Origin: Promicromonospora umidemergens
Lineage (GTDB): Bacteria > Actinomycetota > Actinomycetes > Actinomycetales > Cellulomonadaceae
Direction: 5' to 3'
Assembly: GCF_024171995.1 (NCBI RefSeq)
Contig: NZ_JAMTCT010000028.1
Coordinates: 1-64,000 of the forward strand
Length of the DNA: 64,000 nucleotides
The notes under the pieces were generated by a model. The model searched no databases and was not told the DNA's origin. It worked only from the letters and a program-made list of their open reading frames with translations. The position numbers were made by a program, and so were the translations under genes. Of the stretch, positions 1 through 64,000 are shown piece by piece (the stretch's first letter is position 1; every line of letters starts with the position of its first letter).

Positions 1-255
1 GCACCCGAGAGGCCTGCACCCGAGAGGCCTGCACCCGAGAGGCCTGCACCCGAGAGGCCTGCACCCGAGAGGCCTGCACCCGAGAGGCCTGCACCTCAGC
101 AGCCAGCACTTGAGAAGCAGGCACCACAGAAGCCGGCCCCCGAGCAGCCGGCACTTGAGAAGCCGGCCCCCGAGAAGCCTGCACCTCAGAAGCCGGCCCC
201 CGAGAAGCCTGCACCTCAGAAGCTGGCACCCCAGAAGCCGGCACCTGAGAAGCCG
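1..255 (+). repeat. 15-bp tandem repeat array, 17 copies, coding
   Basis: Seventeen head-to-tail 15-base units run from the left edge. The first six (1-90) are identical (gcacccgagaggcct) and the following eleven are degenerate. Each unit encodes one Ala-Pro-Glu-Arg/Lys-Pro pentapeptide in the frame of the VanW-family gene. Identity at the 5' side suggests recent copy-number expansion. The array continues beyond the window. Confidence 0.95.
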
Positions 256-2574
256 GCACCGAGTGCGTCAGCTCCCAGAGCATCGGCCCCCACAGCAGCA
301 GCAGCTGGCGGAGCCGTAGCAGCCGGTGCTTCAGCGGTGGCCGGCGCGGCAGCAGCGAGCGCTGCTCCGACGCCCGTCCCGCCCATGCCTGGGCCATCCA
401 CCCCGCCCACGCCGTCGGCGCCGCCGTCCGTCCAGCCCCGCTCGCTCGTCCCGCCGTCGAGCGCGGTGCCGCCCGCTGCTGCGGGCACCGGCGCGGTGCC
501 CCCGCCACACACGGGCCAGAACTCCTTCCTCAAGCCGCTGACCGGCGCTATCCAGCGGGTCTCGCGCCCGCTGGCTGGTACCCGCTGGTCGCCCGTGCGC
601 CCTGAGGCGACGTCGATGGCGGCCTCTGCACAGGGTCCTGCGGCGCCGAACGGACAGGGTGGTCCGCCCGGTCCCAACGGCCCGAACGGTCCCAACGGCC
701 CGAACGGCCCGAACGGCCCGAACGGTCCCAACGGTCCCAACGGCCCGAACGGCCCCCACGGCCCCAACGGGCCTCACGGTTCCAACGGTTCCAACGGTTC
801 CAGCGGCCCCAACGGCCCCAACGGCCCCATGGGACCGTACGGTTCGGGCGGCTCCGGCGAGGGGGAGTTCTTCGGCCTCGCCGGCGACGGCGCCCCGCGC
901 CGCGGCCCCAAGATCGCACTGCTCTCGGTGCTGGCCGTCGTCGTGCTGTTCGGGATCTACGCCCTGGCGGCGTGGGGCGTGAGCGACACCACGCCCGGCG
1001 ACACCACGGTGGCGGGCGTCGACGTCGGTGGCATGACGCAGGCAGAGGCGGCGTCCGCGCTCACCGAGCAGCTGGCCCCGCGGGCCAAGGAGCCGATCGA
1101 GCTCACAGCGGGTGAGGGCAAGGCACAGCTCTCTGCCGAACCGAGCGGCCTCTCGGTCGACGCCGAGGCCACGGTCGCGGAGCTCACCGGGTTCTCGCTG
1201 AGCCCGGCCCGGTTGTGGGCGCACATGTTCGGCGGCTCCGACGAGGAGCTGGTCCTGGCCGTCGACGAGGAGAAGTTCGATTCCGCGGTGGCGGGCCTCG
1301 AGGACTCCCTGGCCGTCGACGCAGTGGACGGCACCGTCGCGTTCGTCGACGGGAAGGCCGTCAAGACGGACGCGGAGGAGGGTTCGCGGATCGTCGCGAG
1401 CGAGACCGCACGCATCATCCAGGAGCGCTGGCTCCTCCAGGACGGTCCGTTCGACCTGCCGGTCGAGCCGGTCGAGCCGGCGATCACGCAGGAGGAGACC
1501 GACGAGGGCTTCGTCGTGGCGCAGAAGGTCGTCTCGGCACCGGTCACGGTGTCCGTGGGCGAGCAGTCGCCGGTGCTGTCGCCCGAGGTGCTCGCCGGGC
1601 TCGTCCGGTTCGAACAGCGGGACGGCAAGCTGGCCACCATCGTGGACCGGAAGGCGACCGTCGAGGCTGTCGTCGCAGGCACCACCGACCTGCTGCAGCT
1701 GCCGGACGACGCGCACTTCGAGTTCGTCAGCGGCACGCCGACCGTGGTGGAGGGCAAGACCGGTACTACCCTCGACCCCGCCGAGGCGGGCAAGGCCGTG
1801 CGGATCGCGGCGCAGAGCGACGACCGGGAGACGTCGGTCGAGCTGGTCGAGCAGGACCCGAAGGAGACCGTGGAGTCCCTGGAGGCCCTTGGCGTCAAGG
1901 AAGTTGTCTCCGAGTTCCACACGCCGCTGACGAACGAGCCGGTGCGTACGGACAACCTGGAGCGTGGCGCGGAGATGATCACGGGCGACCTCATCAAGCC
2001 AGGTGAGACGTTCTCGCTGCTTGACGCGCTCGCGCCGATCACGCTCGAGAACGGGTACTTCGACGCCGGTGTCGTCGAGAACGGCATGCATGTCGAGGCG
2101 GTCGGTGGCGGCCTGTCGCAGATGGCTACGACGACCTTCAACGCGGGCTTCTTCGCCGGGTACGAGGATGTCGAGCACCACGCGCACTCGTACTGGTTCC
2201 CGCGCTACCCACCGGGTCGTGAAGCCACGATCTACGTGGGTGCCAAGGACATGAAGTTCACCAACGACACTCCGTACGGCGCGGTGCTGCAGTCCTACGT
2301 GGCGGACAACGAGCTCTGGGTCAAGGTCTGGAGCACCAAGCACTACCGGGTCGAGGAGAGCACCAGCGGCAAGCAGAGCATCGTCCCGAAGACCGTGATC
2401 CACGACTCGTCGGCGGACTGCAAGCCGTATCCGGGTGGTGAGGACGGGTTCTCGATCAGTATCCACCGCAAGGTCTTCGTGGGCGACGAGCTGGCCAAGG
2501 AGAACTCGTTCAACCACTCCTACAACCCGGACAACCCGGTGGTGTGCGACAAGCCGCAAGGCTCGGGGGACTGA
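1..2574 (+). CDS. VanW-family envelope protein with N-terminal repeat tail (5' end outside window)
   Basis: The frame is open from base 1, so the first visible codon is not the start; 857 residues are seen. Order of parts: a 5-residue Ala-Pro-Glu-Arg/Lys-Pro repeat (residues 1-85), a low-complexity Pro/Ala stretch, an Asn-Gly-Pro repeat (about 224-277), a single membrane segment (about 304-326), then an extracytoplasmic part. That part begins with a YoaR/PG_binding_4-like region (DTTVAGVDVGGMTQAEA, near residue 335) and ends with a VanW domain (about 625-770; ETFSLL near 668 and GGGLSQMATTTFN near 703). VanW proteins are linked to the cell wall but their activity is not established. The long Pro-rich cytoplasmic tail is unusual; it may be a binding tether. 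An internal GTG at 337 could be mistaken for the start. The next gene follows after 19 bases. Confidence 0.85.
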   Translation, partial: APERPAPERPAPERPAPERPAPERPAPERPAPQQPALEKQAPQKPAPEQPALEKPAPEKPAPQKPAPEKPAPQKLAPQKPAPEKPAPSASAPRASAPTAAAAGGAVAAGASAVAGAAAASAAPTPVPPMPGPSTPPTPSAPPSVQPRSLVPPSSAVPPAAAGTGAVPPPHTGQNSFLKPLTGAIQRVSRPLAGTRWSPVRPEATSMAASAQGPAAPNGQGGPPGPNGPNGPNGPNGPNGPNGPNGPNGPNGPHGPNGPHGSNGSNGSSGPNGPNGPMGPYGSGGSGEGEFFGLAGDGAPRRGPKIALLSVLAVVVLFGIYALAAWGVSDTTPGDTTVAGVDVGGMTQAEAASALTEQLAPRAKEPIELTAGEGKAQLSAEPSGLSVDAEATVAELTGFSLSPARLWAHMFGGSDEELVLAVDEEKFDSAVAGLEDSLAVDAVDGTVAFVDGKAVKTDAEEGSRIVASETARIIQERWLLQDGPFDLPVEPVEPAITQEETDEGFVVAQKVVSAPVTVSVGEQSPVLSPEVLAGLVRFEQRDGKLATIVDRKATVEAVVAGTTDLLQLPDDAHFEFVSGTPTVVEGKTGTTLDPAEAGKAVRIAAQSDDRETSVELVEQDPKETVESLEALGVKEVVSEFHTPLTNEPVRTDNLERGAEMITGDLIKPGETFSLLDALAPITLENGYFDAGVVENGMHVEAVGGGLSQMATTTFNAGFFAGYEDVEHHAHSYWFPRYPPGREATIYVGAKDMKFTNDTPYGAVLQSYVADNELWVKVWSTKHYRVEESTSGKQSIVPKTVIHDSSADCKPYPGGEDGFSISIHRKVFVGDELAKENSFNHSYNPDNPVVCDKPQGSGD
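670..831 (+). repeat. 9-bp Asn-Gly-Pro coding repeat
   Basis: About eighteen near-identical 9-base units (cccaacggc/ccgaacggt variants) encode Gly-Pro-Asn/Gly-Ser-Asn triplets just before the membrane segment of the VanW-family protein. The collagen-like spacing of glycine at every third residue is clear, but proline/hydroxyproline positions are not those of true collagen. Confidence 0.9.
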
Positions 2575-2593
2575 CCAGCGGTAGGTTGCGCAC

Positions 2594-3433
2594 ATGCTTG
2601 GACGTAGCGAGCGGGAGTCTCCCGCGCACGCGGTGCTTGCCGCGCAGATAGCGGGTTGGAACGACCCGGTCGAACTGTTGGACCTCGGCACCACGGCGGA
2701 CACGCTCGCCACGGTGGCGAGCATCGAGGGCCTGGCGGCCGTGGTGCACCTGGGACACCCGGAGCACCCGGCGCCTGGCCTCGAGCGCGCCCTCCTGGAG
2801 GGCGCGTCGTCGCTCATCGTGACGGCGGCGGTGGCGGTGCCCGGCCAGTGGGTCTGGGTGGGCGCGGGGGCCACGGGCGGCCAGGTGGTGATCGACGAGG
2901 CAGGCATGCGCGACTGCGCGGGTGTGCTGCGGACCCTCGGCGCGAGCCCGCGCCTGGTGCCGACGCGCGCGACGGTCGAGGAGCGGATAGCCCTGGCGGG
3001 CGAGAGCGGGTCGCTCGTGATCGAGCGGTCCCGGATCCCGGCGGGGTTCACCGAGCTTCCGGACAGCGCGGCCCTCGCAGAGGGCGGGCCCGTCTGGTAC
3101 GGGCTGCTGGAGTCGCGCGGCGACTGGCCCCCGTTCGGCGAGCCCGCGCAGGTGTGGCTCGCGTTCGGCCCGGCTGACGACCACCTCGGCTCCCTGCAGC
3201 CGACCCTCGCGCTCGTCGCGGACGCCGGCCTCGACCTGGACCACTTGCGCAGCCAGCCGTCGACCGGTGGTCCGCACGTGTTCTTCACGTCGTTCTCCTG
3301 CCCGACGTCGGCGGCACTGAGCGACCTGGTCGCAGCGCTCACTCAGCGCGGCGTCGCGTACCGCACGCTGGCCGTCCTGCCGGGCGAGGCCTTCGTGCCA
3401 GGGCCGGACGCACTGACGCCGCGGTGGGCGTGA
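2594..3433 (+). CDS. ACT-domain protein, prephenate-dehydratase-like regulatory fold
   Basis: This is a 279-residue protein starting at ATG 2594. The C-terminal part (about 196-270) matches the ACT domain of prephenate dehydratases: LGSLQPTLALVADAGLDL, then LRSQP in the place of the usual ESRP phenylalanine-binding motif, then a beta-strand HVFFTSFS. The N-terminal 190 residues are not recognised and lack the dehydratase TRF motif, so it is unlikely to be an enzyme of that type. It overlaps the real pheA by 10 bases and is surely co-translated with it. A role as a partner or sensor in phenylalanine/tyrosine synthesis is inferred from the ACT fold and context only. Confidence 0.7.
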   Translation: MLGRSERESPAHAVLAAQIAGWNDPVELLDLGTTADTLATVASIEGLAAVVHLGHPEHPAPGLERALLEGASSLIVTAAVAVPGQWVWVGAGATGGQVVIDEAGMRDCAGVLRTLGASPRLVPTRATVEERIALAGESGSLVIERSRIPAGFTELPDSAALAEGGPVWYGLLESRGDWPPFGEPAQVWLAFGPADDHLGSLQPTLALVADAGLDLDHLRSQPSTGGPHVFFTSFSCPTSAALSDLVAALTQRGVAYRTLAVLPGEAFVPGPDALTPRWA

Positions 3434-4416
3434 CGGTGCCGGGCGCCGAGCGCGGTACGCGGGCCGCGTACCTGGGGCCGGAGGGGACGTTCACGCACCA
3501 GGCGGCGCTGGAGTGGGCGCGCCTGCACGCCACGGCAGGGGAGCCCGCCGGCGATCTGATCGCGGAGCCGCTGGACACGGTCAAGAACGTGCACGACGTC
3601 GTGGCTGCCGGCGTCGCCGACGTCGGCGTCGTCGCCATCGAGTCCTCCGTCGAGGGCTACGTGGTGCCGTCGCTGGACGCGCTGCTGTCCAGCGCGGACG
3701 TCGTGGCCGTCGACGAGGTAGCGCTCGACGTGTCGTTCGACGCGTTCGTGCGTCCTGGCCACGGCGAGCTGACCGAGGTGTCCGCGCACCCGCACGGGCT
3801 GGCGCAGTGCGCCGGCTTCGTCACGAGCACCGGGCTGGTAGGCGCTCCGGCGTCGTCCAACGCCGCCGCGTGCCGCGACGCGGGACCGGGGACCATCGCG
3901 CTCGGCCCCACGATCTGCGGCGAGCTCTACGGTCTGGAGACGTACGCGAAGGCGGTCGAGGACTTCCGCGGCGGACGCACCCGCTTCCTGGTCCTGGCCA
4001 GGCGGAGCGCGGCCGACGCGCACCTGGCGCGGTCCCGCGACGCCGGCGTGACCGCCTGGCGGACCATGCTGGCGATCACCCCTGCCGTGACCGGGCCGGG
4101 CGTGCTGGCGCGGATCACCGCGGCCTTCGGCGACCGGGGCGTCAACATGTCGAGCCTGATCACGCGGCCGCTCAAGGCGCAGCAGGGCAAGTACGTCTTC
4201 GTGGTGACGCTCGACGAGGCGCCGTGGGACCGGGGCGCGCGGGAGGTGCTGAGCGACCTGCTCGCCGCCGGCGACGCCCTCAAGACGCTCGGTCTCTTCC
4301 CTGCCCGCGGGTCCTTCGGGGCGCTCGACGGAGTGCTGGACCCCGACCACGTCCCGGTCGGCTCCGTGTCGTCGAAGGACTCCGACCCGGCGCGCGACCG
4401 GGGGCTGCTGTGGTGA
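3424..4416 (+). CDS. pheA: prephenate dehydratase
   Basis: Converts prephenate to phenylpyruvate in phenylalanine synthesis (EC 4.2.1.51), in the cytoplasm. The 330-residue protein opens with the family signature AAYLGPEGTFTHQAAL. It carries the catalytic GRTRFLVL segment with Thr186 (TRF motif) and ends with an ACT domain from about residue 226 (GVLARITAAFGDRGVNM, LITRP) that would bind phenylalanine for feedback control. GTG 3424 is chosen because it puts the first beta strand near the N-terminus and overlaps the upstream ACT-protein stop by 10 bases. It overlaps tyrA by four bases (GTGA), so dehydratase and dehydrogenase should be made together. Confidence 0.95.
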   Translation: MGVTVPGAERGTRAAYLGPEGTFTHQAALEWARLHATAGEPAGDLIAEPLDTVKNVHDVVAAGVADVGVVAIESSVEGYVVPSLDALLSSADVVAVDEVALDVSFDAFVRPGHGELTEVSAHPHGLAQCAGFVTSTGLVGAPASSNAAACRDAGPGTIALGPTICGELYGLETYAKAVEDFRGGRTRFLVLARRSAADAHLARSRDAGVTAWRTMLAITPAVTGPGVLARITAAFGDRGVNMSSLITRPLKAQQGKYVFVVTLDEAPWDRGAREVLSDLLAAGDALKTLGLFPARGSFGALDGVLDPDHVPVGSVSSKDSDPARDRGLLW

Positions 4417-5483
4417 GCGGGTTCGGCGCGCAGCGCGGGTCGGTCGGCGTCGTGGGCCTCGGGCTGATCGGCGGCTCCCTGGCCAGGGCCCTGCAGGCGG
4501 CAGCAGTGCCGGTCGTCGCGACTGACCCCGCTTCGGCGGAGGAGGCCCGGGCGGCAGGCCTCTTGGTGGCCGACGACGTCGCGGGGCTCGCCGTGCACCG
4601 ACCCGAGATCGTGGTGCTCGCCGCGCCGCTGCGCGCCATGCGGGCCGTAGCGGCTGAGCTCGCCGAGGCGCTGGCGGGGGAACTGGGCTGGGACCCGACG
4701 GTGACCGACGTCGGCTCGGTGAAGGCGCCGGTGCGCGAGGCAGTGGCCGACGCCGGCCTGGGTGACCGCTACGTGGGGGCTCACCCGATGTCGGGGACGG
4801 AGCGGAGCGGGTTCGCGGCGTCGTCGGCGGAGCTGCTGCAGGGGATCCCGTGGGCCGTGACGTGTGCGGTGGCCGGAGCCGGTGCGGCCGGGACCGACCC
4901 GGCCCGCCTGGAACTGGTGCTGCGACTCGTCACCGGCCCGCTCGGCGGGACGGCCGCAGTGCTCACCGACGAGCTGCACGACGAGGCGGCCGCCCTCGTC
5001 TCGCACGTGCCGCACGTCCTGGCCAACCAGCTGCTCGGGGCTGTGTCCGGTGCGCCGGTGCAAGACCTGGCGCTGGGCCTCGCGGCGGGATCGTTCCGGG
5101 ACGGGACCCGGGTCGGGCTCACCGACCCGCGCCGCACCGAGGCGATGGTCACGGAGAACGCCGCGTGGGTGGCTCCCGTCCTGCGGCTGGCGGCACGGGA
5201 CCTCGAGCGGCTCGCCGACGAGCTCGACTCCAACGCGCCGACGCACTGGTTCTTCGACCGGCCCGACCCGGTGCGGGAGCTGATCGGTCGCCCCGGTGGT
5301 ATGCGCGTGACGGGTCTGCGTCCGGGCGACGGGGTAGCTGGTACCGGCGCCGACGTCGGCCCGGATGTCGAGACGGTGCCGTTGACGGGCGACTGGCCCG
5401 CTGAGCTGGTGGCCCGCTGCGCGGCGGGCGCCGTGGTCATCCGGCTCGATGAACGTGGTGCGGAGCTTCGGCTGGTGCGCTGA
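4413..5483 (+). CDS. tyrA: prephenate dehydrogenase
   Basis: NAD(P)-dependent oxidative decarboxylation of prephenate to 4-hydroxyphenylpyruvate for tyrosine. The 356-residue protein has the Rossmann motif G15-L-G17-L-I-G20 at the N-terminus, the DVGSVK strand, and the substrate-site GAHPMSGTERSG with His124. A helical dimerisation region contains SHVPHVLANQLL, and a poorly conserved C-terminal tail of about 60 residues follows. GTG 4413 gives a GTGA overlap with pheA; GTG 4410 is an equally possible start. In many relatives cmk follows tyrA, but here the next gene is an unrelated low-GC orphan, so the conserved order breaks at 5484. Confidence 0.93.
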   Translation: MSGFGAQRGSVGVVGLGLIGGSLARALQAAAVPVVATDPASAEEARAAGLLVADDVAGLAVHRPEIVVLAAPLRAMRAVAAELAEALAGELGWDPTVTDVGSVKAPVREAVADAGLGDRYVGAHPMSGTERSGFAASSAELLQGIPWAVTCAVAGAGAAGTDPARLELVLRLVTGPLGGTAAVLTDELHDEAAALVSHVPHVLANQLLGAVSGAPVQDLALGLAAGSFRDGTRVGLTDPRRTEAMVTENAAWVAPVLRLAARDLERLADELDSNAPTHWFFDRPDPVRELIGRPGGMRVTGLRPGDGVAGTGADVGPDVETVPLTGDWPAELVARCAAGAVVIRLDERGAELRLVR

Positions 5484-5598
5484 AACGATTGTTTTCCGTT
5501 GCGTATAAGCAACATGTGACATTCTCGGATGCGAAACTGGCCGGGTCAAGCGAACATTCACCAATGCAGAGTTTATCTCCCCAAACTGTGAGCCACAG

Positions 5599-6063
5599 AT
5601 GACCGGATTGGGGTCGTGCGATGGCGATTATGGCCTTGATGAAATTGTGCTGATACCGCTGCCCGTTGACCGGCAAGGTGGTGTGATCGTCCCACCAGGA
5701 CTTCTCGTCAGTCCGCATGAGCTGGCCACAGCGCAGCGTTTGGCGGTTGTTGGATTCAACGTCCGGTTCAACAGGCTGTCGCACGAGCCCGGTGTGAAGA
5801 ACCCGGATGTGACGATCGGCTATCAGATCTGGGAGCTGAAGTCACCCGAGGGTGCAGGCAAGAACACAATCGCACGACAGTTCACACGAGCTGCGGCCCA
5901 GAGCGACCGGTTGGTGATCGATACCGCACGGTCGGTGCTCGATGACAGGGTTGTGCTCCAGGAGATGCGACGTCGTCTGGTCGGGGCCAAGAACTTCACC
6001 GAAGTCATGCATGTCGCCAAGAACGTGACCGCGACACGATTGACCCGCCGCGATACACTATGA
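5599..6063 (+). CDS. orphan CdiA_C-like (PD-(D/E)XK-type) nuclease domain protein
   Basis: This 154-residue protein resembles the C-terminal tRNase domain of contact-dependent inhibition toxins (CdiA_C family). The core is N68-P69-D70-V-T-I then W78-E79-L-K81-S-P, which fits the PD...ExK metal site of that nuclease fold, followed by GAGKNTIARQF and a VIDTAR strand. There is no signal peptide, no CdiA stalk, no CdiB and no recognisable immunity gene beside it. The frame is open upstream to 5509 without another usual start codon, and no good Shine-Dalgarno precedes ATG 5599, so this may be the surviving tip of a larger gene. Codon use and base composition are clearly less GC-rich than the neighbours, suggesting acquisition. 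Activity is not shown. Confidence 0.6.
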   Translation: MTGLGSCDGDYGLDEIVLIPLPVDRQGGVIVPPGLLVSPHELATAQRLAVVGFNVRFNRLSHEPGVKNPDVTIGYQIWELKSPEGAGKNTIARQFTRAAAQSDRLVIDTARSVLDDRVVLQEMRRRLVGAKNFTEVMHVAKNVTATRLTRRDTL

Positions 6064-6065
6064 GT

Positions 6066-6106
6066 GAAGGCGGCAGGCAGTGCCCACGTACAGCCCAGCC
6101 GCCTTC
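6066..6106. terminator. hairpin between convergent genes
   Basis: A perfect 9-bp inverted repeat (gaaggcggc at 6066-6074, gccgccttc at 6098-6106) sits directly after the stop of the plus-strand orphan nuclease gene and before the end of the minus-strand oxidoreductase gene. The loop is long (23 bases) and there is no T-run, so strength is uncertain. Confidence 0.45.
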
Positions 6107-6132
6107 GTCATGCCCCGACGGTTCGCCAGGCC

Positions 6133-7860
6133 TTACAACGCCTCCGCCAGAGCCCTGCCCGTCGTGCGGCCCGTGAACAAGCAGCCGCCCAGGAACGTGC
6201 CCTCCAGCGCGCGGTGCCCGTGCACGCCCCCGCCCCCGAAGCCCGCGGCCTCGCCCACCGCCCAGAGTCCCTCCAGCACGTCGCCCGCGGGGGTCAGCGC
6301 GCGGCCGGTCTCGTCGCACCAGAGCCCGCCGAGCGTCTTGCGGGTCAGCACCGACAGGCGTACCGCGAGCAGCGGCCCGTCCTTCGGGTCGCTGAGGGCG
6401 CGCGGCGGCGCCACCCGGATCGCCTTGTCCACGATGAAGTGCCGCGCGGCCGCCGTCGCCACGACCTGGGGGTCCTTGCCGAGCCCCGTGGCGACCTGCG
6501 CGTCCCGGGCCGTCATGAGAGCGGCCAGCGCCTCGCTCTCGATGTGTCCGGACGAGCCTTCGGTCGCCTCGGTGAGGGCGTTCATCTTGCCGGCGAGCTC
6601 GGCTGGCGAGTCCGCCCAGAGGAACTCCTCCGACTGCTCAGCGAAGGTCCGCACCGGCACCGACCTGCCGCGCACCCGCTCGAGGAGCAGCGGCACGGAC
6701 TTCCCGGTCAGGTCCGGGTTCTGCTCGGAGCCCGACAGCGCGAACTCCTTCTCCATGATGGCCTTGTTCAGGACGAACCAGGAGTGGTCGTCGCCCCGCG
6801 TGGTCACGTGCCGCAGCGCCCCGAGCGCGTCGAAACCGGGGTACAGCGGGCCGGGCAGGCGCCCGCCGTCGGCGTCGAGCCAGAGCGACGACGGGCCGGG
6901 CAGGATCCGGATGCCGTGCTTGGACCAGACCGGCGAGTGGTTCGCGATGCCCTCCGGGTAGTGCCACATGCGGTCCTCGTGCACCAGCGCGGCGCCCGAC
7001 GCCGCGGCGACGCCCAGCATGAGCCCGTCCGTGGAGTCCGGTACGCCGGACAGCATCCGCGTCGGCAGGTGCCCGGCGTCGGCGGACCAGTGGGCGCGTG
7101 CCAGGCCGTGGTTCGCACCGATGCCACCGCTCGCGACGACGACGGCGTGCGCGGACAGCTCCACCTCGCCGGTCACGGTGCGGCCGGAGGGCTCGCCGCG
7201 GCCGGCGTCGTCGTCGGCCAGGATCTCCGCGCGGACCCCGGTGACCCGCCCGTCCGTGGTGACAAGGGACGTGACGCGGTGGCGGAAGCGCAGGTCCAGC
7301 AGACCCGCCCGGTTCGCCTCGTGCGCCGCCACGACGAACGGCTCGACGACGGCGGGACCCGTGCCCCACGTGACGTGGAAGCGGGGCACTGAATTGCCAT
7401 GAGCGTTGCCGTGCGATCCAACCGGGTAGCCGCCGCGCTCCGCCCACTGGACCAGCGGGAACCAGCGCACGCCCTTGGCGTGCATCCACGACCGCAGGTC
7501 GCCGGCGGCGAACTCGACGAACCCCTTGGCCCACCGGTACCCGAACCGGTCGGGGCCCTCGCCACGTTCGGCACCGGGCGCGAACTGGGCGGAGCCGAGC
7601 CAGTCGGCGAAGGCGAGGTCGAACGAGTCCTTGACCTTGAGGCGGCGCTGCTCGGGGGAGTCCACGAGGAACAGCCCGCCGAACGACCACCAGGCCTGCC
7701 CGCCCAGCGACGCGGCGGGCTCCTGGTCGAGCAGGATCACCCGCTTGCCCGACGCCGTCAGCTCGGTAGCGGTGACGAGCCCCGACAGCCCCGCACCGAT
7801 GACTATGACGTCGGTGTCGACCGCTGCGGCAACGTCGTTGTTGTAGACGGAGTCAGTCAT
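6133..7860 (-). CDS. FAD-binding dehydrogenase
   Basis: This 575-residue flavoprotein belongs to the FAD_binding_2 group (fumarate reductase/ketosteroid dehydrogenase-like; the COG3573 type). Residues 17-45 hold the dinucleotide motif IVIGAGLSG with G22-x-G24-x-x-G27 followed by the acidic LLDQE end. The C-terminus closes the FAD site with GLWAVGEAAGFGGGGVHGHR. No signal peptide or membrane segment is visible. The substrate cannot be told from sequence; related proteins are annotated only as oxidoreductases. It is 69 bases downstream of glgX on the same strand, so joint transcription is possible but not required. Confidence 0.8.
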   Translation of the reverse strand: MTDSVYNNDVAAAVDTDVIVIGAGLSGLVTATELTASGKRVILLDQEPAASLGGQAWWSFGGLFLVDSPEQRRLKVKDSFDLAFADWLGSAQFAPGAERGEGPDRFGYRWAKGFVEFAAGDLRSWMHAKGVRWFPLVQWAERGGYPVGSHGNAHGNSVPRFHVTWGTGPAVVEPFVVAAHEANRAGLLDLRFRHRVTSLVTTDGRVTGVRAEILADDDAGRGEPSGRTVTGEVELSAHAVVVASGGIGANHGLARAHWSADAGHLPTRMLSGVPDSTDGLMLGVAAASGAALVHEDRMWHYPEGIANHSPVWSKHGIRILPGPSSLWLDADGGRLPGPLYPGFDALGALRHVTTRGDDHSWFVLNKAIMEKEFALSGSEQNPDLTGKSVPLLLERVRGRSVPVRTFAEQSEEFLWADSPAELAGKMNALTEATEGSSGHIESEALAALMTARDAQVATGLGKDPQVVATAAARHFIVDKAIRVAPPRALSDPKDGPLLAVRLSVLTRKTLGGLWCDETGRALTPAGDVLEGLWAVGEAAGFGGGGVHGHRALEGTFLGGCLFTGRTTGRALAEAL

Positions 7861-7929
7861 GAGCGCACTTTAACCGGGACATACCTCCCACGGTGCTGCC
7901 AGCAGGTCATTTCGAGGGTGAAACGGCGC

Positions 7930-10239
7930 TCACCTGCCCGGCGAGAGCAGCACCTGGAGGCTGAGGGCGTCCATCGTCACCGAGCTCCGCGGACCCGCCT
8001 CGTCCTCGGGCACGAACGGGAAGTCCCAGGAGGAGTCCCAGACCAGCTGCCAGGGTGTTGCGCTGCCCGTGCGCTCGGGCAGCGTCACGTGCGCGTCGTC
8101 CATGCCGCCGTTCACGACCAGGAGCACGTCCGCGTCACCCGCCGTCGGGCCTGGCCGCAGCATCTGCAGCACGCGCCGGCGGGGGTCGTTCCAGGTCGCG
8201 GGCTCCATCAGCGCCCCCGTCTCGGAGAACCAGAGCAGGTCCGTGTCGGACTCGTTCGGCCGGGGCGAACCCAGGAAGAACGAGTCGGCGCGCAGCGCCG
8301 GGTGCTCCCGCCGCAGCCGCAGCAGGTACCGGGTGGTCTCCAGGAGGTCGTTGGCGGCGTCGTCCAGCGACCACCGCAGCCAGGAGATCTCGTTGTCCTG
8401 GACGTACGCGTTGTTGTTGCCGCCCTGGCTGCGGCCGAACTCGTCGCCCGCCGTGAGCATGGGGGTGCCGGCCGCGAGCAGGAGGGTGCCCAGCAGGTTG
8501 CGCTGCGACCTGCGGCGCGGCGGCACGAGCGCTTGCCAGGGTTCCGTGGTGGCGTCGTCGCCCGTCGGGGTGTGGCCCTCGATCCCGTGGTTCCACGACA
8601 GGTTGTGGTTCGACCCGTCGCGGTTGTCCTCGCCGTTGGCCTCGTTGTGCTTGTGGTCGTAGGCCACGAGGTCCGCGAGCGTGAAGCCGTCGTGCGCCGT
8701 CACGTAGTTCACCGAGGCCACCGGGCCGCGAACCAGCGGAGGGTCGCTCGGCCCGAACAGGTCGGCGCTCCCCGCGAGCCGCGTGGCGAGGTCCCGCAGG
8801 CCGAGCATCTCCTGGCCGCGAACGCCCTGCTTGGGCGCCTCCAGCCAGAAGCCGCGTGCGGCGTCGCGGAACCCGTCGTTCCACTCCGCCATGGGCGGCG
8901 GGAACGAACCCGTCTGCCAGCCGCCCGGCCCCACGTCCCAGGGCTCCGCGACGAGCTTGAGGCCGGACAGCACGGGATCGGTCTGCAGGGCCACCAGGAA
9001 CGGGTGGTCCGGGTCGAACCCGACGTTGCCGCGGCCCAGGGTCACCGCGAGGTCGAACCGGTACCCGTCCACGCCGACCGTCTCGGCCCAGTACCGCAGC
9101 GAGTCCAGGGCCATCTGGATCACGCGCGGGCGTCGGAAGTCCAGCGAGTTGCCGGTGCCCGTGACGTCCGCGAGGGCGGCGGGCGAGGCGCCGTCGTGCA
9201 GGTAGTAGACCGGGTTGTCGAGGCCGCGCCAGGCCACGTGCAGCCCGTCGTCGCCGCCCTCGCAGGTGTGGTTGTAGACCACGTCCAGCAGCACCTCGAT
9301 ACCCGCCTCGTGCAGCAGGTGCACCATGCCGCGCACCTCGTCGAGCACCGCCTCGGCGCCCTGCTCCTGTGCGGCCCGGGTCGCGTACGCGGCGTTGGGC
9401 GCGAAGAACCCGAGGGTGTTGTAGCCCCAGTAGTTCGGCAGGTCGGTCGCGGCGAGGTGCGACTCGGCGACGCTCTTGTGGATCGGCAGCAGCTCGAGCG
9501 TGGTCACGCCGAGGCTCAGCAGGTGCTCGACGACGGCGGGGTGCGCCAACCCGGCGTAGGTGCCGCGCAGCTCCGCCGGGATGTCCTCGCGGAGCATCGT
9601 CAGCCCGCGCACGTGCGCCTCGTAGATGACGGTCTCGGCCCACGGCACGCGCGGCCGGGACAGAGGAGCGGGCGGCGGCAGCGGCGCGACGACGACGGAG
9701 TGCGGCACGTAGGCCAGCGAGTCGGTCTCGTCCGCCGCCCCGTAGGGATCGCCGAGCCACCAGCCCGGCTCCCGCTCGGTGGACACCGAGCCGACCACCT
9801 CAGGGCCGTAGCGCAGCCGGCCGGCGAAACCGCGGGCGTACGGGTCGATCAGCAGCTTGGCGGGGTTGTGCCGCAGCCCCGCGCGGGGGTCCCACGGTCC
9901 GTACACGCGAAACCCGTAGCGTTGACCAGGGGCGACGTCCGGGACGTGCGTGTGCCAGACGCCGTACACCGGCCCCACCATCTCGACCCGCCGCTCGGTG
10001 TACCGGTTCGGGTCGTGCTCGTCCAGGGACTGGTCGGTGACGTCGATGAGGCAGAGATCGACGGCGGTCGCGTGGGACGCCAGGACAGCGGCGTCGATCC
10101 CGCCGTCGGGCGTGACGTAGACCCCGAGAGGCGGGACATGGCTACGCCGCGCCGATGGGCGGATGAGCGGCCGGACTACGGGCCGCGGCGCCGGGTCGCC
10201 CGGCGCCCGCTGCGGTTCTGCTCGTCGTGACTGCACCAT
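7930..10239 (-). CDS. glgX: glycogen debranching enzyme
   Basis: Isoamylase-type GH13 enzyme that removes alpha-1,6 branches from (phosphorylase-trimmed) glycogen. The roughly 769-residue protein has an N-terminal CBM48-like region (GVWHTHVPDVAPGQRYGFRV), then the GH13 barrel: DVVYNHTCEGG, nucleophile Asp in VDGYRFDLA, acid/base Glu in LVAEPWDVG and the third acid in VTAHDGFTL. A C-terminal beta domain closes the protein, and the insert NHNLSWNHGIEG is typical of GlgX/TreX. ATG 10239 is preferred over TTG 10275, which would add a 12-residue tail; neither has a strong ribosome site. It is divergent from the lipoprotein gene at 10464. Confidence 0.93.
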   Translation of the reverse strand: MVQSRRAEPQRAPGDPAPRPVVRPLIRPSARRSHVPPLGVYVTPDGGIDAAVLASHATAVDLCLIDVTDQSLDEHDPNRYTERRVEMVGPVYGVWHTHVPDVAPGQRYGFRVYGPWDPRAGLRHNPAKLLIDPYARGFAGRLRYGPEVVGSVSTEREPGWWLGDPYGAADETDSLAYVPHSVVVAPLPPPAPLSRPRVPWAETVIYEAHVRGLTMLREDIPAELRGTYAGLAHPAVVEHLLSLGVTTLELLPIHKSVAESHLAATDLPNYWGYNTLGFFAPNAAYATRAAQEQGAEAVLDEVRGMVHLLHEAGIEVLLDVVYNHTCEGGDDGLHVAWRGLDNPVYYLHDGASPAALADVTGTGNSLDFRRPRVIQMALDSLRYWAETVGVDGYRFDLAVTLGRGNVGFDPDHPFLVALQTDPVLSGLKLVAEPWDVGPGGWQTGSFPPPMAEWNDGFRDAARGFWLEAPKQGVRGQEMLGLRDLATRLAGSADLFGPSDPPLVRGPVASVNYVTAHDGFTLADLVAYDHKHNEANGEDNRDGSNHNLSWNHGIEGHTPTGDDATTEPWQALVPPRRRSQRNLLGTLLLAAGTPMLTAGDEFGRSQGGNNNAYVQDNEISWLRWSLDDAANDLLETTRYLLRLRREHPALRADSFFLGSPRPNESDTDLLWFSETGALMEPATWNDPRRRVLQMLRPGPTAGDADVLLVVNGGMDDAHVTLPERTGSATPWQLVWDSSWDFPFVPEDEAGPRSSVTMDALSLQVLLSPGR

Positions 10240-10463
10240 GTGCCCAATCGTTGCAGGGGACGACTGTCGGCCCAAAGAGTACAGGCCGGTGCCGGCGAGC
10301 CGTGGTTGGATCGGCCGACGGCGAGGCCGGCGCTGGGTGTTCCGGGCTTTCGTGGTTGGGGCGGTGTCGACCGGCTAGCGTGGCCTGCGGTATTCCGTTT
10401 TGCTGGGTTTTTGTGCGTGGTCGACTCGTTTTCGGCCCAATTGATGCTGAGGAGTCGGTTCTG

Positions 10464-11084
10464 GTGACCCGCATGACGACGCGCCTGGGTGGCGTGGTGG
10501 CTGTCGCTGTCTTTTGTTTGAGCCTGGCGGCGTGCCAGTCCGAGGACGAACCGTCCGGGCTGCCGCACGTGACCGATCCGCCGCCGAGTCCGACGGCGTC
10601 GCCGAGCCCGAGCCCGAGCGTCGCGCCGTCGGAGGCTGCTATCGCTGAGCGGGCGGCCGCGGCGGAGAAGCGGTACCGGGAGTATCGGGAGATCACAAAC
10701 CGGCACCGCATCGAGGGCACTCGCGCCTTTCATGAGCTGTTCGACGAGAGAGGGCTTCTCGGTGAGCCGGGTGTGTGGGACGCAGTGGAGGCGGACGACG
10801 ATTTCTGGGCCGACCAGGGCCTCAAGCAGATCGGGCAGACCCGGATCGCGTCCGTCAAGGTAACTGGCTATGACGGCGACCCGCTGGCTGACGGCATCGG
10901 TGGCCACCGCGTGAAGTTCGCCGTCTGCCTTGACAACAGCGAGGTCGACATCGTTCGGGAGGACGGCACGTCGGCTGTGAAGAAGGGCCAGCCCAGACGG
11001 ACCATCGTGAAGGTGGTCATGCAGGGCCAGGAGGACGGCCGGTGGACCGCCAACGAGTTCAAGACCACGGACAAGGAGTGCTGA
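10464..11084 (+). CDS. lipoprotein of unknown function
   Basis: This is a 206-residue protein with a lipoprotein signal: basic N-terminus, hydrophobic stretch and lipobox L-A-A-C24. A Ser/Pro linker (about 36-55), a charged helix (AAIAERAAAAEKRYREYREI) and a globular domain with several beta strands follow. The fold is not recognised. GTG 10464 is preferred because TGAGGAG lies 9 bases upstream and it places the signal peptide at the start. It is the first gene of a five-gene run that continues with a secreted protein two bases after its stop. Confidence 0.75.
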   Translation: MTRMTTRLGGVVAVAVFCLSLAACQSEDEPSGLPHVTDPPPSPTASPSPSPSVAPSEAAIAERAAAAEKRYREYREITNRHRIEGTRAFHELFDERGLLGEPGVWDAVEADDDFWADQGLKQIGQTRIASVKVTGYDGDPLADGIGGHRVKFAVCLDNSEVDIVREDGTSAVKKGQPRRTIVKVVMQGQEDGRWTANEFKTTDKEC

Positions 11085-11085
11085 T

Positions 11086-12045
11086 ATGCGCGCACTTGCA
11101 TCCCTCGCAGTCACGGTCCTGATCGCTCTGGCTCTCGCACCGGCCGCTGCGGCAGTTCCGGCCGAAGCATTCCGTTCCGCGCCCGTGGCGATGGACGATT
11201 GTTCGGGCAGCGGCGTACATGCGGGCACGGATAACAGCCTAGGAATCGTGGCCGAGGACTGCGGCGGCACCGAGACCACCCCGGCGAGTTCTGGCTCGTC
11301 GGGGGACGGGAAGAAGATCGACTGTCCCAAGGTGAACGGCAAGACGACGTGCAAGTTCGCGAGCGGCACGTGGAGTGGTGCCTGCTTCGCCGGTGTCATC
11401 GACACCGAACCGGACTCGGGTCATCCAGCCTGGAAGGGGCACGACGACGGAGTGATCGTGCTCTGCAGGTCTCTCGCATGCGCCGAGCGCCTGGACCAGA
11501 ACGACGAGGCGCACTGCTTCCCTGGTGAGGAGACGGCGTACTGGGCTCCGGTGCCGCCCGGTACGGATGTTGACTTCGAGGCTCTGGCCCAACGTGCGGT
11601 GGAGAGTATGGGGATCGAGCCCATCACGATCGGTATCGTCCCTGAGGACAAGCCGGACCGGGTCGGCATCGTGGGCATGCCGGTGTGGATGTGGGTCCAG
11701 GAACCCGGCCCGACCACCTATGGCCCCGGCGATGGCGAGGCAACCGCGGGGGACGTGACGGTTACGGCGACCGCGCGGGTGGTCCGCATCGTGTACGACA
11801 TGGGTGACGGGACGACCGTCACGTGCAACAGCCCGGGCACCCCGTACGAGGACCGGTACGGCATCACCGAATCGCCCGACTGTGGCCACCAGTACACCAA
11901 GCAGGGGGACCCGTACACGGTGACTGCGACGTCGTACTGGGTCGCTGACTGGCAGGGCCCGGGAGATATCGGCGGCACGATCGAGCTGGAGCGCACCACC
12001 GAGACTCAGGTCGTCGTGGGCGAGGCGCAGGTCATCACGCAGTAG
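11086..12045 (+). CDS. secreted protein with PKD-like C-terminus
   Basis: This 319-residue protein has a classical signal peptide (MRALASLAVTVLIALALAPA, cleavage near residue 24-25). The mature part is acidic and contains eight or more cysteines, suggesting extracellular disulfides. Residues about 215-305 (VVRIVYDMGDGTTVTC ... YTVTATSYW) look like a PKD-type beta-sandwich as found in actinobacterial exported proteins. AAGGAG at 11074-11079, inside the end of the previous gene, drives its ATG, so the two are coupled. No enzyme motif is seen. Confidence 0.75.
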   Translation: MRALASLAVTVLIALALAPAAAAVPAEAFRSAPVAMDDCSGSGVHAGTDNSLGIVAEDCGGTETTPASSGSSGDGKKIDCPKVNGKTTCKFASGTWSGACFAGVIDTEPDSGHPAWKGHDDGVIVLCRSLACAERLDQNDEAHCFPGEETAYWAPVPPGTDVDFEALAQRAVESMGIEPITIGIVPEDKPDRVGIVGMPVWMWVQEPGPTTYGPGDGEATAGDVTVTATARVVRIVYDMGDGTTVTCNSPGTPYEDRYGITESPDCGHQYTKQGDPYTVTATSYWVADWQGPGDIGGTIELERTTETQVVVGEAQVITQ

Positions 12046-12105
12046 GCCGCGGACGGCGCCGGACTGGCGCGACGCTCCAAGACATTGCTGGAGAGGATCA
12101 CGGGG

Positions 12106-12432
12106 ATGAAGTTCAGTGTGCAGCCGGCGTCGGCTGCTGGAGTGGTGCGACAGGCGGGGGATCGGGTCGAGGATCTGTCGGATGTGGCGCGTGAGGCGCG
12201 GGGTGTCGATGCCGGTGATGCTGGGTCGTTCTTGGTGGGTGGCGCGGTGAGTGTGTTCTTCGAGGAGCGTGCCGAGGTGGTCGAGAAGCTGCGGAACCGG
12301 GCGGAGACCGCGGTCAGGGTGGCGGCTGAGGTGATCGAGGTCTACGAGGCGGGTGATCGGGAGATGGCTGCGCAGACCGAGGGGCTCGCGCGGCGTGGGG
12401 ATGCGCTGGGTGGGGGTGGTCGCGCGTGGTGA
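12106..12432 (+). CDS. small WXG100-like helical protein (DUF6507-like)
   Basis: The predicted protein has 108 residues and consists almost wholly of two long helices joined by a Gly-rich turn (DAGDAGSFLVGG), the shape and size of WXG100/ESX proteins, though the W-x-G motif itself is absent. It opens with FSVQPASAAGVVRQAG, like actinobacterial DUF6507 proteins that sit beside type VII secretion substrates. ATG 12106 follows GAGAGGA and is preferred to the earlier TTG at 12085. The stop overlaps the start of the following large helical protein (GTGA), so both should be made in equal amounts and may form a pair. Confidence 0.65.
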   Translation: MKFSVQPASAAGVVRQAGDRVEDLSDVAREARGVDAGDAGSFLVGGAVSVFFEERAEVVEKLRNRAETAVRVAAEVIEVYEAGDREMAAQTEGLARRGDALGGGGRAW

Positions 12433-14759
12433 CGTTCGCGGACCTGCAGGACTCGAGTGGGCTGATCGATATGGGCCGGTTCCCGTTCCGGTCGTACTCG
12501 CTGGGGATCGAGTGGGTGGCCCGGCAGGCGGTGCTGGCGCGGCAGCTGGGTGCCAAGACGTCGGACGTGACGCAGGCCGTGGATGGGATCTGGCGGTCCA
12601 TGGGTGAGTACTACGCCGCTCCTGAGGCACCTGACCTGCAAGCGAAGATGGCGGTCGTCAAGACCGGTGGTCAGGACGAGCACGAGGCGTTCTTCGCCGG
12701 GGCTGACCAGATGGAGGCCTGGGTGGAGGAGGTCTCGGCGTGCAAGCCCCGGCTGGAGACCGCGGAGCGGGAAGCCGAGAGTCTGCGGCGGTCGGTGGCG
12801 ATGCGGGGTGAGTCGTGGGCGGTGACGCGGCTGGCGGCGGCGCAGGACCCTGAGGCGAGGCAGCTGGTGGAGTACCACGAGGAGCTGCTGGCGTTGGCGC
12901 GTGCGGTGATGGAGCAGCTGCAGGCGGCTGACGAGGAACTGGCGCGCAAGCTGCACGGGCAGGGCCAGGGCCCGGGTGCTGGCGGGTTCGGGTCGTTCGG
13001 CGCTGTCGGGCAGGGCTTTAGTTCGCTGCCGGGCTCGCAGGGCTTCGTCCCGGACGAGAAGTGGCTCCGGACCGCGTCGCCGGATGAGGTCCTGGCGTGG
13101 TGGAACGGGCTGCCGGACTGGCAGCGGGAGCTGATGGCTGACGCGATCGACGAGTCGGACCTGCCGCCGGTGGTGCGGCGGCGGCTGGTCACTGACGCGT
13201 TGATCGACGCGGGGGCGATGGACGCGGATGGGTCTGACGGGCAGGCGTTGGTGCTGGCGACGGAGCTGTTCGGTGGGGCAAAGATCATGCCGGCTGCGGT
13301 GGCCAGTGCCGGCGGGGCCGCGGTCGCTGGTGCGATAAGCACCATCGGTGCCAGTGCGTACGACGATCGTGACGATGAGGTCTACGGCGCGGCCGCATTG
13401 GCGGCGTTGGTCGCTGTGCGTGCGGGCGTGGTGCGCGCCAGTCACGTCTGGGACAGCAGAGGACAGGCCGGGCAGGCCAAGGCGGAGAAGTTCGCTCAGG
13501 ACATGATGGTCGGGATCAACGCCAGGCGCGACGGTGCGCCGGTCGGGTTCCTGTTCACCGGTCCGGAGCTGATGGGGCGGGAGTTCACCGTCGCTATGGC
13601 CGACGAGCTGGACCAGTGGGAACGCGGTACCGGGGTGGTGCCGCGCCAGCCGGGCGTGACCTATCTGGCGGACCTGGGAGGCCCCGAGATGGAGGACGGG
13701 CTCTGGTATGACGAGAGCACCCTGGTCCTGACCACGCTGGCCGAGTATCCCGATGCGGCACTGGACTGGCTCACCGCGGCTGAAGCAGACCCGCTGACCG
13801 GTGAAACGTTGGGAGGCGAGCGGGTGGCGCACTACTTCAGCGAGACCGGCACACGCCGGCAGGGACGGTTTGAGACCGTGGCCGACCTGTGGTCCAGCGC
13901 CCAGCACGCAGACGGCTCACTGCTCGAGGGCGGTAGCGACGCCGAAACTCAGATGGCGGTGGCGGAACTCTCCACCGAGGTGTTCAAGCAGCTCGCGAAT
14001 AATGAGGGGCTGGTTCCGGAGCGGCTTACCCCAGCGGCGGCTGAGCATCTGGCCGAGGCCATGCTGCAGCAGCTCCCGCATTTCGCGGTCAACGGTGTGA
14101 TCGGAGACCCGTCCGGTGATCCTCCTTTCGCAGACGTGAAGCTGGTGGGTGGTGACGGGCCGGTGCCAGTTATGAACGCGACGCAGTGGGAGTTGGCTCG
14201 CGCGTTGGGGCCGGTCCTGGCGCAGGAGTCGGGGATGGAGGTCGCCAACCGGGCGTCGGAGGAGTTCCGTGTGGATGTGTTGGCGTCGTTCGGGTCCACG
14301 AGCGAGCTGGAATCGGGTGAGAAAGCGAACCTGATGTTCCAGGTCGACGGCGCACTGGAAGGTGCCCGGCTGGTGGCCGTGAGCGAAGCAGCGCTCCGTG
14401 CGGACGATAAGACCGAGACGGCGGCCGAGCTGGGCACGACGGCCGTCGGAGCCGTCGCGAAAAAGTGGGTTCCGGAATCCGTCGTGGACTGGTCGATGGA
14501 GAAGGCCAACGCGCTCATGGAAGAGCACCTGGCCGCCACCAGGGTCGAAGAGATCAAGGAAGCCGAGCAGGAGCGTTTTACGGCCATGGCGGACCAGTTG
14601 GCCGACAAGTCCGCTGACGCCTACGACGCCTACATCAGTGAGTTTGGCCAGCAGTCAATAAGCGCGGCCGAGTTCGCCACACACAAGCAGACCGCGTTCG
14701 ACAACGCGTACGGGGCCTGGATCAACCGGGCCGAAGAGGAAAGCGACGCCGGCACATGA
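12429..14759 (+). CDS. large WXG100-like / DUF6571-like actinobacterial protein
   Basis: This 776-residue protein has no signal peptide. The N-terminal ~180 residues are long helices (coiled-coil-like, DLQAKMAVV ... EELARKLHG) and resemble a fused WXG100-type domain. A Gly-rich hinge (GQGQGPGAGG, near 180) follows, then the segment EVLAWWNGLPDWQRELM, the AWW-sLP motif common in actinobacterial polymorphic-toxin and DUF6571 proteins. The remaining 500 residues are helical with an Ala/Gly-rich stretch (about 280-310). No toxin domain is recognisable at the C-terminus. GTG 12426 is an alternative start. It overlaps the previous and next genes by four bases each. Confidence 0.65.
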   Translation: MTFADLQDSSGLIDMGRFPFRSYSLGIEWVARQAVLARQLGAKTSDVTQAVDGIWRSMGEYYAAPEAPDLQAKMAVVKTGGQDEHEAFFAGADQMEAWVEEVSACKPRLETAEREAESLRRSVAMRGESWAVTRLAAAQDPEARQLVEYHEELLALARAVMEQLQAADEELARKLHGQGQGPGAGGFGSFGAVGQGFSSLPGSQGFVPDEKWLRTASPDEVLAWWNGLPDWQRELMADAIDESDLPPVVRRRLVTDALIDAGAMDADGSDGQALVLATELFGGAKIMPAAVASAGGAAVAGAISTIGASAYDDRDDEVYGAAALAALVAVRAGVVRASHVWDSRGQAGQAKAEKFAQDMMVGINARRDGAPVGFLFTGPELMGREFTVAMADELDQWERGTGVVPRQPGVTYLADLGGPEMEDGLWYDESTLVLTTLAEYPDAALDWLTAAEADPLTGETLGGERVAHYFSETGTRRQGRFETVADLWSSAQHADGSLLEGGSDAETQMAVAELSTEVFKQLANNEGLVPERLTPAAAEHLAEAMLQQLPHFAVNGVIGDPSGDPPFADVKLVGGDGPVPVMNATQWELARALGPVLAQESGMEVANRASEEFRVDVLASFGSTSELESGEKANLMFQVDGALEGARLVAVSEAALRADDKTETAAELGTTAVGAVAKKWVPESVVDWSMEKANALMEEHLAATRVEEIKEAEQERFTAMADQLADKSADAYDAYISEFGQQSISAAEFATHKQTAFDNAYGAWINRAEEESDAGT

Positions 14760-15445
14760 ACACCATCCGAACCCTGACCACCGCCGCCGTAGCAGGCGTC
14801 ATCGCTGTTCTTCTTGCCGGGTGTGGGCCTGCCGCTGTGCCGGTACATGCCGAGGTCGAGTGGGACGGTGAGAACACGGGTGAGTTCGAGGACGACCCGC
14901 GCGTGCAGGTCGTTCGGGAGTACGTCGTGCAGAAGCATGCCGCGGACAACGCCTTTAACTACTCTGACCCCGCCCTGACCGAGATCGCAACGAACGCAAC
15001 AATCTTCGGCATGGCTACATCCACCGCGTCCTCCATCCGCCAGTCCCCGCTTGACAGCGCAACCATGTGGGAGGGACCGCCGTCGTTCACGGTGACCGAC
15101 GTCGTGAAGCGCAAGCGCCAGGAGCTCTTTTCCGACGTGCACGTGTGCCAGAGGACGGCTCCTCGTTGGACTCTCGCGGTGAGTGACACTTTCGAGAAGG
15201 GGGAGATCCGTGAGGTGGACGGTGCGTATCGGATCGAGCAAGAACACTTCGTCGAGCACCAGTACAAGGTGTGGAAGTCGCCTGACGGGTGGCGTGTTGA
15301 CGGTGGTGGGGAATCAACTCAGGAGTGCGAGCCGACCGACGAGTTCGCGGTGGGCACGTACACGACCCCGCCGGACATCGACCTCCTGCACGAGGCAACC
15401 CCGGACATGGTGCGCGGCCCGGACGGCAAGCGCGTGGACGACTAG
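14756..15445 (+). CDS. lipoprotein of unknown function
   Basis: This is a 229-residue protein with a lipoprotein signal and lipobox L-A-G-C23 (MNTIRTLTTAAVAGVIAVLL). The mature part is acidic, with paired cysteines (VCQRTA, ECEP), and reads like an actinobacterial DUF/NTF2-like lipoprotein. I cannot name the family. ATG overlaps the stop of the large helical protein (ATGA), so it belongs to the same transcript. Together with 10464-11084 it brackets the module with two surface lipoproteins. Confidence 0.75.
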   Translation: MNTIRTLTTAAVAGVIAVLLAGCGPAAVPVHAEVEWDGENTGEFEDDPRVQVVREYVVQKHAADNAFNYSDPALTEIATNATIFGMATSTASSIRQSPLDSATMWEGPPSFTVTDVVKRKRQELFSDVHVCQRTAPRWTLAVSDTFEKGEIREVDGAYRIEQEHFVEHQYKVWKSPDGWRVDGGGESTQECEPTDEFAVGTYTTPPDIDLLHEATPDMVRGPDGKRVDD

Positions 15446-15729
15446 TTCAGTAGTTCCCGGCCGTCACTCGCAGCGGCAAGGCTACTCGGCCCGCTTGGCG
15501 GGGCTTCTGGTCACATAGCACCCGACGTGGCTCACTTCTGGTGCCCGCAGATACCGGGAAGCCCATCCTCCCAGTCGGTGACGGCATCCCGGAGGACGAC
15601 GACGCCTGATACTTCTTCGGCGGGCGGTGATCGGCCCGGACGGAAAGTGTGTGAACGACTAGCCTCCGACACCTGCCCACGCAGTAGACGGGATCCGTCC
15701 CACCCCGCCCGCCGTCGTACCGTTACCCC
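15446..15729. other. intergenic region upstream of etfB
   Basis: This 284-base stretch lies between the last lipoprotein gene and etfB. I find no convincing open frame, RNA gene or long inverted repeat in it. It must hold the end of the five-gene module and the etf promoter, but no clear -35/-10 pair can be assigned. Confidence 0.4.
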
Positions 15730-16557
15730 ATGCGCATAGTCGTCACCGCCAAGTACGTCCCGGACATCAACACCGAGCGTGGTTTCCAGGACTGTCGGGT
15801 AGTGCGCAACGCCGGTGAAGGCACCCTCAACGAGCTGGACGAGAACGCCATCGAGGCCGCCCTGCGGCTCGTCGAGGCCGAGCGCGAGTCCGGCGGCGTC
15901 GGCCCCGACGACGGCGAGGTCATCGTGGTCACCATGGCCGGGACCGACGGCGACGTGGCGCTCCGCAAAGCCTTCCAGCTCGGCGTCGACCGCGGCATCC
16001 GCGTGTCCGACGACGCCCTGGCCGGCTCCGACTACTTCGGCACCGCCGCGGTGCTGGCCGCCGCCGTCCGTAAGCTCGGCAGCGAGGAGCCGGTAGACCT
16101 CGTGGTGACCGGCATGGCCGCCCTCGACGGACTGGGCTCCGTGGTGCCGACCCTGCTCGGCGCCGAGCTCGGCCTGCCCACGCTGAACCTCGCGAAGAAG
16201 GTCGAGCTGGCTCCCGCGGGGAGCCCGGCGCGCATGCTCACGATCACCCGCGAGATCGACGACGTCACCGAGCACCTGTCCGCCCCGCTGCCCGCCGTGC
16301 TGTCCGTGACGGACGCCGCCAACCAGCCGCGCTTTCCCGGCTTCAAGCTCATCATGGCGGCCCGCACCAAGGAGATCGAGGTGTGGTCCTCGGCAGACCT
16401 CGGGCTCGACAGCGCCGTGGCCGGTGCCGCCGGTGCCCGTACCGAGACGCTGTCCGCGGCCCCGCGCCCGGAGCGCGCCGAGCCCGAGATCGTCACCGAC
16501 AAGGGCGAGGGCGGCGTGGCGCTCGCCGACTTCCTCATCCGCAACGACCTGGTCTGA
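15730..16557 (+). CDS. etfB: electron transfer flavoprotein beta subunit
   Basis: Beta subunit of the heterodimeric ETF that carries electrons from acyl-CoA and other flavin dehydrogenases. The 275-residue protein starts MRIVVTAKYVPDIN and has the ELDENAIEAALRL helix. It also carries the AMP/nucleotide-binding region (GSDYFGTAAVLAAAV; VVTGMAALDGLGSVVPTLLGAELGLP) and ends with the strand motif IEVWSSADLGL. It is 55 bases upstream of etfA and in the order usual for actinobacteria, where cysteine desulfurase and mnmA follow nearby as they do here. Confidence 0.93.
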   Translation: MRIVVTAKYVPDINTERGFQDCRVVRNAGEGTLNELDENAIEAALRLVEAERESGGVGPDDGEVIVVTMAGTDGDVALRKAFQLGVDRGIRVSDDALAGSDYFGTAAVLAAAVRKLGSEEPVDLVVTGMAALDGLGSVVPTLLGAELGLPTLNLAKKVELAPAGSPARMLTITREIDDVTEHLSAPLPAVLSVTDAANQPRFPGFKLIMAARTKEIEVWSSADLGLDSAVAGAAGARTETLSAAPRPERAEPEIVTDKGEGGVALADFLIRNDLV

Positions 16558-16612
16558 TGTGGGCGCGGAACCGCAGCATCAGACCACGCAAGCTCAGTCC
16601 GAGAGGCACGTG

Positions 16613-17590
16613 ATGACCAACCGCACAGTCCTGGTCCTGCTCGACCCCGCAACCGAGGTCCGCACCAGCGTGCTCGAGCTGCTCACCATCGCACGCGGCC
16701 TCGGCCGGGTCGAGGCGGTAGCCCTGGAGGCACCCACCGTCGAGGTGCTCGCGCAGCTCGGCGCCTACGGCATCGAGACCGTGCACCAGGCCGAGCTCGC
16801 TCGCGACGGAGCCTGCGTGAGTGGCGACGAGCGGCACCTGCCCGCCGTCGTGGCGGCCACCCTGGCCGCCGCCGTGCGCCTGACGGACGCCGACGTGGTG
16901 CTGCTGCCCACGTCGTTCGCCGCCAAGGAGACCGCGGCGCTCGCGGCCCACGAGCTCGGCGCCGGGCTCGTCATCGACGCCGCCGCCGTGCGCGAGGTCG
17001 ACGGCCGGATCGTGGCGGGCAAGCGAGTCTTCGCCGGGGCGTGGGACACCGAGTGCGCGGTGACCACCGACGTCGCGGTGGTGACCGTCCGGGCCAACTC
17101 GGCGGTCGCGCAGCCCGCCGAGGCCGCCGTCGAGCCCGTGACAGAGGGCTTCGCGGTCGAGGTGGCGCCGTCCCCGGTGACGCTGCTGTCGCGCGAGGTC
17201 AAGGCCGACACGAGTGGCCGCCCGCCCCTGGACCAGGCAGCGGTGGTCGTGGCCGGCGGTCGCGGCACCGACGGCGACTTCGGACCCGTCGAAGACCTCG
17301 CGGACGCCCTCGGCGCGGCCGTCGGCGCGTCCCGCGACGCGGCGTTCGAGGGCTGGTGGGACGCCTACGTTGGACAGACCGGCGTCACCGTGGCCCCGCG
17401 CGTCTACATCGGCGCGGGCATCTCGGGCGCGCCGCACCACCGCGGCGGCATGCAGGCCTCCCAGGTGATCGTCGCCGTGAACAGCGACCCGGAGGCGCCG
17501 ATCTTCGAGATCTGCGACTTCGCCGTCGTGGGGCAGCTCGCCGACGTGCTCCCGCAGGCCGCGGCGGAGATCCGCAAGCGCAGGAGCTGA
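16613..17590 (+). CDS. etfA: electron transfer flavoprotein alpha subunit
   Basis: Alpha subunit of ETF; binds FAD and partners with EtfB. The protein has 325 residues. The C-terminal FAD domain is clear: VVVAGGRGTDGDFG, GASRDAAFEGW, VYIGAGISGAPHHRGGMQ, then VIVAVNSDPEAPIFEICDF. ATG 16613 has GAGAGG six bases upstream; the reading frame is open further upstream but without homology. It is followed by about 120 bases before the MoeZ-like gene. Confidence 0.93.
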   Translation: MTNRTVLVLLDPATEVRTSVLELLTIARGLGRVEAVALEAPTVEVLAQLGAYGIETVHQAELARDGACVSGDERHLPAVVAATLAAAVRLTDADVVLLPTSFAAKETAALAAHELGAGLVIDAAAVREVDGRIVAGKRVFAGAWDTECAVTTDVAVVTVRANSAVAQPAEAAVEPVTEGFAVEVAPSPVTLLSREVKADTSGRPPLDQAAVVVAGGRGTDGDFGPVEDLADALGAAVGASRDAAFEGWWDAYVGQTGVTVAPRVYIGAGISGAPHHRGGMQASQVIVAVNSDPEAPIFEICDFAVVGQLADVLPQAAAEIRKRRS

Positions 17591-17709
17591 GGCAGGGCCG
17601 CTGCCTGCTGCGCCATGCAGACCAGAACCTCGTACCCGGACCAAGGCCTGGCACGCAGCCGAGCCCTCGGCCACGTCGGGCGGCCGGCATCTCGTGGTGG
17701 AATGACGTG

Positions 17710-18825
17710 ATGGAGCAGTTTCCACCGCCGACGGCGCCGGCGGTCTCGACAGGATCGCCCCCCGTCGGGACGCTGGCGCCCACCGAGCGGCGTCGGACGG
17801 CGCGGCATCTCTTGCTCGACGGGTTCGGCCTGGCCGCACAGGAGCGCCTCGCCGCGTCGCGGGTCGTGGTGATCGGCGCAGGCGGCCTGGGTTCACCGGC
17901 GCTCCAGTACCTCGCGGCGGCCGGCGTCGGCACGCTCGGCATCGTGGACGACGACGTCGTCGAGGCCTCCAACCTGCAGCGACAGGTGCTGCACTCGATA
18001 GCGGATGTCGGACGCGCCAAGACGGCGTCGGCCACCGACACCCTGCGCGGGCTGGCTCCCGAGGTCGAGGTGATAGCGCACGGTGAGCGGCTGACGCGCG
18101 ACAACGCCGCAGCGATCCTCGGCGGGTACCACCTGGTGGTCGACGGCTCGGACACGTTCGAGACGCGCTATGCCGTGTCCGACGCCGCGGCGAGCCTCGG
18201 TCTGCCCGTCGTCTGGGGCACCGTGCTGGGCTGGGACGGCCAGGTGAGCGTCTTCTGGTCGGCGGCGCCGGGCGGCCGGGGCATCACCTACCCGGACGTG
18301 TTCGGCGCGCAGCCGTCCGAGGGAGAGTCCTGCGCGACGGTCGGCGTGCTGAGCCCGGCGTGCGGCGTCGTGGGCTCCACGATGGCGGTCGAGGCCGTCA
18401 AGATGCTGACGGGTACCGGCGACCCGGCGCTGGGCCGGCTGCTGGCCTATGACGCGCGCACCTCCTCGTGGGACACGATCGAGCTGGCGGCGCCGTCGGG
18501 CCCCGCCGTACTGCCCGCTGAGCCGGCGGCACCCGCTGAGCCGGCGGCGCCCGGAGGACCGGCGCCTGCTCCCGGTCAGGTGCCACCCGCCGAGCCCGGC
18601 GTGCTGCTGCTCGACGTCGGCCTCCGGCCGGGCGCCGTGCCCGGTGCGGTGTTCGCGCGGCTGGAGGACCTGGCGGCCGGGAATCTGCCCCCCCAGCTGC
18701 TGGACCACCCGGTCGACGGGCCGGTCGTCGTGGTCTGCGAGCGCGGCCTGCGGTCGCGCGGCGCGGAGCAGCTGCTCCGCGCCGACGGGTGGCGCGATGT
18801 CACGAGCCACGCGATGCTCGGATGA
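17710..18825 (+). CDS. MoeZ-like E1 adenylyltransferase with short rhodanese domain
   Basis: ThiF/MoeB-family protein that adenylates the C-terminal glycine of a ubiquitin-like sulfur carrier, with a fused rhodanese that loads sulfur. The protein has 371 residues. The ATP site is VIGAGGLGS (G56-x-G58-G59-x-G61), followed by NLQRQVLH. The conserved cysteine is C208 (GESCATVGVL); the zinc CxxC pairs of E. coli MoeB are absent, as in mycobacterial MoeZ. After an Ala/Pro-repeat linker (about 265-295) comes a rhodanese part with active-site CERGLRS (C343). This is shorter than a normal rhodanese and lacks a recognisable N-terminal half. The nearby cysteine desulfurase and MnmA fit a sulfur-transfer context. 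ATG 17710 has GGTGGA upstream; GTG 17707 is possible. Confidence 0.85.
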   Translation: MEQFPPPTAPAVSTGSPPVGTLAPTERRRTARHLLLDGFGLAAQERLAASRVVVIGAGGLGSPALQYLAAAGVGTLGIVDDDVVEASNLQRQVLHSIADVGRAKTASATDTLRGLAPEVEVIAHGERLTRDNAAAILGGYHLVVDGSDTFETRYAVSDAAASLGLPVVWGTVLGWDGQVSVFWSAAPGGRGITYPDVFGAQPSEGESCATVGVLSPACGVVGSTMAVEAVKMLTGTGDPALGRLLAYDARTSSWDTIELAAPSGPAVLPAEPAAPAEPAAPGGPAPAPGQVPPAEPGVLLLDVGLRPGAVPGAVFARLEDLAAGNLPPQLLDHPVDGPVVVVCERGLRSRGAEQLLRADGWRDVTSHAMLG

Positions 18826-18941
18826 TCACCCACCTGGACACGTCCCGTTCACCTGGACGTACCAGACCTTTCGCGGGTGAGACACCGCCTGCTCCTAGGT
18901 TGACGTCGACCTACCCCCCAGCTCGGACCGGAGAACCTCCG

Positions 18942-21167
18942 ATGACGATCGCCCCTGAACATCGCCAGCTGCTGAACGTGCACACGCACGCGCGTGGCAA
19001 GCGCAGCCCCGTCACTTGCCGTCTCAAGTGCAACGACGCGTGCCTGCACCCCGCTCCCAACGAGAGCGCCAACGAGTACTTCAAGGACGTCGTGAGCTCG
19101 GTGCTGTCCCGCCGCGCGATGCTAGGCACCATGGCGGTCGCCGCCGGTGCCGTGGTCATCGGCGCGCAGGGTGTCGGCGCGCCGTCGGCCGCCGCCGCGA
19201 CCCTGCCCGAGGGACGGTTCCCCGGCCACGGCCACGGCAAGGGCCTCGCCTTCGGGGCGATCGAACCGCAGCACGTCGACGTCGACCAGCTCGTGGTACC
19301 CGACGGCTACACCTGGGACCCGATCATCCGCTGGGGTGACCCGATCCTCCCGGGCGCCCGCACGTTCGACCCGAACAACCAGTCGCCCGAGCAGCAGGCC
19401 AAGCAGTTCGGCTACAACTGCGACTACCTCGACATCCTGCCGTTCGACGCGGGCGACGAGCACCGCGGCACCCGCGGTCTCCTGGTGTCGAACCTGGAGT
19501 ACACGAACGCGTCGATCATGTTCCCGGCCACGGAGAAGTACTGGGAGACCGACGCCGACGGGAACGTCACCGGAGACCAGAACGCCTACGCCCGTGCCAT
19601 CGAGCGCGCCGCGCACGGCATGGCGGTCGTCGAGGTCCGGCGTCGGGCCCCCGGCAAGCCCTGGACGTACCAGCGGATCAGCCCGGTCAACCGCCGCATC
19701 CACATGGACACCGAGTTCGTCATCGACGGGCCTGCCGCCGGCACGGACCTGATGCGGACGACCGCTGACCCGACCGGCACCCGCGTGCTCGGCACCATGA
19801 ACAACTGCGCGGGCGGCACCACGCCGTGGGGCACCGTCCTGTCGGGCGAGGAGAACTTCAACGGCTACTTCGTGGCCGCCGGAGCCAACCCGACCGCTGA
19901 CGCCCGCTACGGCCTCGGCCGCTCCACCAGCTACAACTGGGAGGCCGACGACCCGCGCTTCGGTGGCGGCGCCGGCTACGAGAACGAGTCCAACCGCTTC
20001 GGCTGGATCGTCGAGCTCGACCCGCACGACCCGTCCGCACCGCCCGTGAAGCACACCGCCATGGGCCGGTTCAAGCACGAGGGCGCCAACGTCACCCTGT
20101 CCCGCCGCGGGCACGCCGTCGCGTACATGGGTGACGACCAGGCGTTCGACTACATCTACAAGTTCGTGTCCAAGGACCGGGTCGCCAAGGGCAGCTCCCG
20201 ATGGGCGCGGGCCCACAACAAGACGCTGCTCTCGGAAGGCGACCTGTACGTCGCCAAGCTCACCGGTGACTCGCCGGCCACCGAGATCGACGGCTCGGGC
20301 GCGGTCCCGTCCGACGGCGCCTTCGACGGCTCCGGCGAATGGCTGCCCCTGGTGCTCGACGGCGCCAGCCAGGTGGCCGGCATGTCCGTCGAGGAGGTGC
20401 TGATCTACACGCGCCTGGCGGCAGACACCGTCGGCGCCACCAAGATGGACCGCCCCGAGGACGTCGAGATCAGCCCGGTCACCGGTCGCATCTACGTGGC
20501 GTGCACCAACAACTCGGGCCGCACCCCTGGCAACGGCACCGAGGGTGCGACGGAGCCGAACCCGCGCGACCACAAGGTCCAGGGTGGCGCGACCATCAAC
20601 GGCAACCGGGACGGCCACGTGGTCGAGATCATCCCGTCGGGCGACCAGACGTCCACCCGCTTCGCGTGGAACCTGCTGCTCGTCGCGGGCGACCCCACCG
20701 TCGAGGGCACGTACTTCGCCGGCTACCCGCGCGACCGGGTCTCGCCCATCTCCTGCCCGGACAACCTGGCGTTCGACGCCGAGGGCAACCTCTGGATCTC
20801 CACGGACGGGCAGCCCAGCTCCAGCGGCATCGCCAAGTGCGACGGCCTGTTCAAGGTGCCGGTGGCGGGCCGCGAGCGCGGCCACGTGCAGCAGTTCCTC
20901 TCGGTGCCCGCCGGCGCCGAGACCTGTGGCCCGGTCATCGACTCCCGTGACGGCATGGTCTACGTGAACGTGCAGCACCCGGGCGAGGACGGCACGTTCG
21001 ACGCGCCGCAGTCGCTCTTCCCGGACTACATCGCCGAGGGGGCGCGGGTGGAGGCCGGCGACTTCCGCGGCCCGCGCCCGACGGTGGTGCAGGTGTACCG
21101 AGGCCGCGGCAACGGGCACGGGCACGGCAACGGGCACGGCAACGGGCACGGTCGCTCCGACAGCTGA
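18942..21167 (+). CDS. Tat-exported PhoX-family (DUF839) phosphatase
   Basis: Predicted calcium/iron-type alkaline phosphatase of the PhoX family, exported folded. The protein has 741 residues. It has a long N-region with paired cysteines (VTCRLKCNDACLHP), then a twin-arginine signal S56-R57-R58-A-M-L with a hydrophobic stretch. A beta-propeller-like body follows, containing GYNCDYLDILPF and GTMNNCAGGTTPWGT. The C-terminus is an unusual His-Gly-Asn repeat (GNGHGHGNGHGNGHG), encoded by 12-base repeats, possibly metal binding. ATG 18942 has GGAGAA upstream. A TAGGTT -10-like box (18895) and a GTTCACC heptamer (18847) upstream could be phosphate-regulon signals, but this is weak. Confidence 0.88.
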   Translation: MTIAPEHRQLLNVHTHARGKRSPVTCRLKCNDACLHPAPNESANEYFKDVVSSVLSRRAMLGTMAVAAGAVVIGAQGVGAPSAAAATLPEGRFPGHGHGKGLAFGAIEPQHVDVDQLVVPDGYTWDPIIRWGDPILPGARTFDPNNQSPEQQAKQFGYNCDYLDILPFDAGDEHRGTRGLLVSNLEYTNASIMFPATEKYWETDADGNVTGDQNAYARAIERAAHGMAVVEVRRRAPGKPWTYQRISPVNRRIHMDTEFVIDGPAAGTDLMRTTADPTGTRVLGTMNNCAGGTTPWGTVLSGEENFNGYFVAAGANPTADARYGLGRSTSYNWEADDPRFGGGAGYENESNRFGWIVELDPHDPSAPPVKHTAMGRFKHEGANVTLSRRGHAVAYMGDDQAFDYIYKFVSKDRVAKGSSRWARAHNKTLLSEGDLYVAKLTGDSPATEIDGSGAVPSDGAFDGSGEWLPLVLDGASQVAGMSVEEVLIYTRLAADTVGATKMDRPEDVEISPVTGRIYVACTNNSGRTPGNGTEGATEPNPRDHKVQGGATINGNRDGHVVEIIPSGDQTSTRFAWNLLLVAGDPTVEGTYFAGYPRDRVSPISCPDNLAFDAEGNLWISTDGQPSSSGIAKCDGLFKVPVAGRERGHVQQFLSVPAGAETCGPVIDSRDGMVYVNVQHPGEDGTFDAPQSLFPDYIAEGARVEAGDFRGPRPTVVQVYRGRGNGHGHGNGHGNGHGRSDS

Positions 21168-21181
21168 CCCCCGGCACCGCT

Positions 21182-21250
21182 CGCCGCTGGCCGAGCTCGT
21201 CGAGACCAGGGCCTGTCGAGGCCCGGTCCCGGCAGGCTCGGCCAGCGGCG
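21182..21250. terminator. inverted repeat after phoX-like gene
   Basis: Perfect 15-bp arms (cgccgctggccgagc at 21182-21196; gctcggccagcggcg at 21236-21250) enclose a smaller GC hairpin (gggcc...ggccc). It sits just after the phosphatase stop and before the desulfurase gene, so a terminator is likely. The inner cctgtcgag text resembles dispersed intergenic repeats common in Micrococcales genomes. Confidence 0.5.
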
Positions 21251-21326
21251 TCCTACGAGGAGGCTCACGTGGCGTCATCTCACACACCCGGGATGCGATC
21301 GGGCCTCCGCGGCGTTCGTAGACTTG

Positions 21327-22670
21327 ATGACCGTGACCACTCCGCCCCCTGAGCCCGCGCGCACACCCATGACGGTGAGCGGCGCGCACGGCACACCGCC
21401 CCGCGAGCCGGACGGCGCGTACCTCGATCACGCCGCGACCACGCCCATGTCGGCGGCGGCGCTCGCGGCGTTCGTGGCCGTGGCGCAGCGCACCGGCAAC
21501 GCGTCGTCGCTGCACTCCGCGGGCCGTACGGCGCGGCGCACCGTCGAGGAGGCGCGGGAGACGCTCGCGAAGGCTCTTGGCGCGCGGCCCAGCGAGGTCA
21601 TCTTCACGTCGGGCGGCACCGAGGCCGACAACCTGGCGATCAAGGGCATCTTCTGGGGGCGGCGCGCGCAGGACACGCGCCGCAGCCGCGTCCTCGTCTC
21701 CGGCGTCGAGCACCACGCGGTGCTCGACCCCGCGTTCTGGCTGGCCGGCCACGCGGGCGCCGAGATCGTGCTGCTGCCCGTCGACGGCGAGGGCCGGCTC
21801 GACCTGGACGCCCTGCGTGCCGAGCTCGCCGCGCACGCCGACGAGACCGCGCTGATCAGCGTCATGTGGGCGAACAACGAGGTGGGCACGCTCCAGCCCA
21901 TCCGTGACGTGGTGCGCGCGGCGCGCCCGTACGGCATCCCCGTGCACACCGACGCCGTCCAGGCGGTCGGCCAGACCGAGGTGGACTTCACGGAGTCGGG
22001 CGTGGACGCCATGACGGTGAGCGGCCACAAGCTGGGCGGCCCCGTCGGCGTCGGCGCACTGCTCGCCAAGCGGGACCTCGCGCTCGACGCCGTGCTGCAC
22101 GGCGGCGGCCAGGAGCGCGGCGTGCGCTCCGGCACGCTCGACACGGCATCGATCGCGGCCTTCGGCGTCGCCGCGTCCCACGCCGTCGGATGCATGCCGG
22201 AGCGTGCAGCCCGGCTGAGCGCCCTCCGCGACGACCTCGTCGAACGGGTGCGCGCCGCGGCGCCTACCGCCGTGCTGCGTGGCCCGGAGCCGACGCCGCA
22301 CCCCGCGCACGACCCGGACACCGCCGCTGACCCGTCGCCCGGGTCCACGGGACCGGTCGACCGGCTGCCCGGCAACGCGCACTTCACCTTCCCCGGCGCG
22401 GAGGGCGACTCCCTGCTGTACCTGCTCGACTCGGCGGGAGTGCAGGCGTCGACCGGTTCGGCGTGCCAGGCGGGCGTGCCGCAGCCGTCGCACGTGCTCC
22501 TGGCGATGGGCGTCCCCGAGACCGAGGCTCGCGGCGCGCTGCGGTTCACGCTCGGGGCCACGTCCACCGAGGCCGACGTCGACCGCCTGGTCGCCGCGCT
22601 GCCCCAGGTCGTGGCGCGGGCACAGGCCGCTGGACTGGTGTCCGGCCGGGGACAAGGAGGCATGGCATGA
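21327..22670 (+). CDS. cysteine desulfurase (IscS/NifS family)
   Basis: PLP enzyme that takes sulfur from cysteine to an enzyme persulfide, for 2-thiouridine and other sulfur uses. The protein has 447 residues. Motifs in order: [58 protein letters not shown], the PLP lysine K235 in [14 protein letters not shown], and the persulfide cysteine C380 in GSACQAG. A Pro/Asp-rich insertion of about 30 residues lies near 315-345. The stop overlaps the mnmA start (ATGA), placing sulfur donor and thiolase in one transcript. ATG 21327 is preferred to TTG 21324. Confidence 0.92.
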
Positions 22671-23935
22671 GGGTGCTCGCTGCGATGTCGGGCGGTGTGG
22701 ACTCCGCGGTCGCCGCGGCGCTCGCGGTCGAGGCGGGGCACGACGTCGTGGGGGTGCACATGGCGCTGTCCCGCAACCGGGACCAGTTCCGCACGGGATC
22801 GCGCGGCTGCTGCTCCATCGAGGACGCGGGTGACGCCCGCCGCGCCGCCGACCTGCTCGGCATCCCGTACTACGTGTGGGACCTGTCCGAGCGGTTCGAG
22901 GAAACCGTGGTGGCCGACTTCCTGTCGGAGTACGAGGCGGGCCGCACCCCCAACCCGTGCGTGCGCTGCAACGAGCACATCAAGTTCGAGGCGCTGCTCG
23001 ACAAGGCGACGGCCCTCGGGTTCGACGCCGTCGCGACCGGCCACTACGCCCGGATCGAGACGCGTGAGGTCCCGCTGCCCGACGGCGGCCGGCGCACCGT
23101 GCGCGAGCTGCACCGCTCGCCGAACGACGCCAAGGACCAGTCGTACGTCCTGGCGGTCGCGGGGGCCGACCGGCTCGCCCGTGCGTTGTTCCCCCTCGGC
23201 GGGTTCGCGTCCAAGGACGAGGTGCGGGCCGAGGCCGCGCGCCGCGGGCTGTCGGTGTCGGCGAAGCCCGACTCCTACGACATCTGCTTCGTGGCCGACG
23301 GCGACACCCGCGGCTTCCTGCAGTCCCGCCTGGGCTCCCGGCCCGGTGCGGTGGTGGACACCGCCGGCGAGGTGGTGGGCGAGCACGGCGGCGCATACTC
23401 GTTCACCGTGGGCCAGCGCAAGGGGCTCGGCCTGGGTCGCCCTGCCGCCGACGGCAAGGCGCGGTACGTGGTCGACGTGCAGCCCACGACGAACACCGTG
23501 GTCGTCGGGCCCGCCGAGCTGCTGAGCGTGGACCGGATCACGGGGGAGAAGGCGCTGTGGTTCGACGGCGTGCTGGCCGAGCCCACCCCGCTGGTCGGGC
23601 CCGTCGTGCCCCCCGCCGACGTCGTCCCTGACCCGGACGGCTGGTTCGACGCCGAGGTACAGGTCCGTGCGCACGGGGCGCCTGTCCCTGCGCGGGTGCG
23701 GTCAGCCGCCCCGGCCGGCGACGCGTATGGTGACGGCGTCCCGGAAGGTGAGCGACCGCCGTCGGCGGACGGATCGCACCGGGCCGCGACCGCCATGGAG
23801 ATCGAGCTGACCGGGGCGCCGCTGCGCGGCGTCGCGCCGGGCCAGTCGGTGGTGGTGTACCGCGGAACGCGCGTGCTGGGCCAGGCGACGGTCTCCCGAG
23901 CCTGGCGAGCCCCTGCGACCGACCGGGCTCGCTGA
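22667..23935 (+). CDS. mnmA: tRNA-specific 2-thiouridylase
   Basis: Thiolates U34 of Lys, Glu and Gln tRNAs using ATP and persulfide sulfur. The protein has 422 residues. The PP-loop is S8-G-G-V-D-S13; the catalytic cysteine is C98 ([12 protein letters not shown]) and the second, persulfide-carrying cysteine C207 (YDICFVADG). GHYARI and the C-terminal beta barrel ([17 protein letters not shown]) follow. A poorly conserved insertion (about 345-370) interrupts the last barrel. AAGGAGG lies seven bases before ATG 22667. It is cotranscribed with the cysteine desulfurase. Confidence 0.95.
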
Positions 23936-23944
23936 CTTCGGTCC

Positions 23945-23988
23945 CCTGGGACGAGATCGGTCAATCAGCTGACCGATCTCGTCCCAGG
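23945..23988. terminator. long perfect hairpin after mnmA
   Basis: An almost perfect palindrome has 18-bp arms (23945-23962 and 23971-23988; cctgggacgagatcggtc / gaccgatctcgtcccagg), extendable by one more A-T pair, with a six-base loop. A third copy of the arm (accgatctcatccc) follows directly at 23990. It lies 9 bases after the mnmA stop, so it should act as a terminator or attenuator before the MetE-like gene. Confidence 0.65.
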
Positions 23989-24059
23989 AGACCGATCTCA
24001 TCCCGGCGCGGAGCGAAGGGCTCAGGTACCTGCACGACACATCTCGACAAGGAGAACTG

Positions 24060-25097
24060 ATGACTGCTGTGAGCGGACACGGGCCGTGGCCCGGCGGCGA
24101 GCGCGAGGTGCTCGAGGCACAGCAGACGGCGCTCGGCGAGCTCGCCGAGCTGCCGACCGGTGTCGAGGCCGTGCCGTTCCTGACGCAGCTGCCGCAGCGC
24201 GGTCCGGGCGCCGATGCCCTGGGGCGGACGGCGGTGCGCCTCACCGAGATGCCCGTCGAGCTGGGCCCGCACGGCTGGAAGCTCACCGAACGTCCAGGCA
24301 TCGACGCGCGCCGTGCCGAGGCGTTCTGGCGTGAGGACCTCGGGGCCCTCGCCGTCGCGGCGCACGGGCACACGGGTCCGCTCACCGTTGAGCTGCTGGG
24401 GCCGTGGACGCTGGCGGCCCAGCTCTGGTCGGCGCGGGGAGACCGTGTCCTTGCCGACACCGGCGCCCGGGCGGACCTGACCCTCGCGCTCGCCGAGAGC
24501 CTGCGGACGCTCGTGGCGGACCTCGTGGCCCAGGTACCGGGCGCCGAGGTCACCGTGCAGCTCGCGGAGCCGCTGCTCGGTCAGGTGCACGCCGGTGTGC
24601 TGCCGACGTTCTCCGGCTTCTCGCGGCTGCGGGCCGTTGCCGGGCCCGAGATCGTCGAAGGACTGGAGCCGGTGCTCGCGGCGGTGCGGGACGCCGGTGC
24701 GCGGTCCGTGGTGCACCTCGGTAGCACGTGGGTCGGCGTGCCGCCCGTGGTGCTCGCCGGTGCCGACGCGCTGGGCCTGGACCTGGCCGCCGTCGGGCCG
24801 GGTGGCTGGAACGAGCAGGCCTGGGAGCTGCTGGCCCGCGCCACGGAGCGCGGCACCGGGCTCTGGGCCGGGCTGCCGCCGGCGCAGGTCTCGCAGTGCG
24901 CTGGGCCTGCGCTCGGCCGGCTCGCCGATCTCGTGGCGGTCCCGTGGCGGCGGATCGGCCTGCCTGCCGCGCGGCTGGCGGACGTGACGCTGCTGGCCGC
25001 ACCCCGCCCGTCGCTCGGCTCGTCCGACGCTCACCGCGCGGAGCTCGCCAACCTTGGCCGCGTCGCGGAGACCCTGGCGGAGCGCGCGGAGGCGTAA
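24060..25097 (+). CDS. MetE-like (methionine synthase, cobalamin-independent) protein without the zinc cysteines
   Basis: This 345-residue TIM-barrel protein resembles the C-terminal half of MetE (GPWTLAAQLWS, VQLAEPLLGQVHAG, LDLAAVGPGGWNE). In true MetE zinc is held by H-x-C and a later cysteine; here the positions read VVHLGSTW and PRPSLGSSDAHR, so both cysteines are missing. It also lacks the N-terminal folate-binding half. Methionine synthesis by this protein alone is therefore doubtful. Related proteins sit beside mnmA and ligA in many actinobacteria and are annotated methionine synthase by similarity only. AAGGAGA precedes ATG 24060. A role tied to thiolation or methyl transfer is possible but not shown. 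Confidence 0.75.
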   Translation: MTAVSGHGPWPGGEREVLEAQQTALGELAELPTGVEAVPFLTQLPQRGPGADALGRTAVRLTEMPVELGPHGWKLTERPGIDARRAEAFWREDLGALAVAAHGHTGPLTVELLGPWTLAAQLWSARGDRVLADTGARADLTLALAESLRTLVADLVAQVPGAEVTVQLAEPLLGQVHAGVLPTFSGFSRLRAVAGPEIVEGLEPVLAAVRDAGARSVVHLGSTWVGVPPVVLAGADALGLDLAAVGPGGWNEQAWELLARATERGTGLWAGLPPAQVSQCAGPALGRLADLVAVPWRRIGLPAARLADVTLLAAPRPSLGSSDAHRAELANLGRVAETLAERAEA

Positions 25098-25105
25098 CGG
25101 TCTCT

Positions 25106-25170
25106 CCTTCGAGACCTAGGTCGCTCCGCTTTGAAGCCTTCCAAAGCGGAGCAACCTAGGTCTCGAAAGG
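25106..25170. terminator. long hairpin between convergent genes
   Basis: The left arm 25106-25132 and right arm 25143-25170 pair over about 27 bases with one mismatch and one bulge (core gagacctaggt / acctaggtctc and gctccgcttt / aaagcggagc). The right arm ends 38 bases before the minus-strand peptidase stop. It can end transcription from both sides. Confidence 0.7.
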
Positions 25171-25208
25171 GAGGAGGGCAGGAGCAGGAGGTGAGAGCAG
25201 CCCGCGAG

Positions 25209-27380
25209 TCAGCTGCTCAGGCGGTTCCAGAGGAACGTCCAGTGCGTCGCCGCCATGTACGCGGCCTGCGCGTTGTTCGCCGCACCGCCGTGGCCGCCCT
25301 CGATGTTCTCGTAGTAGGTCACGTCCTTGTCCGCGGCCAGCATGAGTGCCGCCATCTTGCGGGCATGGCCTGGGTGCACGCGGTCGTCCTTGGTCGACGT
25401 CGTGAACAGCACCGGCGGGTAGTCGCGCGCGGCGTCGAACAGGTGGTACGGCGAGAGCTTCTGGAGGAACTCCCAGTCGTCCGTGTCCGGGTCGCCGTAC
25501 TCGGCCATCCAGGACGCGCCGGCGAGCAGGTGGGAGTACCGCTTCATGTCCAGCAGCGGCACGCCCACGATGATCGCCCCGAAGAGCTCCGGGTAACGCG
25601 TGAGCATGTTCCCGGCAAGCAGACCGCCGTTCGAGCGGCCTTCCATCCCGAGCTGCGCCGGGACGGTGACACCGCGGGCGACGAGGTCGCGCGCGACGGC
25701 GGCGAAGTCCTCGTACGCCCGGTGGCGATGCTCCTTCAGCGCGCCCTGGTGCCAGGCCGGCCCGTACTCGCCGCCGCCCCGGATGTTCGCGACGGCGTAC
25801 ACCCCGCCGCGCTCCAGCCACGCGCGCCCGACGGTGCCCGAGTAGCCGGGCAGGATCGACTGCTCGAAGCCGCCGTAGCCCCACAGCAGGGTGGGCGCGG
25901 GTCCGGCCTCGCCCGCGACGAGGTCCGCCCGGCCGACGACGAAGTAGGGGACCCGCGTGCCGTCGTCCGACTCGGTGAACCGCTGGCGGACCGCCAGCCC
26001 GGCCGACTCGAAGTAGGAGGGCGCCGACTTGAGCACCTCTGGCGCGGACTGCCGCTCCTGCGCCACGGTGGTGAGTCCCAGCTTCGACGGCGTCAGGTAG
26101 CCGGTGGTGACCACCCAGACGTCGTCGGAGTCGACGACGTCCACCGCGCCGACGCCGACGGTGAGCAGCTCGCCGCCCACGGAGAGCTCGGAGCGCACCC
26201 AGCCCGTCGTGGCGGCCTCGGCCACCGACGGCGATGACGGCGGGGTCAGCACGTGCAGCAGGTTCTTCACGTCGTCGAGCACGTTGAGCACCAGGTGGTT
26301 CCGCGTCCAGGTGGTCCCGACGAGCGACGTCGTCGGCGTCGGCTCGAAGAGGACCGTCAGCTCGCGGGACCCGGCCATGAAGTCGTCGAAGCCGGTGGCC
26401 AGGAGTGAGCCGGCGCGGTAGGTGAGGTCGCCGAGCGCCCAGTCGTCGCGCAGGCGGACCAGCATCCACTCGCGGTGCAGGCCGACGTTCGCCGAGTCCG
26501 GCACGTCGATCTTGGTGAGGGTCTGGTCGGGGGTGCCAACGCTCGTGGCCAGGTACGTCTCGTTGGCGTAGAACCGCAGGGCGCGATGCACCAGGTCGCG
26601 CTCGAAGCCCGGGGTGTGCGACCGGGACGCGCTGATGTACATGTCCTCGTCGGTGCCCTCGTAGACGAGGGTCGCCTCGGCCGGCGGAGTGCCGCGGCGC
26701 CACCGCTTCACCTGCCGCGGATAGCCCGACGGCGTCATGGTGCCCTCGCCGAAGTCCGTGAACACGTAGACGGTGTCCGGGTCGACCCAGGACATCCCGC
26801 CCTTGGCCTGCGCGCGGACGAACCCGCCATCGCTCTCGGGCACGAACTGCTTGGTGACCAGGTCGAACTCGCGGGTGACGTCGGAGTCGGAGCCGCCCGG
26901 CGACAGGTCGACCAGCGCGTGCCTGCGGGGCTCGCCCGCCGCGAGCTGCTCCGGTGCCGGGCGCAGGACGCTCGCTCCGTGCCAGACCCAGCTCTCGCGC
27001 TCCTGCTCGGCCAGGGCGTCGAGGTCGAGGACGATCTCCCACTCGGGGTCGTCGGTCCGGTAGGAGTCGAGGGTGGTGCGACGCCACAGCCCGCGCTCGT
27101 GCTCGGCGTCCTGCCAGAAGTTGTAGTAGTGCTCGCCGACCTTCGAGACGTGCGGGATCTTGTCGTCCGAGTCGAGGACCTCGCGCACCGCCCGCTCGGT
27201 CTCGGTGAAGGCGGGACCGCCGAGCGCCTCCGCGCTGTGCGCGTTGCGCTCGCGGACCCAGCTCAGGGCGGTGTCGCCGTCGACGTCCTCGAGCCACTCG
27301 AACGGGTCGGTCCCCGCAGGGTCGAGGGGAGTGGTCGGGAGAGCGGGTCGGGGGGCGGCCTGGGTGTGCTCGACGCTCAT
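25209..27380 (-). CDS. prolyl oligopeptidase family serine peptidase (S9A)
   Basis: Cytoplasmic peptidase of the S9 family that cuts short peptides, typically after proline. The protein has 723 residues. It has an N-terminal helix (DPFEWLEDVDGDTALSWVRE), a beta-propeller (about 70-430) and a C-terminal alpha/beta-hydrolase. The catalytic triad is visible: Ser583 in GRSNGGLLAG, Asp in DDRVHPGHA (665/666) and His697 in EGGHGGAA. No signal peptide is visible. ATG 27380 is preferred over GTG 27389. It stands alone, convergent with the MetE-like gene and divergent from the conservon. Confidence 0.92.
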   Translation of the reverse strand: MSVEHTQAAPRPALPTTPLDPAGTDPFEWLEDVDGDTALSWVRERNAHSAEALGGPAFTETERAVREVLDSDDKIPHVSKVGEHYYNFWQDAEHERGLWRRTTLDSYRTDDPEWEIVLDLDALAEQERESWVWHGASVLRPAPEQLAAGEPRRHALVDLSPGGSDSDVTREFDLVTKQFVPESDGGFVRAQAKGGMSWVDPDTVYVFTDFGEGTMTPSGYPRQVKRWRRGTPPAEATLVYEGTDEDMYISASRSHTPGFERDLVHRALRFYANETYLATSVGTPDQTLTKIDVPDSANVGLHREWMLVRLRDDWALGDLTYRAGSLLATGFDDFMAGSRELTVLFEPTPTTSLVGTTWTRNHLVLNVLDDVKNLLHVLTPPSSPSVAEAATTGWVRSELSVGGELLTVGVGAVDVVDSDDVWVVTTGYLTPSKLGLTTVAQERQSAPEVLKSAPSYFESAGLAVRQRFTESDDGTRVPYFVVGRADLVAGEAGPAPTLLWGYGGFEQSILPGYSGTVGRAWLERGGVYAVANIRGGGEYGPAWHQGALKEHRHRAYEDFAAVARDLVARGVTVPAQLGMEGRSNGGLLAGNMLTRYPELFGAIIVGVPLLDMKRYSHLLAGASWMAEYGDPDTDDWEFLQKLSPYHLFDAARDYPPVLFTTSTKDDRVHPGHARKMAALMLAADKDVTYYENIEGGHGGAANNAQAAYMAATHWTFLWNRLSS

Positions 27381-27693
27381 GGTGAGCACCCTACGCGGCC
27401 GGTCGCGGCTTCCACCGCCGACGGCCGCGTGCCGTAGGCTGAGTGACGCGCGCCCGATTTTTGCCGTAATGTGCGGTTATCGGGCTGCGGTGCTGCCGCA
27501 TTCCTCAGTGGCACATATTTTCGCTCGCCGCACCACGGCCGTGCCCTTCCACGCGTGGGACGCGCTGTGGTAGAAACTGCACTCCAGGGGGTTGTTCGCC
27601 CCCTCCAGCCGAGTTCGTGGAGCAGGCCGCGGTAATCCGCCGTGTCCGGTCTTCCCAAACTCTGACGAGACAACTATTAGGGGGATCGGCTCG
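27381..27693. other. divergent intergenic region upstream of the conservon
   Basis: These 313 bases separate the peptidase gene (minus) from cvnA (plus). The region is more AT-rich than the genes around it (for example 27457-27530). It contains a small stem-loop, aggggg / ccccct with a 7-base loop (27586-27604). No reading frame is credible. Both promoters must lie here, but I cannot assign them with confidence. The cvnA ribosome site AGGGGGA is at 27679-27685. Confidence 0.5.
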
Positions 27694-29382
27694 GTGAGCT
27701 CGATGTCTTCTTCTCCTCCGCCGAGCAGGCTGCGCCAGGTTGCGCCCTGGGTATGCGTCGCCGGCGTGCTTGCCTACGTACTCGTAGCGCCCGTCCTGTT
27801 CACTGCCACCGGGGCCTCGTCCACGTGGCCCGCATGGCTCGTCGGCATCGCCGCCGTCGGGCTCGCCGTGGCGGCCGCGCTGATCGCCGCGCGGTCCTCA
27901 CGGGACGATCTCGCATCGCACCAGGTCCTGGTCCTCGCGCAGCGCCGGGCCGAGGAGCGTGCTGAGGCAGCCTCCGCGGCGCTCGACGCCCTGGCGAAGG
28001 AGCAGCTGCCCGCGTTCCTCCACAGCGAGCCGGCCCCGCCGTTGCCTCACCTTCCCGGTGACGCCGACGCGCAGGCCCGTCTGGACGCGGCCGCGGCCAT
28101 GCTCGCCCGGGTGCAGGAGGAGCGCGTCGCCCGCCGCGACGCCGTCCAGGTCGCCGTGGTCGCCCTGAGCCGCAAGGTCCAGGCCGCCGCGCACCGCATC
28201 CAGGAGGAGGCGGCGCGGATGGTGCAGCGCCACCCCACCGACCCGGACATCCTGCAGACGTCCATGCGCGTTGACCACGCCGCGGCCCAGCAGGCCCGCC
28301 AGGCACAGAGCCTCGCGGCCCTGTGCGGCGAGTGGCCTGGTCAGCAGTGGAGCGAGCCGCTCCCGCTGCCCGACGTCGTCAAGGGCGCTGCCAGCCGCAT
28401 CACCGCGTTCCACCGGGTCGAGGTGTCGGGTGACCCCGGCGTCGCCGTCTCGGCGCGCATCGTGGAGCCGCTCATCCACCTCGTGGCCGAGCTGCTGTCC
28501 AACGCCACGCAGTCCTCTCCGCCCACCACGCAGGTGCTCGTCTCGCTCCGCCAGGTGCAGCGCGGCGCCGTCGTCGAGATCGACGACTGCGGTGTGGGCC
28601 TCGACCTCAAGCAGCTCGAGCAGGCGCGCGACATCGCCTCAGGCAAGCGCGAGATCAGCATCACCGAGCTGGGCGAGATCCCGCAGACCGGCCTGGCCGT
28701 CGTCGGCACCTACGCGCGGCGCCACGGCTTCCGCGTGGACGTCACCGAGTCGGTGTACGGCGGCCTGCGCGCCATCGTCATGATCCCGGCCGAGCTCACG
28801 GAGGCAGTGGTGCCGACGGGGATGCTCACGCCGGCAGCGACCCTGCCGAGCGCAGGCAGCTCGTCCGCAGGGGTCTCGGCACTCGGGTCCGGCCGCAGCG
28901 CCAGCGCCACCGCCGTCATCGAGCCGCAGCTCGCACCGGAGCTGCCCGGTGCAAGGCCCGCGGACGACGGCGAGTGGCCGGCCCCTGCCGCGCCCGACCC
29001 TGCGAGCGTGGTCCCTGTCGAGCCGCTGAGCGTGCCCGGCGACGTGGTCGACGACGAGGAGGAGACGCCCGTGGCCGGTGCCCAGGTGAAGGCCCCAGGC
29101 GAGCTGCCCCTGCGTCCTGGGCGGGCCCGCCCCGAGGACGACGAGTTCCCCGAGCCGTCCGCACTTCCGCAGCGGCGATCGCGCCGTGGAGAGGCGGAAG
29201 CGCCCGACGACCGGACCAGGACCGCGGAGGTCCGTACGGAAGCTCCCGGTCCCGCGCAATCGGCCGAAGAGGCCGGTGAATGGATGGGTGCCTTCTTCAG
29301 TTCGAGCGAGGCGCGGTTCGGGGACTCATCTGACAGCAGCGAGCCGCCGGCTGGAGCCGGCGGAACTTCGGAGGACCGATGA
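27694..29382 (+). CDS. cvnA: conservon CvnA: membrane sensor histidine-kinase-like protein
   Basis: First gene of a conservon, the actinobacterial signalling set that works like a G-protein-coupled receptor. The protein has 562 residues. Two membrane segments (about 13-35 and 42-64) are followed by a long helical dimerisation region and a HATPase domain with N-box HLVAELLSNATQSSP and G-box DDCGVGLD. The C-terminal 150 residues are Pro/Glu/Ala-rich and disordered. No H-box phospho-acceptor histidine motif is obvious, as usual for CvnA. GTG 27694 has AGGGGGA eight bases upstream. It overlaps cvnB by four bases (ATGA). In the characterised Streptomyces Cvn9 (rar) locus such genes affect development. 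Confidence 0.88.
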   Translation: MSSMSSSPPPSRLRQVAPWVCVAGVLAYVLVAPVLFTATGASSTWPAWLVGIAAVGLAVAAALIAARSSRDDLASHQVLVLAQRRAEERAEAASAALDALAKEQLPAFLHSEPAPPLPHLPGDADAQARLDAAAAMLARVQEERVARRDAVQVAVVALSRKVQAAAHRIQEEAARMVQRHPTDPDILQTSMRVDHAAAQQARQAQSLAALCGEWPGQQWSEPLPLPDVVKGAASRITAFHRVEVSGDPGVAVSARIVEPLIHLVAELLSNATQSSPPTTQVLVSLRQVQRGAVVEIDDCGVGLDLKQLEQARDIASGKREISITELGEIPQTGLAVVGTYARRHGFRVDVTESVYGGLRAIVMIPAELTEAVVPTGMLTPAATLPSAGSSSAGVSALGSGRSASATAVIEPQLAPELPGARPADDGEWPAPAAPDPASVVPVEPLSVPGDVVDDEEETPVAGAQVKAPGELPLRPGRARPEDDEFPEPSALPQRRSRRGEAEAPDDRTRTAEVRTEAPGPAQSAEEAGEWMGAFFSSSEARFGDSSDSSEPPAGAGGTSEDR

Positions 29383-29792
29383 CTACGCAGGCCGACGGCA
29401 TGACCAGCACTGACGGCAACAGCTGGATGCTCGAGCTCATCAGTGGTGTACGGGGGGTCAAGCATGTTGTGGTGCTCACCTCGGACGGCCTGATGAAGGT
29501 TCGGACGGACCAGACCCCGCTCGACACGGCCGACAAGGTAGCCGCGGCGTGTGCCGGTCTCGCGGCACTGGGGATCGGGATGAGCCGGGAGTTTGGAAAC
29601 AGCGACACGATTCGCCAGATTGTGGTGGAATTTGACGGAGGGTTCCTGTTTGTCCGGGGGGCCGGCGACGGATCTCGTCTCGCGGTCGTCACCGATCCGG
29701 TGATCGACCCGGCGCTGATCGCCCAGCAGATGCAGGCCCAGGTCCTCATGATCGGGGAACGCACGCTGGGCACGGAGCGGATCACGAGCTGA
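29379..29792 (+). CDS. cvnB: conservon CvnB: roadblock/LC7 protein
   Basis: This 137-residue roadblock/LC7 domain protein is the likely regulator (GAP-like partner) of the CvnD GTPase. It shows the typical strand-helix order: WMLELISGVRGVKHVVVLTSDGLMKV, then DTADKVAAACAGLAALG and VVEFDGGFLFV. ATG overlaps the cvnA stop. It is followed by 110 bases before cvnC, the only real gap inside the conservon. Confidence 0.9.
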   Translation: MTTQADGMTSTDGNSWMLELISGVRGVKHVVVLTSDGLMKVRTDQTPLDTADKVAAACAGLAALGIGMSREFGNSDTIRQIVVEFDGGFLFVRGAGDGSRLAVVTDPVIDPALIAQQMQAQVLMIGERTLGTERITS

Positions 29793-29902
29793 TCCCGCAC
29801 CGGGCGCCGTCGATGGAAGGCAGTGCTCCGGCCCGGCAGGGCCCGAGTGCTCACGCACCACCAGCTCGACCGATACCTGACCGACCGACAGGGGGCGAGG
29901 GG

Positions 29903-30256
29903 ATGGACACCGAGGAGTACCGCGACCACCCGGTGCGCTCATACGTGCTCACCTCGGGGCGGGCGCACCCGTCGCGCAACACGCTGCGACCAGAGACTCT
30001 TGTCCGTGCCGTCGAGAGCCGTCCCGTGCTCTCGACGGCGGGCCGGCTGGAGCGCGAGCTGGTGCAGCTGTGCCGAGGCACGCTCGCGCTCGCAGAGGTT
30101 GCGGCATACCTGCAGCTACCGGTCAGCCTCGTGGCGGTCATGGTCTCTGACCTGGTCGACTCGGGGAACCTGACGATTCGTTCCAACCATCAAGCGCACG
30201 TCCTGCCCGGCAAGGACATCCTGGAGAAGATTCTCGATGGACTCCGCAAGCTCTGA
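29903..30256 (+). CDS. cvnC: conservon CvnC: DUF742 protein
   Basis: This is a 117-residue DUF742 protein with a predicted winged-helix-like fold (AEVAAYLQLPVSLVAVMVSDLVDSG). It contains the family phrase VRSYVLTSGRAHP near the N-terminus and ends with KILDGLRKL. ATG 29903 is chosen; the frame extends to 29813 but the extra 30 residues are low-complexity and a purine-rich site (AGGGGG) precedes 29903. The 3' end overlaps cvnD by 20 bases. Confidence 0.88.
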   Translation: MDTEEYRDHPVRSYVLTSGRAHPSRNTLRPETLVRAVESRPVLSTAGRLERELVQLCRGTLALAEVAAYLQLPVSLVAVMVSDLVDSGNLTIRSNHQAHVLPGKDILEKILDGLRKL

Positions 30257-30848
30257 TCGCACCGCGCCCGAGCAGCACCTGGCGCCGACCGTGGCACGGT
30301 CGGTCAAGGTGCTCGTCGTGGGTGCCTTCGGGGTGGGCAAGACGACGCTGATCGGTGCGGTCAGCGAGATCGACCCGCTGCGCACCGAGGAACGGATCAC
30401 CACGGCCAGCGTCGGTATCGATCCGGGACAGCCCAACAAGGAGACGACGACGGTCGCGATGGACTTCGGTCGTATCACCGTGACCGACGAGATCGCGCTG
30501 TACCTGTTCGGCACCCCTGGTCAGCGCCGGTTCTGGGACCTCTGGGCGGGCCTGGCGGACGGCGCCGTCGGCGCCCTGGTGATGATCGACACCAGAAACC
30601 TCGAGGACAGCTTCGAGGTCCTGGACCAGCTGGAGCTGCGGACCAAGATCCCGTTCGCCGTGGTCGTCAACCAGTTCCCGGACTCGCCGAGCTACCCGCT
30701 GGAACGAGTTCGCGCGGCGCTGGACCTGCTGCCCGAGACGCCGATCGTGGAGTGCGACGCGCGGGACCGGCCGTCGTCCGTGCTGACCCTGATCACCCTC
30801 GTCGAGCACGCGATGACCTTTCCCGTGTTCCAAAAGGTGAACGCGTGA
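30237..30848 (+). CDS. cvnD: conservon CvnD: small GTPase
   Basis: This is a Ras-like GTP-binding protein of 203 residues. The P-loop is G29-A-F-G-V-G-K35-T-T, the switch-II/Walker-B region FGTPGQRRFWDLW, and VVVNQFPDSP stands in the place of NKxD, an atypical base-recognition motif usual for this family. It overlaps cvnC by 20 bases and cvnE by four (GTGA), so translation of the set is tightly coupled. Confidence 0.92.
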   Translation: MDSASSDRTAPEQHLAPTVARSVKVLVVGAFGVGKTTLIGAVSEIDPLRTEERITTASVGIDPGQPNKETTTVAMDFGRITVTDEIALYLFGTPGQRRFWDLWAGLADGAVGALVMIDTRNLEDSFEVLDQLELRTKIPFAVVVNQFPDSPSYPLERVRAALDLLPETPIVECDARDRPSSVLTLITLVEHAMTFPVFQKVNA

Positions 30849-32122
30849 CCCTGGCCAACGGGTTGCATCTGCGGCTGGAGGACGTTCCGGACCGGATGCG
30901 GCTGTCGGACATCACCGCGGCCCGGGACTCGCACAAGCTCTACGAGCAGCTGCGCGACGAGTGGGGCCCGGTGGCCCCGATGGACCTGGAGCCCGGCGTA
31001 CCCGCCTGGCTCGTGCTCGGGTACGACGAGGCGAGCAGCGTGATGCGTAACGAGCTGCTGTTCTCGCGCAGCTCGCGCAACTGGCGCTACGTCAGGGAAC
31101 ACTCCCTGCGTGCGGAGTCGGGCGTGTTCGCAGCCCTGTCCCCGCGGGAGAACGCCTACTACCTCGACGGGATGCAGCAGCGCCGGCTGCGCGCCCCGCT
31201 CGTCGACGCCCTGAGCGGCGTCGACGAGAAGCGTCTGGCCCGCACCGTCTCGGTGACGTGCAAGGCGATCATCGACCGGCTGATGCCGCGCGGTGAGGCG
31301 GACCTCGTGAGCGAGTACGCGGTGTCCGTTCCCGTACTGGTCATGACCGAGATGTTCGGCATGAGCCTGTCCGACGGGAACAAGATGCACGAGCTCACCG
31401 AGGCGCTGTACGCGGGCACGGAGAACGCGATCGCGGCCGCGACCGAGCAGGAGGCGCTGCTGGCGGCGCTCGTGGCGAGGCGCCGGGCTGAGCCGGGCGA
31501 TGACCTGATCACCGCCCTGGTGCATCATCCGAACCACAGGAACGACGCCGAGGTGATGGCCTCGCTCGGCGTGATGTTCGGTCTGGGGCACAACGCCGAG
31601 ATCGCCTGGATCGCCAGCACGCTGCACATGATCCTGACCGATCCGGCGTTCGCGTCCCGCGTGCGCCGCGGCCGGCTCGACCTGGACGACGCGCTGGACG
31701 AGGTGTCGCGGCGCAACCCGCCCACGCCGCACGTGCTGCCCCGGTTCGCCCTGCAGGACTGCGAGCTGGGCGGGCGCCGGATCGCGCTCGGCGACGCTCT
31801 CGTCCCGGCCGTCGCCGCCGCGAACTCCGACCGGGCCATCCGCACGGACGATCCGTGGGAGGAGCTGGGCAGCCGGTTCCAGCTCACGTGGGGCGCTGGT
31901 GCGCACGCGTGCCCCGCTCACCGGATCGGGCCGCTCATCGGTCGCATCGCCGTGGATACCCTGCTGCGCCGGATCCTCGACATGGAGCTGATCGTGTCGT
32001 CGGACTCGATCAAGATGTCGGTCTCGTCGTGGTCGCGCTACCCGCGCAGCCTGCCGGTCCGGTTCACCTCCCCGCCGATGGACGGCTGGGCGGTCCCGAG
32101 CGCCGACCACCTGCGGAGGTAG
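30845..32122 (+). CDS. cvnE: conservon CvnE: cytochrome P450
   Basis: Cytochrome P450 of 425 residues at the end of the conservon, as in the Streptomyces rarABCDE locus. The haem ligand is C356 in WGAGAHACPA and the K-helix ExxR is E286-V-S-R289. The I-helix reads G246-L-G-H-N-A-E252 where most bacterial P450s have an acid-alcohol pair (A-G-x-D-T). The normal proton-delivery residues are therefore missing, suggesting an unusual reaction or a ligand-sensing role. GTG 30845 overlaps the cvnD stop. The substrate is unknown. Confidence 0.9.
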   Translation: MTLANGLHLRLEDVPDRMRLSDITAARDSHKLYEQLRDEWGPVAPMDLEPGVPAWLVLGYDEASSVMRNELLFSRSSRNWRYVREHSLRAESGVFAALSPRENAYYLDGMQQRRLRAPLVDALSGVDEKRLARTVSVTCKAIIDRLMPRGEADLVSEYAVSVPVLVMTEMFGMSLSDGNKMHELTEALYAGTENAIAAATEQEALLAALVARRRAEPGDDLITALVHHPNHRNDAEVMASLGVMFGLGHNAEIAWIASTLHMILTDPAFASRVRRGRLDLDDALDEVSRRNPPTPHVLPRFALQDCELGGRRIALGDALVPAVAAANSDRAIRTDDPWEELGSRFQLTWGAGAHACPAHRIGPLIGRIAVDTLLRRILDMELIVSSDSIKMSVSSWSRYPRSLPVRFTSPPMDGWAVPSADHLRR

Positions 32123-32230
32123 TCGCTCCGTCCGCACGGTGACCGGCACCCGAGTGCCCTTACGTGTCGGAAGTAGCTCCACATGAGGGTCGATATGCGT
32201 ATTTTCCCCGTGCTCACGTACTCTGGGACC

Positions 32231-32881
32231 ATGTCAGATTCGGTCCCTTGGGACGACGCCGCCCCTACTTTGCAGGCTGCGCTGGCGCGGGAGGCGCACC
32301 GCCTGACCTCGAGCAGGAATGTGTTCGCGCTGATCAATCCGGACGGGTTGCTGACCCTCAAGGACGGGACGCCGCGGGAGGTGCGGGAGGCGGCCGACCC
32401 GTTGCACGGGGCGGCCGCCAGGGTCGCCGTCGTGGACCCTCGTGGTGGTGCTGCGGGGATCGGCGGATACCGGCCGGAGGCCGCCCGGGACGTGCCGGAG
32501 GAGTATCCGGTCAACCCGGTAGCCCGGCGTGTCAGGGCGGCTCTGGCGGCGGGGGCTGGACAGGCGGTCCCCGACGAGGAGCTGCGCGGCAACCTTGCGT
32601 TGTGCGCGGTGGACGTCGACGGCAAGACCGAGGTGGGGCTGACCGGCTGGCAGCAGGAGCTCATCCGTGTCGCCCACCATGCCGCGCACGCTGCTTCGGG
32701 GTGGCTGTCCTCGTTCCGCATCGTGGGCAGGACCGGGGAGGCAGGGGCCAGCACGGTGTTCCTGCCAGGGCTGCGCGACCCCATGAGCGCTGACAGCGCA
32801 CGACTCGCGGCCCATCTGCTGACCCAGGTCGCGGACTCCTCCGATGACGTGAGCTCGCCCTCCCTGCGGCGGAGCTGGTAG
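32231..32881 (+). CDS. protein of unknown function between conservon and TrpA-like gene
   Basis: The protein has 216 residues from ATG 32231 (an earlier ATG at 32183 would add 16). No signal peptide, membrane segment or known motif is visible. Recognisable pieces are FALINPDGLLTLKDGTP, then a Pro/Arg/Ala-rich middle and a helical C-terminus. TACTCT six bases before the ATG would fit a -10 box of a leaderless transcript, but no matching -35 is seen. It is 58 bases before the TrpA-like gene, so cotranscription is likely. Confidence 0.55.
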   Translation: MSDSVPWDDAAPTLQAALAREAHRLTSSRNVFALINPDGLLTLKDGTPREVREAADPLHGAAARVAVVDPRGGAAGIGGYRPEAARDVPEEYPVNPVARRVRAALAAGAGQAVPDEELRGNLALCAVDVDGKTEVGLTGWQQELIRVAHHAAHAASGWLSSFRIVGRTGEAGASTVFLPGLRDPMSADSARLAAHLLTQVADSSDDVSSPSLRRSW

Positions 32882-32939
32882 GCATCGTGACCTGCCAGTC
32901 CGTTGATCCGACATGAATGATCGCTCGGGAGGAACCGCT

Positions 32940-34028
32940 ATGGGGAACTGGCAGGAGAACGCAGTCTCGGGCGAGGGGAGGACAGCCTCCCTGCTGAGCC
33001 GCCTGCGTGAGAAGGAGAAGCGTCCGGCGCTGGTGGGGTACCTACCGCTCGGGTTCCCCGACCTCGAGCGCAGCATGGAGGCGCTGTACACGCTTGCCGA
33101 CAGCGGTGTGGACATCATCGAGCTGGGGATCCCGTTCACTGCGCCGGTGATGGACGGGATAGTGATCCAGCAGGCGGCCCAGGTCGCGCTGGAGGCCGGG
33201 ACACGGGTGGGGCACGTCTTCGAAGCGGTGCAGCGGCTGCGTGAGCACGCGCCACACGTCGAGGTGCTGGTGATGACCTACTGGGACCCGGTGGCGCGCT
33301 ACGGCGTGGAGGCGTTCGCCCGCGACCTTGGCGCTGCCGGCGGGGCCGGGCTGATCACCCCGGACCTGGACCTCGGCCAGGCCGGGGAGTGGGTCGAGGC
33401 GAGCGACCGGCACGGCTTGGACCGTGTGTTCCTGGTGGCACCGAGCGCGCGGCCGGAGCAGCTGGCCGGCGCGGCCCAGGCGTCACGTGGGTTCGTCTAC
33501 GCGGCCTCCACGATGGGGGTCACGGGGACCCGCGCCACGGTGGGTGAACGGGCGGAGAAGCTCGTCACGGACACCAGGGCCGCTGGCGCGCCACACGTGT
33601 GTGTCGGTCTGGGCGTCTCCACCGGCGATCAGGCTGCCGAGGTCGGGCGATGGGCCGACGGCGTCATCGTCGGCTCGGTCCTTGTGCGCCCGCTGCTCGG
33701 GGACGACCTGTGGGCCGACCGGGTCAAGAGCCTGTCGGACATCACCAGCGAGCTGGTCTCCGGGGTGCGCCGCGCACGCGTCACACCCCGCCGTCGTGCA
33801 GAAGATGTCCGCCCTTACCGCCCTGAAAGGATCCAGATGGCCAGCACCATGTCGCTGCCCGGCGACGACGAGGAGATCCGCAACAGCCTGGACGTCGCGA
33901 TCCGGGCTCGGGAGATCTCTGACCCGGAGGTGGAGACGGTCCTCCGGCTCCTGGAGGAGAATCCCGGCCGGTTCAGGTCGTACGAGGAGATCTACGCCAA
34001 GGCCCACGCCGCCACGCTCAGCGACTGA
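32940..34028 (+). CDS. stand-alone TrpA-like lyase (indole-3-glycerol-phosphate lyase type) with C-terminal extension
   Basis: TIM barrel homologous to the tryptophan synthase alpha chain, which cleaves indole-3-glycerol phosphate to indole. Both catalytic acids are kept with the correct 11-residue spacing: E61 (DIIELGIPF) and D72 (PVMDGIVIQ); FVYAASTMGVTGTR is the phosphate-site loop. No trpB or other trp gene is near, so free indole or a relative may be the product, as for plant BX1-type enzymes. The total is 362 residues, about 95 longer than TrpA. The extra part has its own ATG 33837 preceded by GAAAGG six bases upstream, so it may also be made separately. ATG 32940 follows GGGAGGA. The gene ends 7 bases from the convergent minus-strand gene. 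Confidence 0.75.
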   Translation: MGNWQENAVSGEGRTASLLSRLREKEKRPALVGYLPLGFPDLERSMEALYTLADSGVDIIELGIPFTAPVMDGIVIQQAAQVALEAGTRVGHVFEAVQRLREHAPHVEVLVMTYWDPVARYGVEAFARDLGAAGGAGLITPDLDLGQAGEWVEASDRHGLDRVFLVAPSARPEQLAGAAQASRGFVYAASTMGVTGTRATVGERAEKLVTDTRAAGAPHVCVGLGVSTGDQAAEVGRWADGVIVGSVLVRPLLGDDLWADRVKSLSDITSELVSGVRRARVTPRRRAEDVRPYRPERIQMASTMSLPGDDEEIRNSLDVAIRAREISDPEVETVLRLLEENPGRFRSYEEIYAKAHAATLSD

Positions 34029-34035
34029 GAGCCGT

Positions 34036-34710
34036 TCAGTCCCTCTGTGCTCTGTAGGCGCTGATGAAGGCGTAGGCGGAGGTCCGGTTGACGGGGAACT
34101 GGTAGGAGCCGTCGTCGATGACCGGTGTGGTGTAGCTGATGAGGTGCCCTGGCCAGGTCAGCCCCCAGGGCGTGACGGATCCGACCACGCCGGAGACGAT
34201 GCTGGGCTCGGCTGCGCCTGGAGGTGCGGACGGGGAGGCGCCGGATGGTTCGTCATCGTCGGCTGCAGGGTCTGTCGCCTGCCGGGTGCGACGGTCTACG
34301 CGGGGCTGGTTCACACGGTAGGCACGGATGAAGACGCAGGTGCTCTCGGGTGTGCCGTGGGGTGTGACGGAGAGCCGGGAGGAGCCGAGATCGTCGGTGA
34401 CCGGCGTGGTGAAGGTGATCTGGTGGGCGGACCGTCCGGGCCCGGGGGTCAGGACGGACTCGACCGTGCCGGCCACGAAACCGGCCATGGGTCCGGCCAG
34501 GTAGAGCAGGGCGGTGTCCCCGGGCCGGACACCGTCGATGACGTCGATCACGTCGATGAGGTCGACAGGGGCGTAAGAGCCGGGTGTGTGGCCGGGGCCG
34601 GCCAGGTAGATCAGGGCGGTGTCCCCTGGGTGCAGCTCCTCGATGACGTCGACGACATCGAAGCGCACGTCGGAGCCGACGACCTGGCGTTCACGGCGGC
34701 GCGGGCTCAT
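34036..34710 (-). CDS. internally repeated protein of unknown function
   Basis: This 224-residue protein has no recognised family. Two internal duplications are visible: PGDTALIYLAGP recurs 35 residues later as PGDTALLYLAGP, each next to an Asp/Val/Ile run (DVVDVIEEL, DVIDVIDGV). A C-terminal unit HQITFTTPVTDD ... IRAYR recurs as HLISYTTPVIDD ... ISAYR after an acidic-Pro linker. It looks like paired small beta domains. ATG 34710 overlaps the stop of the upstream 32-residue peptide (ATGA). No signal peptide is visible. The frame continues upstream to 34920 but that part is low-complexity. Confidence 0.55.
   Translation of the reverse strand: MSPRRRERQVVGSDVRFDVVDVIEELHPGDTALIYLAGPGHTPGSYAPVDLIDVIDVIDGVRPGDTALLYLAGPMAGFVAGTVESVLTPGPGRSAHQITFTTPVTDDLGSSRLSVTPHGTPESTCVFIRAYRVNQPRVDRRTRQATDPAADDDEPSGASPSAPPGAAEPSIVSGVVGSVTPWGLTWPGHLISYTTPVIDDGSYQFPVNRTSAYAFISAYRAQRD
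34493..34651. repeat. 105-bp-spaced direct repeat inside coding sequence
   Basis: Two copies of a roughly 55-base segment (near 34493-34548 and 34596-34651; shared core gccaggtaga.cagggcggtgtcccc, then tcgatgacgtcga) lie 105 bases apart, one copy per 35 codons. They encode the duplicated PGDTAL.YLAGP unit of the minus-strand protein. Confidence 0.7.
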
Positions 34711-34805
34711 CGCCAAGAGCCCGGTCGCGCGTCCGGGGTGGCAGCGCAGCTGATGTCCTGGTCGGACGCGGTGCACAGGGGCTGGTTGACGAGGTCGTCG
34801 ATCAT
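34707..34805 (-). CDS. putative 32-residue peptide with two cysteines
   Basis: This is a short frame from ATG 34805 to TGA 34709-34707, coding MIDDLVNQPL-CTASDQDISC-AATPDARPGSWR. GGAGGG lies four bases before the ATG, and the stop overlaps the start of the following 224-residue gene (ATGA), the arrangement expected of a translated, coupled gene. The two cysteines are nine residues apart and the charged/acidic N-terminus with a small C-terminal tail could suit a modified-peptide precursor, but no RiPP enzyme is next to it. It may instead be a leader peptide that controls the downstream gene. Confidence 0.35.
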   Translation of the reverse strand: MIDDLVNQPLCTASDQDISCAATPDARPGSWR

Positions 34806-34965
34806 GGGGCCCTCCGATCGGTCTGGGGATGGTTCGGCTCGACGCGAGAGCACCTGAGCGGGGTTGACCAACGCGGCTGGTGGCCCTGGTGGAGACCGGC
34901 GACGATTCGACCGGTCGCACCGACGCGCCACGCCCCGGTGGGCTTGGTGCTGCCGCTGGTGACGG

Positions 34966-36474
34966 TCAGACGGCCGCGGTGGCCTGCGCCTTGGCGATCT
35001 TCTTCTTGAGCTTGGCCAGCAGGCCTGAGTAGGCTCCCGGGTTCACGGGGAGCAGCCACTGCATCGCCCGGATGCTCGGGGAGACGTCGATGTCGAGGTC
35101 TTCGAGGGTCTCGTCGATGTTGTGCAGGGAGAACGGCAGGACGTTCGTGCCGCGGGCGTGCCTGCCGTTGGTGCGCTGCTCCATCCACCGCAGTCGCTCG
35201 GCGACTCGCGCCCGGCGTTCGGCGAGGGGCGGGAGGTCGAGCACGCCGGCCAGATGGGCTCCGACCCACAGCGCGCCGACCTCGGCCGACAACGGGCTGA
35301 AGAACGAGGAGTTGTAGCCGGCGAAGGTCAGGTTGGGCACGTCATGGGGAAGGATGTGCTTCCATAGCTGGAAGTTGCCCCGCTCGTCGAGGAGCCGTTT
35401 GGTGACGACGTCGCCAAGGAACGGGACGCGCTGGTTGAACCCGGTCCCGCAGACCACGACGTCGGCCTTCACCGATTCGCCGTTGGACAGCTCGACCATG
35501 GGCTGTCCGTCGGCGATGACGAACCGGTCGATCTCGGTGTCGCGGTGCACCGCGATCGTCCCTGCGGCGACCTGCTCGTAGAACCCGTCCGTGGACAGCG
35601 AGACGGTGCTGCGGGCGATGTCGGAGAACTCGCCGCGGGGCACGAGGCCGAGCTTCTTCAGGCCGAGCTGGGAGGACACCACGGAACCGACGCGGGTGAG
35701 GACGCCCTGCCGTAACCCGCTGCCTGAACCGTGCAGGAAACGCTCCATGCCGCTTTTCTGCGTCTGGTACTGGAACAGGTTCTCGCCCATCCGCGTCAGC
35801 AGGAGGTACTTGAAGTTGAAGGCGCCGGCGATCCGCTTGGGCATCTTCCACAGCAGGTGCCGTGCGACGACCGTGGTGCTGGCAGCGACGTGCCCGATCT
35901 CGGCCGCGATGTCGCAGGCGGACTTGCCGTAGCCGACGACCACGACGTGCTTGCCCCGTACCGACTCGACGTCGGTGAGCTGGCTGGAGGCCGCCAGGCG
36001 TCCACCGGAGCGGACGAAGTCGGGATAGCCGTCGAAGTGCGGAATCACCGGGTCGGAGAAGATGCCGTTGGCGATCACGAGGTGGTCGAAGCGCTCGGGG
36101 GGTCGCAGCGAGGCTCCGAGGGGGCGGGCCGTGATCAGCCAGCCGTCGTCGTCCGGGGTGGGGACGACGTGCACCACCTCCGTGGACAGGCGCAGCACGG
36201 GCACCAGCCCGTAGGACCGCACGTATCGCTCGAGGTAGGCCTGGACCTGCTCACCCGTGGGCCACTCCGGGTAATCCTTGGGCATCGGCATGTCCGAGAA
36301 CGCATAGGATTTCCGGTTGTTCTGGGTGCGCAGGCCCGTGTAGCGCCGGGTCGCACTCCACACACCGCCGACGTCGGGCGCCTTCTCGAACACGACGACC
36401 TCGTGCCCCAGCTCGGTGAGCACCCTGGCATGGGCGATTCCAGCAAATCCTGCTCCGACGACAGCGATCCTCAA
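34966..36474 (-). CDS. flavin-containing monooxygenase
   Basis: NADPH- and FAD-dependent monooxygenase of the FMO/Baeyer-Villiger type, about 502 residues. The FAD motif VVGAGFAG opens the protein, the second dinucleotide motif is VVVVGYGKSACDIA (about 175-190), and a C-terminal VVCGTGFNQRVPF segment closes the site. The FMO fingerprint F-x-G-x-x-x-H is only partly kept (HFDGYPDFV). The substrate is unknown; FMOs of this class can oxidise indole, which is notable beside a TrpA-like lyase. TTG 36474 is preferred because AAGGGG precedes it and the flavin motif follows at once; the frame runs on to 36591. It is divergent from ligA. Confidence 0.8.
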   Translation of the reverse strand: MRIAVVGAGFAGIAHARVLTELGHEVVVFEKAPDVGGVWSATRRYTGLRTQNNRKSYAFSDMPMPKDYPEWPTGEQVQAYLERYVRSYGLVPVLRLSTEVVHVVPTPDDDGWLITARPLGASLRPPERFDHLVIANGIFSDPVIPHFDGYPDFVRSGGRLAASSQLTDVESVRGKHVVVVGYGKSACDIAAEIGHVAASTTVVARHLLWKMPKRIAGAFNFKYLLLTRMGENLFQYQTQKSGMERFLHGSGSGLRQGVLTRVGSVVSSQLGLKKLGLVPRGEFSDIARSTVSLSTDGFYEQVAAGTIAVHRDTEIDRFVIADGQPMVELSNGESVKADVVVCGTGFNQRVPFLGDVVTKRLLDERGNFQLWKHILPHDVPNLTFAGYNSSFFSPLSAEVGALWVGAHLAGVLDLPPLAERRARVAERLRWMEQRTNGRHARGTNVLPFSLHNIDETLEDLDIDVSPSIRAMQWLLPVNPGAYSGLLAKLKKKIAKAQATAAV

Positions 36475-39113
<2,639 letters not shown>

Positions 39114-39123
39114 GCCGGTGGGC

Positions 39124-39744
39124 TCACCGGCGGCCCGGCAGCCGCATGGTGAGCAGCTTGGCCTGCGGCGCGAGCCGGGCGGCGAGGGCGAAGACGCCGT
39201 CGGTCCGTTGGCGGTCGGGGTCGATCACCGAGAACAGGTTCACGCCGAGGTAGAAGGTGATCGCGGCGTCGGCGACGTCCCGCGCGGGGAGCAGCTTCCC
39301 GAGCGGTGACCCGCCCACGACGCGCTCCCAGTGCTCGGCGACGAAACCGACCCAGGGTTCGGCCCGCACACTGATCTCCGCCCGCAGGGCCGGCTTGGTC
39401 ACGGCCGCCGCGACGAGCTCGCCGAACTGCGCGAGGTACCCACGCTCCAGGTCCGTGCGATAGATGGCGGTCGCCGCCTCGACCAGCTCCTCGACGGTGC
39501 GCGCCTTCGCCGCTGTGACCCGGTGCAGCGCCATGCGCTCCTCTGTCGCGCGGTCGAGCGCCGCCAGCAGCAGCCCGTCCACGCCACCGAAGTGATAGAA
39601 GACCAGCGCCGAGTTGGCCTCAGCGGCCGTCGCGATGGTCCTTGCCGACGCCGCGGCGTACCCGTGCTCGCGCAGCACCTGGTCCGCGGCGTCCAGCAGG
39701 CGCTTGCGTGTCTCCTCGGCAGTCCCGCGCCCGGTCTGGGCCAT
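39124..39744 (-). CDS. TetR-family transcriptional regulator
   Basis: This is a 206-residue TetR-type repressor. The N-terminal helix-turn-helix is TRKRLLDAADQVLREHGYAA followed by RTIATAAEANSALVFYHFGG. The C-terminal ligand domain is helical and of unknown specificity. ATG 39744 has AAGGAG six bases upstream; the frame continues to 39774. It is divergent from two membrane-protein genes and faces a palindromic operator at 39780, so it likely controls itself and that operon. It ends 10 bases from the ligA stop. Confidence 0.9.
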   Translation of the reverse strand: MAQTGRGTAEETRKRLLDAADQVLREHGYAAASARTIATAAEANSALVFYHFGGVDGLLLAALDRATEERMALHRVTAAKARTVEELVEAATAIYRTDLERGYLAQFGELVAAAVTKPALRAEISVRAEPWVGFVAEHWERVVGGSPLGKLLPARDVADAAITFYLGVNLFSVIDPDRQRTDGVFALAARLAPQAKLLTMRLPGRR

Positions 39745-39779
39745 CGTGAGCTCCTTCCGCCGTCGCTTGATCATATGCT

Positions 39780-39805
39780 TTAATCGAGTGATTAAATCGA
39801 GTGAT
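39780..39805. promoter_or_regulatory. TetR operator: palindrome plus direct repeat
   Basis: A perfect 16-base palindrome ttaatc-gagt-gattaa (39780-39795) is followed by a second copy of its core (aatcgagtgat at 39782-39792 and again at 39795-39805). The site is AT-rich in a GC-rich region and lies between the divergent regulator and membrane-protein genes, the usual place of a TetR binding site. Confidence 0.7.
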
Positions 39806-39851
39806 CAAACAGCGCGCCGGTCAGTCCCGCGCGGCGACGACGGAGGAACTG

Positions 39852-40907
39852 GTGCATGGACCGACGGAAGAACCCCGGGAGACCGAGCCCGACCCGGAGC
39901 GGCGGGTCCGCCGGGACACGCGGCCCGACGCCGAGTGGGACGCCGACCCCGAGCCTGCCCGTACTCGCCGCCCTCCGCTGACGCCGGAGGCGCGTCGCGC
40001 ACGGCTCCAGCTGGCCGGGATCGCCCTCGCCCTGTTCGCCGCGATGCTCGCGGCCAAGCTCCTCGGCTCCGCCGACGCGCAGCAGACCGCGCTCTTCTAC
40101 GTGGGCATCCCCGCGGTCATCGCGCTCACCGTGATCCTCACGGCCCGGCCAAGGAGTGCGGTCGGCACCGCCCTGGCCACCACCACGGTCGGGCTGGCGC
40201 TCGCCGGTCCGCTCCTGGACGAGGGCGTCGTGTGCCTGGTCATCGCGGCACCGCTGTTCTACGGTGTCGCGGCGATCATCGGCGGTCTCGTCCAGAAGTC
40301 GCGCAACCATCGCGGGCGCGCCGTCGCCGTGGCGCCGCTGCTCCTCGTCCTGCTGGCCGAGGGCGTCGGTGGGTTCAGCCTGCTTCCGCGCGACGACGCC
40401 GGCACCGCGACCGTCGTGGTGCAGGCGACGCCCGAGCAGGTAGCGGCAGCCCTGGCCGCCCAACCCAGCTACGGCGACTTCGAGGAGCCGTTCCTGCGGT
40501 CGGTCCCGTTCCCCGAGCCGGTGTCCGCGACGGGTGACGGGCTGCGGGTCGGCGACGAGCGGCACGTGACCTTTACCCCGCGTCGCAGCCTGGGCATCGG
40601 CGCGGAGACCACGCCGCGCGCGATGTCCCTGCGGATCACCCGGTCCCAGGTGTCCGACGCCGGGGGAAGGCTGCGCTTCGACGTCACGAACGACACGACC
40701 CTGAGCCGCTGGATGGACCTGCACGCCGCCGACGTCACGTGGGAAGCAGTCGGCGCCGACCGCACCCGAGTCACCTGGTCACTGCGGTACACCCGCACCT
40801 TCGACCCGTCCTGGTACTTCGGCCCGCTCCAGCGCTACGCGACGGACTTGGCCTCCGAGTACCTCATCGAGACGTTCGCGGCCACGGCGGAGCAGGCGGC
40901 CTCGTGA
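39852..40907 (+). CDS. membrane protein with SRPBCC-like extracytoplasmic domain
   Basis: About 351 residues. A charged Pro/Arg-rich N-terminus is followed by four hydrophobic segments (about 50-70, 78-97, 105-130 and 140-160), then a roughly 190-residue soluble domain. This domain starts ATVVVQATPEQVAAAL, in the style of SRPBCC (START/cyclase-like) lipid-binding folds. Function is unknown. GTG 39852 has GGAGGA four bases upstream; GTG 39801 is in frame but lies inside the operator repeat. It overlaps the next gene by four bases (GTGA). Controlled in all likelihood by the divergent TetR protein. Confidence 0.65.
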   Translation: MHGPTEEPRETEPDPERRVRRDTRPDAEWDADPEPARTRRPPLTPEARRARLQLAGIALALFAAMLAAKLLGSADAQQTALFYVGIPAVIALTVILTARPRSAVGTALATTTVGLALAGPLLDEGVVCLVIAAPLFYGVAAIIGGLVQKSRNHRGRAVAVAPLLLVLLAEGVGGFSLLPRDDAGTATVVVQATPEQVAAALAAQPSYGDFEEPFLRSVPFPEPVSATGDGLRVGDERHVTFTPRRSLGIGAETTPRAMSLRITRSQVSDAGGRLRFDVTNDTTLSRWMDLHAADVTWEAVGADRTRVTWSLRYTRTFDPSWYFGPLQRYATDLASEYLIETFAATAEQAAS

Positions 40908-42211
40908 CCGGCCAGCTCGACCCTGCCGCGGCCGCCGTCATCGTCCGGGGAGTGGCGCTAGCGGCCCCGCTGACCGTAATGATCGCCCTGTGCGCCTGGC
41001 GGGCGCCCAGTCCGCGCGCGGTCGGAGCGGCGATCACGGCGACGGCGTGGGCCGCGCTGCTGCTCCTCCCTCTGAACGTCGTGGCGCCTGCGCTCGGCTG
41101 GTGGACATTCCACGCGACCGGCGCGGTGTGGCTCGACGTGCCGGTGGACCTGTGGCTGGGGTGGTCGCTCCTGTGGGGCGCGGTGCCGGCCCTGGGCGCA
41201 CGACAAGGCGGGGGACCGGGATCGCTCCTGCTCTTCGTTGCCGCCCTGGTCTGGCTGGACCTCGCCCTCATGCCGCTCGGTGAGCCGGTGGTCGTGCTCG
41301 GCGACGCGTGGTTGGTCGGCGAGTTGGTCGGCGTCGTGACGGTCCTGGTCCCGGCGCTGCTCCTGGCTCGCTGGACCTTGCGCGGCACGCGCGTGACGGT
41401 TCGGGCATGGGCGCAGGCGATCTGGGCCTGCGGGCTGCTGCTCGCCCTGCCCGTCCTGGCCCTGGCGCCCGAACCGAGGTGGCCGACGTCGGTCACGTCC
41501 ATCGGTCTCCAGCTCACGCTGCTCGTCTGCCTGCCGGGCCTTGCCGCCATGCGCGAGCTGGCCGTCGTCGGGCACGGCACACCGCTGCCGTACGACCCGC
41601 CCGCGCGCCTGGTCACCTCCGGACCGTACGCATACCTGCGCAATCCGATGCAGGCGACCGTCGCCGCCGCGTACGCGATGCTCGCCCTCACCCTCGGTGA
41701 GCCGGCGCTCCTGCTCGGCGCGCTGGTCGCCGTCGGCTACTCCGCTGGGCTGGGCGAGTGGCACGAGAGGGAGCAGCTGCACCGGACGTTCGGCGCGCGC
41801 TACCTCACCTATCGCGCATCGGTACGATCCTGGCTGCCCCGTCGGCGGCCGGCGGCCACCATCCCTGCCGCGACGCTGTGGGTCGCCGCCGGCTGCGACC
41901 CGTGCACGGGGCTCGCGTACTGGTTCGCCCGCCGCGCGCCCGCCCGGCTGGAGATCCGGCCGGCCGCCGAACACCCTGATGTCCTGTACCGCATCACCTA
42001 CGAGACGCCCGGAGCTCGTGCCAAGGGCGTCGCCGCTGTCGCCCGCGCGCTGGGGCACATCCACCTCGGCTGGGCGCTCGCGGGCTGGGCGCTCGACCTG
42101 CCCGTCGTGCGGCACTTCGCCCAGCTCGGCGCCGATGCGTTCGGGGCCGGTCCTCGGCCGTCGCGTCCCGGCAAGACGCTGCTGCTGGAGGGCCGCCACC
42201 CAGCCTCGTGA
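40904..42211 (+). CDS. membrane methyltransferase (ICMT/PEMT-like) fused to a CxxC domain
   Basis: This is a 435-residue protein with about eight membrane segments. Residues about 235-310 carry the isoprenylcysteine/phospholipid methyltransferase signature GPYAYLRNPMQ followed by E-x-x-L-x-x-x-F-G-x-x-Y. After a basic loop (SWLPRRRP) comes a C-terminal soluble part starting VAAGCDPCTGLAYWF, a CxxC motif that resembles DCC-type thiol-disulfide proteins. The fusion is unusual. The substrate is unknown; a lipid or prenylated quinone-like molecule is plausible. It is co-translated with the preceding membrane protein. Confidence 0.65.
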   Translation: MTGQLDPAAAAVIVRGVALAAPLTVMIALCAWRAPSPRAVGAAITATAWAALLLLPLNVVAPALGWWTFHATGAVWLDVPVDLWLGWSLLWGAVPALGARQGGGPGSLLLFVAALVWLDLALMPLGEPVVVLGDAWLVGELVGVVTVLVPALLLARWTLRGTRVTVRAWAQAIWACGLLLALPVLALAPEPRWPTSVTSIGLQLTLLVCLPGLAAMRELAVVGHGTPLPYDPPARLVTSGPYAYLRNPMQATVAAAYAMLALTLGEPALLLGALVAVGYSAGLGEWHEREQLHRTFGARYLTYRASVRSWLPRRRPAATIPAATLWVAAGCDPCTGLAYWFARRAPARLEIRPAAEHPDVLYRITYETPGARAKGVAAVARALGHIHLGWALAGWALDLPVVRHFAQLGADAFGAGPRPSRPGKTLLLEGRHPAS

Positions 42212-42342
42212 GCGCCCCAGGGCAACAAATGGCAACTCGTTGTGGCGGCTCTGTCGGGGACATAACGTCTGCCACGACATGAGGACCACATCGGTGTTCT
42301 TCGTGCGTAACGGACAGGCAACCTCAACGGAGAGGCAGGCTG

Positions 42343-43509
42343 ATGGACCGTATTCCCACCCCCGGGCGGACCTCACACCGCACCAGCAAGTGGCTCGTCG
42401 CGGCGGTCAGCGGCGTTCTTTCGCTACCTCTGGTCGCGTCAGGTGCGTCCGCTGCTCCAACGACCGACGAGTGCGCCTACGGGTACTCGGCCAGCCAGGC
42501 GGTGTTCTTCGGTGCGGGCGAGGCCGCCTCCGGTGTGCCTAACTATGACACCGGCGACGGATGCACCGTCATGGACGAGATCATGGCGGATGCGCCGTTC
42601 TCGACGCACGGCCAGTTCACGAGCACTGCCGTTCGAGTCGCGAGCGACCTGGAGCGGGCGGGTGTGCTCACGGACGCCGAGCGCTCCAGCATCTCGCGAG
42701 CCGCGGCGGCCTCGGAGGTGGGTGCGCCGCACCCCGTGACCGGGACCCGCTCGGTGGACCTGAGCAAGATCGGCCTGGTGGGCTTCACTGTCCGGGCCAC
42801 GATGCCGACGGATACGGAGGGGACCCTTGCGGCTCTCGCCGAGTGCGGCTTCCAGAACATGGAGCCGTCCGGACGCGTCGGCAGCTTCTACGGGTACACC
42901 TCCGCGGAGCTCGCGCCGCTGACGGACGCCGCAGGGCTGGCCGTACCGTCCATCGGTGTCAGCCAGGCGGACCTGGAGAACGACCTCGATGGCGTCATCG
43001 CGGAGGCGCAGGCGATCGGCGCCGAGTACGTGCGCATCTCGGGCTCCAGCAGCTGGACCCTCGCGGACTACTCCCGGACCGCCGCGGTCCTGAACGAGGT
43101 GGGCGCGACGCTCAAGGAGAACGGGATCACCGTCGCGTACCACAACCACGGGTACGAGTTCGAGACCGTCGAGAACGGCGTCAGCGGCTACGACGTCCTG
43201 GTCCGGGAGACCGACCCCGAGCTCGTCACCATGGAGCTCGACGTGTACTGGGCGGCCAGCGCCGAGGTCGGCGCCGTCGAGCTGTTCAACACCTACCCCG
43301 GCCGGTTCGAGCTGCTTCACCTCAAGGACATCGCGGCTGACGGCTCCTTCGCCGACGTGGGCGAGGGCACCATCGACTTCGCCGAGATCTTCGCCAGCGC
43401 CTCGCTCGCCGGGGTCCGGTACGGCTTCACGGAGCACGACCGGCCGAGCCCGGACGGCGTCACGTCGGCGTGCACCAGCATCGGCAACCTCGCCGAGCTG
43501 CGCTACTGA
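42343..43509 (+). CDS. exported xylose-isomerase-like TIM-barrel protein
   Basis: This 388-residue protein has a signal peptide (about 1-38, WLVAAVSGVLSLPLVASGASA). Residues 40-130 form a short unrecognised helical domain with two cysteines. From about 145 it is a sugar phosphate isomerase/epimerase (AP_endonuc_2) barrel: IGLVGFTVRATMP, YVRISGSSSW, VAYHNHGYEFE, TMELDVYW, LLHLKDI and FTEHD supply the metal-binding Glu/Asp/His set. Such barrels are normally cytoplasmic, so export is striking. Work on gut 3-keto-glycoside pathways places this fold beside DUF1080 and Gfo/Idh enzymes, as here. First gene of the carbohydrate locus. Confidence 0.8.
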   Translation: MDRIPTPGRTSHRTSKWLVAAVSGVLSLPLVASGASAAPTTDECAYGYSASQAVFFGAGEAASGVPNYDTGDGCTVMDEIMADAPFSTHGQFTSTAVRVASDLERAGVLTDAERSSISRAAAASEVGAPHPVTGTRSVDLSKIGLVGFTVRATMPTDTEGTLAALAECGFQNMEPSGRVGSFYGYTSAELAPLTDAAGLAVPSIGVSQADLENDLDGVIAEAQAIGAEYVRISGSSSWTLADYSRTAAVLNEVGATLKENGITVAYHNHGYEFETVENGVSGYDVLVRETDPELVTMELDVYWAASAEVGAVELFNTYPGRFELLHLKDIAADGSFADVGEGTIDFAEIFASASLAGVRYGFTEHDRPSPDGVTSACTSIGNLAELRY

Positions 43510-43514
43510 TCCAC

Positions 43515-43544
43515 GCTGCCGGTCCGCTCGCGCGGACCGGCAGC
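43515..43544. terminator. perfect hairpin between the two TIM-barrel genes
   Basis: Arms of 13 bp (gctgccggtccgc at 43515-43527; gcggaccggcagc at 43532-43544) enclose a 4-base loop, starting six bases after the stop of the exported isomerase-like gene. No T-run follows. It would end or dampen transcription into the next gene. Confidence 0.65.
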
Positions 43545-43625
43545 AGGGCCAGCACAGGAGAAAGGCCGGCCGGCCCGGACGGGCCGGGTGTCAGTGTCGA
43601 CATGCGCCAAAGAGGGAGAACCAAG

Positions 43626-44453
43626 GTGTGGACGCTCTCAGGATTTGCTGACGAGATATCGCCCGACTTCGAGACCCAGTGCAGGGTGGCGGCAGCGCTC
43701 GACCTGAAGTTCATCGAGCTGCGGAGCGCGTGGGACACCAACGTCCTCGATCTGGACGACGCGCAGCGTCAGCGCGTCAAGAGCCTGCTGCGGCAGTACG
43801 GGCTCGAGGTGTCGAGCATCGGGTCCCCGATCGGGAAGATCTTCGTGGACGAGGACTTCGACGCGCACCTCGAACGGATGCACCAGGCCGCGTACACGGC
43901 CGAGTACTTCCGGGCCCCCTACGTCAGGATCTTCTCGTTCTACGTGCGGCCGGGTACCGACCCGGACTCGTGCAGGGACGAGGTGCTGCGGCGCCTGTCC
44001 GCGCTGACCCGGCTGGCGACCGACGCCGGTGTCGTGCTGCTCCACGAGAACGAGCAGGGCGTCTACGGGGACACCCCGAAGCGGTGCCTCGACGTCGTGG
44101 AGTCCGTCGGGTCACCGCACCTGACCCTGGCCTGGGACCCGGCCAACTTCGTCCAGGTCGGCGTGCGTCCGTACACCGACGCCTACGAGCTCCTCCGCTC
44201 GCACATCGAGTACGTGCAGATCAAGGACACGAAGCGCAGTACGGGGGAGATCGTGCTCCCAGGGCTGGGCGACGGCGAGGTGCGCGACACGGTCCGAGCG
44301 CTCTGGGCCGACGGGTTCGACGGGTTCTTCTCGCTGGAGCCCCATCTCAGCGACGCCCACAGCCTGGGCGGCTTCTCCGGGCCGGAGCTGTTCACGGACG
44401 CCTGGGAAGCCTTCACCACCATGCTGCGAGCCGAGGGAGTGCCGTACACGTGA
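43626..44453 (+). CDS. cytoplasmic sugar phosphate isomerase/epimerase family protein
   Basis: This is a 275-residue xylose-isomerase-like TIM barrel without signal peptide. It opens VWTLSGFADEISPDF, with metal/substrate residues in LLHENEQGVYG, LAWDPANFVQ, YVQIKDTK and FFSLEPHL. This pattern is common among enzymes acting on 3-keto sugars, hydroxypyruvate or inosose-type ketones; the exact substrate is open. GTG 43626 has GGGAG eight bases upstream; ATG 43602 is in frame. The 3' end is 62 bases from the permease ATG, and a GTG overlapping its stop (44450) shows the reading frames abut. Confidence 0.85.
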   Translation: MWTLSGFADEISPDFETQCRVAAALDLKFIELRSAWDTNVLDLDDAQRQRVKSLLRQYGLEVSSIGSPIGKIFVDEDFDAHLERMHQAAYTAEYFRAPYVRIFSFYVRPGTDPDSCRDEVLRRLSALTRLATDAGVVLLHENEQGVYGDTPKRCLDVVESVGSPHLTLAWDPANFVQVGVRPYTDAYELLRSHIEYVQIKDTKRSTGEIVLPGLGDGEVRDTVRALWADGFDGFFSLEPHLSDAHSLGGFSGPELFTDAWEAFTTMLRAEGVPYT

Positions 44454-44515
44454 CCACCACCGACCCACCGCCCGCTTCGACGAACCCTCGAACGACCAGC
44501 ACGGAGGAGAGCCCG

Positions 44516-45418
44516 ATGACCACCACTGAGGACCTGCGGGCTGACTCGTCGGACGGCCCGCCCACCGCGACTGCCAGGGCCACGGCCAAGGACACGGCGG
44601 TCCCCGGGCGCGGGCGCACCTCGGCGTGGGGTCAGGCCGTCCGCCTGGCCGATGCGTCCTGGCGACCGCTCGTCGTCCTCGGCCTGTTGTTCGCCGGGTG
44701 GTGGTTCGTCGCGTGGCGAGAGCTCGTTCCCGCCTACCTCATCCCGTCTCCCGGAGCGGTGCTGGAGACCATGGTCAGTGAGCGGGCCATGCTGCTCGAG
44801 CACACCTGGGTGACCACGGTCGAGACCGTCCTCGGCTTCGTGATCGCCGCGGTGGTCGGTGTAGCGACGGCGGTGCTCCTGGTCTACTCGAAGACGGCCG
44901 AGAAGTCGTTGTACCCGCTGATCCTCTTCGCCCAGGTCATCCCGAAGATCGCCATCGCGCCGATCCTGGTGGTCTGGTTCGGGTTCGGGCTGACGCCCAA
45001 GATCATCCTCGCCGTGCTCATCGCGTTCTTCCCCGTCGTCGTCTCGGCGGTAGCGGGTCTGCGGTCGGTCGACCCGGAGCTGCTGGAGATGTCGGCGACG
45101 ATGGGCGCCTCGCGCTGGCGGACGTTCGTGAAGATCCGGTTCCCCGGTGCGCTCCCGCAGCTCATGTCGGGCCTCAAGGTCGCAGTGACGCTCGCCGTGG
45201 TGGGTGCGGTCGTCGGCGAGTTCGTCGGCGCCGACCGCGGTCTCGGGTTCGTGCTGCTCCTGGCGAGCGGCAACCTGGACGCGCCGCTGTTGTTCGCGGA
45301 CCTCATCCTCATGTCGCTCATCGGCGTCGTCCTCTTCGTGCTGGTCGAGCTGGCGGAGCACCTTCTCATCCCCTGGCACGCGTCGCGTCGGGGCAGCGTC
45401 GTGCTCGCGGCGTCCTGA
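44516..45418 (+). CDS. ABC transporter permease (SsuC/TauC type)
   Basis: This is a 300-residue inner-membrane permease with an unusually long polar N-terminus (about 50 residues), then six hydrophobic segments. The EAA loop is in SATMGASRWRTFVKIRFPGALPQLMSGLK (key GASRW and PGALPQ). It pairs with the following NMT1-like binding protein and ATPase to form an importer of the nitrate/sulfonate/thiamine-precursor class. ATG 44516 has GGAGGA upstream; GTG 44450 is an alternative. Confidence 0.9.
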   Translation: MTTTEDLRADSSDGPPTATARATAKDTAVPGRGRTSAWGQAVRLADASWRPLVVLGLLFAGWWFVAWRELVPAYLIPSPGAVLETMVSERAMLLEHTWVTTVETVLGFVIAAVVGVATAVLLVYSKTAEKSLYPLILFAQVIPKIAIAPILVVWFGFGLTPKIILAVLIAFFPVVVSAVAGLRSVDPELLEMSATMGASRWRTFVKIRFPGALPQLMSGLKVAVTLAVVGAVVGEFVGADRGLGFVLLLASGNLDAPLLFADLILMSLIGVVLFVLVELAEHLLIPWHASRRGSVVLAAS

Positions 45419-45509
45419 GCCCCACCCGCCCGAACCTCAGCTTCTCTCGTGTCACTTGCCTGTAGCCAACGGCCGCCCGTAGCGGCGGCACGAAAGAAAG
45501 GCCGTTCTC

Positions 45510-46514
45510 ATGCGTGCTGCAAAGCTCGGAGCTTCATTGGCAGTGGTCAGCCTGGCCGTGGCGGGGTGCTCGGCCGGAGGGACGCCCGACAGCGCCGCAG
45601 AGGGGAACGCCGCGGTGACCGTCACCCTGAACTGGGTCCCCTACGGCGAGCACGCCCCCCTCTACTACGGGGTCGAGCAGGGCTTCTTCGAGGAGGAGGG
45701 GATCGACCTCACGATCCAGCCGGGCAACGGATCGGGGAACACCGTCCAGCAGGTGGCACAGCGCAACACCGACTTCGGCTGGTCGGACACGCCGCCGCTG
45801 GCGAACGGGATCAGCTCGGGGATGCCGGTGCGGAGCGTGGGCGTCTTCCTCCAGACCGGGCCCAGCTCGGTCGAGTTCTTCGCCGACCAGGGCATCACGG
45901 AGCCCGCCGACCTTGTCGGAAAGACGGTCGGCGGCACACCGGGTGACGCCATGTACGGCACGTTCCCGGCCTGGCTGGAGCTCAACGGTGTCGACCCGGC
46001 TGACGTGAAGGTGGTCAACGTCGACGCGGCCGGCAAGATCGCCGCGCTGATCGAGGGCAAGGTCGACGCCATCCAGGGCTTCCACCACGACCAGGCCCCG
46101 ACCATCGAGAACCAGTCCGGCGAGGAGGTCGATGCCCTGCCGTTCGCCGACTTCGGGATGAACCTGCTCGGCACCGGCCTGGTGGCGAACGAGTCCATGA
46201 TCCAGGAGGACCCGGAGCTCGTCGAGGCCATGGTGCGCGCTACGTCGCGCTCGTTCCTCGAGGCGGCCGACAACCAGGATGCCGCGGTCAAGGCGATGGC
46301 GGCCGGCGCCGAGCAGGCCCCGGAGGAGAGCGTCCTGTCCGCTCAGCTCGCCGCCACGATCGAGCTGCTCAACCTGGAGGAGGCGCCGGTGCCTGGTACC
46401 AACACCGAGGAGCAGTGGACCGACACCCTCACGTTCCTCTCCGAGAACACGGATTTCGACGGTGAGGTCGCGCCGACGGAGTACTGGGACGCCACGTTCG
46501 GTGAGGACCTCTGA
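45510..46514 (+). CDS. ABC transporter substrate-binding lipoprotein (NMT1/SsuA-like)
   Basis: This is a 334-residue lipoprotein (lipobox V-A-G-C in SLAVAGCSAGG). The mature part has the NMT1/THI5-like fold: VTLNWVPYGEHAPLYYGVEQGFFEEEGIDL, then PGNGSGNTVQQVAQRNTDFGWSD, KTVGGTPGDAMYGTFPAWL and VDAIQGFHHDQ. This family binds thiamine pyrimidines, sulfonates, riboflavin and similar small molecules. The ligand here is not predictable; sugar-locus context suggests something linked to glycoside use, such as an aglycone. AAAGAAAGG precedes the ATG. Confidence 0.9.
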   Translation: MRAAKLGASLAVVSLAVAGCSAGGTPDSAAEGNAAVTVTLNWVPYGEHAPLYYGVEQGFFEEEGIDLTIQPGNGSGNTVQQVAQRNTDFGWSDTPPLANGISSGMPVRSVGVFLQTGPSSVEFFADQGITEPADLVGKTVGGTPGDAMYGTFPAWLELNGVDPADVKVVNVDAAGKIAALIEGKVDAIQGFHHDQAPTIENQSGEEVDALPFADFGMNLLGTGLVANESMIQEDPELVEAMVRATSRSFLEAADNQDAAVKAMAAGAEQAPEESVLSAQLAATIELLNLEEAPVPGTNTEEQWTDTLTFLSENTDFDGEVAPTEYWDATFGEDL

Positions 46515-47332
46515 TGGCAGCCACAGTTCTCGACGGAGCGACGACGCCGTCCGTGGCGACGGACCCGATCATCGAGGTCGAGAACCTCACGATGCGGTTC
46601 AGGTCGAAGCGGTCGGAGACCGTGGCCCTCGACGATGTCTCGTTGACGGTCCGCGCCGGCGAGTTCGTCACCATCGCGGGCCCCTCCGGCTGCGGGAAGT
46701 CGACGCTGCTGAAGCTCGTCGCGGGCCTCACACCCGGCTTCGAGGGAAAGGTGCACCTGTACGGTGCGCCGGTCACCCGGCCACAGCGTGACATCGGGTT
46801 CGCGTTCCAGCGGTCGGCCCTGCTCGAGTGGCGAGGAGTGCGCAAGAACATCCTCCTCCAGGCCGAGATGCGAGGCATGGACCGGCGGCTGGCGCAGCGG
46901 CGCGCAGACCACCTCATCGAGCTCACCGGACTGACCGGGTTCGAGAAGGCGCTGCCGCACGAGCTGTCCGGAGGCATGCAGCAACGGGTCGCGCTGTGCA
47001 GGGCACTCCTGCACGAACCGCGGGTGCTGCTCATGGACGAGCCGTTCGGAGCACTGGACGCACTGACCCGCGAGCAGATGAACGTCGAGATGAACCGGAT
47101 CTGGCGCGAGACCGGGACGACGGTCGTCCTGGTCACCCACTCGGTTCCAGAGGCGGTGTACCTGGGCAGCCGGATCGTGGTCATGAGCCCACGACCCGGC
47201 CGGATCGTGGAGACCTTGGAGCCCGGCCTGCCGGACGAGCGTGACTACGGCACCACCCTGAGGGACCCCCGCTTCACCCGCGCGGCAGAACGGATCCGGG
47301 GCCTGCTCGGGGCCACGCACACACCCGAGTAG
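46514..47332 (+). CDS. ABC transporter ATP-binding protein (SsuB/TauB type)
   Basis: This is a 272-residue ATPase for the NMT1-type importer. It has Walker A GPSGCGKST, Q-loop FAFQRSALLEW, signature LSGGMQQRVALCRAL, Walker B VLLMDEPFGALDALT and the H-loop in VTHSVPEA. The start codon shares one base with the stop of the binding-protein gene (TGATG), so the transporter genes are tightly coupled. Confidence 0.93.
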   Translation: MAATVLDGATTPSVATDPIIEVENLTMRFRSKRSETVALDDVSLTVRAGEFVTIAGPSGCGKSTLLKLVAGLTPGFEGKVHLYGAPVTRPQRDIGFAFQRSALLEWRGVRKNILLQAEMRGMDRRLAQRRADHLIELTGLTGFEKALPHELSGGMQQRVALCRALLHEPRVLLMDEPFGALDALTREQMNVEMNRIWRETGTTVVLVTHSVPEAVYLGSRIVVMSPRPGRIVETLEPGLPDERDYGTTLRDPRFTRAAERIRGLLGATHTPE

Positions 47333-47423
47333 ACGTACGGGCCGCCACCGACCACCGCGGCCACCGCGGACCGGTCGGCGCGCCTCATCACCCCGCGGAC
47401 CCGAAGCCCTTCCAGGAGGATCC

Positions 47424-48449
47424 ATGAGTACGAGCAGCCTCGGTGTCGGCATCGTCGGCATGGGCAACATCGGCACCATGCACGCGCGGGCCCTGCGAGA
47501 CCTGGGCGAGCGTGCCGCGCTCGTGGCGTACAGCAGCTCGCGCGGCGCGACCCGGGAGGCGCTCGCCGGCTGGGAGGCGGCCCACCTCACGCCGGAGCAG
47601 GTGATGAACCACCCGGACGTCGACGTCGTGGCGATCTGCTCACCCAGCGGCACGCACGCGCAGCTGGCGCTCGCGGCACTGGAGGCAGGGCGGCACGTCG
47701 TCGTCGAGAAGCCGCTGGCGCTGAGCGTCGAGCACGCCGTGAGCATCGCCCGCGTCGCCCGGGAGCGCGGGCTCATGGTCTCGACCATCTCCCAACGGCG
47801 GTTCGAGCCCGAGCACGAGCGGCTCAAGAGCGCCCTGGACGCCGGCGCGCTCGGCGAGATCCGGCTGGCGACGACGCACGTCCACTGGTTCCGCGACGAC
47901 GACTACTACGCCGCCGCGAGCTGGCGGACCACCGTCGAGCAGGGCGGGGGATCCCTGGTGAACCAGGGCGTCCACAACGTCGACCTGCTCCGCTGGCTCT
48001 GTGGCCCGGTCGAGTCAGTGACCGCGCAGTACGGCACCCTTGCGCACGCGATGGAGGCCGAGGACACCACGGTCGCCACCCTGCGTTTCGCGTCCGGGGC
48101 ACTCGGCGTCGTGACCACCACGACCGCGACGCCGCCGGGACACCCGGCGACCCTCTCCGTGCACGGCTCGGGCGGCACGGTGGAGCTCGCTCAGGGGGAG
48201 GTGCGCCGCTGGGAGGTGCCGGGGGTCCCGGCGCCGCCGTCGGGGACTGCCGCGACCGGGGCCGCGGACCCGCTCGCCATCGGGCACGGCGGCCACCTCG
48301 CCCAGTGGGACAGGATCCTCTCCGCTCTGGAGCGCTCCTCGCCTGTTCCGGTGGACGTCGACGACGCCGTCCAGACGGTCCGGCTCCTGTGCGCGATCTA
48401 TGCGGCCGCGTCGACCGGAGAGGTGGTGCGACCAGGCCATCTGACCTGA
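47424..48449 (+). CDS. Gfo/Idh/MocA-family oxidoreductase
   Basis: This is a 341-residue NAD(P)-dependent sugar dehydrogenase-like protein. The Rossmann motif is VGIVGMGNIGTMHARAL; the family lysine is in VVEKPLAL. In the C-terminal domain the expected catalytic region reads GGGSLVNQGVHNVDLLRWL, with the D-x-x-x-H/N-H-x-x-D type pattern kept in VHNVD. Members oxidise or reduce C3 of sugars in trehalose (ThuB) and 3-keto-glycoside pathways, among many others. It carries no export signal. AGGAGG is upstream of ATG 47424. It lies between the importer and the large exported dehydrogenase. Confidence 0.88.
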   Translation: MSTSSLGVGIVGMGNIGTMHARALRDLGERAALVAYSSSRGATREALAGWEAAHLTPEQVMNHPDVDVVAICSPSGTHAQLALAALEAGRHVVVEKPLALSVEHAVSIARVARERGLMVSTISQRRFEPEHERLKSALDAGALGEIRLATTHVHWFRDDDYYAAASWRTTVEQGGGSLVNQGVHNVDLLRWLCGPVESVTAQYGTLAHAMEAEDTTVATLRFASGALGVVTTTTATPPGHPATLSVHGSGGTVELAQGEVRRWEVPGVPAPPSGTAATGAADPLAIGHGGHLAQWDRILSALERSSPVPVDVDDAVQTVRLLCAIYAAASTGEVVRPGHLT

Positions 48450-48491
48450 TCTCCCAGCACCAAGACATTTCACCTACACGAAGGAGTGTTC

Positions 48492-51251
48492 ATGATGTCT
48501 GCATCACGCCACAGAGCCGTGGCGGCCATGATCGGGATGGCCGTCGCCGTCGGGTCCCTGGCAACCGCCTCGGTCTCCGCAGCACACCCTGGGGAGGGCG
48601 ACCACGCCGACTCGTCCAGCTTCGAGAAGATCCCGCTGGTGACGGAAGGCCTCAGCGACCCGTTCGAGCTGGACGTCGCCGACGACGGCCGGGTCGTCTA
48701 CATCGAGCGGACCGGCGCGGTGAAGGTCCTCGAGCAGGACACGTTGCGCCAGACCACCGCACTGGACTTCGGGTACTCCCTCGACCTCCTGACCCAGTCG
48801 GACGGTCTGCTGGGTCTGACGCTGGACAACGACTTCGCCGAGAACGGGTGGTTGTACCTGCTGTGGAGCGACCCGGACGTCGCCAAGATGAACCTCTCCC
48901 GGTTCACCATGGGGCCGGACAACACGATCGACCCGGCGTCGGAGGAGCGCCTGCTCGACTACACGATCTGGCGGGGCGAGGGTCGCGCGAACTCGCACAT
49001 GGGCGGCTCCCTGGCGATGGGCCCCGACGGCAACCTCCACGTGGCCACCGGTGACAACGCCGACCCGTTCGACCAGAGCGGCTACACGCCGATCGACGAG
49101 CGCGAGGGTCGCCGTGCGTGGGACGCGCAGGGCACGTCCGCCAACACCGACGACCTGCGCGGCAAGGTGCTGCGGATCCACCCGGAGGACGACGGGACGT
49201 ACACGGTTCCCGAGGGCAACCTGTTCGCGCCGGGCACGGAGGGCGCTCGCCCCGAGATCTACGGGATGGGCTTCCGGAACCCGTTCCGCATCACCGTCGA
49301 CCCCGAGACGAGCGCGGTCCTCGTCGGTGACTACGGGCCCGACGCCCGGGTGGCGAATCCGCTGCGCGGACCGGAGGGCATGGTCGAGCTCATCCGGATG
49401 ACCGAGCCGGGCAACCATGGCTGGCCGTACTGCCACGCGAACAACCAGGCGTACATCGACTACGACTTCGCCACCGGCGAGTCCGGCGAGGCGTTCGACT
49501 GCGCCAACCCGGTCAACGAGTCCCCGAACAACACGGGCCTGCGCGAGCTGCCGCCCAGCCAGCTGCCCCTCGTCTGGTACGGCTACGGCGAGTCGCCGGA
49601 GTTCCCGGAGCTCGCGTCGGGCGGTGCCGCCCCGATGGCCGGCCCGGTCTACCGGTACGACGCCGAGAACCCCGTCAAGACGAAGTTCCCCGAGTCCTAC
49701 GACGGCCACTGGTTCGTCTCCGAGTACGCGCGCAACTTCTACAAGGTGCTGTCGATCGACGAGGCCACCGGTGACCTCCTCTCGATCGACCCGTTCCTCC
49801 CCGAGGAGAGCTTCGTCTCGCCGTTCGAGGCGGAGTTCGGGCCCGACGGTTCGCTGTACATCATGGACTTCGGCAGCGGACGAGGCGCCGGGCGAGGCAG
49901 CACCAACACCGACGCGGGCATCTACCGCGTCGACTACGTCGCCGACGGCCGGCGCCCGATCTCGTCGTTCACGCCCGACGTCGAGTCCGGCTCGGCCCCG
50001 CTCACGGTCAGCTTCGACGGCGAGGCCAGCCACAGCCCGGACGGGCTCGACATCACGTATGCCTGGGACTTCGAGAACGACGGCGTCGTGGACTCGACCG
50101 AGGTCAGCCCCGTGCACACCTACGAGGAGCGCGGACAGTTCTCCGCGCGACTGACCGTCACCGACAGTGACGGCCTCACCGGTGTAGCGGTCCAGAAGAT
50201 CACGGCGGGCAACACCCGTCCGGAGGTCTCCTTCGACACGCCGGCCGACGGCGGCTTCGCCGAGCTGGGGGACACCGTCCCGTACTCGGTCGACGTCGTC
50301 GACGCCGAGGACGGTTCCACCGCTGCCGGAACCATCGACTGCAGCCGCGTGACCGTCAACACCCAGCTGGGGCACGACACGCACGCCCACCCGCTGGACA
50401 ACTACACGGGCTGCTCCGGGTCCGTCTTCCTCGACCCCGCCGACCACGGGGTCGGGCAGAACGTCTACGGGGTGCTCGGCGCCGGCTACCAGGACCTGGG
50501 CACCGAGGGCGTTCCCGAGCTCACCGGCCAGGACCGCATCAGGCTGCAGGTCAAGGACAAGGAGGCCGAGTTCTTCAGCGAGGCCTCCGGCGTGACCGTC
50601 GCTGACGACTCCTCGGCACGAGGCGGTCGCCTGGTCAGCGACGTTGACGACGGTGACTGGATCGCGTTCGAGCCGGTCGACCTGACCGGGATCACCGGGC
50701 TCACCCTCGGAGTGGTGCCCGGCGCCGCCGGTGCCACCGTCGAGGTGCGCACGGGCAGCCCGACCGGACCGAAGATCGGCCAGGTGAAGGTCGGCGCGGC
50801 GGCCGCCGCCGGACAGGTCGTCTCGCCCAGCATCGACATCGAGGGGCAGAGCGGAACCACCACCCTCTATCTCGTGGTCTCCGACAGGGGACAGTCGGGC
50901 AGCACGGAGCAGGCACAGGGAGCGGACGACGCGCTGGCACTCGACTGGCTCGTCTTCCACGGCCGGGGAGTCGCCGACGCGACCGCCCCGGTGGTCCAGG
51001 CGGAGGCCAGCCGCACCGGGGGCCCGGACAACCTCTCGGTCGAGCTGTCGGGCTCCGCCGTCGCGCCGGAGGACCGGGAGATCACGTCCTACCTCTGGGA
51101 CCTCGGTGACGGCACGACGTCGGAAGGCCAGGAGGTCACCCACGAGTACTCGGCCCCCGGTCGGTACACCGCCCGGCTGATCGCCACGGACAGCGAGGGG
51201 ACGAGGGACTGGGCCACCGTGGAGCTCGTCGTCGCCGACAGCGGCCGATGA
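48492..51251 (+). CDS. exported glucose/sorbosone dehydrogenase-like protein with PKD and CBM6-like domains
   Basis: This 919-residue protein has a signal peptide (about 1-36). Residues about 50-480 form a six-bladed GSDH (PQQ-type soluble sugar dehydrogenase) propeller: LVTEGLSDPFELDVADDGRV, SDGLLGLTLDNDF, HMGGSLAMGPDGNLHVATGD, MGFRNPFRI. Then come a first PKD domain (ISYAWDFENDG-like, about 490-580), a domain with LGHDTHAHP (about 590-680), a CBM6/35-like beta-sandwich (about 690-815) and a second PKD (EITSYLWDLGDGTTSEG) at the end. Whether PQQ is bound is not shown; no PQQ synthesis gene is in the window. AAGGAG precedes ATG 48492/48495. Paralogue of the gene at 60827. Confidence 0.85.
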   Translation: MMSASRHRAVAAMIGMAVAVGSLATASVSAAHPGEGDHADSSSFEKIPLVTEGLSDPFELDVADDGRVVYIERTGAVKVLEQDTLRQTTALDFGYSLDLLTQSDGLLGLTLDNDFAENGWLYLLWSDPDVAKMNLSRFTMGPDNTIDPASEERLLDYTIWRGEGRANSHMGGSLAMGPDGNLHVATGDNADPFDQSGYTPIDEREGRRAWDAQGTSANTDDLRGKVLRIHPEDDGTYTVPEGNLFAPGTEGARPEIYGMGFRNPFRITVDPETSAVLVGDYGPDARVANPLRGPEGMVELIRMTEPGNHGWPYCHANNQAYIDYDFATGESGEAFDCANPVNESPNNTGLRELPPSQLPLVWYGYGESPEFPELASGGAAPMAGPVYRYDAENPVKTKFPESYDGHWFVSEYARNFYKVLSIDEATGDLLSIDPFLPEESFVSPFEAEFGPDGSLYIMDFGSGRGAGRGSTNTDAGIYRVDYVADGRRPISSFTPDVESGSAPLTVSFDGEASHSPDGLDITYAWDFENDGVVDSTEVSPVHTYEERGQFSARLTVTDSDGLTGVAVQKITAGNTRPEVSFDTPADGGFAELGDTVPYSVDVVDAEDGSTAAGTIDCSRVTVNTQLGHDTHAHPLDNYTGCSGSVFLDPADHGVGQNVYGVLGAGYQDLGTEGVPELTGQDRIRLQVKDKEAEFFSEASGVTVADDSSARGGRLVSDVDDGDWIAFEPVDLTGITGLTLGVVPGAAGATVEVRTGSPTGPKIGQVKVGAAAAAGQVVSPSIDIEGQSGTTTLYLVVSDRGQSGSTEQAQGADDALALDWLVFHGRGVADATAPVVQAEASRTGGPDNLSVELSGSAVAPEDREITSYLWDLGDGTTSEGQEVTHEYSAPGRYTARLIATDSEGTRDWATVELVVADSGR

Positions 51252-51269
51252 GCTGACCGCATCGGCACC

Positions 51270-51314
51270 TCGGCCGGCTGGCCCGGATGCGTACTTCGCG
51301 TCCGGGCCGGCCGA
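51270..51314. terminator. imperfect GC-rich hairpin
   Basis: The left arm (51270-51291, tcggccgg...cccggatgcg) pairs with the right arm (51297-51314, cgcgtccgggccggccga) with a four-base bulge and one mismatch. It lies 19 bases after the stop of the GSDH-PKD gene and ahead of the independent promoter of the next gene. Confidence 0.5.
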
Positions 51315-51380
51315 TCCAGGCGCCCGGAGGCACCGGTTCGGCCCCGGCATAGTTCACCCATTAACGGTGATTGTCTGACA

Positions 51381-51418
51381 ACTTCTGCTTGACTCCCGAC
51401 AGAAGTCTCTCGTAGGTT
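51381..51418 (+). promoter_or_regulatory. promoter with operator overlapping -35 (copy 1)
   Basis: The inverted repeat acttctg (51381-51387) / cagaagt (51400-51406) surrounds a TTGACT -35 box (51389-51394); an 18-base spacer leads to TAGGTT (51413-51418). The same arrangement occurs at 55800-55836 before the sugar ABC operon. A repressor sitting on it would block the -35 directly; the ROK gene at 54586 is the obvious candidate. Confidence 0.75.
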
Positions 51419-51453
51419 CTAGCCGCAAGGTCAACGCCGACCGAGGAGAGTTC

Positions 51454-54400
51454 ATGCGTCAACGTGGAACCACGACCCGCGCGAGACAGGCAGCCGCAGG
51501 CGCGACTGCCCTAGCACTGACAGCGGTGATACTGACGGGGACGGTCCCCGCAGCGACGGCGGCGACCGACGACCTGCCGCCACAGGAGCCGGGCGTCACG
51601 CTCCGGACGTACGACCTGGCCCGTGACCTCAGCGAGCTGTGCACGCTGCGCTCGGGCCAGACGCCGAACGTCGACCAGCTGAAGCCGACCATCGACTACA
51701 CCGAGGAAGCCGACTTCGGCATGGGCGAGCGCTTCATCGCGCACGCGCTCGCGAACCTGTCGGTGCCGTCCGCCGGCAACTACGAGTTCCGGCTCACGAG
51801 CGACGACGGCTCACGGCTGTCGATCGACGACACGGTCGTCGTGGACCACGACGGCCTGCACGGCGAGTCTTCGAAGGAGGGCACCATCGCCCTCGACGCG
51901 GGCTTCCACGACCTGCGCGTCGAGTACTTCGACAACACGAACGACAACATCCTGCGGCTCGAGTGGCGTCCGCCGGGCACTGCCGACTTCGTCGTCGTCC
52001 CCGAGAGCGTCCTGAGCACCGAGGCCGGTGTCGTGCGCGTGACCGCTCCCGGCACCAAGTACTGCGAGGGCCAGGACGACTCGGCGGGCGACGGCATGCG
52101 CCTCGACTCCGTGTACCCCGGCTACACGCTCACCGACCTGCGTCCCGAGGGCTTCGAGCCCATGGTCTCCGGCCTCGACTGGACCGAGGACGAGCGCCTC
52201 GCCGTCGTCACCTCCGGCTCCGTGAGCCCCGGCGGCTGGGTCGAGGACCCGGAGCCGGGCGAGGTGTTCCTGCTCGACAACGTGACCGGCGAGACGTCGA
52301 AGGACGAGGTGACCTACGAGAAGGTCGCCACGGACCTGTTCAACCCGATGGGCATCGCGGTCATCGAGGACTCGATCTTCGTCTCCGAGCGCGACGGGCT
52401 CACCGAGCTCACCGACCCCGACGGCGACGGCTTCTACGACGAGCACCGCACGGTGGCCGAGTGGCCCTTCGGCGGCAACTTCCACGAGTTCGCCTTCGGC
52501 CTGCTGCACGACGAGGACTACTTCTACGTCAGCCTCTCGGTCGCCATCAACAACGGCGGCGCCACCACGGACCCCCAGCCGGCCGAGAACCGCGGCAGCA
52601 CCATCAAGATCGACCGCGAGACCGGTGAGGTCGAGTTCGTCGCCGGTGGCCTGCGCACGCCGAACGGCATGGTCAAGGGCCCGGACGGCGAGCTGTTCGT
52701 GATGGACAACCAGGGTGCGTGGCTGCCCAGCTCGAAGCTCGTGCACATCGAGCAGGACAAGTTCTTCAACCACTTCACAAACCCGGCGGGTCCGTTCGAC
52801 GACCAGCCCGTCTCTGCTCCGGCCCTCTGGGTGCCGCAGAACGAGATCGGCAACTCGCCGAGCGCCCCTGTGCAGCTCGAGGACGGCCCGTACGAGGGCC
52901 AGCTCGTCTTCGGTGACGTCACCTACGGCGGCCTGCAGCGCGGCTTCCTCGAAGAGGTCGATGGCGAGTACCAGGGCGCGGTGTTCCGGCACTCGGCCGG
53001 CCTGGAGGCAGGCGTCAACCGCACCGTCGTCGGGCCCGACGGCGCCCTGTACGTGGGCGGCATCGGTGAGGGCGGCAACTGGAGCGAGCCGGGCAAGCTC
53101 CGCTACGGCCTGCAGAAGCTCACTCCGAACGGCCAGGACGCCTTCGACATGACCGAGATGCGGGCCACCAAGAAGGGCTTCGAGGTCGAGTACACGCAGC
53201 CGTTGTCCGAGGAGACGGTGGCCAAGATCGCCGAGGACCCGAACGCGGCGTTCCAGATGGACCACTGGCGCTACGTGCCCACGCGTTCCTACGGCGGGCC
53301 GAAGGTCGACGAGCGACCGCTGTTCGTCGACAAGGCCAAGGTGTCGAGGGACGGTACGAAGGTGACCCTCACGGTGGACGGTCTCGAGCCGGGACGCGTG
53401 GTGCACCTGCGTAGCCCGCGCCCGTTCGCGGACACCGAGGGCCGCGAGCTGTGGAACACCGAGGCCTGGTACACGCTCAACGCGATCCCCGGCTACAAGG
53501 CCCCCGCCGAGAAGGGGTACCTCGAGGCAGAGGAGGCCTCGCTGCGGGGTTCGGCGAACGTCGCCACCGAGCACAGCGGCTACTCCGGCTCCGGCTTCGC
53601 GGCCGGGTTCGGCGAGGTGGGCGCTTCTGCGACCTTCACGGCGACCGCCAAGCGCACGGGCGACCAGCCGGTGAGCCTGCGGTACTCGAACGGTCCCAAC
53701 CCGTTCGAGGGCACCAAGACGGTCTCCGTGCTCGTCAACGGCGAGGAGGTCGAGCCGTGGGCGCTGGAGTCCACCGGTGACTGGAAGACCTGGGCGACCG
53801 CGTCCAGGGACCTGCCGCTGCGCAAGGGCGTCAACACGATCACGCTGCGCTACGACGCGGAGGACGACGGCAACGTCAACCTCGACGTCCTCAAGGTCGG
53901 CAACGGCAACCCGGACATCTGCGGGTCGGAGGACTACGAGGAGGGCTACGAGGCCCTGTTCGACGGCACCCTCGCATCCCTCGACGAGTGGCGTCTGGCG
54001 GGAGCCGGCTCGTTCGGCCGCCAGGCCGACTGCTCGATCCGCAGCACCGGCGGTATGGGCCTGCTCTGGCACACCGGTCAGGAGCTGGGCGAGTACAGCC
54101 TCAAGCTCGACTGGAAGCTCATCAAGGACGACAACGGCGGCATCTTCGTCGGCTTCCCGAACCCGGGGAACGACCCGTGGGTCGCCGTGAACGAGGGCTA
54201 CGAGATCCAGGTCGACGCGAGCGACGAGCCCGACCGCACCACCGGGTCGATCTACACCTTCCAGGGTGCGGACGCGGCTGCCGTGGAGCAGGCGCTGAAC
54301 CCGGTCGGCTCGTGGAACTCCTACGAGATCAAGGTGGAGGGCCAGAACATCAAGGTCCTGCTCAACGGGGTGCTGGTGAACGACTTCACGAGCACCGATC

Positions 54401-54498
54401 CCGCACGTGACCTCGCCCAGGGGTACGTGGGTCTCCAGAACCACGGTGGTGGGGAGACCATCTACTACCGCGACGTCCGGGTGAAGGAGCTGGGCTGA
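51454..54498 (+). CDS. exported PA14 / propeller / CBM / DUF1080 (3-keto-disaccharide hydrolase) protein
   Basis: This 1014-residue protein has a signal peptide (about 1-36). Order: PA14-like carbohydrate-binding domain (about 45-185, YEFRLTSDDGSRLSIDDTVV), beta-propeller of the L-sorbosone dehydrogenase/membrane-bound dehydrogenase kind (about 210-560, NPMGIAVIEDSIFVSERDG), an Ig-like piece (about 565-680), a CBM6/35-like domain (about 685-815, EAEEASLRGSANV) and a C-terminal DUF1080 domain (about 830-1014). The DUF1080 part includes LFDGTLASLDEW, LDWKLIKDDNGGIFVGF, WNSYEIKVEG and YYRDVRVKEL. DUF1080 is renamed 3-keto-disaccharide hydrolase. Putting a dehydrogenase-like propeller and this hydrolase in one exported chain suggests oxidation and cleavage at one site. 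Expressed from its own promoter (51381-51418). Confidence 0.85.
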   Translation: MRQRGTTTRARQAAAGATALALTAVILTGTVPAATAATDDLPPQEPGVTLRTYDLARDLSELCTLRSGQTPNVDQLKPTIDYTEEADFGMGERFIAHALANLSVPSAGNYEFRLTSDDGSRLSIDDTVVVDHDGLHGESSKEGTIALDAGFHDLRVEYFDNTNDNILRLEWRPPGTADFVVVPESVLSTEAGVVRVTAPGTKYCEGQDDSAGDGMRLDSVYPGYTLTDLRPEGFEPMVSGLDWTEDERLAVVTSGSVSPGGWVEDPEPGEVFLLDNVTGETSKDEVTYEKVATDLFNPMGIAVIEDSIFVSERDGLTELTDPDGDGFYDEHRTVAEWPFGGNFHEFAFGLLHDEDYFYVSLSVAINNGGATTDPQPAENRGSTIKIDRETGEVEFVAGGLRTPNGMVKGPDGELFVMDNQGAWLPSSKLVHIEQDKFFNHFTNPAGPFDDQPVSAPALWVPQNEIGNSPSAPVQLEDGPYEGQLVFGDVTYGGLQRGFLEEVDGEYQGAVFRHSAGLEAGVNRTVVGPDGALYVGGIGEGGNWSEPGKLRYGLQKLTPNGQDAFDMTEMRATKKGFEVEYTQPLSEETVAKIAEDPNAAFQMDHWRYVPTRSYGGPKVDERPLFVDKAKVSRDGTKVTLTVDGLEPGRVVHLRSPRPFADTEGRELWNTEAWYTLNAIPGYKAPAEKGYLEAEEASLRGSANVATEHSGYSGSGFAAGFGEVGASATFTATAKRTGDQPVSLRYSNGPNPFEGTKTVSVLVNGEEVEPWALESTGDWKTWATASRDLPLRKGVNTITLRYDAEDDGNVNLDVLKVGNGNPDICGSEDYEEGYEALFDGTLASLDEWRLAGAGSFGRQADCSIRSTGGMGLLWHTGQELGEYSLKLDWKLIKDDNGGIFVGFPNPGNDPWVAVNEGYEIQVDASDEPDRTTGSIYTFQGADAAAVEQALNPVGSWNSYEIKVEGQNIKVLLNGVLVNDFTSTDPARDLAQGYVGLQNHGGGETIYYRDVRVKELG

Positions 54499-54525
54499 CG
54501 CGGCCCGAGCGGTCCTGAACGGCCT

Positions 54526-54568
54526 GTGGCCCTGACTCGGCGTACCTGGTACGCCGAGTCAGGGCCAC
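54526..54568. terminator. perfect 21-bp inverted repeat between convergent genes
   Basis: Arms of 21 bases (54526-54546 and 54548-54568; core ccctgactcggcgtacc / ggtacgccgagtcaggg) are perfectly complementary around a single T. It lies 28 bases after the DUF1080 gene stop and 18 bases before the end of the convergent ROK gene, so it should serve both. Confidence 0.75.
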
Positions 54569-54585
54569 CGGCCGTCCGCGTACGG

Positions 54586-55767
54586 TTAGCTGACCAGGCG
54601 GTCGACCGCCTCCGAGGACAGGGCCTGGTCCACCGCCATGGCGCTCGCGCCGAGCACGCCGGCATGGGTGCCGGTCCGGGCCGTGACGATGCGCAGGTGC
54701 TGCGTCGCGAGGGGGAGGGACCGCTGGTAGACCACCTCACGGATGCCGGCGACGATGTGCTCGCCGGCGTCCGCGAGGATGCCGCCGATGACGATCATCG
54801 ACGGGTTGAGCAGGCTGACGCTCGTGGCGAGCACCGCGCCGATGTCCCGGCCGGCCTGACGTACCGCCTGGCTCGCGGTGACGTCGCCGGCGCGCACCAG
54901 GACGACTACGTCGGCGGGCGTGCGCGTGCCCTCCAGCGCGTTCGCGACGGCCAGCCCGCTGGCGATCGCCTCGAGGCAGCCGATGTTCCCGCACCGGCAC
55001 ACGACGTCCGTGACGCCGGGCACCGCGACGTGCCCGATGTCGCCGGCTGAGCCCTGGGCGCCGCGCCGGAGCGCCCCGTCGGCGATGATCCCCGCACCGA
55101 TGCCCGTGGCGACCTTGACGAACAGGAGGTCCGCGACGTCGGGCCAGGCGGCGCGGTGCTCGCCGAGCGCCATGATGTTGACGTCGTTGTCGACGAGCAC
55201 GGGCGCGTTGAACCGCGCACCGAGGATGGCCGGCACGTCGGCGTCGTCCCAGCCCGGCATGATCGGCGGGTTGTTCGGCTTCCCGGTCGCGTGCTCCACC
55301 GGCCCGGGCAGGCCGACGCCGACCCCCGCGAGCTCGTCGGCGGACCGGCCTGCCTCGGCCAGCAGCTCGGCGCCGGTCGCGGCGACCTGGTCGAGCACCG
55401 GTCCTGGTCCGTCGGTGATCAGCAGCGGCAGGTCGCGCTGCGCGAGCACGGTGGAGGCGAGGTCGGTCAGCGCGAGCCGCGCGTGCGTCGCGCCGAGGTC
55501 CACGCCCAGCACCACCCGGGCGGACGGCGCGAAGGCGAACGTCGCGGGCGGGCGGCCGCCGGTCGACGAGGCCTCGCCCGCCGGGGCGATCAGCCCCGCG
55601 GCCATGAGCAGGTCGATACGCGCAGCCACGGTCGACCGGGCCTGTCCCGTGACCGCCGCAAGATCCGCTCGCGTGCGCGGTCTGCCGTCGCGCAAGAGCT
55701 GGAACATGTCCCCTGCTCCGGAGACCTTGGGCGCCTGCTGCATCAGTTCCCGTGCCACTTCCACCAT
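54586..55767 (-). CDS. ROK-family transcriptional repressor
   Basis: This is a 393-residue regulator with an N-terminal winged helix (MFQLLRDGRPRTRADLAAVTGQ, STVAARIDLLMAAGL) and a C-terminal sugar-kinase-like ROK domain. The kinase-like part has VVLGVDLGATHARLAL, VGVGLPGPVEHATGK, VDNDVNIMALGEH and the zinc motif C-R-C-G-N-I-G-C-L-E. It would sense a sugar or sugar derivative. It is divergent from the sugar ABC operon, 75 bases apart, with an operator between them. Copy 1 of that operator lies before the DUF1080 gene, whose 3' end faces this gene. ATG 55767 is preferred to TTG 55779. Confidence 0.9.
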   Translation of the reverse strand: MVEVARELMQQAPKVSGAGDMFQLLRDGRPRTRADLAAVTGQARSTVAARIDLLMAAGLIAPAGEASSTGGRPPATFAFAPSARVVLGVDLGATHARLALTDLASTVLAQRDLPLLITDGPGPVLDQVAATGAELLAEAGRSADELAGVGVGLPGPVEHATGKPNNPPIMPGWDDADVPAILGARFNAPVLVDNDVNIMALGEHRAAWPDVADLLFVKVATGIGAGIIADGALRRGAQGSAGDIGHVAVPGVTDVVCRCGNIGCLEAIASGLAVANALEGTRTPADVVVLVRAGDVTASQAVRQAGRDIGAVLATSVSLLNPSMIVIGGILADAGEHIVAGIREVVYQRSLPLATQHLRIVTARTGTHAGVLGASAMAVDQALSSEAVDRLVS

Positions 55768-55799
55768 GCCTCTAGTCAATCATGGCCAACGAAGTTGCG

Positions 55800-55836
55800 A
55801 CTTTTGCTTGACCGTCGCCAAAAGTCCCTCTACGTT
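55800..55836 (+). promoter_or_regulatory. promoter with operator overlapping -35 (copy 2)
   Basis: The inverted repeat acttttg (55800-55806) / caaaagt (55819-55825) surrounds TTGACC (55808-55813); a 17-base spacer leads to TACGTT (55831-55836). The ATG of the ABC ATPase is only six bases after the -10 box, so the mRNA probably has no leader. Sequence and geometry match the site at 51381-51418. Confidence 0.8.
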
Positions 55837-55842
55837 CATTAC

Positions 55843-57381
55843 ATGGTCGACGTGGACCCCCATGGGGCAGAGCAACAGGTGAAGCAGCCCCTGCTTCGTA
55901 TGCGGGGCATTGTCAAGGAGTTCCCCGGTGCGCGGGCGCTCGACGGGGTGGACCTCGAGGTCCGCCCTGGCGAGGTGCACTGCCTGCTGGGGCAGAACGG
56001 GGCCGGCAAGTCCACCCTGATCAAGATCTTGGCGGGTGCGCACCAGCCCACAGCTGGCGAGGTGCTGCTCGACGAGAAGCAGGTGACGATCCCGGACCCG
56101 GTCGCGGCGCTCAGACTGGGCATCGCGACGATCTACCAGGAGCTGGATGTCGTCGACGGGCTGACCGTCGCCGAGAACATCTACCTCGGGCACGAGCTCG
56201 CACGAGGCGGCGTCACACGCCGGTCCGAGGCGGCTCGGAACACCCGGGCGATCCTGAAGCGGCTCGGTCACTCGGAGATCTCGCCCCACCGCGAGGTGGG
56301 CAGCCTGCCGGCGGCGGGCAAGCAGATCGTCTCGCTGGCCCGCGCACTTTCGCGGGACGCACGCGTGGTCGTCATGGACGAGCCGTCCGCCGTGCTGGAC
56401 TCCGAGGAGGTCGAGAACCTCCACCGCATCGTGCGCGAGCTGACGGCCGACGGCGTCGCCGTCGTCTACATCTCGCACCGGCTGGAGGAGATCCGGCAGC
56501 TCGGCGACCGCATCACCGTGATCAAGGACGGGCGCACGGTCGCGACGAGCCTCGCTGTCGCGGACACGCCGACGGACGACCTCATCAAGCTCATGACGGG
56601 CCGTGCTGTCGAGTACGCGTTCCCCGAGCGTCCCGGCGTCGCGGAGGACGCCGCGCCCGTCCTGGAGGTCGAGGGCCTCGCGCTCGGCGACGTCTTCAAG
56701 GACGTCTCCCTCACGGTCCGGGCCGGCGAGATCGTCGGCCTGGCGGGTCTGGTCGGGTCCGGCCGGTCCGAGATCCTCGAGACGATCTACGGGGCTCGGC
56801 GCGCGACGTCGGGCACCGTACGGCTGGGTGGCAAGCGCCTGCGCGGCGGGGTCGACGCGGCGGTCGCCGCGGGCATGGGCCTGTGCCCCGAGGAGCGCAA
56901 GAGCCAGGGCCTGCTCCTGGACGAGCCCGTGTACCGGAACATCACCCTGTCCTCCTTCGCGCGCTTCGCTCACGGCAGCTGGCTCGACGAGAAGGCCGAG
57001 CGTGCCGCGGCGCAGGAGCAGGTCGAGGCCCTCGAGCTGCGCCCGGCTTCCGTGGACCGCAACGCGCGCACGCTGTCCGGCGGCAACCAGCAGAAGGCGC
57101 TGCTCGCCCGCTGGCTGGTGCACGGCTGCCGCGTGCTGCTGCTCGACGAGCCCACCCGGGGCGTCGACGTGGGCGCGCGCTCCGAGATCTACAGCCTGAT
57201 CCGCCGACTGGCCGACGACGGCGCCGCCGTCATCGTCGTGTCCAGCGAGATCCCCGAAGTACTGGGCCTGGCAGACCGGGTCCTGGTCATCTCCGACGGC
57301 CGGGCGGTCCACGACAGCCCCGCCGACGACATCGACGAGCACGCCGTGCTCGATATGGTCATGGAAGGAAGTGTCCCGTGA
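55843..57381 (+). CDS. sugar ABC transporter ATP-binding protein (RbsA/MglA type)
   Basis: This is a double ATPase of 512 residues for a monosaccharide-type importer. First half: Walker A GQNGAGKST, a degenerate signature (VGSLPAAGKQIVSLARAL) and Walker B VVVMDEPSAVLD. Second half: relaxed P-loop GLVGSGRSE, a good signature LSGGNQQKALLARWL and VLLLDEPTRGVD. This half-and-half degeneration is usual in the RbsA class. ATG 55843 sits at the expected transcription start, so translation is likely leaderless. It overlaps the permease gene by four bases (GTGA). Confidence 0.92.
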   Translation: MVDVDPHGAEQQVKQPLLRMRGIVKEFPGARALDGVDLEVRPGEVHCLLGQNGAGKSTLIKILAGAHQPTAGEVLLDEKQVTIPDPVAALRLGIATIYQELDVVDGLTVAENIYLGHELARGGVTRRSEAARNTRAILKRLGHSEISPHREVGSLPAAGKQIVSLARALSRDARVVVMDEPSAVLDSEEVENLHRIVRELTADGVAVVYISHRLEEIRQLGDRITVIKDGRTVATSLAVADTPTDDLIKLMTGRAVEYAFPERPGVAEDAAPVLEVEGLALGDVFKDVSLTVRAGEIVGLAGLVGSGRSEILETIYGARRATSGTVRLGGKRLRGGVDAAVAAGMGLCPEERKSQGLLLDEPVYRNITLSSFARFAHGSWLDEKAERAAAQEQVEALELRPASVDRNARTLSGGNQQKALLARWLVHGCRVLLLDEPTRGVDVGARSEIYSLIRRLADDGAAVIVVSSEIPEVLGLADRVLVISDGRAVHDSPADDIDEHAVLDMVMEGSVP

Positions 57382-58355
57382 GAGGACGATCGGCCCTGTC
57401 AGGGCCGGCACTGCGAATGGGCGGCCTCGTGCTCGCCCTGGTCCTGCTGTGCGTGGTGGGGATCGTCACCACGGGTGGCCGGTTCGCCTCGGTCGGCAAC
57501 ATCACCACGCTGCTCGCCCTTGCGGCGACGACCGGCGTGGTGAGCATCGGCATGACGTTCGTCATCACCGCCGGCGGCATCGACCTGTCGGTCGGCTCGG
57601 TGCTCGGCCTGGCGACCGTCTGGGCGTCCACGCTGTCCACCCAGTACCTGGCGGAGGACTACGGCTGGTGGGTCATCGTGCTGACCGCGCTGGCCGTCGG
57701 CCTGGCCGCCGGCTTGGTGAACGGCGCCCTCGTCGCGTACGGCAAGGTGCCGGCCTTCATGGCCACCCTCGCCATGCTGGCGGCCGCGCGAGGCCTCGCA
57801 GAGCTCATCGCCGGCCGGCAGACGCAGCTCGTCGAGGTGGACCCGTTCCTCGACACGTTCCGCGCCGACGTGCTCGGCCTGCCGATGATCGTGTGGATCT
57901 TCGTCGTGGTCGCCGTCGCCGGCTGGTTCCTGCTGAACCGCACCACGTTCGGCCGACGCACCGTCGCGGTGGGCGGCAACCCGGAGGCCGCGCGCCTCGC
58001 GGGCATCAAGATCAAGCGGCACACCCTCTACCTGTACGGGCTCGCCGGCCTGACGGCGGGTATCGGCGCCGTGATGGCGTTGGCCCGCACCACTGCCGGC
58101 TCCTCGACGAACGGAACGCTCCTCGAGCTGGACGTCATCGCGGCGGTCGTCGTCGGCGGCACCCTGTTGGCCGGCGGCCGCGGCACCATCACAGGCACCG
58201 TCCTGGGCGTCCTGATCTTCTCGACGCTCACCAACGTGTTCATCCTGAACAACATCGACAGCTCGGTCCAGGCGATCACCAAGGGCGTGATCATCGTGGG
58301 CGCCGTGCTGCTGCAGCAGTGGTTCGCCGCGCGCGAGAAGGCCACGAGCACCTGA
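57378..58355 (+). CDS. sugar ABC transporter permease (RbsC type)
   Basis: This is a 325-residue inner-membrane protein with about eight to ten hydrophobic segments. The family signatures are VSIGMTFVITAGGIDLSVGSVLGL near the N-terminus, VGGNPEAARLAGI, and VVGGTLLAGGRGTITGTVLGVL near the C-terminus. GTG 57378 overlaps the ATPase stop. It partners with the double ATPase and the binding lipoprotein that follows. Confidence 0.93.
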   Translation: MRGRSALSGPALRMGGLVLALVLLCVVGIVTTGGRFASVGNITTLLALAATTGVVSIGMTFVITAGGIDLSVGSVLGLATVWASTLSTQYLAEDYGWWVIVLTALAVGLAAGLVNGALVAYGKVPAFMATLAMLAAARGLAELIAGRQTQLVEVDPFLDTFRADVLGLPMIVWIFVVVAVAGWFLLNRTTFGRRTVAVGGNPEAARLAGIKIKRHTLYLYGLAGLTAGIGAVMALARTTAGSSTNGTLLELDVIAAVVVGGTLLAGGRGTITGTVLGVLIFSTLTNVFILNNIDSSVQAITKGVIIVGAVLLQQWFAAREKATST

Positions 58356-58437
58356 GCCGCGTCCGCGCGGCCCACGTCCTACCCAGTACATGTGCTGACC
58401 AATCCCCAGGTACTACCCCGGATCAAGGGAGATCACG

Positions 58438-59493
58438 ATGACTTCTTCAACAGCAGTGCGTACGCGCAGGGTTTCCGGCGCCTTCATCGCGGCGGCCTGC
58501 GCCGCGCTCGTCGTCACCGGCTGCGTCAGCAACGAGCCGCGCGACGAGGAGACGGCGGCTGCCGGCCCCGTCACCACGACGGACAACGACGAGCCCGGCG
58601 ACGAGGTCGTCATCGGCTTCTCCGCCCCGGCGGCCGACCACGGCTGGATGGGCGCCATCACCTCGGCGGCCGAGGCCGAGGCCGAGAAGTACGAGGACGT
58701 GGAGCTCCGCGTCGCCGAGGGCACCAACGACGTGAACGTGCAGATCAGCCAGATCGAGGGCTTCATCACCGATGAGGTGGATGCCATCGTGCTGCTGCCG
58801 TTCGACGGCGCCGCGCTCACCGCGGTCGCGCTCGAGGCGATGGAGGCGGGCATCCCGGTCATCAACGTGGACCGCGAGTTCACCAGCCCGTTCGCCGCCC
58901 GCACCACGGTGCTGGGCGACAACTACGGCATGGGCGTGAGCGCGGGCACCTACATCTGCGAGCAGATCGGCGACAACAAGGACGCCGTGGTCGCCGAGAT
59001 CGCCGGCATCGACGCCCTGCCGCTGACCACGGACCGTAGCGACGGCTTCAAGGACGCGCTGGAGGACTGCGGGCTCGACGTCGACGCCCGTGTCGCCGCC
59101 GACTTCACGGTCGAGGGTGGCGAGGAGGCGACCGCGAACCTGCTGTCCGCCGAGCCCGAGATCGACGCCATCTGGAACCACGACGACGACCAGGGCGTCG
59201 GCGTGCTCGCGGCCATCGAGAACGCCGACCGCGACGAGTTCTTCCTCGTGGGTGGCGCCGGGTCGACCAACATGATGGAAGAGATCCAGTCCGGCGACAG
59301 CGTGGTGCAGGCGACGGTCGTCTACCCGTCCACGCAGGCGGCCGACGGCATCAAGCTCGCCCGGCTGATCGCCCAGGACAAGACGATCGGGGACCTGGCA
59401 TCGATCGGCGTGCCGCGCACGATCCAGCTCCACGCACCCGTCGTGACGGCGGACAACGTCGAGGAGTACCTCCCCATCGGCTTCGAGTCCTGA
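58438..59493 (+). CDS. sugar-binding lipoprotein (periplasmic-binding-protein 4 / RbsB type)
   Basis: This is a 351-residue lipoprotein (lipobox V-T-G-C in ALVVTGCVSN). After an acidic linker the RbsB-like fold begins: VVIGFSAPAADHGWMGAITSAAEAEAEKY, VQISQIEGFITDEVDAIVLLPFDG, then VDREFTS, SDGFKDAL and HDDDQGVGVLAAIE. Aromatic and acidic pocket residues (W, D, R) suit a monosaccharide or keto-sugar. AAGGGAG lies seven bases before the ATG. Third gene of the RbsABC-type importer. Confidence 0.92.
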   Translation: MTSSTAVRTRRVSGAFIAAACAALVVTGCVSNEPRDEETAAAGPVTTTDNDEPGDEVVIGFSAPAADHGWMGAITSAAEAEAEKYEDVELRVAEGTNDVNVQISQIEGFITDEVDAIVLLPFDGAALTAVALEAMEAGIPVINVDREFTSPFAARTTVLGDNYGMGVSAGTYICEQIGDNKDAVVAEIAGIDALPLTTDRSDGFKDALEDCGLDVDARVAADFTVEGGEEATANLLSAEPEIDAIWNHDDDQGVGVLAAIENADRDEFFLVGGAGSTNMMEEIQSGDSVVQATVVYPSTQAADGIKLARLIAQDKTIGDLASIGVPRTIQLHAPVVTADNVEEYLPIGFES

Positions 59494-59566
59494 CGCGTGA
59501 CGCATCGGACGACGCCCGCTGGGGCGTGCAACACGGCGGTGAATCGAGAGTGGGGGGAGGCGCGGT

Positions 59567-60745
59567 ATGAGCAGCGGTGAGAACGAGCTCGGGGTCGGCA
59601 TGGTCGGCTACGCGTTCATGGGGGCAGCACACTCGCAGGCCTGGCGCACGGCGCCGCGGTTCTTCGACCTGGCTCTGGCGCCGCGCATGCGCGCGGTGGC
59701 CGGGCGGGACGAGACCGCGGTCCGTGCGGCGGCCGACCGGCTCGGCTGGGACGAGGCGGTCGTCGGGTGGCGAGAGCTGCTGACGCGGGACGACATCGGG
59801 CTGATCGACATCTGCACGCCGGGCGACACGCACGCCGAGATAGCGGTGGCGGCGCTGGAGGCGGGCAAGCACGTCCTGTGCGAGAAGCCGCTGGCGAACA
59901 GCGTGGCCGAGGCGGAGAAGATGGTGGCCGCCGCGGACGCGGCGGCGGAGCGGGGCGTGCGCGCGATGGTGGGGTTCACCTACCGACGCGTCCCCGCCAT
60001 CGCCCTGGCGCGCCAGCTCGTGGAGCAGGGGCGGATCGGTGAGGTCCGGCACGTGCGCGCGCAGTACCTGCAGGACTGGATCGCCGACCCCGAGGCGCCG
60101 ATGTCATGGCGCCTGGACAAGCAGAAGGCGGGCTCCGGTGCGCTGGGCGACATCGGTGCCCACATCGTGGACCTGGCCAAGTTCATCACCGGTGAGTCGC
60201 TCACCGGGGTGAGCGGGCTGCTCGAGACCTTCGTGCACGAGCGGCCGGAGGCGTCGTCGTCCTCCGGCCTGTCGGGGGTGGCCGACGGCGGCCGCACGGG
60301 TAAGGTCACGGTGGACGACGCCGCGGTCTTCTTCGGGCGGCTGTCCGGCGGCGGTCTGGCGACCTTCGAGGCGACCAGGTTTGCCTGGGGCCGCAAGAAC
60401 GCTATCCGGCTGGAGGTGAACGGATCGAAGGGCTCGCTCGCTTTCGACTTCGAGGACATGAACCTCTTGCACTTCTTCGACGCCACGGACGATGTGACGA
60501 CCGCCGGCTTCCGCCGGATCGTCGTCACCGAGCCGGAGCACCCCTACGGCGGTGCCTGGTGGCCTGCGGGACACGGGCTCGGCTACGAGCACGCGTTCAC
60601 GCACCAGGTCGTCGACCTGATGGGCGACCTGGCAGCGGGACGGCAGCCGACGCCGTCGTTCACCGATGGCCTGGAGGTCCAGCGGGTGCTGGACGCCGTC
60701 GAGCGCAGCGCGGCCGGCGGAGGGGGGTGGGTCCCGCTGCCGTGA
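59567..60745 (+). CDS. Gfo/Idh/MocA-family oxidoreductase (ThuB-like)
   Basis: This is a 392-residue NAD(P)-dependent sugar dehydrogenase-like protein: VGMVGYAFMGAAHSQAWR (dinucleotide fold), CEKPLAN with the family lysine, GFTYRRVPAIALARQL, then SGALGDIGAHIVDLAKF with D-x-G-x-H-x-x-D, the catalytic pattern. It belongs to the same broad group as ThuB, which makes or uses 3-keto sugars. It is directly downstream of the sugar importer and before the ThuA-containing exported protein, so ThuA and ThuB functions are adjacent. No signal peptide is visible. GGGGGAGG precedes the ATG. Confidence 0.9.
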   Translation: MSSGENELGVGMVGYAFMGAAHSQAWRTAPRFFDLALAPRMRAVAGRDETAVRAAADRLGWDEAVVGWRELLTRDDIGLIDICTPGDTHAEIAVAALEAGKHVLCEKPLANSVAEAEKMVAAADAAAERGVRAMVGFTYRRVPAIALARQLVEQGRIGEVRHVRAQYLQDWIADPEAPMSWRLDKQKAGSGALGDIGAHIVDLAKFITGESLTGVSGLLETFVHERPEASSSSGLSGVADGGRTGKVTVDDAAVFFGRLSGGGLATFEATRFAWGRKNAIRLEVNGSKGSLAFDFEDMNLLHFFDATDDVTTAGFRRIVVTEPEHPYGGAWWPAGHGLGYEHAFTHQVVDLMGDLAAGRQPTPSFTDGLEVQRVLDAVERSAAGGGGWVPLP

Positions 60746-60751
60746 ACCACA

Positions 60752-60784
60752 GGCTCAGGGCAGGGAGAAGACCTGTCCTGAGCC
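60752..60784. terminator. hairpin before the ThuA-GSDH gene
   Basis: Arms of 13 bases (ggctcagggcagg at 60752-60764; cctgtcctgagcc at 60772-60784) pair with one G-U, around a 7-base loop, just after the oxidoreductase stop. It may lower, rather than stop, transcription into the next gene; no separate promoter is evident. Confidence 0.5.
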
Positions 60785-60826
60785 CGCACTGCACTAGTAC
60801 TGACCCGACTCAATGAGGAGCTCCAG

Positions 60827-63800
60827 GTGAGAAACGTGCACCGAACCCGCCGCGTTCTGCGGCCGGTGGTCGCGGCAGCAGCCATGACCGCGCTAGGTAT
60901 CCCCATGGCGCTGACGTCCGCGGCTCAACCGGCCGCCGCACCGAACCAGGGCGTGCAGGCCGAGGTTGCCGCCGCACCAGGCGATGCAGCAGCCGAGCCG
61001 TTCGACACTCTCGTCTTCTCGAAGACGGCGGGTTTCCGGCACGGCTCGATCCCCGCAGGGATCGAGACGATCACGCAGCTCGGCGCGGCGAACGACTTCA
61101 CGGTCACCGCCACGGAGGACGCCGGCGTCTTCACCGACGAGGGCCTCGCCGACTACGAGGTGGTCGTCTTCCTGTCCACCACGGGCGACGTGCTCAACGG
61201 CGAGCAGCAGGCAGCGTTCGAGCGGTACATCCAGGGTGGCGGGGGCTACGCGGGCATCCACGCGGCGTCCGACACGGAGTACGAGTGGCCCTGGTACGGC
61301 GAGCTGGTCGGGGCGTACTTCAGCTCGCACCCGCAGAACCAGGACGCCACCGTCAAGGTCGAGGACCACGCGCACAGCTCCACCGCGCACCTGCCGGACC
61401 GCTGGGACCGCCACGACGAGTGGTACAACTTCCGGACCAACCCGCGCGACGATGTGCACGTCCTGGCTTCCCTGGACGAGTCCACCTATGACGCCGGCAC
61501 AGGCGCGATGGGTGCCGATCACCCGATCGCCTGGTGCCAGGCCTACGACGGGGGCCGGTCCTGGTACACCGGCGGTGGCCACACCGACGCCTCGTACACC
61601 GAGCCGGAGTTCGTCGAGCACCTGCTGGGCGGTCTGCAGACCGCGGCAGGCGTCGTCGACTCGGACTGTGCCGCGACGCAGAGCAACAGCTACGAGATGG
61701 TGCCGCTCGACGAGGACACCGCCAACCCGATGATGCTGGACGTGGCCGATGACGGCAGCGTCTTCTACGTCGAGCGCGACGGCCGCGTCCAGACGATCGA
61801 CCCCGAGTCGAACACCACGACCACGGCGATGACGCTGCCGGTCACCCAGTCCAACGAGGACGGGCTGACCGGTGTCGTGCTCGACCCTGACTTCGCGTCC
61901 AACGGGTGGGTCTACCTGTTCTGGTCCCCGCAGGACGTCGGCGACGACGGTCCGCACAACCGGGTCTCGCGCTTCGACTACGACGCGGCCTCCGGCACGA
62001 TCGACCCGGCCACCGAGGAGACCGTGCTGATCATCCCGACGCAGCGCGAGACGTGCTGCCACGCGGGCGGTGACATGGTCTTCGATGCTGACGGCAACCT
62101 GTACGTGGCCACCGGCGACAACACCAACCCGTTCGAGTCCCAGGGGTACGCGCCGCTGGACGAGCGGGCCGGGCGGGAGAACTACGACTCGCAGCGCACG
62201 TCGGCCAACAGCAACGACCTGCGGGGCAAGGTGCTGCGGATCACGCCGCAGGACGACGGCTCGTACACCATCCCCGAGGGCAACATGTTCGCTCCGGGCG
62301 AGGCGGAGACGCTGCCCGAGATCTATGCGATGGGCTTCCGCAACCCGTTCCGGATCGGCGTCGACCCGGGATCAGGCAACGTGCTCGTGGCCGACTACGG
62401 TCCGGACGCGGGGGCGGCCAGCGCCGCTCGCGGGCCGGCCGGTACGGTCGAGTGGAACGTCGTGAGCGAGCCGGGCTTCTACGGCTGGCCGTACTGCACG
62501 GGGGCGAACACCGACTACCGCGCCTACGACTTCGCCACGGGGCAGTCCGGGGCGGCGTTCGACTGCGCAGGCGGTCCGGTGAACGACTCGCCGAACAACA
62601 CCGGCATCACGCAGCTGCCGCCGGCCGTCGAGGCGGAGGTCTGGTACGGGTACGGGACCAACCCGCTGTTCCCCGAGATCGGCGGCGGCGGCGCCCCGAT
62701 GGGTGGGCCGGTCTACTCCTACGACCCGGAGCTGGAGTCCGACGTCAAGTGGCCGGCCTACTGGGACGGCAAGGCGCTGTTCGGTGAGTGGAACCAGGGG
62801 CGGATGTACTCGTTCCAGCTCGCCGGCGAGCAGCGGGACGAGCTCGTGGACATCAACCGGGCCCTGCCCGGGATCTTCGACCCGGAGGCCGGGTTCGACC
62901 GGCCGATGGACTTCGACTTCGGACCCGACGGTGCGCTGTACGTCATCGACTGGGGCTCCGGCTTCGGCGGGAACAACGACAGCTCGGGCGTGTACCGGGT
63001 CAACTACGTCAAGGGCGACCCGGCACCCCTCGCACAGGCCTCTGCCGACGTGACCGACGGAGCGGCCCCACTGACCGTGCAGTTCTCGTCGGAGGGCACC
63101 CGCCACCCGGCCGGGGAACCGATCAGCCTGCAGTGGACCTTTGGCGACGGGTCGGAGCCGAGCACCGAGGCGAACCCGACCCATACGTACATGGAGAACG
63201 GCCGCTACACCGCCCAGCTCGTCGCCACCGACCCCGCGGGGCAGACCGGGGTGGCGAACGTGACGATCGTGGTCGGCAACATCGCCCCCGAGGTGACGAT
63301 CACCTTCCCCGACAACGGTGGCTTCTTCGAGTGGGGCGACCAGGTGCGCTACGAGATCGCGGTCGACGACCCCGACGGCGACGTGAGCTGCGAGAACGTC
63401 TCGCTGTTCACCTCGCTCGGCCACGACTCCCACGCCCACCCGTTCGACGAGCTGACTGGCTGTGAGGGCGTCATCCAGACCGCCCGGGACGAGGGCCACG
63501 GCATCGAGTCGAACATCTTCTGGGTGATCGAGGCGTTCTACACCGACGACGGTGGCGCGGCGGGCGCACCGCTGACGGCGACCGACCTGCAGGTGCTGCA
63601 GCCCAAGCTGGTCCAGTCGGAGTTCTTCACCGGAACGGGCCGCGTCGATGGCATCGGTGACGCTACCGGTGACCCGGGCGTCCAGATCGAGGAGACGGGC
63701 GACACCGCCGGTGGCGGGCAGAACATCGGGTACATCGAGCCCGGTGACTACTGGGCGCACGAGCCGGTGGGCCTCGCCGGTGTCGACGCGATCTCGCTGC

Positions 63801-64000
63801 GCGCCGCCTCCGGCGTCGACGGCGGGGAGGTCTCGGTGCGCTGGGACGCGCCGGACGGTCCAGAGATCGGCCGTATCACGGTGCCGGGCACTGGCGGCTG
63901 GCAACAGTACGTGGATGCCGGTACCGAGCTGACCGACGTGCCGTCCGGCTCGGGTTCGCTGCACTTCGTCCTGCTCTCCGGCGGCGTCAACGCCAACTGG
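60827..64000 (+). CDS. exported ThuA / GSDH-like / PKD / CBM6-like protein (3' end outside window)
   Basis: The frame is open from GTG 60827 to the last base; 1058 residues are visible. GAGGAG lies six bases upstream. Signal peptide about 1-37. A ThuA-like domain follows (about 60-280: TLVFSKTAGFRHGSIPAGI, GGYAGIHAASDTEYEW, HPIAWCQAYDGGRSWYTGGGH). Then come a GSDH-type propeller (about 295-725, SNEDGLTGVVLDPDF, CCHAGGDMVFD, MGFRNPFRI), a PKD domain (about 730-820, LQWTFGDGSEPSTEANP), a domain with LGHDSHAHP (about 825-930) and a CBM6-like domain running to the edge. ThuA family members act in trehalose and related disaccharide use through 3-keto forms. Apart from the added ThuA part it is a paralogue of the protein at 48492. 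Confidence 0.85.
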   Translation, partial: MRNVHRTRRVLRPVVAAAAMTALGIPMALTSAAQPAAAPNQGVQAEVAAAPGDAAAEPFDTLVFSKTAGFRHGSIPAGIETITQLGAANDFTVTATEDAGVFTDEGLADYEVVVFLSTTGDVLNGEQQAAFERYIQGGGGYAGIHAASDTEYEWPWYGELVGAYFSSHPQNQDATVKVEDHAHSSTAHLPDRWDRHDEWYNFRTNPRDDVHVLASLDESTYDAGTGAMGADHPIAWCQAYDGGRSWYTGGGHTDASYTEPEFVEHLLGGLQTAAGVVDSDCAATQSNSYEMVPLDEDTANPMMLDVADDGSVFYVERDGRVQTIDPESNTTTTAMTLPVTQSNEDGLTGVVLDPDFASNGWVYLFWSPQDVGDDGPHNRVSRFDYDAASGTIDPATEETVLIIPTQRETCCHAGGDMVFDADGNLYVATGDNTNPFESQGYAPLDERAGRENYDSQRTSANSNDLRGKVLRITPQDDGSYTIPEGNMFAPGEAETLPEIYAMGFRNPFRIGVDPGSGNVLVADYGPDAGAASAARGPAGTVEWNVVSEPGFYGWPYCTGANTDYRAYDFATGQSGAAFDCAGGPVNDSPNNTGITQLPPAVEAEVWYGYGTNPLFPEIGGGGAPMGGPVYSYDPELESDVKWPAYWDGKALFGEWNQGRMYSFQLAGEQRDELVDINRALPGIFDPEAGFDRPMDFDFGPDGALYVIDWGSGFGGNNDSSGVYRVNYVKGDPAPLAQASADVTDGAAPLTVQFSSEGTRHPAGEPISLQWTFGDGSEPSTEANPTHTYMENGRYTAQLVATDPAGQTGVANVTIVVGNIAPEVTITFPDNGGFFEWGDQVRYEIAVDDPDGDVSCENVSLFTSLGHDSHAHPFDELTGCEGVIQTARDEGHGIESNIFWVIEAFYTDDGGAAGAPLTATDLQVLQPKLVQSEFFTGTGRVDGIGDATGDPGVQIEETGDTAGGGQNIGYIEPGDYWAHEPVGLAGVDAISLRAASGVDGGEVSVRWDAPDGPEIGRITVPGTGGWQQYVDAGTELTDVPSGSGSLHFVLLSGGVNANW

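Follow-up and report, generated by a model that had tools for sequence, protein, structure and literature searches.

Known Routes of Oxidation-Driven Glycoside Cleavage

Oxidation-driven glycoside cleavage is described, in the available parts of three reports, as the work of sets of separate smaller enzymes that are intracellular or periplasmic (PMC10628242, PMC9007349, PMC7676230). The O-glycoside pathway of Agrobacterium tumefaciens uses four enzymes, GlycDH, AtOGE, AtHYD, and a reductase, and the ligand and catalytic residues given for AtOGE in that text are H132, H134, D163, H189, and E233 (PMC10628242). DUF1080 pathways are represented by BT2157 of Bacteroides and by LacABC with CCNA_01705 of Caulobacter, the latter proposed to be periplasmic; the same excerpted source names an endo-xanthanase of DUF1080 architecture, so membership of the DUF1080 family does not guarantee 3-keto hydrolase activity (PMC9007349). 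The levoglucosan pathway of Bacillus smithii (LgdA, B1, B2, and C) proceeds by oxidation, elimination, hydration, and reduction, according to the abstract of PMC7676230.

The locus described here lies in a 64,000-nucleotide stretch of Promicromonospora umidemergens contig NZ_JAMTCT010000028.1, which we call the window. It runs from position 42343 onward and is encoded on the + strand except for its ROK gene. Like the A. tumefaciens pathway, it would involve C3 oxidation, judging by homology, together with a metal-dependent barrel eliminase, a hydratase-type barrel, and a Gfo/Idh set, and the barrels are homologous. It differs in the apparent export of two of the barrels and in having exported propellers as candidate oxidants, whereas the A. 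tumefaciens oxidant is a flavoenzyme. With the Bacteroides and Caulobacter pathways it has in common a DUF1080 cleaving protein tied to an oxidizing system, but the single DUF1080 domain that the available text describes there is here part of an actinobacterial 1014-aa PA14–propeller–CBM–DUF1080 fusion (PMC9007349). One of its Gfo/Idh enzymes, GFO2, resembles levoglucosan dehydrogenase, as in B. smithii; an exported propeller, ThuA, and DUF1080 are not named in the abstract of PMC7676230.

Organization of the Locus

The genes within the window are as follows.

42343..43509, + strand: exported xylose-isomerase-like TIM barrel, candidate 3-keto-glycoside beta-eliminase, module A (Pfam AP_endonuc_2, 43.6 bits; signal peptide by rule)
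43602..44453, + strand: cytosolic TIM barrel, start codon inferred (Pfam AP_endonuc_2, 101 bits for ORF 43470-44453)
44516..45418, + strand: NMT1-type ABC importer permease, start inferred, alternative 44450 (Pfam BPD_transp_1, 110.7 bits)
45510..46514, + strand: NMT1-type solute-binding lipoprotein (Pfam NMT1, 161 bits; lipobox)
46514..47332, + strand: NMT1-type importer ATPase (Pfam ABC_tran)
47424..48449, + strand: GFO1, cytosolic Gfo/Idh/MocA oxidoreductase (PDB 8tdi match, 5e-21)
48486..51251, + strand: GSDH1, exported GSDH-like propeller with PKD and CBM6 (profile matches)
51454..54498, + strand: K3H, exported PA14, propeller, CBM6/35, and DUF1080 (3-keto-disaccharide hydrolase family) (Pfam; predicted model, Foldseek)
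54586..55779, - strand: ROK-family repressor (Pfam ROK, 199 bits)
55843..57381, + strand: Rbs-type sugar importer ATPase, two ABC domains, start inferred (profile match)
57378..58355, + strand: Rbs-type sugar importer permease, start inferred (Pfam BPD_transp_2, 130 bits)
58438..59493, + strand: Rbs-type sugar-binding lipoprotein (Pfam Peripla_BP_4, 139.6 bits; lipobox)
59567..60745, + strand: GFO2, cytosolic Gfo/Idh/MocA oxidoreductase, levoglucosan-dehydrogenase-like (PDB 4h3v, 6e-183; 6a3f, 8e-91)
60827..64000 (continuing to 66433), + strand: giant exported ThuA-GSDH-PKD-CBM6-PKD-(DUF1349/GH43_C2)x2 protein, 1868 aa (profile matches; predicted model, Foldseek)

Profile matches recover every part named in the preliminary description: the DUF1080, ThuA-GSDH, and GSDH proteins, two Gfo/Idh enzymes, two TIM barrels, two importers (NMT1 type at ~44.5-47.3 kb and Rbs type at ~55.8-59.5 kb), and ROK. 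Its placement of the cleaving and propeller proteins outside the cell agrees with a signal-sequence rule, from which we infer export, and the importers and cytosolic Gfo/Idh enzymes and barrels were borne out. The cluster is larger than had been described. The window ends within the gene for the 1868-aa ThuA-propeller fusion, which finishes at contig position 66433. Beyond it, in order, are genes for a small protein anchored in the membrane, a cytosolic barrel (TIM2), another protein of GSDH-PKD-CBM6 composition, and TIM3, a barrel exported by the Tat route. The two proteins of the locus that were searched against a defense-system library gave no match. A search of the open-licence literature yielded no experiments on proteins of the window.

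A Proposed Extracellular System

We lean slightly toward reading the locus as an extracellular system that oxidizes, cleaves, imports, and finishes glycosides. Outside the cell, GSDH-like or DUF7133-like propellers would oxidize plant glycosides or oligosaccharides at the sugar ring while CBM6/CBM35 modules hold the substrate. The activated bond would then be broken by a cleaving domain that is either part of that polypeptide or encoded by the neighboring gene: DUF1080 by hydrolysis, the exported barrels by beta-elimination, with ThuA also breaking the bond. The freed oxidized or unsaturated sugar may enter through the Rbs-type importer, and a hydratase-like barrel and the Gfo/Idh enzymes in the cytosol would turn it into an ordinary hexose or pentose, with ROK repressing the whole set. 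The roles of the propellers in oxidation and the path of the sugar inside the cell are both inferred. If this scheme is right, the secreted, multidomain, CBM-bearing form would add a route in soil for using plant glycosides with bulky aglycones and would offer candidates for stripping sugars from drug-like glycosides.

Barrels and Gfo/Idh Enzymes

The barrel at 42343 matches PDB 8tcs, 8tcd, and 8tct at E values of 4e-25 to 3e-27 and AtOGE (8bvk) at 3e-14; TIM3 matches AtOGE at 2.4e-8. Both are closer to 8tcs/8tcd (2.7e-27 and 1.8e-25) than to AtOGE. We take the 8tc and 8tdi structures, and with them the function of 8tcd, 8tcs, and 8tct, to be those of the 3-keto glycan pathway paper published in Nature in 2024. 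Judged by order and spacing, the metal ligands and catalytic His appear to be present in both exported barrels, with HxH...D...H...E spacings of 2/33/26/38 at 42343 and 2/35/31/44 in TIM3 compared with 2/31/26/44 in AtOGE. The cytosolic barrel at 43602-44453 does not keep AtOGE-type ligands, having ENE in place of HxH and Q in place of His, a point against the proposed system.

TIM2, just beyond the window, aligns over residues 19-330 with the 2-hydroxy-3-keto-glucal hydratase 8ro4 (122.7 bits, E 2.2e-34), though its best match is 2zds, named only as a putative DNA-binding protein. GFO1 matches the glucuronide-3-dehydrogenase 8tdi at 5e-21, with other Gfo/Idh chains ranking higher. GFO2 scores 371 bits against the NCBIfam levoglucosan dehydrogenase model (NF052479), whose cut-off is 650, making it kin and not a member.

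The homology of the barrels to AtOGE and to 2-hydroxy-3-keto-glucal hydratase supports the 3-keto idea. The preliminary description is partly supported: the kinship of barrels and Gfo/Idh enzymes to solved 3-keto-glycoside pathway enzymes held up, oxidation at C3 is a suggestion drawn from that homology, and a reading of the GSDH proteins as PQQ sugar dehydrogenases was not supported.

Propellers Without the Canonical Arginine Pair

The GSDH domains score 95-122 bits with the Pfam GSDH model, with only ~230 of its 332 positions covered. Foldseek with the predicted ThuA-GSDH model finds the soluble PQQ glucose dehydrogenase 1cq1 at E 1e-20 and also Hedgehog-interacting protein (HHIP), which we take to be non-enzymatic. 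The K3H propeller likewise has a GSDH-like fold in its predicted model, with matches to 2ism, 7cdy, and 3a9g, and a DUF7133 match of 25.7 bits that falls below the cut-off of 27. Both models are middling in quality (mean pLDDT 69.1 for ThuA-GSDH and 75.8 for K3H), so they were used for fold class only.

The fold is common to soluble PQQ glucose dehydrogenase and aldose sugar dehydrogenase (1cq1, 3das), but the domains here lack the R-x-R motif of those enzymes and the genome lacks PqqE. The R-x-R arginine pair before the last blade, presumably PQQ ligands, is absent from 7 of 7 exotic propellers (six from this genome and one from Gracilibacillus) and present in both canonical GSDH proteins of this genome and in five printed PDB alignments. 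In alignment A1, R-x-R occurs in none of the 21 readable rows, the pattern not matching row L116 of the 22; P0004-type rows keep a single Arg of the pair. All 22 aligned proteins keep the GSDH His and RN motif, as does GSDH1. (A1 and a second alignment, A2, used 22 and 20 rows, further rows being dropped to limit redundancy.)

PqqE exceeds its cut-off in none of 59 genomes, this one (best score 42 bits of 381) and 58 kin; weak matches occur in 58 of the 59 and in all 14 controls. Across the phylum, the same model passes its cut-off in 11 of 396 genomes, so the model works. Because R-x-R and PqqE are both absent, the assignment of the GSDH proteins as PQQ sugar dehydrogenases is not supported, and the PQQ explanation as stated was rejected. 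We think it quite improbable that the propellers are true quinoproteins using PQQ scavenged from soil neighbors. That reading would suit a predicted fold nearest soluble PQQ glucose dehydrogenase, the two canonical GSDH genes in the same PqqE-less genome, and the presence of PqqE in 2 of the 26 phylum genomes with matches, yet it has to accommodate the loss of R-x-R from every exotic propeller examined when the canonical proteins keep it. The oxidant is probably not standard PQQ, and the missing site poses a clear cofactor question.

Fused Propeller and Cleaving Domains

K3H belongs to its family by a PF06439 score of 126.9 bits (cut-off 26.8) spanning model positions 1-187 of 187, and the ThuA domain of the giant protein scores 272.5 bits against a cut-off of 33.4. 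Elsewhere in the same genome these domains are joined in other ways. One 1342-aa chain (locus L054, 8475-12503) carries ThuA, GSDH, and DUF1080, and its gene adjoins that of an exported multicopper oxidase (7345-8412 of L054), a lead on the oxidant. A PA14, DUF7133, CBM35, and DUF1080 fusion is also found, and at 7696-13458 of locus L056 ThuA is fused to a galactose-oxidase-like propeller. The galactose-oxidase-like paralogue (contig C1, outside the window) aligns with 9g8h and 2wq8 at FC, RWY, YHS, and VTH, which we take to be the copper sites of galactose oxidase; with the Cys, Tyr, Tyr-His, and His positions kept, it appears to retain a copper-radical site. In family f21, DUF1080 is in the same open frame as the GSDH-part match in two of seven genomes and adjacent in three of seven. 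The fusions of ThuA with GSDH and DUF1080, and with galactose oxidase, support joint action of the propeller and the cleaving domain.

The best experimental link for the ThuA-GSDH proteins, by analogy, is Xyl_S (M768_06655) of Cellulosimicrobium cellulans F16, described as having ThuA, GSDH, PKD, CBM6, and PKD domains in that order and reported to be a beta-xylosidase that may represent a new GH family (PMC4562250). According to the available text, Xyl_S releases aglycones from beta-xylosides and beta-glucosides, aglycone release being the sole readout for small substrates, and its authors could not tell which domain catalyzes (PMC4562250). No electron acceptor was added in the assays described there, a point against the proposed oxidation, since a plain dehydrogenase would need one. 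Candidate orthology to the window protein rests on architecture, mass, and genus: the measured mass is 118.3 kDa (PMC4562250), and a relative of the window protein from the same genus group (G080) has the same domain order and a computed 120.7 kDa after subtraction of 40 N-terminal and 500 C-terminal residues. Two C-terminal DUF1349/GH43_C2 stretches in the window protein are not in the five-domain list given for Xyl_S in PMC4562250, the only report matched in a search of the open-licence literature that names both ThuA and GSDH. By this analogy, beta-xylosides and beta-glucosides are suggested as natural substrates.

A tentative and rather unlikely extension is that the ThuA-propeller proteins form a class of redox glycosidases. 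A propeller using a non-PQQ cofactor or metal would oxidize the ring, and ThuA (or DUF1080) would break the bond, on one secreted chain. Xyl_S would be the first member with an activity, its sugar product being keto, unsaturated, or re-reduced on the enzyme. This would in effect be an extracellular two-domain version of GH4 oxidation-elimination chemistry, and it would give a testable explanation for a glycosidase fitting no known family.

The same data could come from plain extracellular glycoside hydrolases, with ThuA and/or DUF1080 cutting unoxidized glycosides and the propellers and CBMs merely binding carbohydrate, as relatives of this fold without enzyme activity do, a reading that we hold unlikely. 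The lost R-x-R motif and the HHIP fold match would both fit a binding propeller; Xyl_S is active without added acceptor (PMC4562250), and the endo-xanthanase cited in the available part of PMC9007349 has DUF1080 architecture. Plain hydrolysis leaves unexplained why the locus also holds barrels and Gfo/Idh proteins related to 3-keto-pathway enzymes, why a ThuA domain elsewhere in this genome is fused to a copper oxidase that looks intact, and why the GSDH His and RN motif persist in all 22 aligned proteins.

Conservation and Apparent Lateral Transfer

Two modules that occur apart from each other in relatives are brought together in the cluster. Module A consists of the DUF1080 protein, exported barrel, and GSDH protein, and module B of ROK, the Rbs-type importer, Gfo/Idh, ThuA-GSDH, and the hydratase-like barrel; locus comparison finds both conserved in relatives. 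The gene-set search that the preliminary description had proposed found full-length K3H in 46 of 150 family genomes, near full-length ThuA-GSDH in at least 53 (this genome included), and both in 41, so the set is not peculiar to P. umidemergens. By genus at E 1e-30, both occur in 8, K3H alone in 1, ThuA-GSDH alone in 4, and neither in 12 (p = 0.004), counts that ignore kinship between genomes. Fourteen other genomes encode a DUF1080 protein with 85% identity or more; in 13 of them the ThuA-GSDH gene is 6.5-7.4 kb away, a pairing beyond chance, and in the 14th the two are on different contigs. Loci from Oerskovia, Nocardioides, and Micromonospora (L030-L040) have K3H without ThuA-GSDH kin nearby, which counts against the proposed system.

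The left half (barrels, NMT1 importer, GFO1, and GSDH1) was not found beside K3H in loci L022-L028, and sugar uptake is not typical of NMT1-type importers. Both points could suggest a chance meeting of two unrelated catabolic loci serving different compounds. We regard this as very improbable, since a second DUF1080 protein (K3H2) adjoins the exported barrel and GSDH1 in loci L119 and L120, which argues for the same chemistry in both halves; the NMT1 importer there lies ~1.9 kb away in divergent orientation.

A copy of the system is also found in Gracilibacillus, where the K3H locus holds an Rbs-type importer, a barrel, and Gfo/Idh, with a ThuA-GSDH gene 13.7 kb away. In the tree this K3H falls among actinobacterial copies with support of 94/92, just under the tool's mark. 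(L040, a split match, and L026, a near repeat, were left out of the tree and structure alignment.) Assembly contamination was rejected as its source: the gene is internal to a 513-kb contig, is flanked on either side by AT-rich intergenic DNA, and encodes a Bacillus-like signal sequence. Its GC content is 57.1%, against 33.5-40.1% for the surrounding genes, and the K3H gene has apparently moved by lateral transfer into a matching locus.

A probable extracellular sugar locus made up of two modules

The locus lies on a contig (C28) of 73,532 bases in a 6.6-Mb draft genome; the window spans bases 1-64000 of that contig, and the cluster extends past the window end. Judged by K3H, an exported protein with a C-terminal DUF1080 domain (the 3-keto-disaccharide hydrolase family), the closest named kin are Promicromonospora and Myceligenerans. 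Domain scans and a reading of the contig established that the gene set reported in the preliminary description is real, and the extracellular system proposed there is well supported by the anatomy of the locus, with export called by a simple signal-sequence rule and inspection by eye rather than by a trained predictor.

Genes of the locus, in window coordinates unless stated (L005, rest of the contig)
42343-43509, exported TIM barrel
about 43602-44453, cytosolic TIM barrel
44450-47332, NMT1-type importer (permease, lipoprotein, ATPase)
47424-48449, GFO1, Gfo/Idh/MocA oxidoreductase
48486-51251, GSDH1, exported GSDH-PKD-CBM6 protein
51454-54498, K3H, exported PA14-propeller-CBM-DUF1080 protein
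54586-55779, opposite strand, ROK
about 55843-59493, Rbs-type importer
59567-60745, GFO2, Gfo/Idh/MocA oxidoreductase
60827 to contig position 66433, exported ThuA-GSDH-PKD-CBM6-PKD-DUF1349/GH43_C2 protein, 1868 aa
L005 5717-6301, past window end, small exported protein with C-terminal membrane anchor
Past window end, cytosolic barrel TIM2
Past window end, exported GSDH3, 889 aa
Past window end, Tat-exported barrel TIM3

Because the parts are found apart in relatives, we read the window as holding two adjacent modules: A, with a DUF1080 protein, an exported barrel and GSDH1, and B, with ROK, the Rbs-type importer, GFO2, ThuA-GSDH and TIM2. Two genomes of the same genus (L119, L120) have genes for another DUF1080 protein, K3H2, for the exported barrel and for GSDH1 next to one another, with a divergent NMT1 importer about 1.9 kb upstream. 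The barrel and GSDH1 are together in a different genus (L125), in a stretch where a K3H match is absent, and the K3H2 gene of the source genome is on another contig, C1. For module B, the order from ROK through Rbs, GFO2, ThuA-GSDH and the anchored protein to TIM2 is conserved in L124 and L146 (Cellulosimicrobium terreum genome), GFO2 to TIM3 in L121 and L122, and permease to TIM2 in L126. In all seven of the loci L022-L028, the Rbs importer, GFO2 and ThuA-GSDH come after K3H. Fourteen further genomes carry a K3H of 85% identity or more; ThuA-GSDH is 6.5-7.4 kb away in 13 of them, and the 14th (G007) has the two on separate contigs. In the other named loci, L030-L040 (Nocardioides, Oerskovia, Cellulosimicrobium, Micromonospora), the rest of module B was not found in the stretches of at most 10 kb that flank K3H on each side.

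NMT1-type importers are not usually linked to sugars; the one at 44450-47332 may take up aglycones. A His at or near the predicted mature N terminus (A-x-A then H) is seen in GSDH1 (48486-51251), in the GSDH protein at L005 7531-10200 and in the small anchored protein (L005 5717-6301), where it occurs in 8/8 copies read (HGG in seven, HSG in one). Further His and acidic residues follow it in the two GSDH proteins. These N-terminal His residues could bind copper or another metal.

Homology to enzymes of 3-keto sugars

Each of the two exported barrels has matches to the structures 8tcd/8tcs (E between 1.8e-25 and 2.7e-27) and to AtOGE, 8bvk (E 3e-14 and 2.4e-8). AtOGE has been described as a beta-eliminase acting on 3-keto glucosides, with metal at H132, D163, H189 and weakly E233, and catalytic H134 (PMC10628242). 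The exported barrels have HxH, D, H and E in AtOGE order with similar spacing; this pattern is absent from the window's cytosolic barrel. TIM2 matches the 2-hydroxy-3-keto-glucal hydratase 8ro4 (2.2e-34), its top match being the functionally unnamed 2zds. GFO1 matches the glucuronide-3-dehydrogenase 8tdi (5e-21), outranked by other Gfo/Idh chains, and GFO2 is close to levoglucosan dehydrogenase but under the NCBIfam cut-off. Among DUF1080 proteins, BT2157 has been linked to 3-ketotrehalose, and a link with 3'-ketolactose has been proposed for Caulobacter (PMC9007349). By homology, the suggested 3-keto chemistry is moderately supported.

The propeller cofactor

A PQQ-dehydrogenase step by the GSDH-like proteins is not supported. 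In a predicted model (mean pLDDT 69) the GSDH domain folds like soluble PQQ glucose dehydrogenase, and all 22 aligned rows share a conserved His and an RN motif. The R-x-R motif of canonical enzymes, whose residues we take to be PQQ ligands, is present in both canonical paralogues of the source genome and absent from 7/7 exotic propellers (six from that genome, one from Gracilibacillus). PqqE over the cut-off was absent from the source genome and 58 kin; in the phylum sample it occurs in 11/396 genomes, and two of these, G338 and G545, also belong to the 26 that the ThuA-GSDH query matches. With R-x-R and PqqE absent, any oxidation by the propellers would probably use something other than standard PQQ. 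Since Hedgehog-interacting protein, presumably non-enzymatic, is among the fold matches, a purely binding role is possible on the modelled fold.

A possible Cellulosimicrobium relative with a published activity

Dou et al. 2015 purified a secreted complex from Cellulosimicrobium cellulans F16, cultured with corn cob, that strips xylose from a taxane; mass spectrometry gave M768_06655 as active subunit (domain order ThuA, GSDH, PKD, CBM6, PKD), which its authors placed in a possible new GH family (PMC4562250). A protein of the window's type in G080, which is in the genus group of the Cellulosimicrobium terreum genome (positions in G107 and G172 coincide), shows the same domain order. Its calculated mass after removal of 40 N-terminal and 500 C-terminal residues is 120.7 kDa, versus 118.3 kDa measured for the published subunit; the two other ThuA-GSDH proteins read in G080 compute to 141 and 154 kDa. 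The M768_06655 type may therefore belong with the window's ThuA-GSDH proteins. With 10-DAXP, pNP- and MU-glycosides, the available text reports only aglycone or reporter release as readout and no added acceptor (PMC4562250). The kcat was 0.061 per second for the subunit versus 13.2 for the complex, whose proteins included laccases. These data are compatible with oxidation-elimination and also with plain hydrolysis, and, given the native purification, a co-purified enzyme is conceivable as the source of activity.

Transfer, fusions and distribution

K3H of Gracilibacillus lacisalsi (Bacillota; L029 9971-13018) is about 79% identical to that of the window, has 57.1% GC among neighbours of 33.5-40.1%, and groups with actinobacterial copies (support 94/92). 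It is preceded by genes of native composition for an Rbs-type importer, for a barrel and for a Gfo/Idh protein that shares 52% identity with GFO2; at a distance of 13.7 kb, the same strand carries a ThuA-GSDH gene of 39.9% GC. We take K3H to have moved from Actinomycetota into a sugar locus of corresponding content, and the presence of its usual partners at the new site favours a joint role. Its signal sequence is Bacillus-like.

The source genome also encodes ThuA-GSDH-PKD-DUF1080 as a single 1342-aa protein and a second ThuA-GSDH protein adjoining a barrel and a sugar importer. In family f21 of the phylum sample, the ThuA-GSDH query matches eight genomes, seven in its GSDH part; DUF1080 is in the same open frame (G305, G422) or beside it (G348, G510, G545) in five of the seven. 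These several arrangements indicate that propeller and cleaving domains travel together. The gene directly upstream of the triple fusion (L054 7345-8412, contig C7) codes for a multicopper oxidase that carries a Tat-like signal and is a possible electron acceptor; directly after the fusion comes an exported protein of 649 aa containing OmpL47-type Ig-like repeats (L054 12500-14449).

A 1920-aa exported fusion of ThuA with a galactose-oxidase-like propeller (L056 7696-13458, contig C1) matches galactose oxidases of known structure, at best with E 5e-42. The residues that we take to be the copper-radical site (Cys, Tyr, Tyr-His, His) are conserved in the alignments inspected. By eye, its neighbours include aldehyde-dehydrogenase-like and sugar-importer-like ORFs.

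Among 150 genomes of the family, K3H occurs in 52, ThuA-GSDH in 73 and both in 49 at 1e-30 (near-full-length matches: 46, at least 53 and at least 41), counts that carry no kinship correction; by genus, ThuA-GSDH is found in 8/9 K3H genera. At 1e-60, the ThuA-GSDH query matches 26 and K3H 12 of 396 phylum genomes, the source genome included. ThuA-GSDH matches in G001, G002 and G007 are 77-82% identical in open frames of just 1079-1186 aa, so C-terminal modules are variable or missing there. A distant phylum member has a tandem pair of ThuA-GSDH matches (G455:C5:120765-126588).
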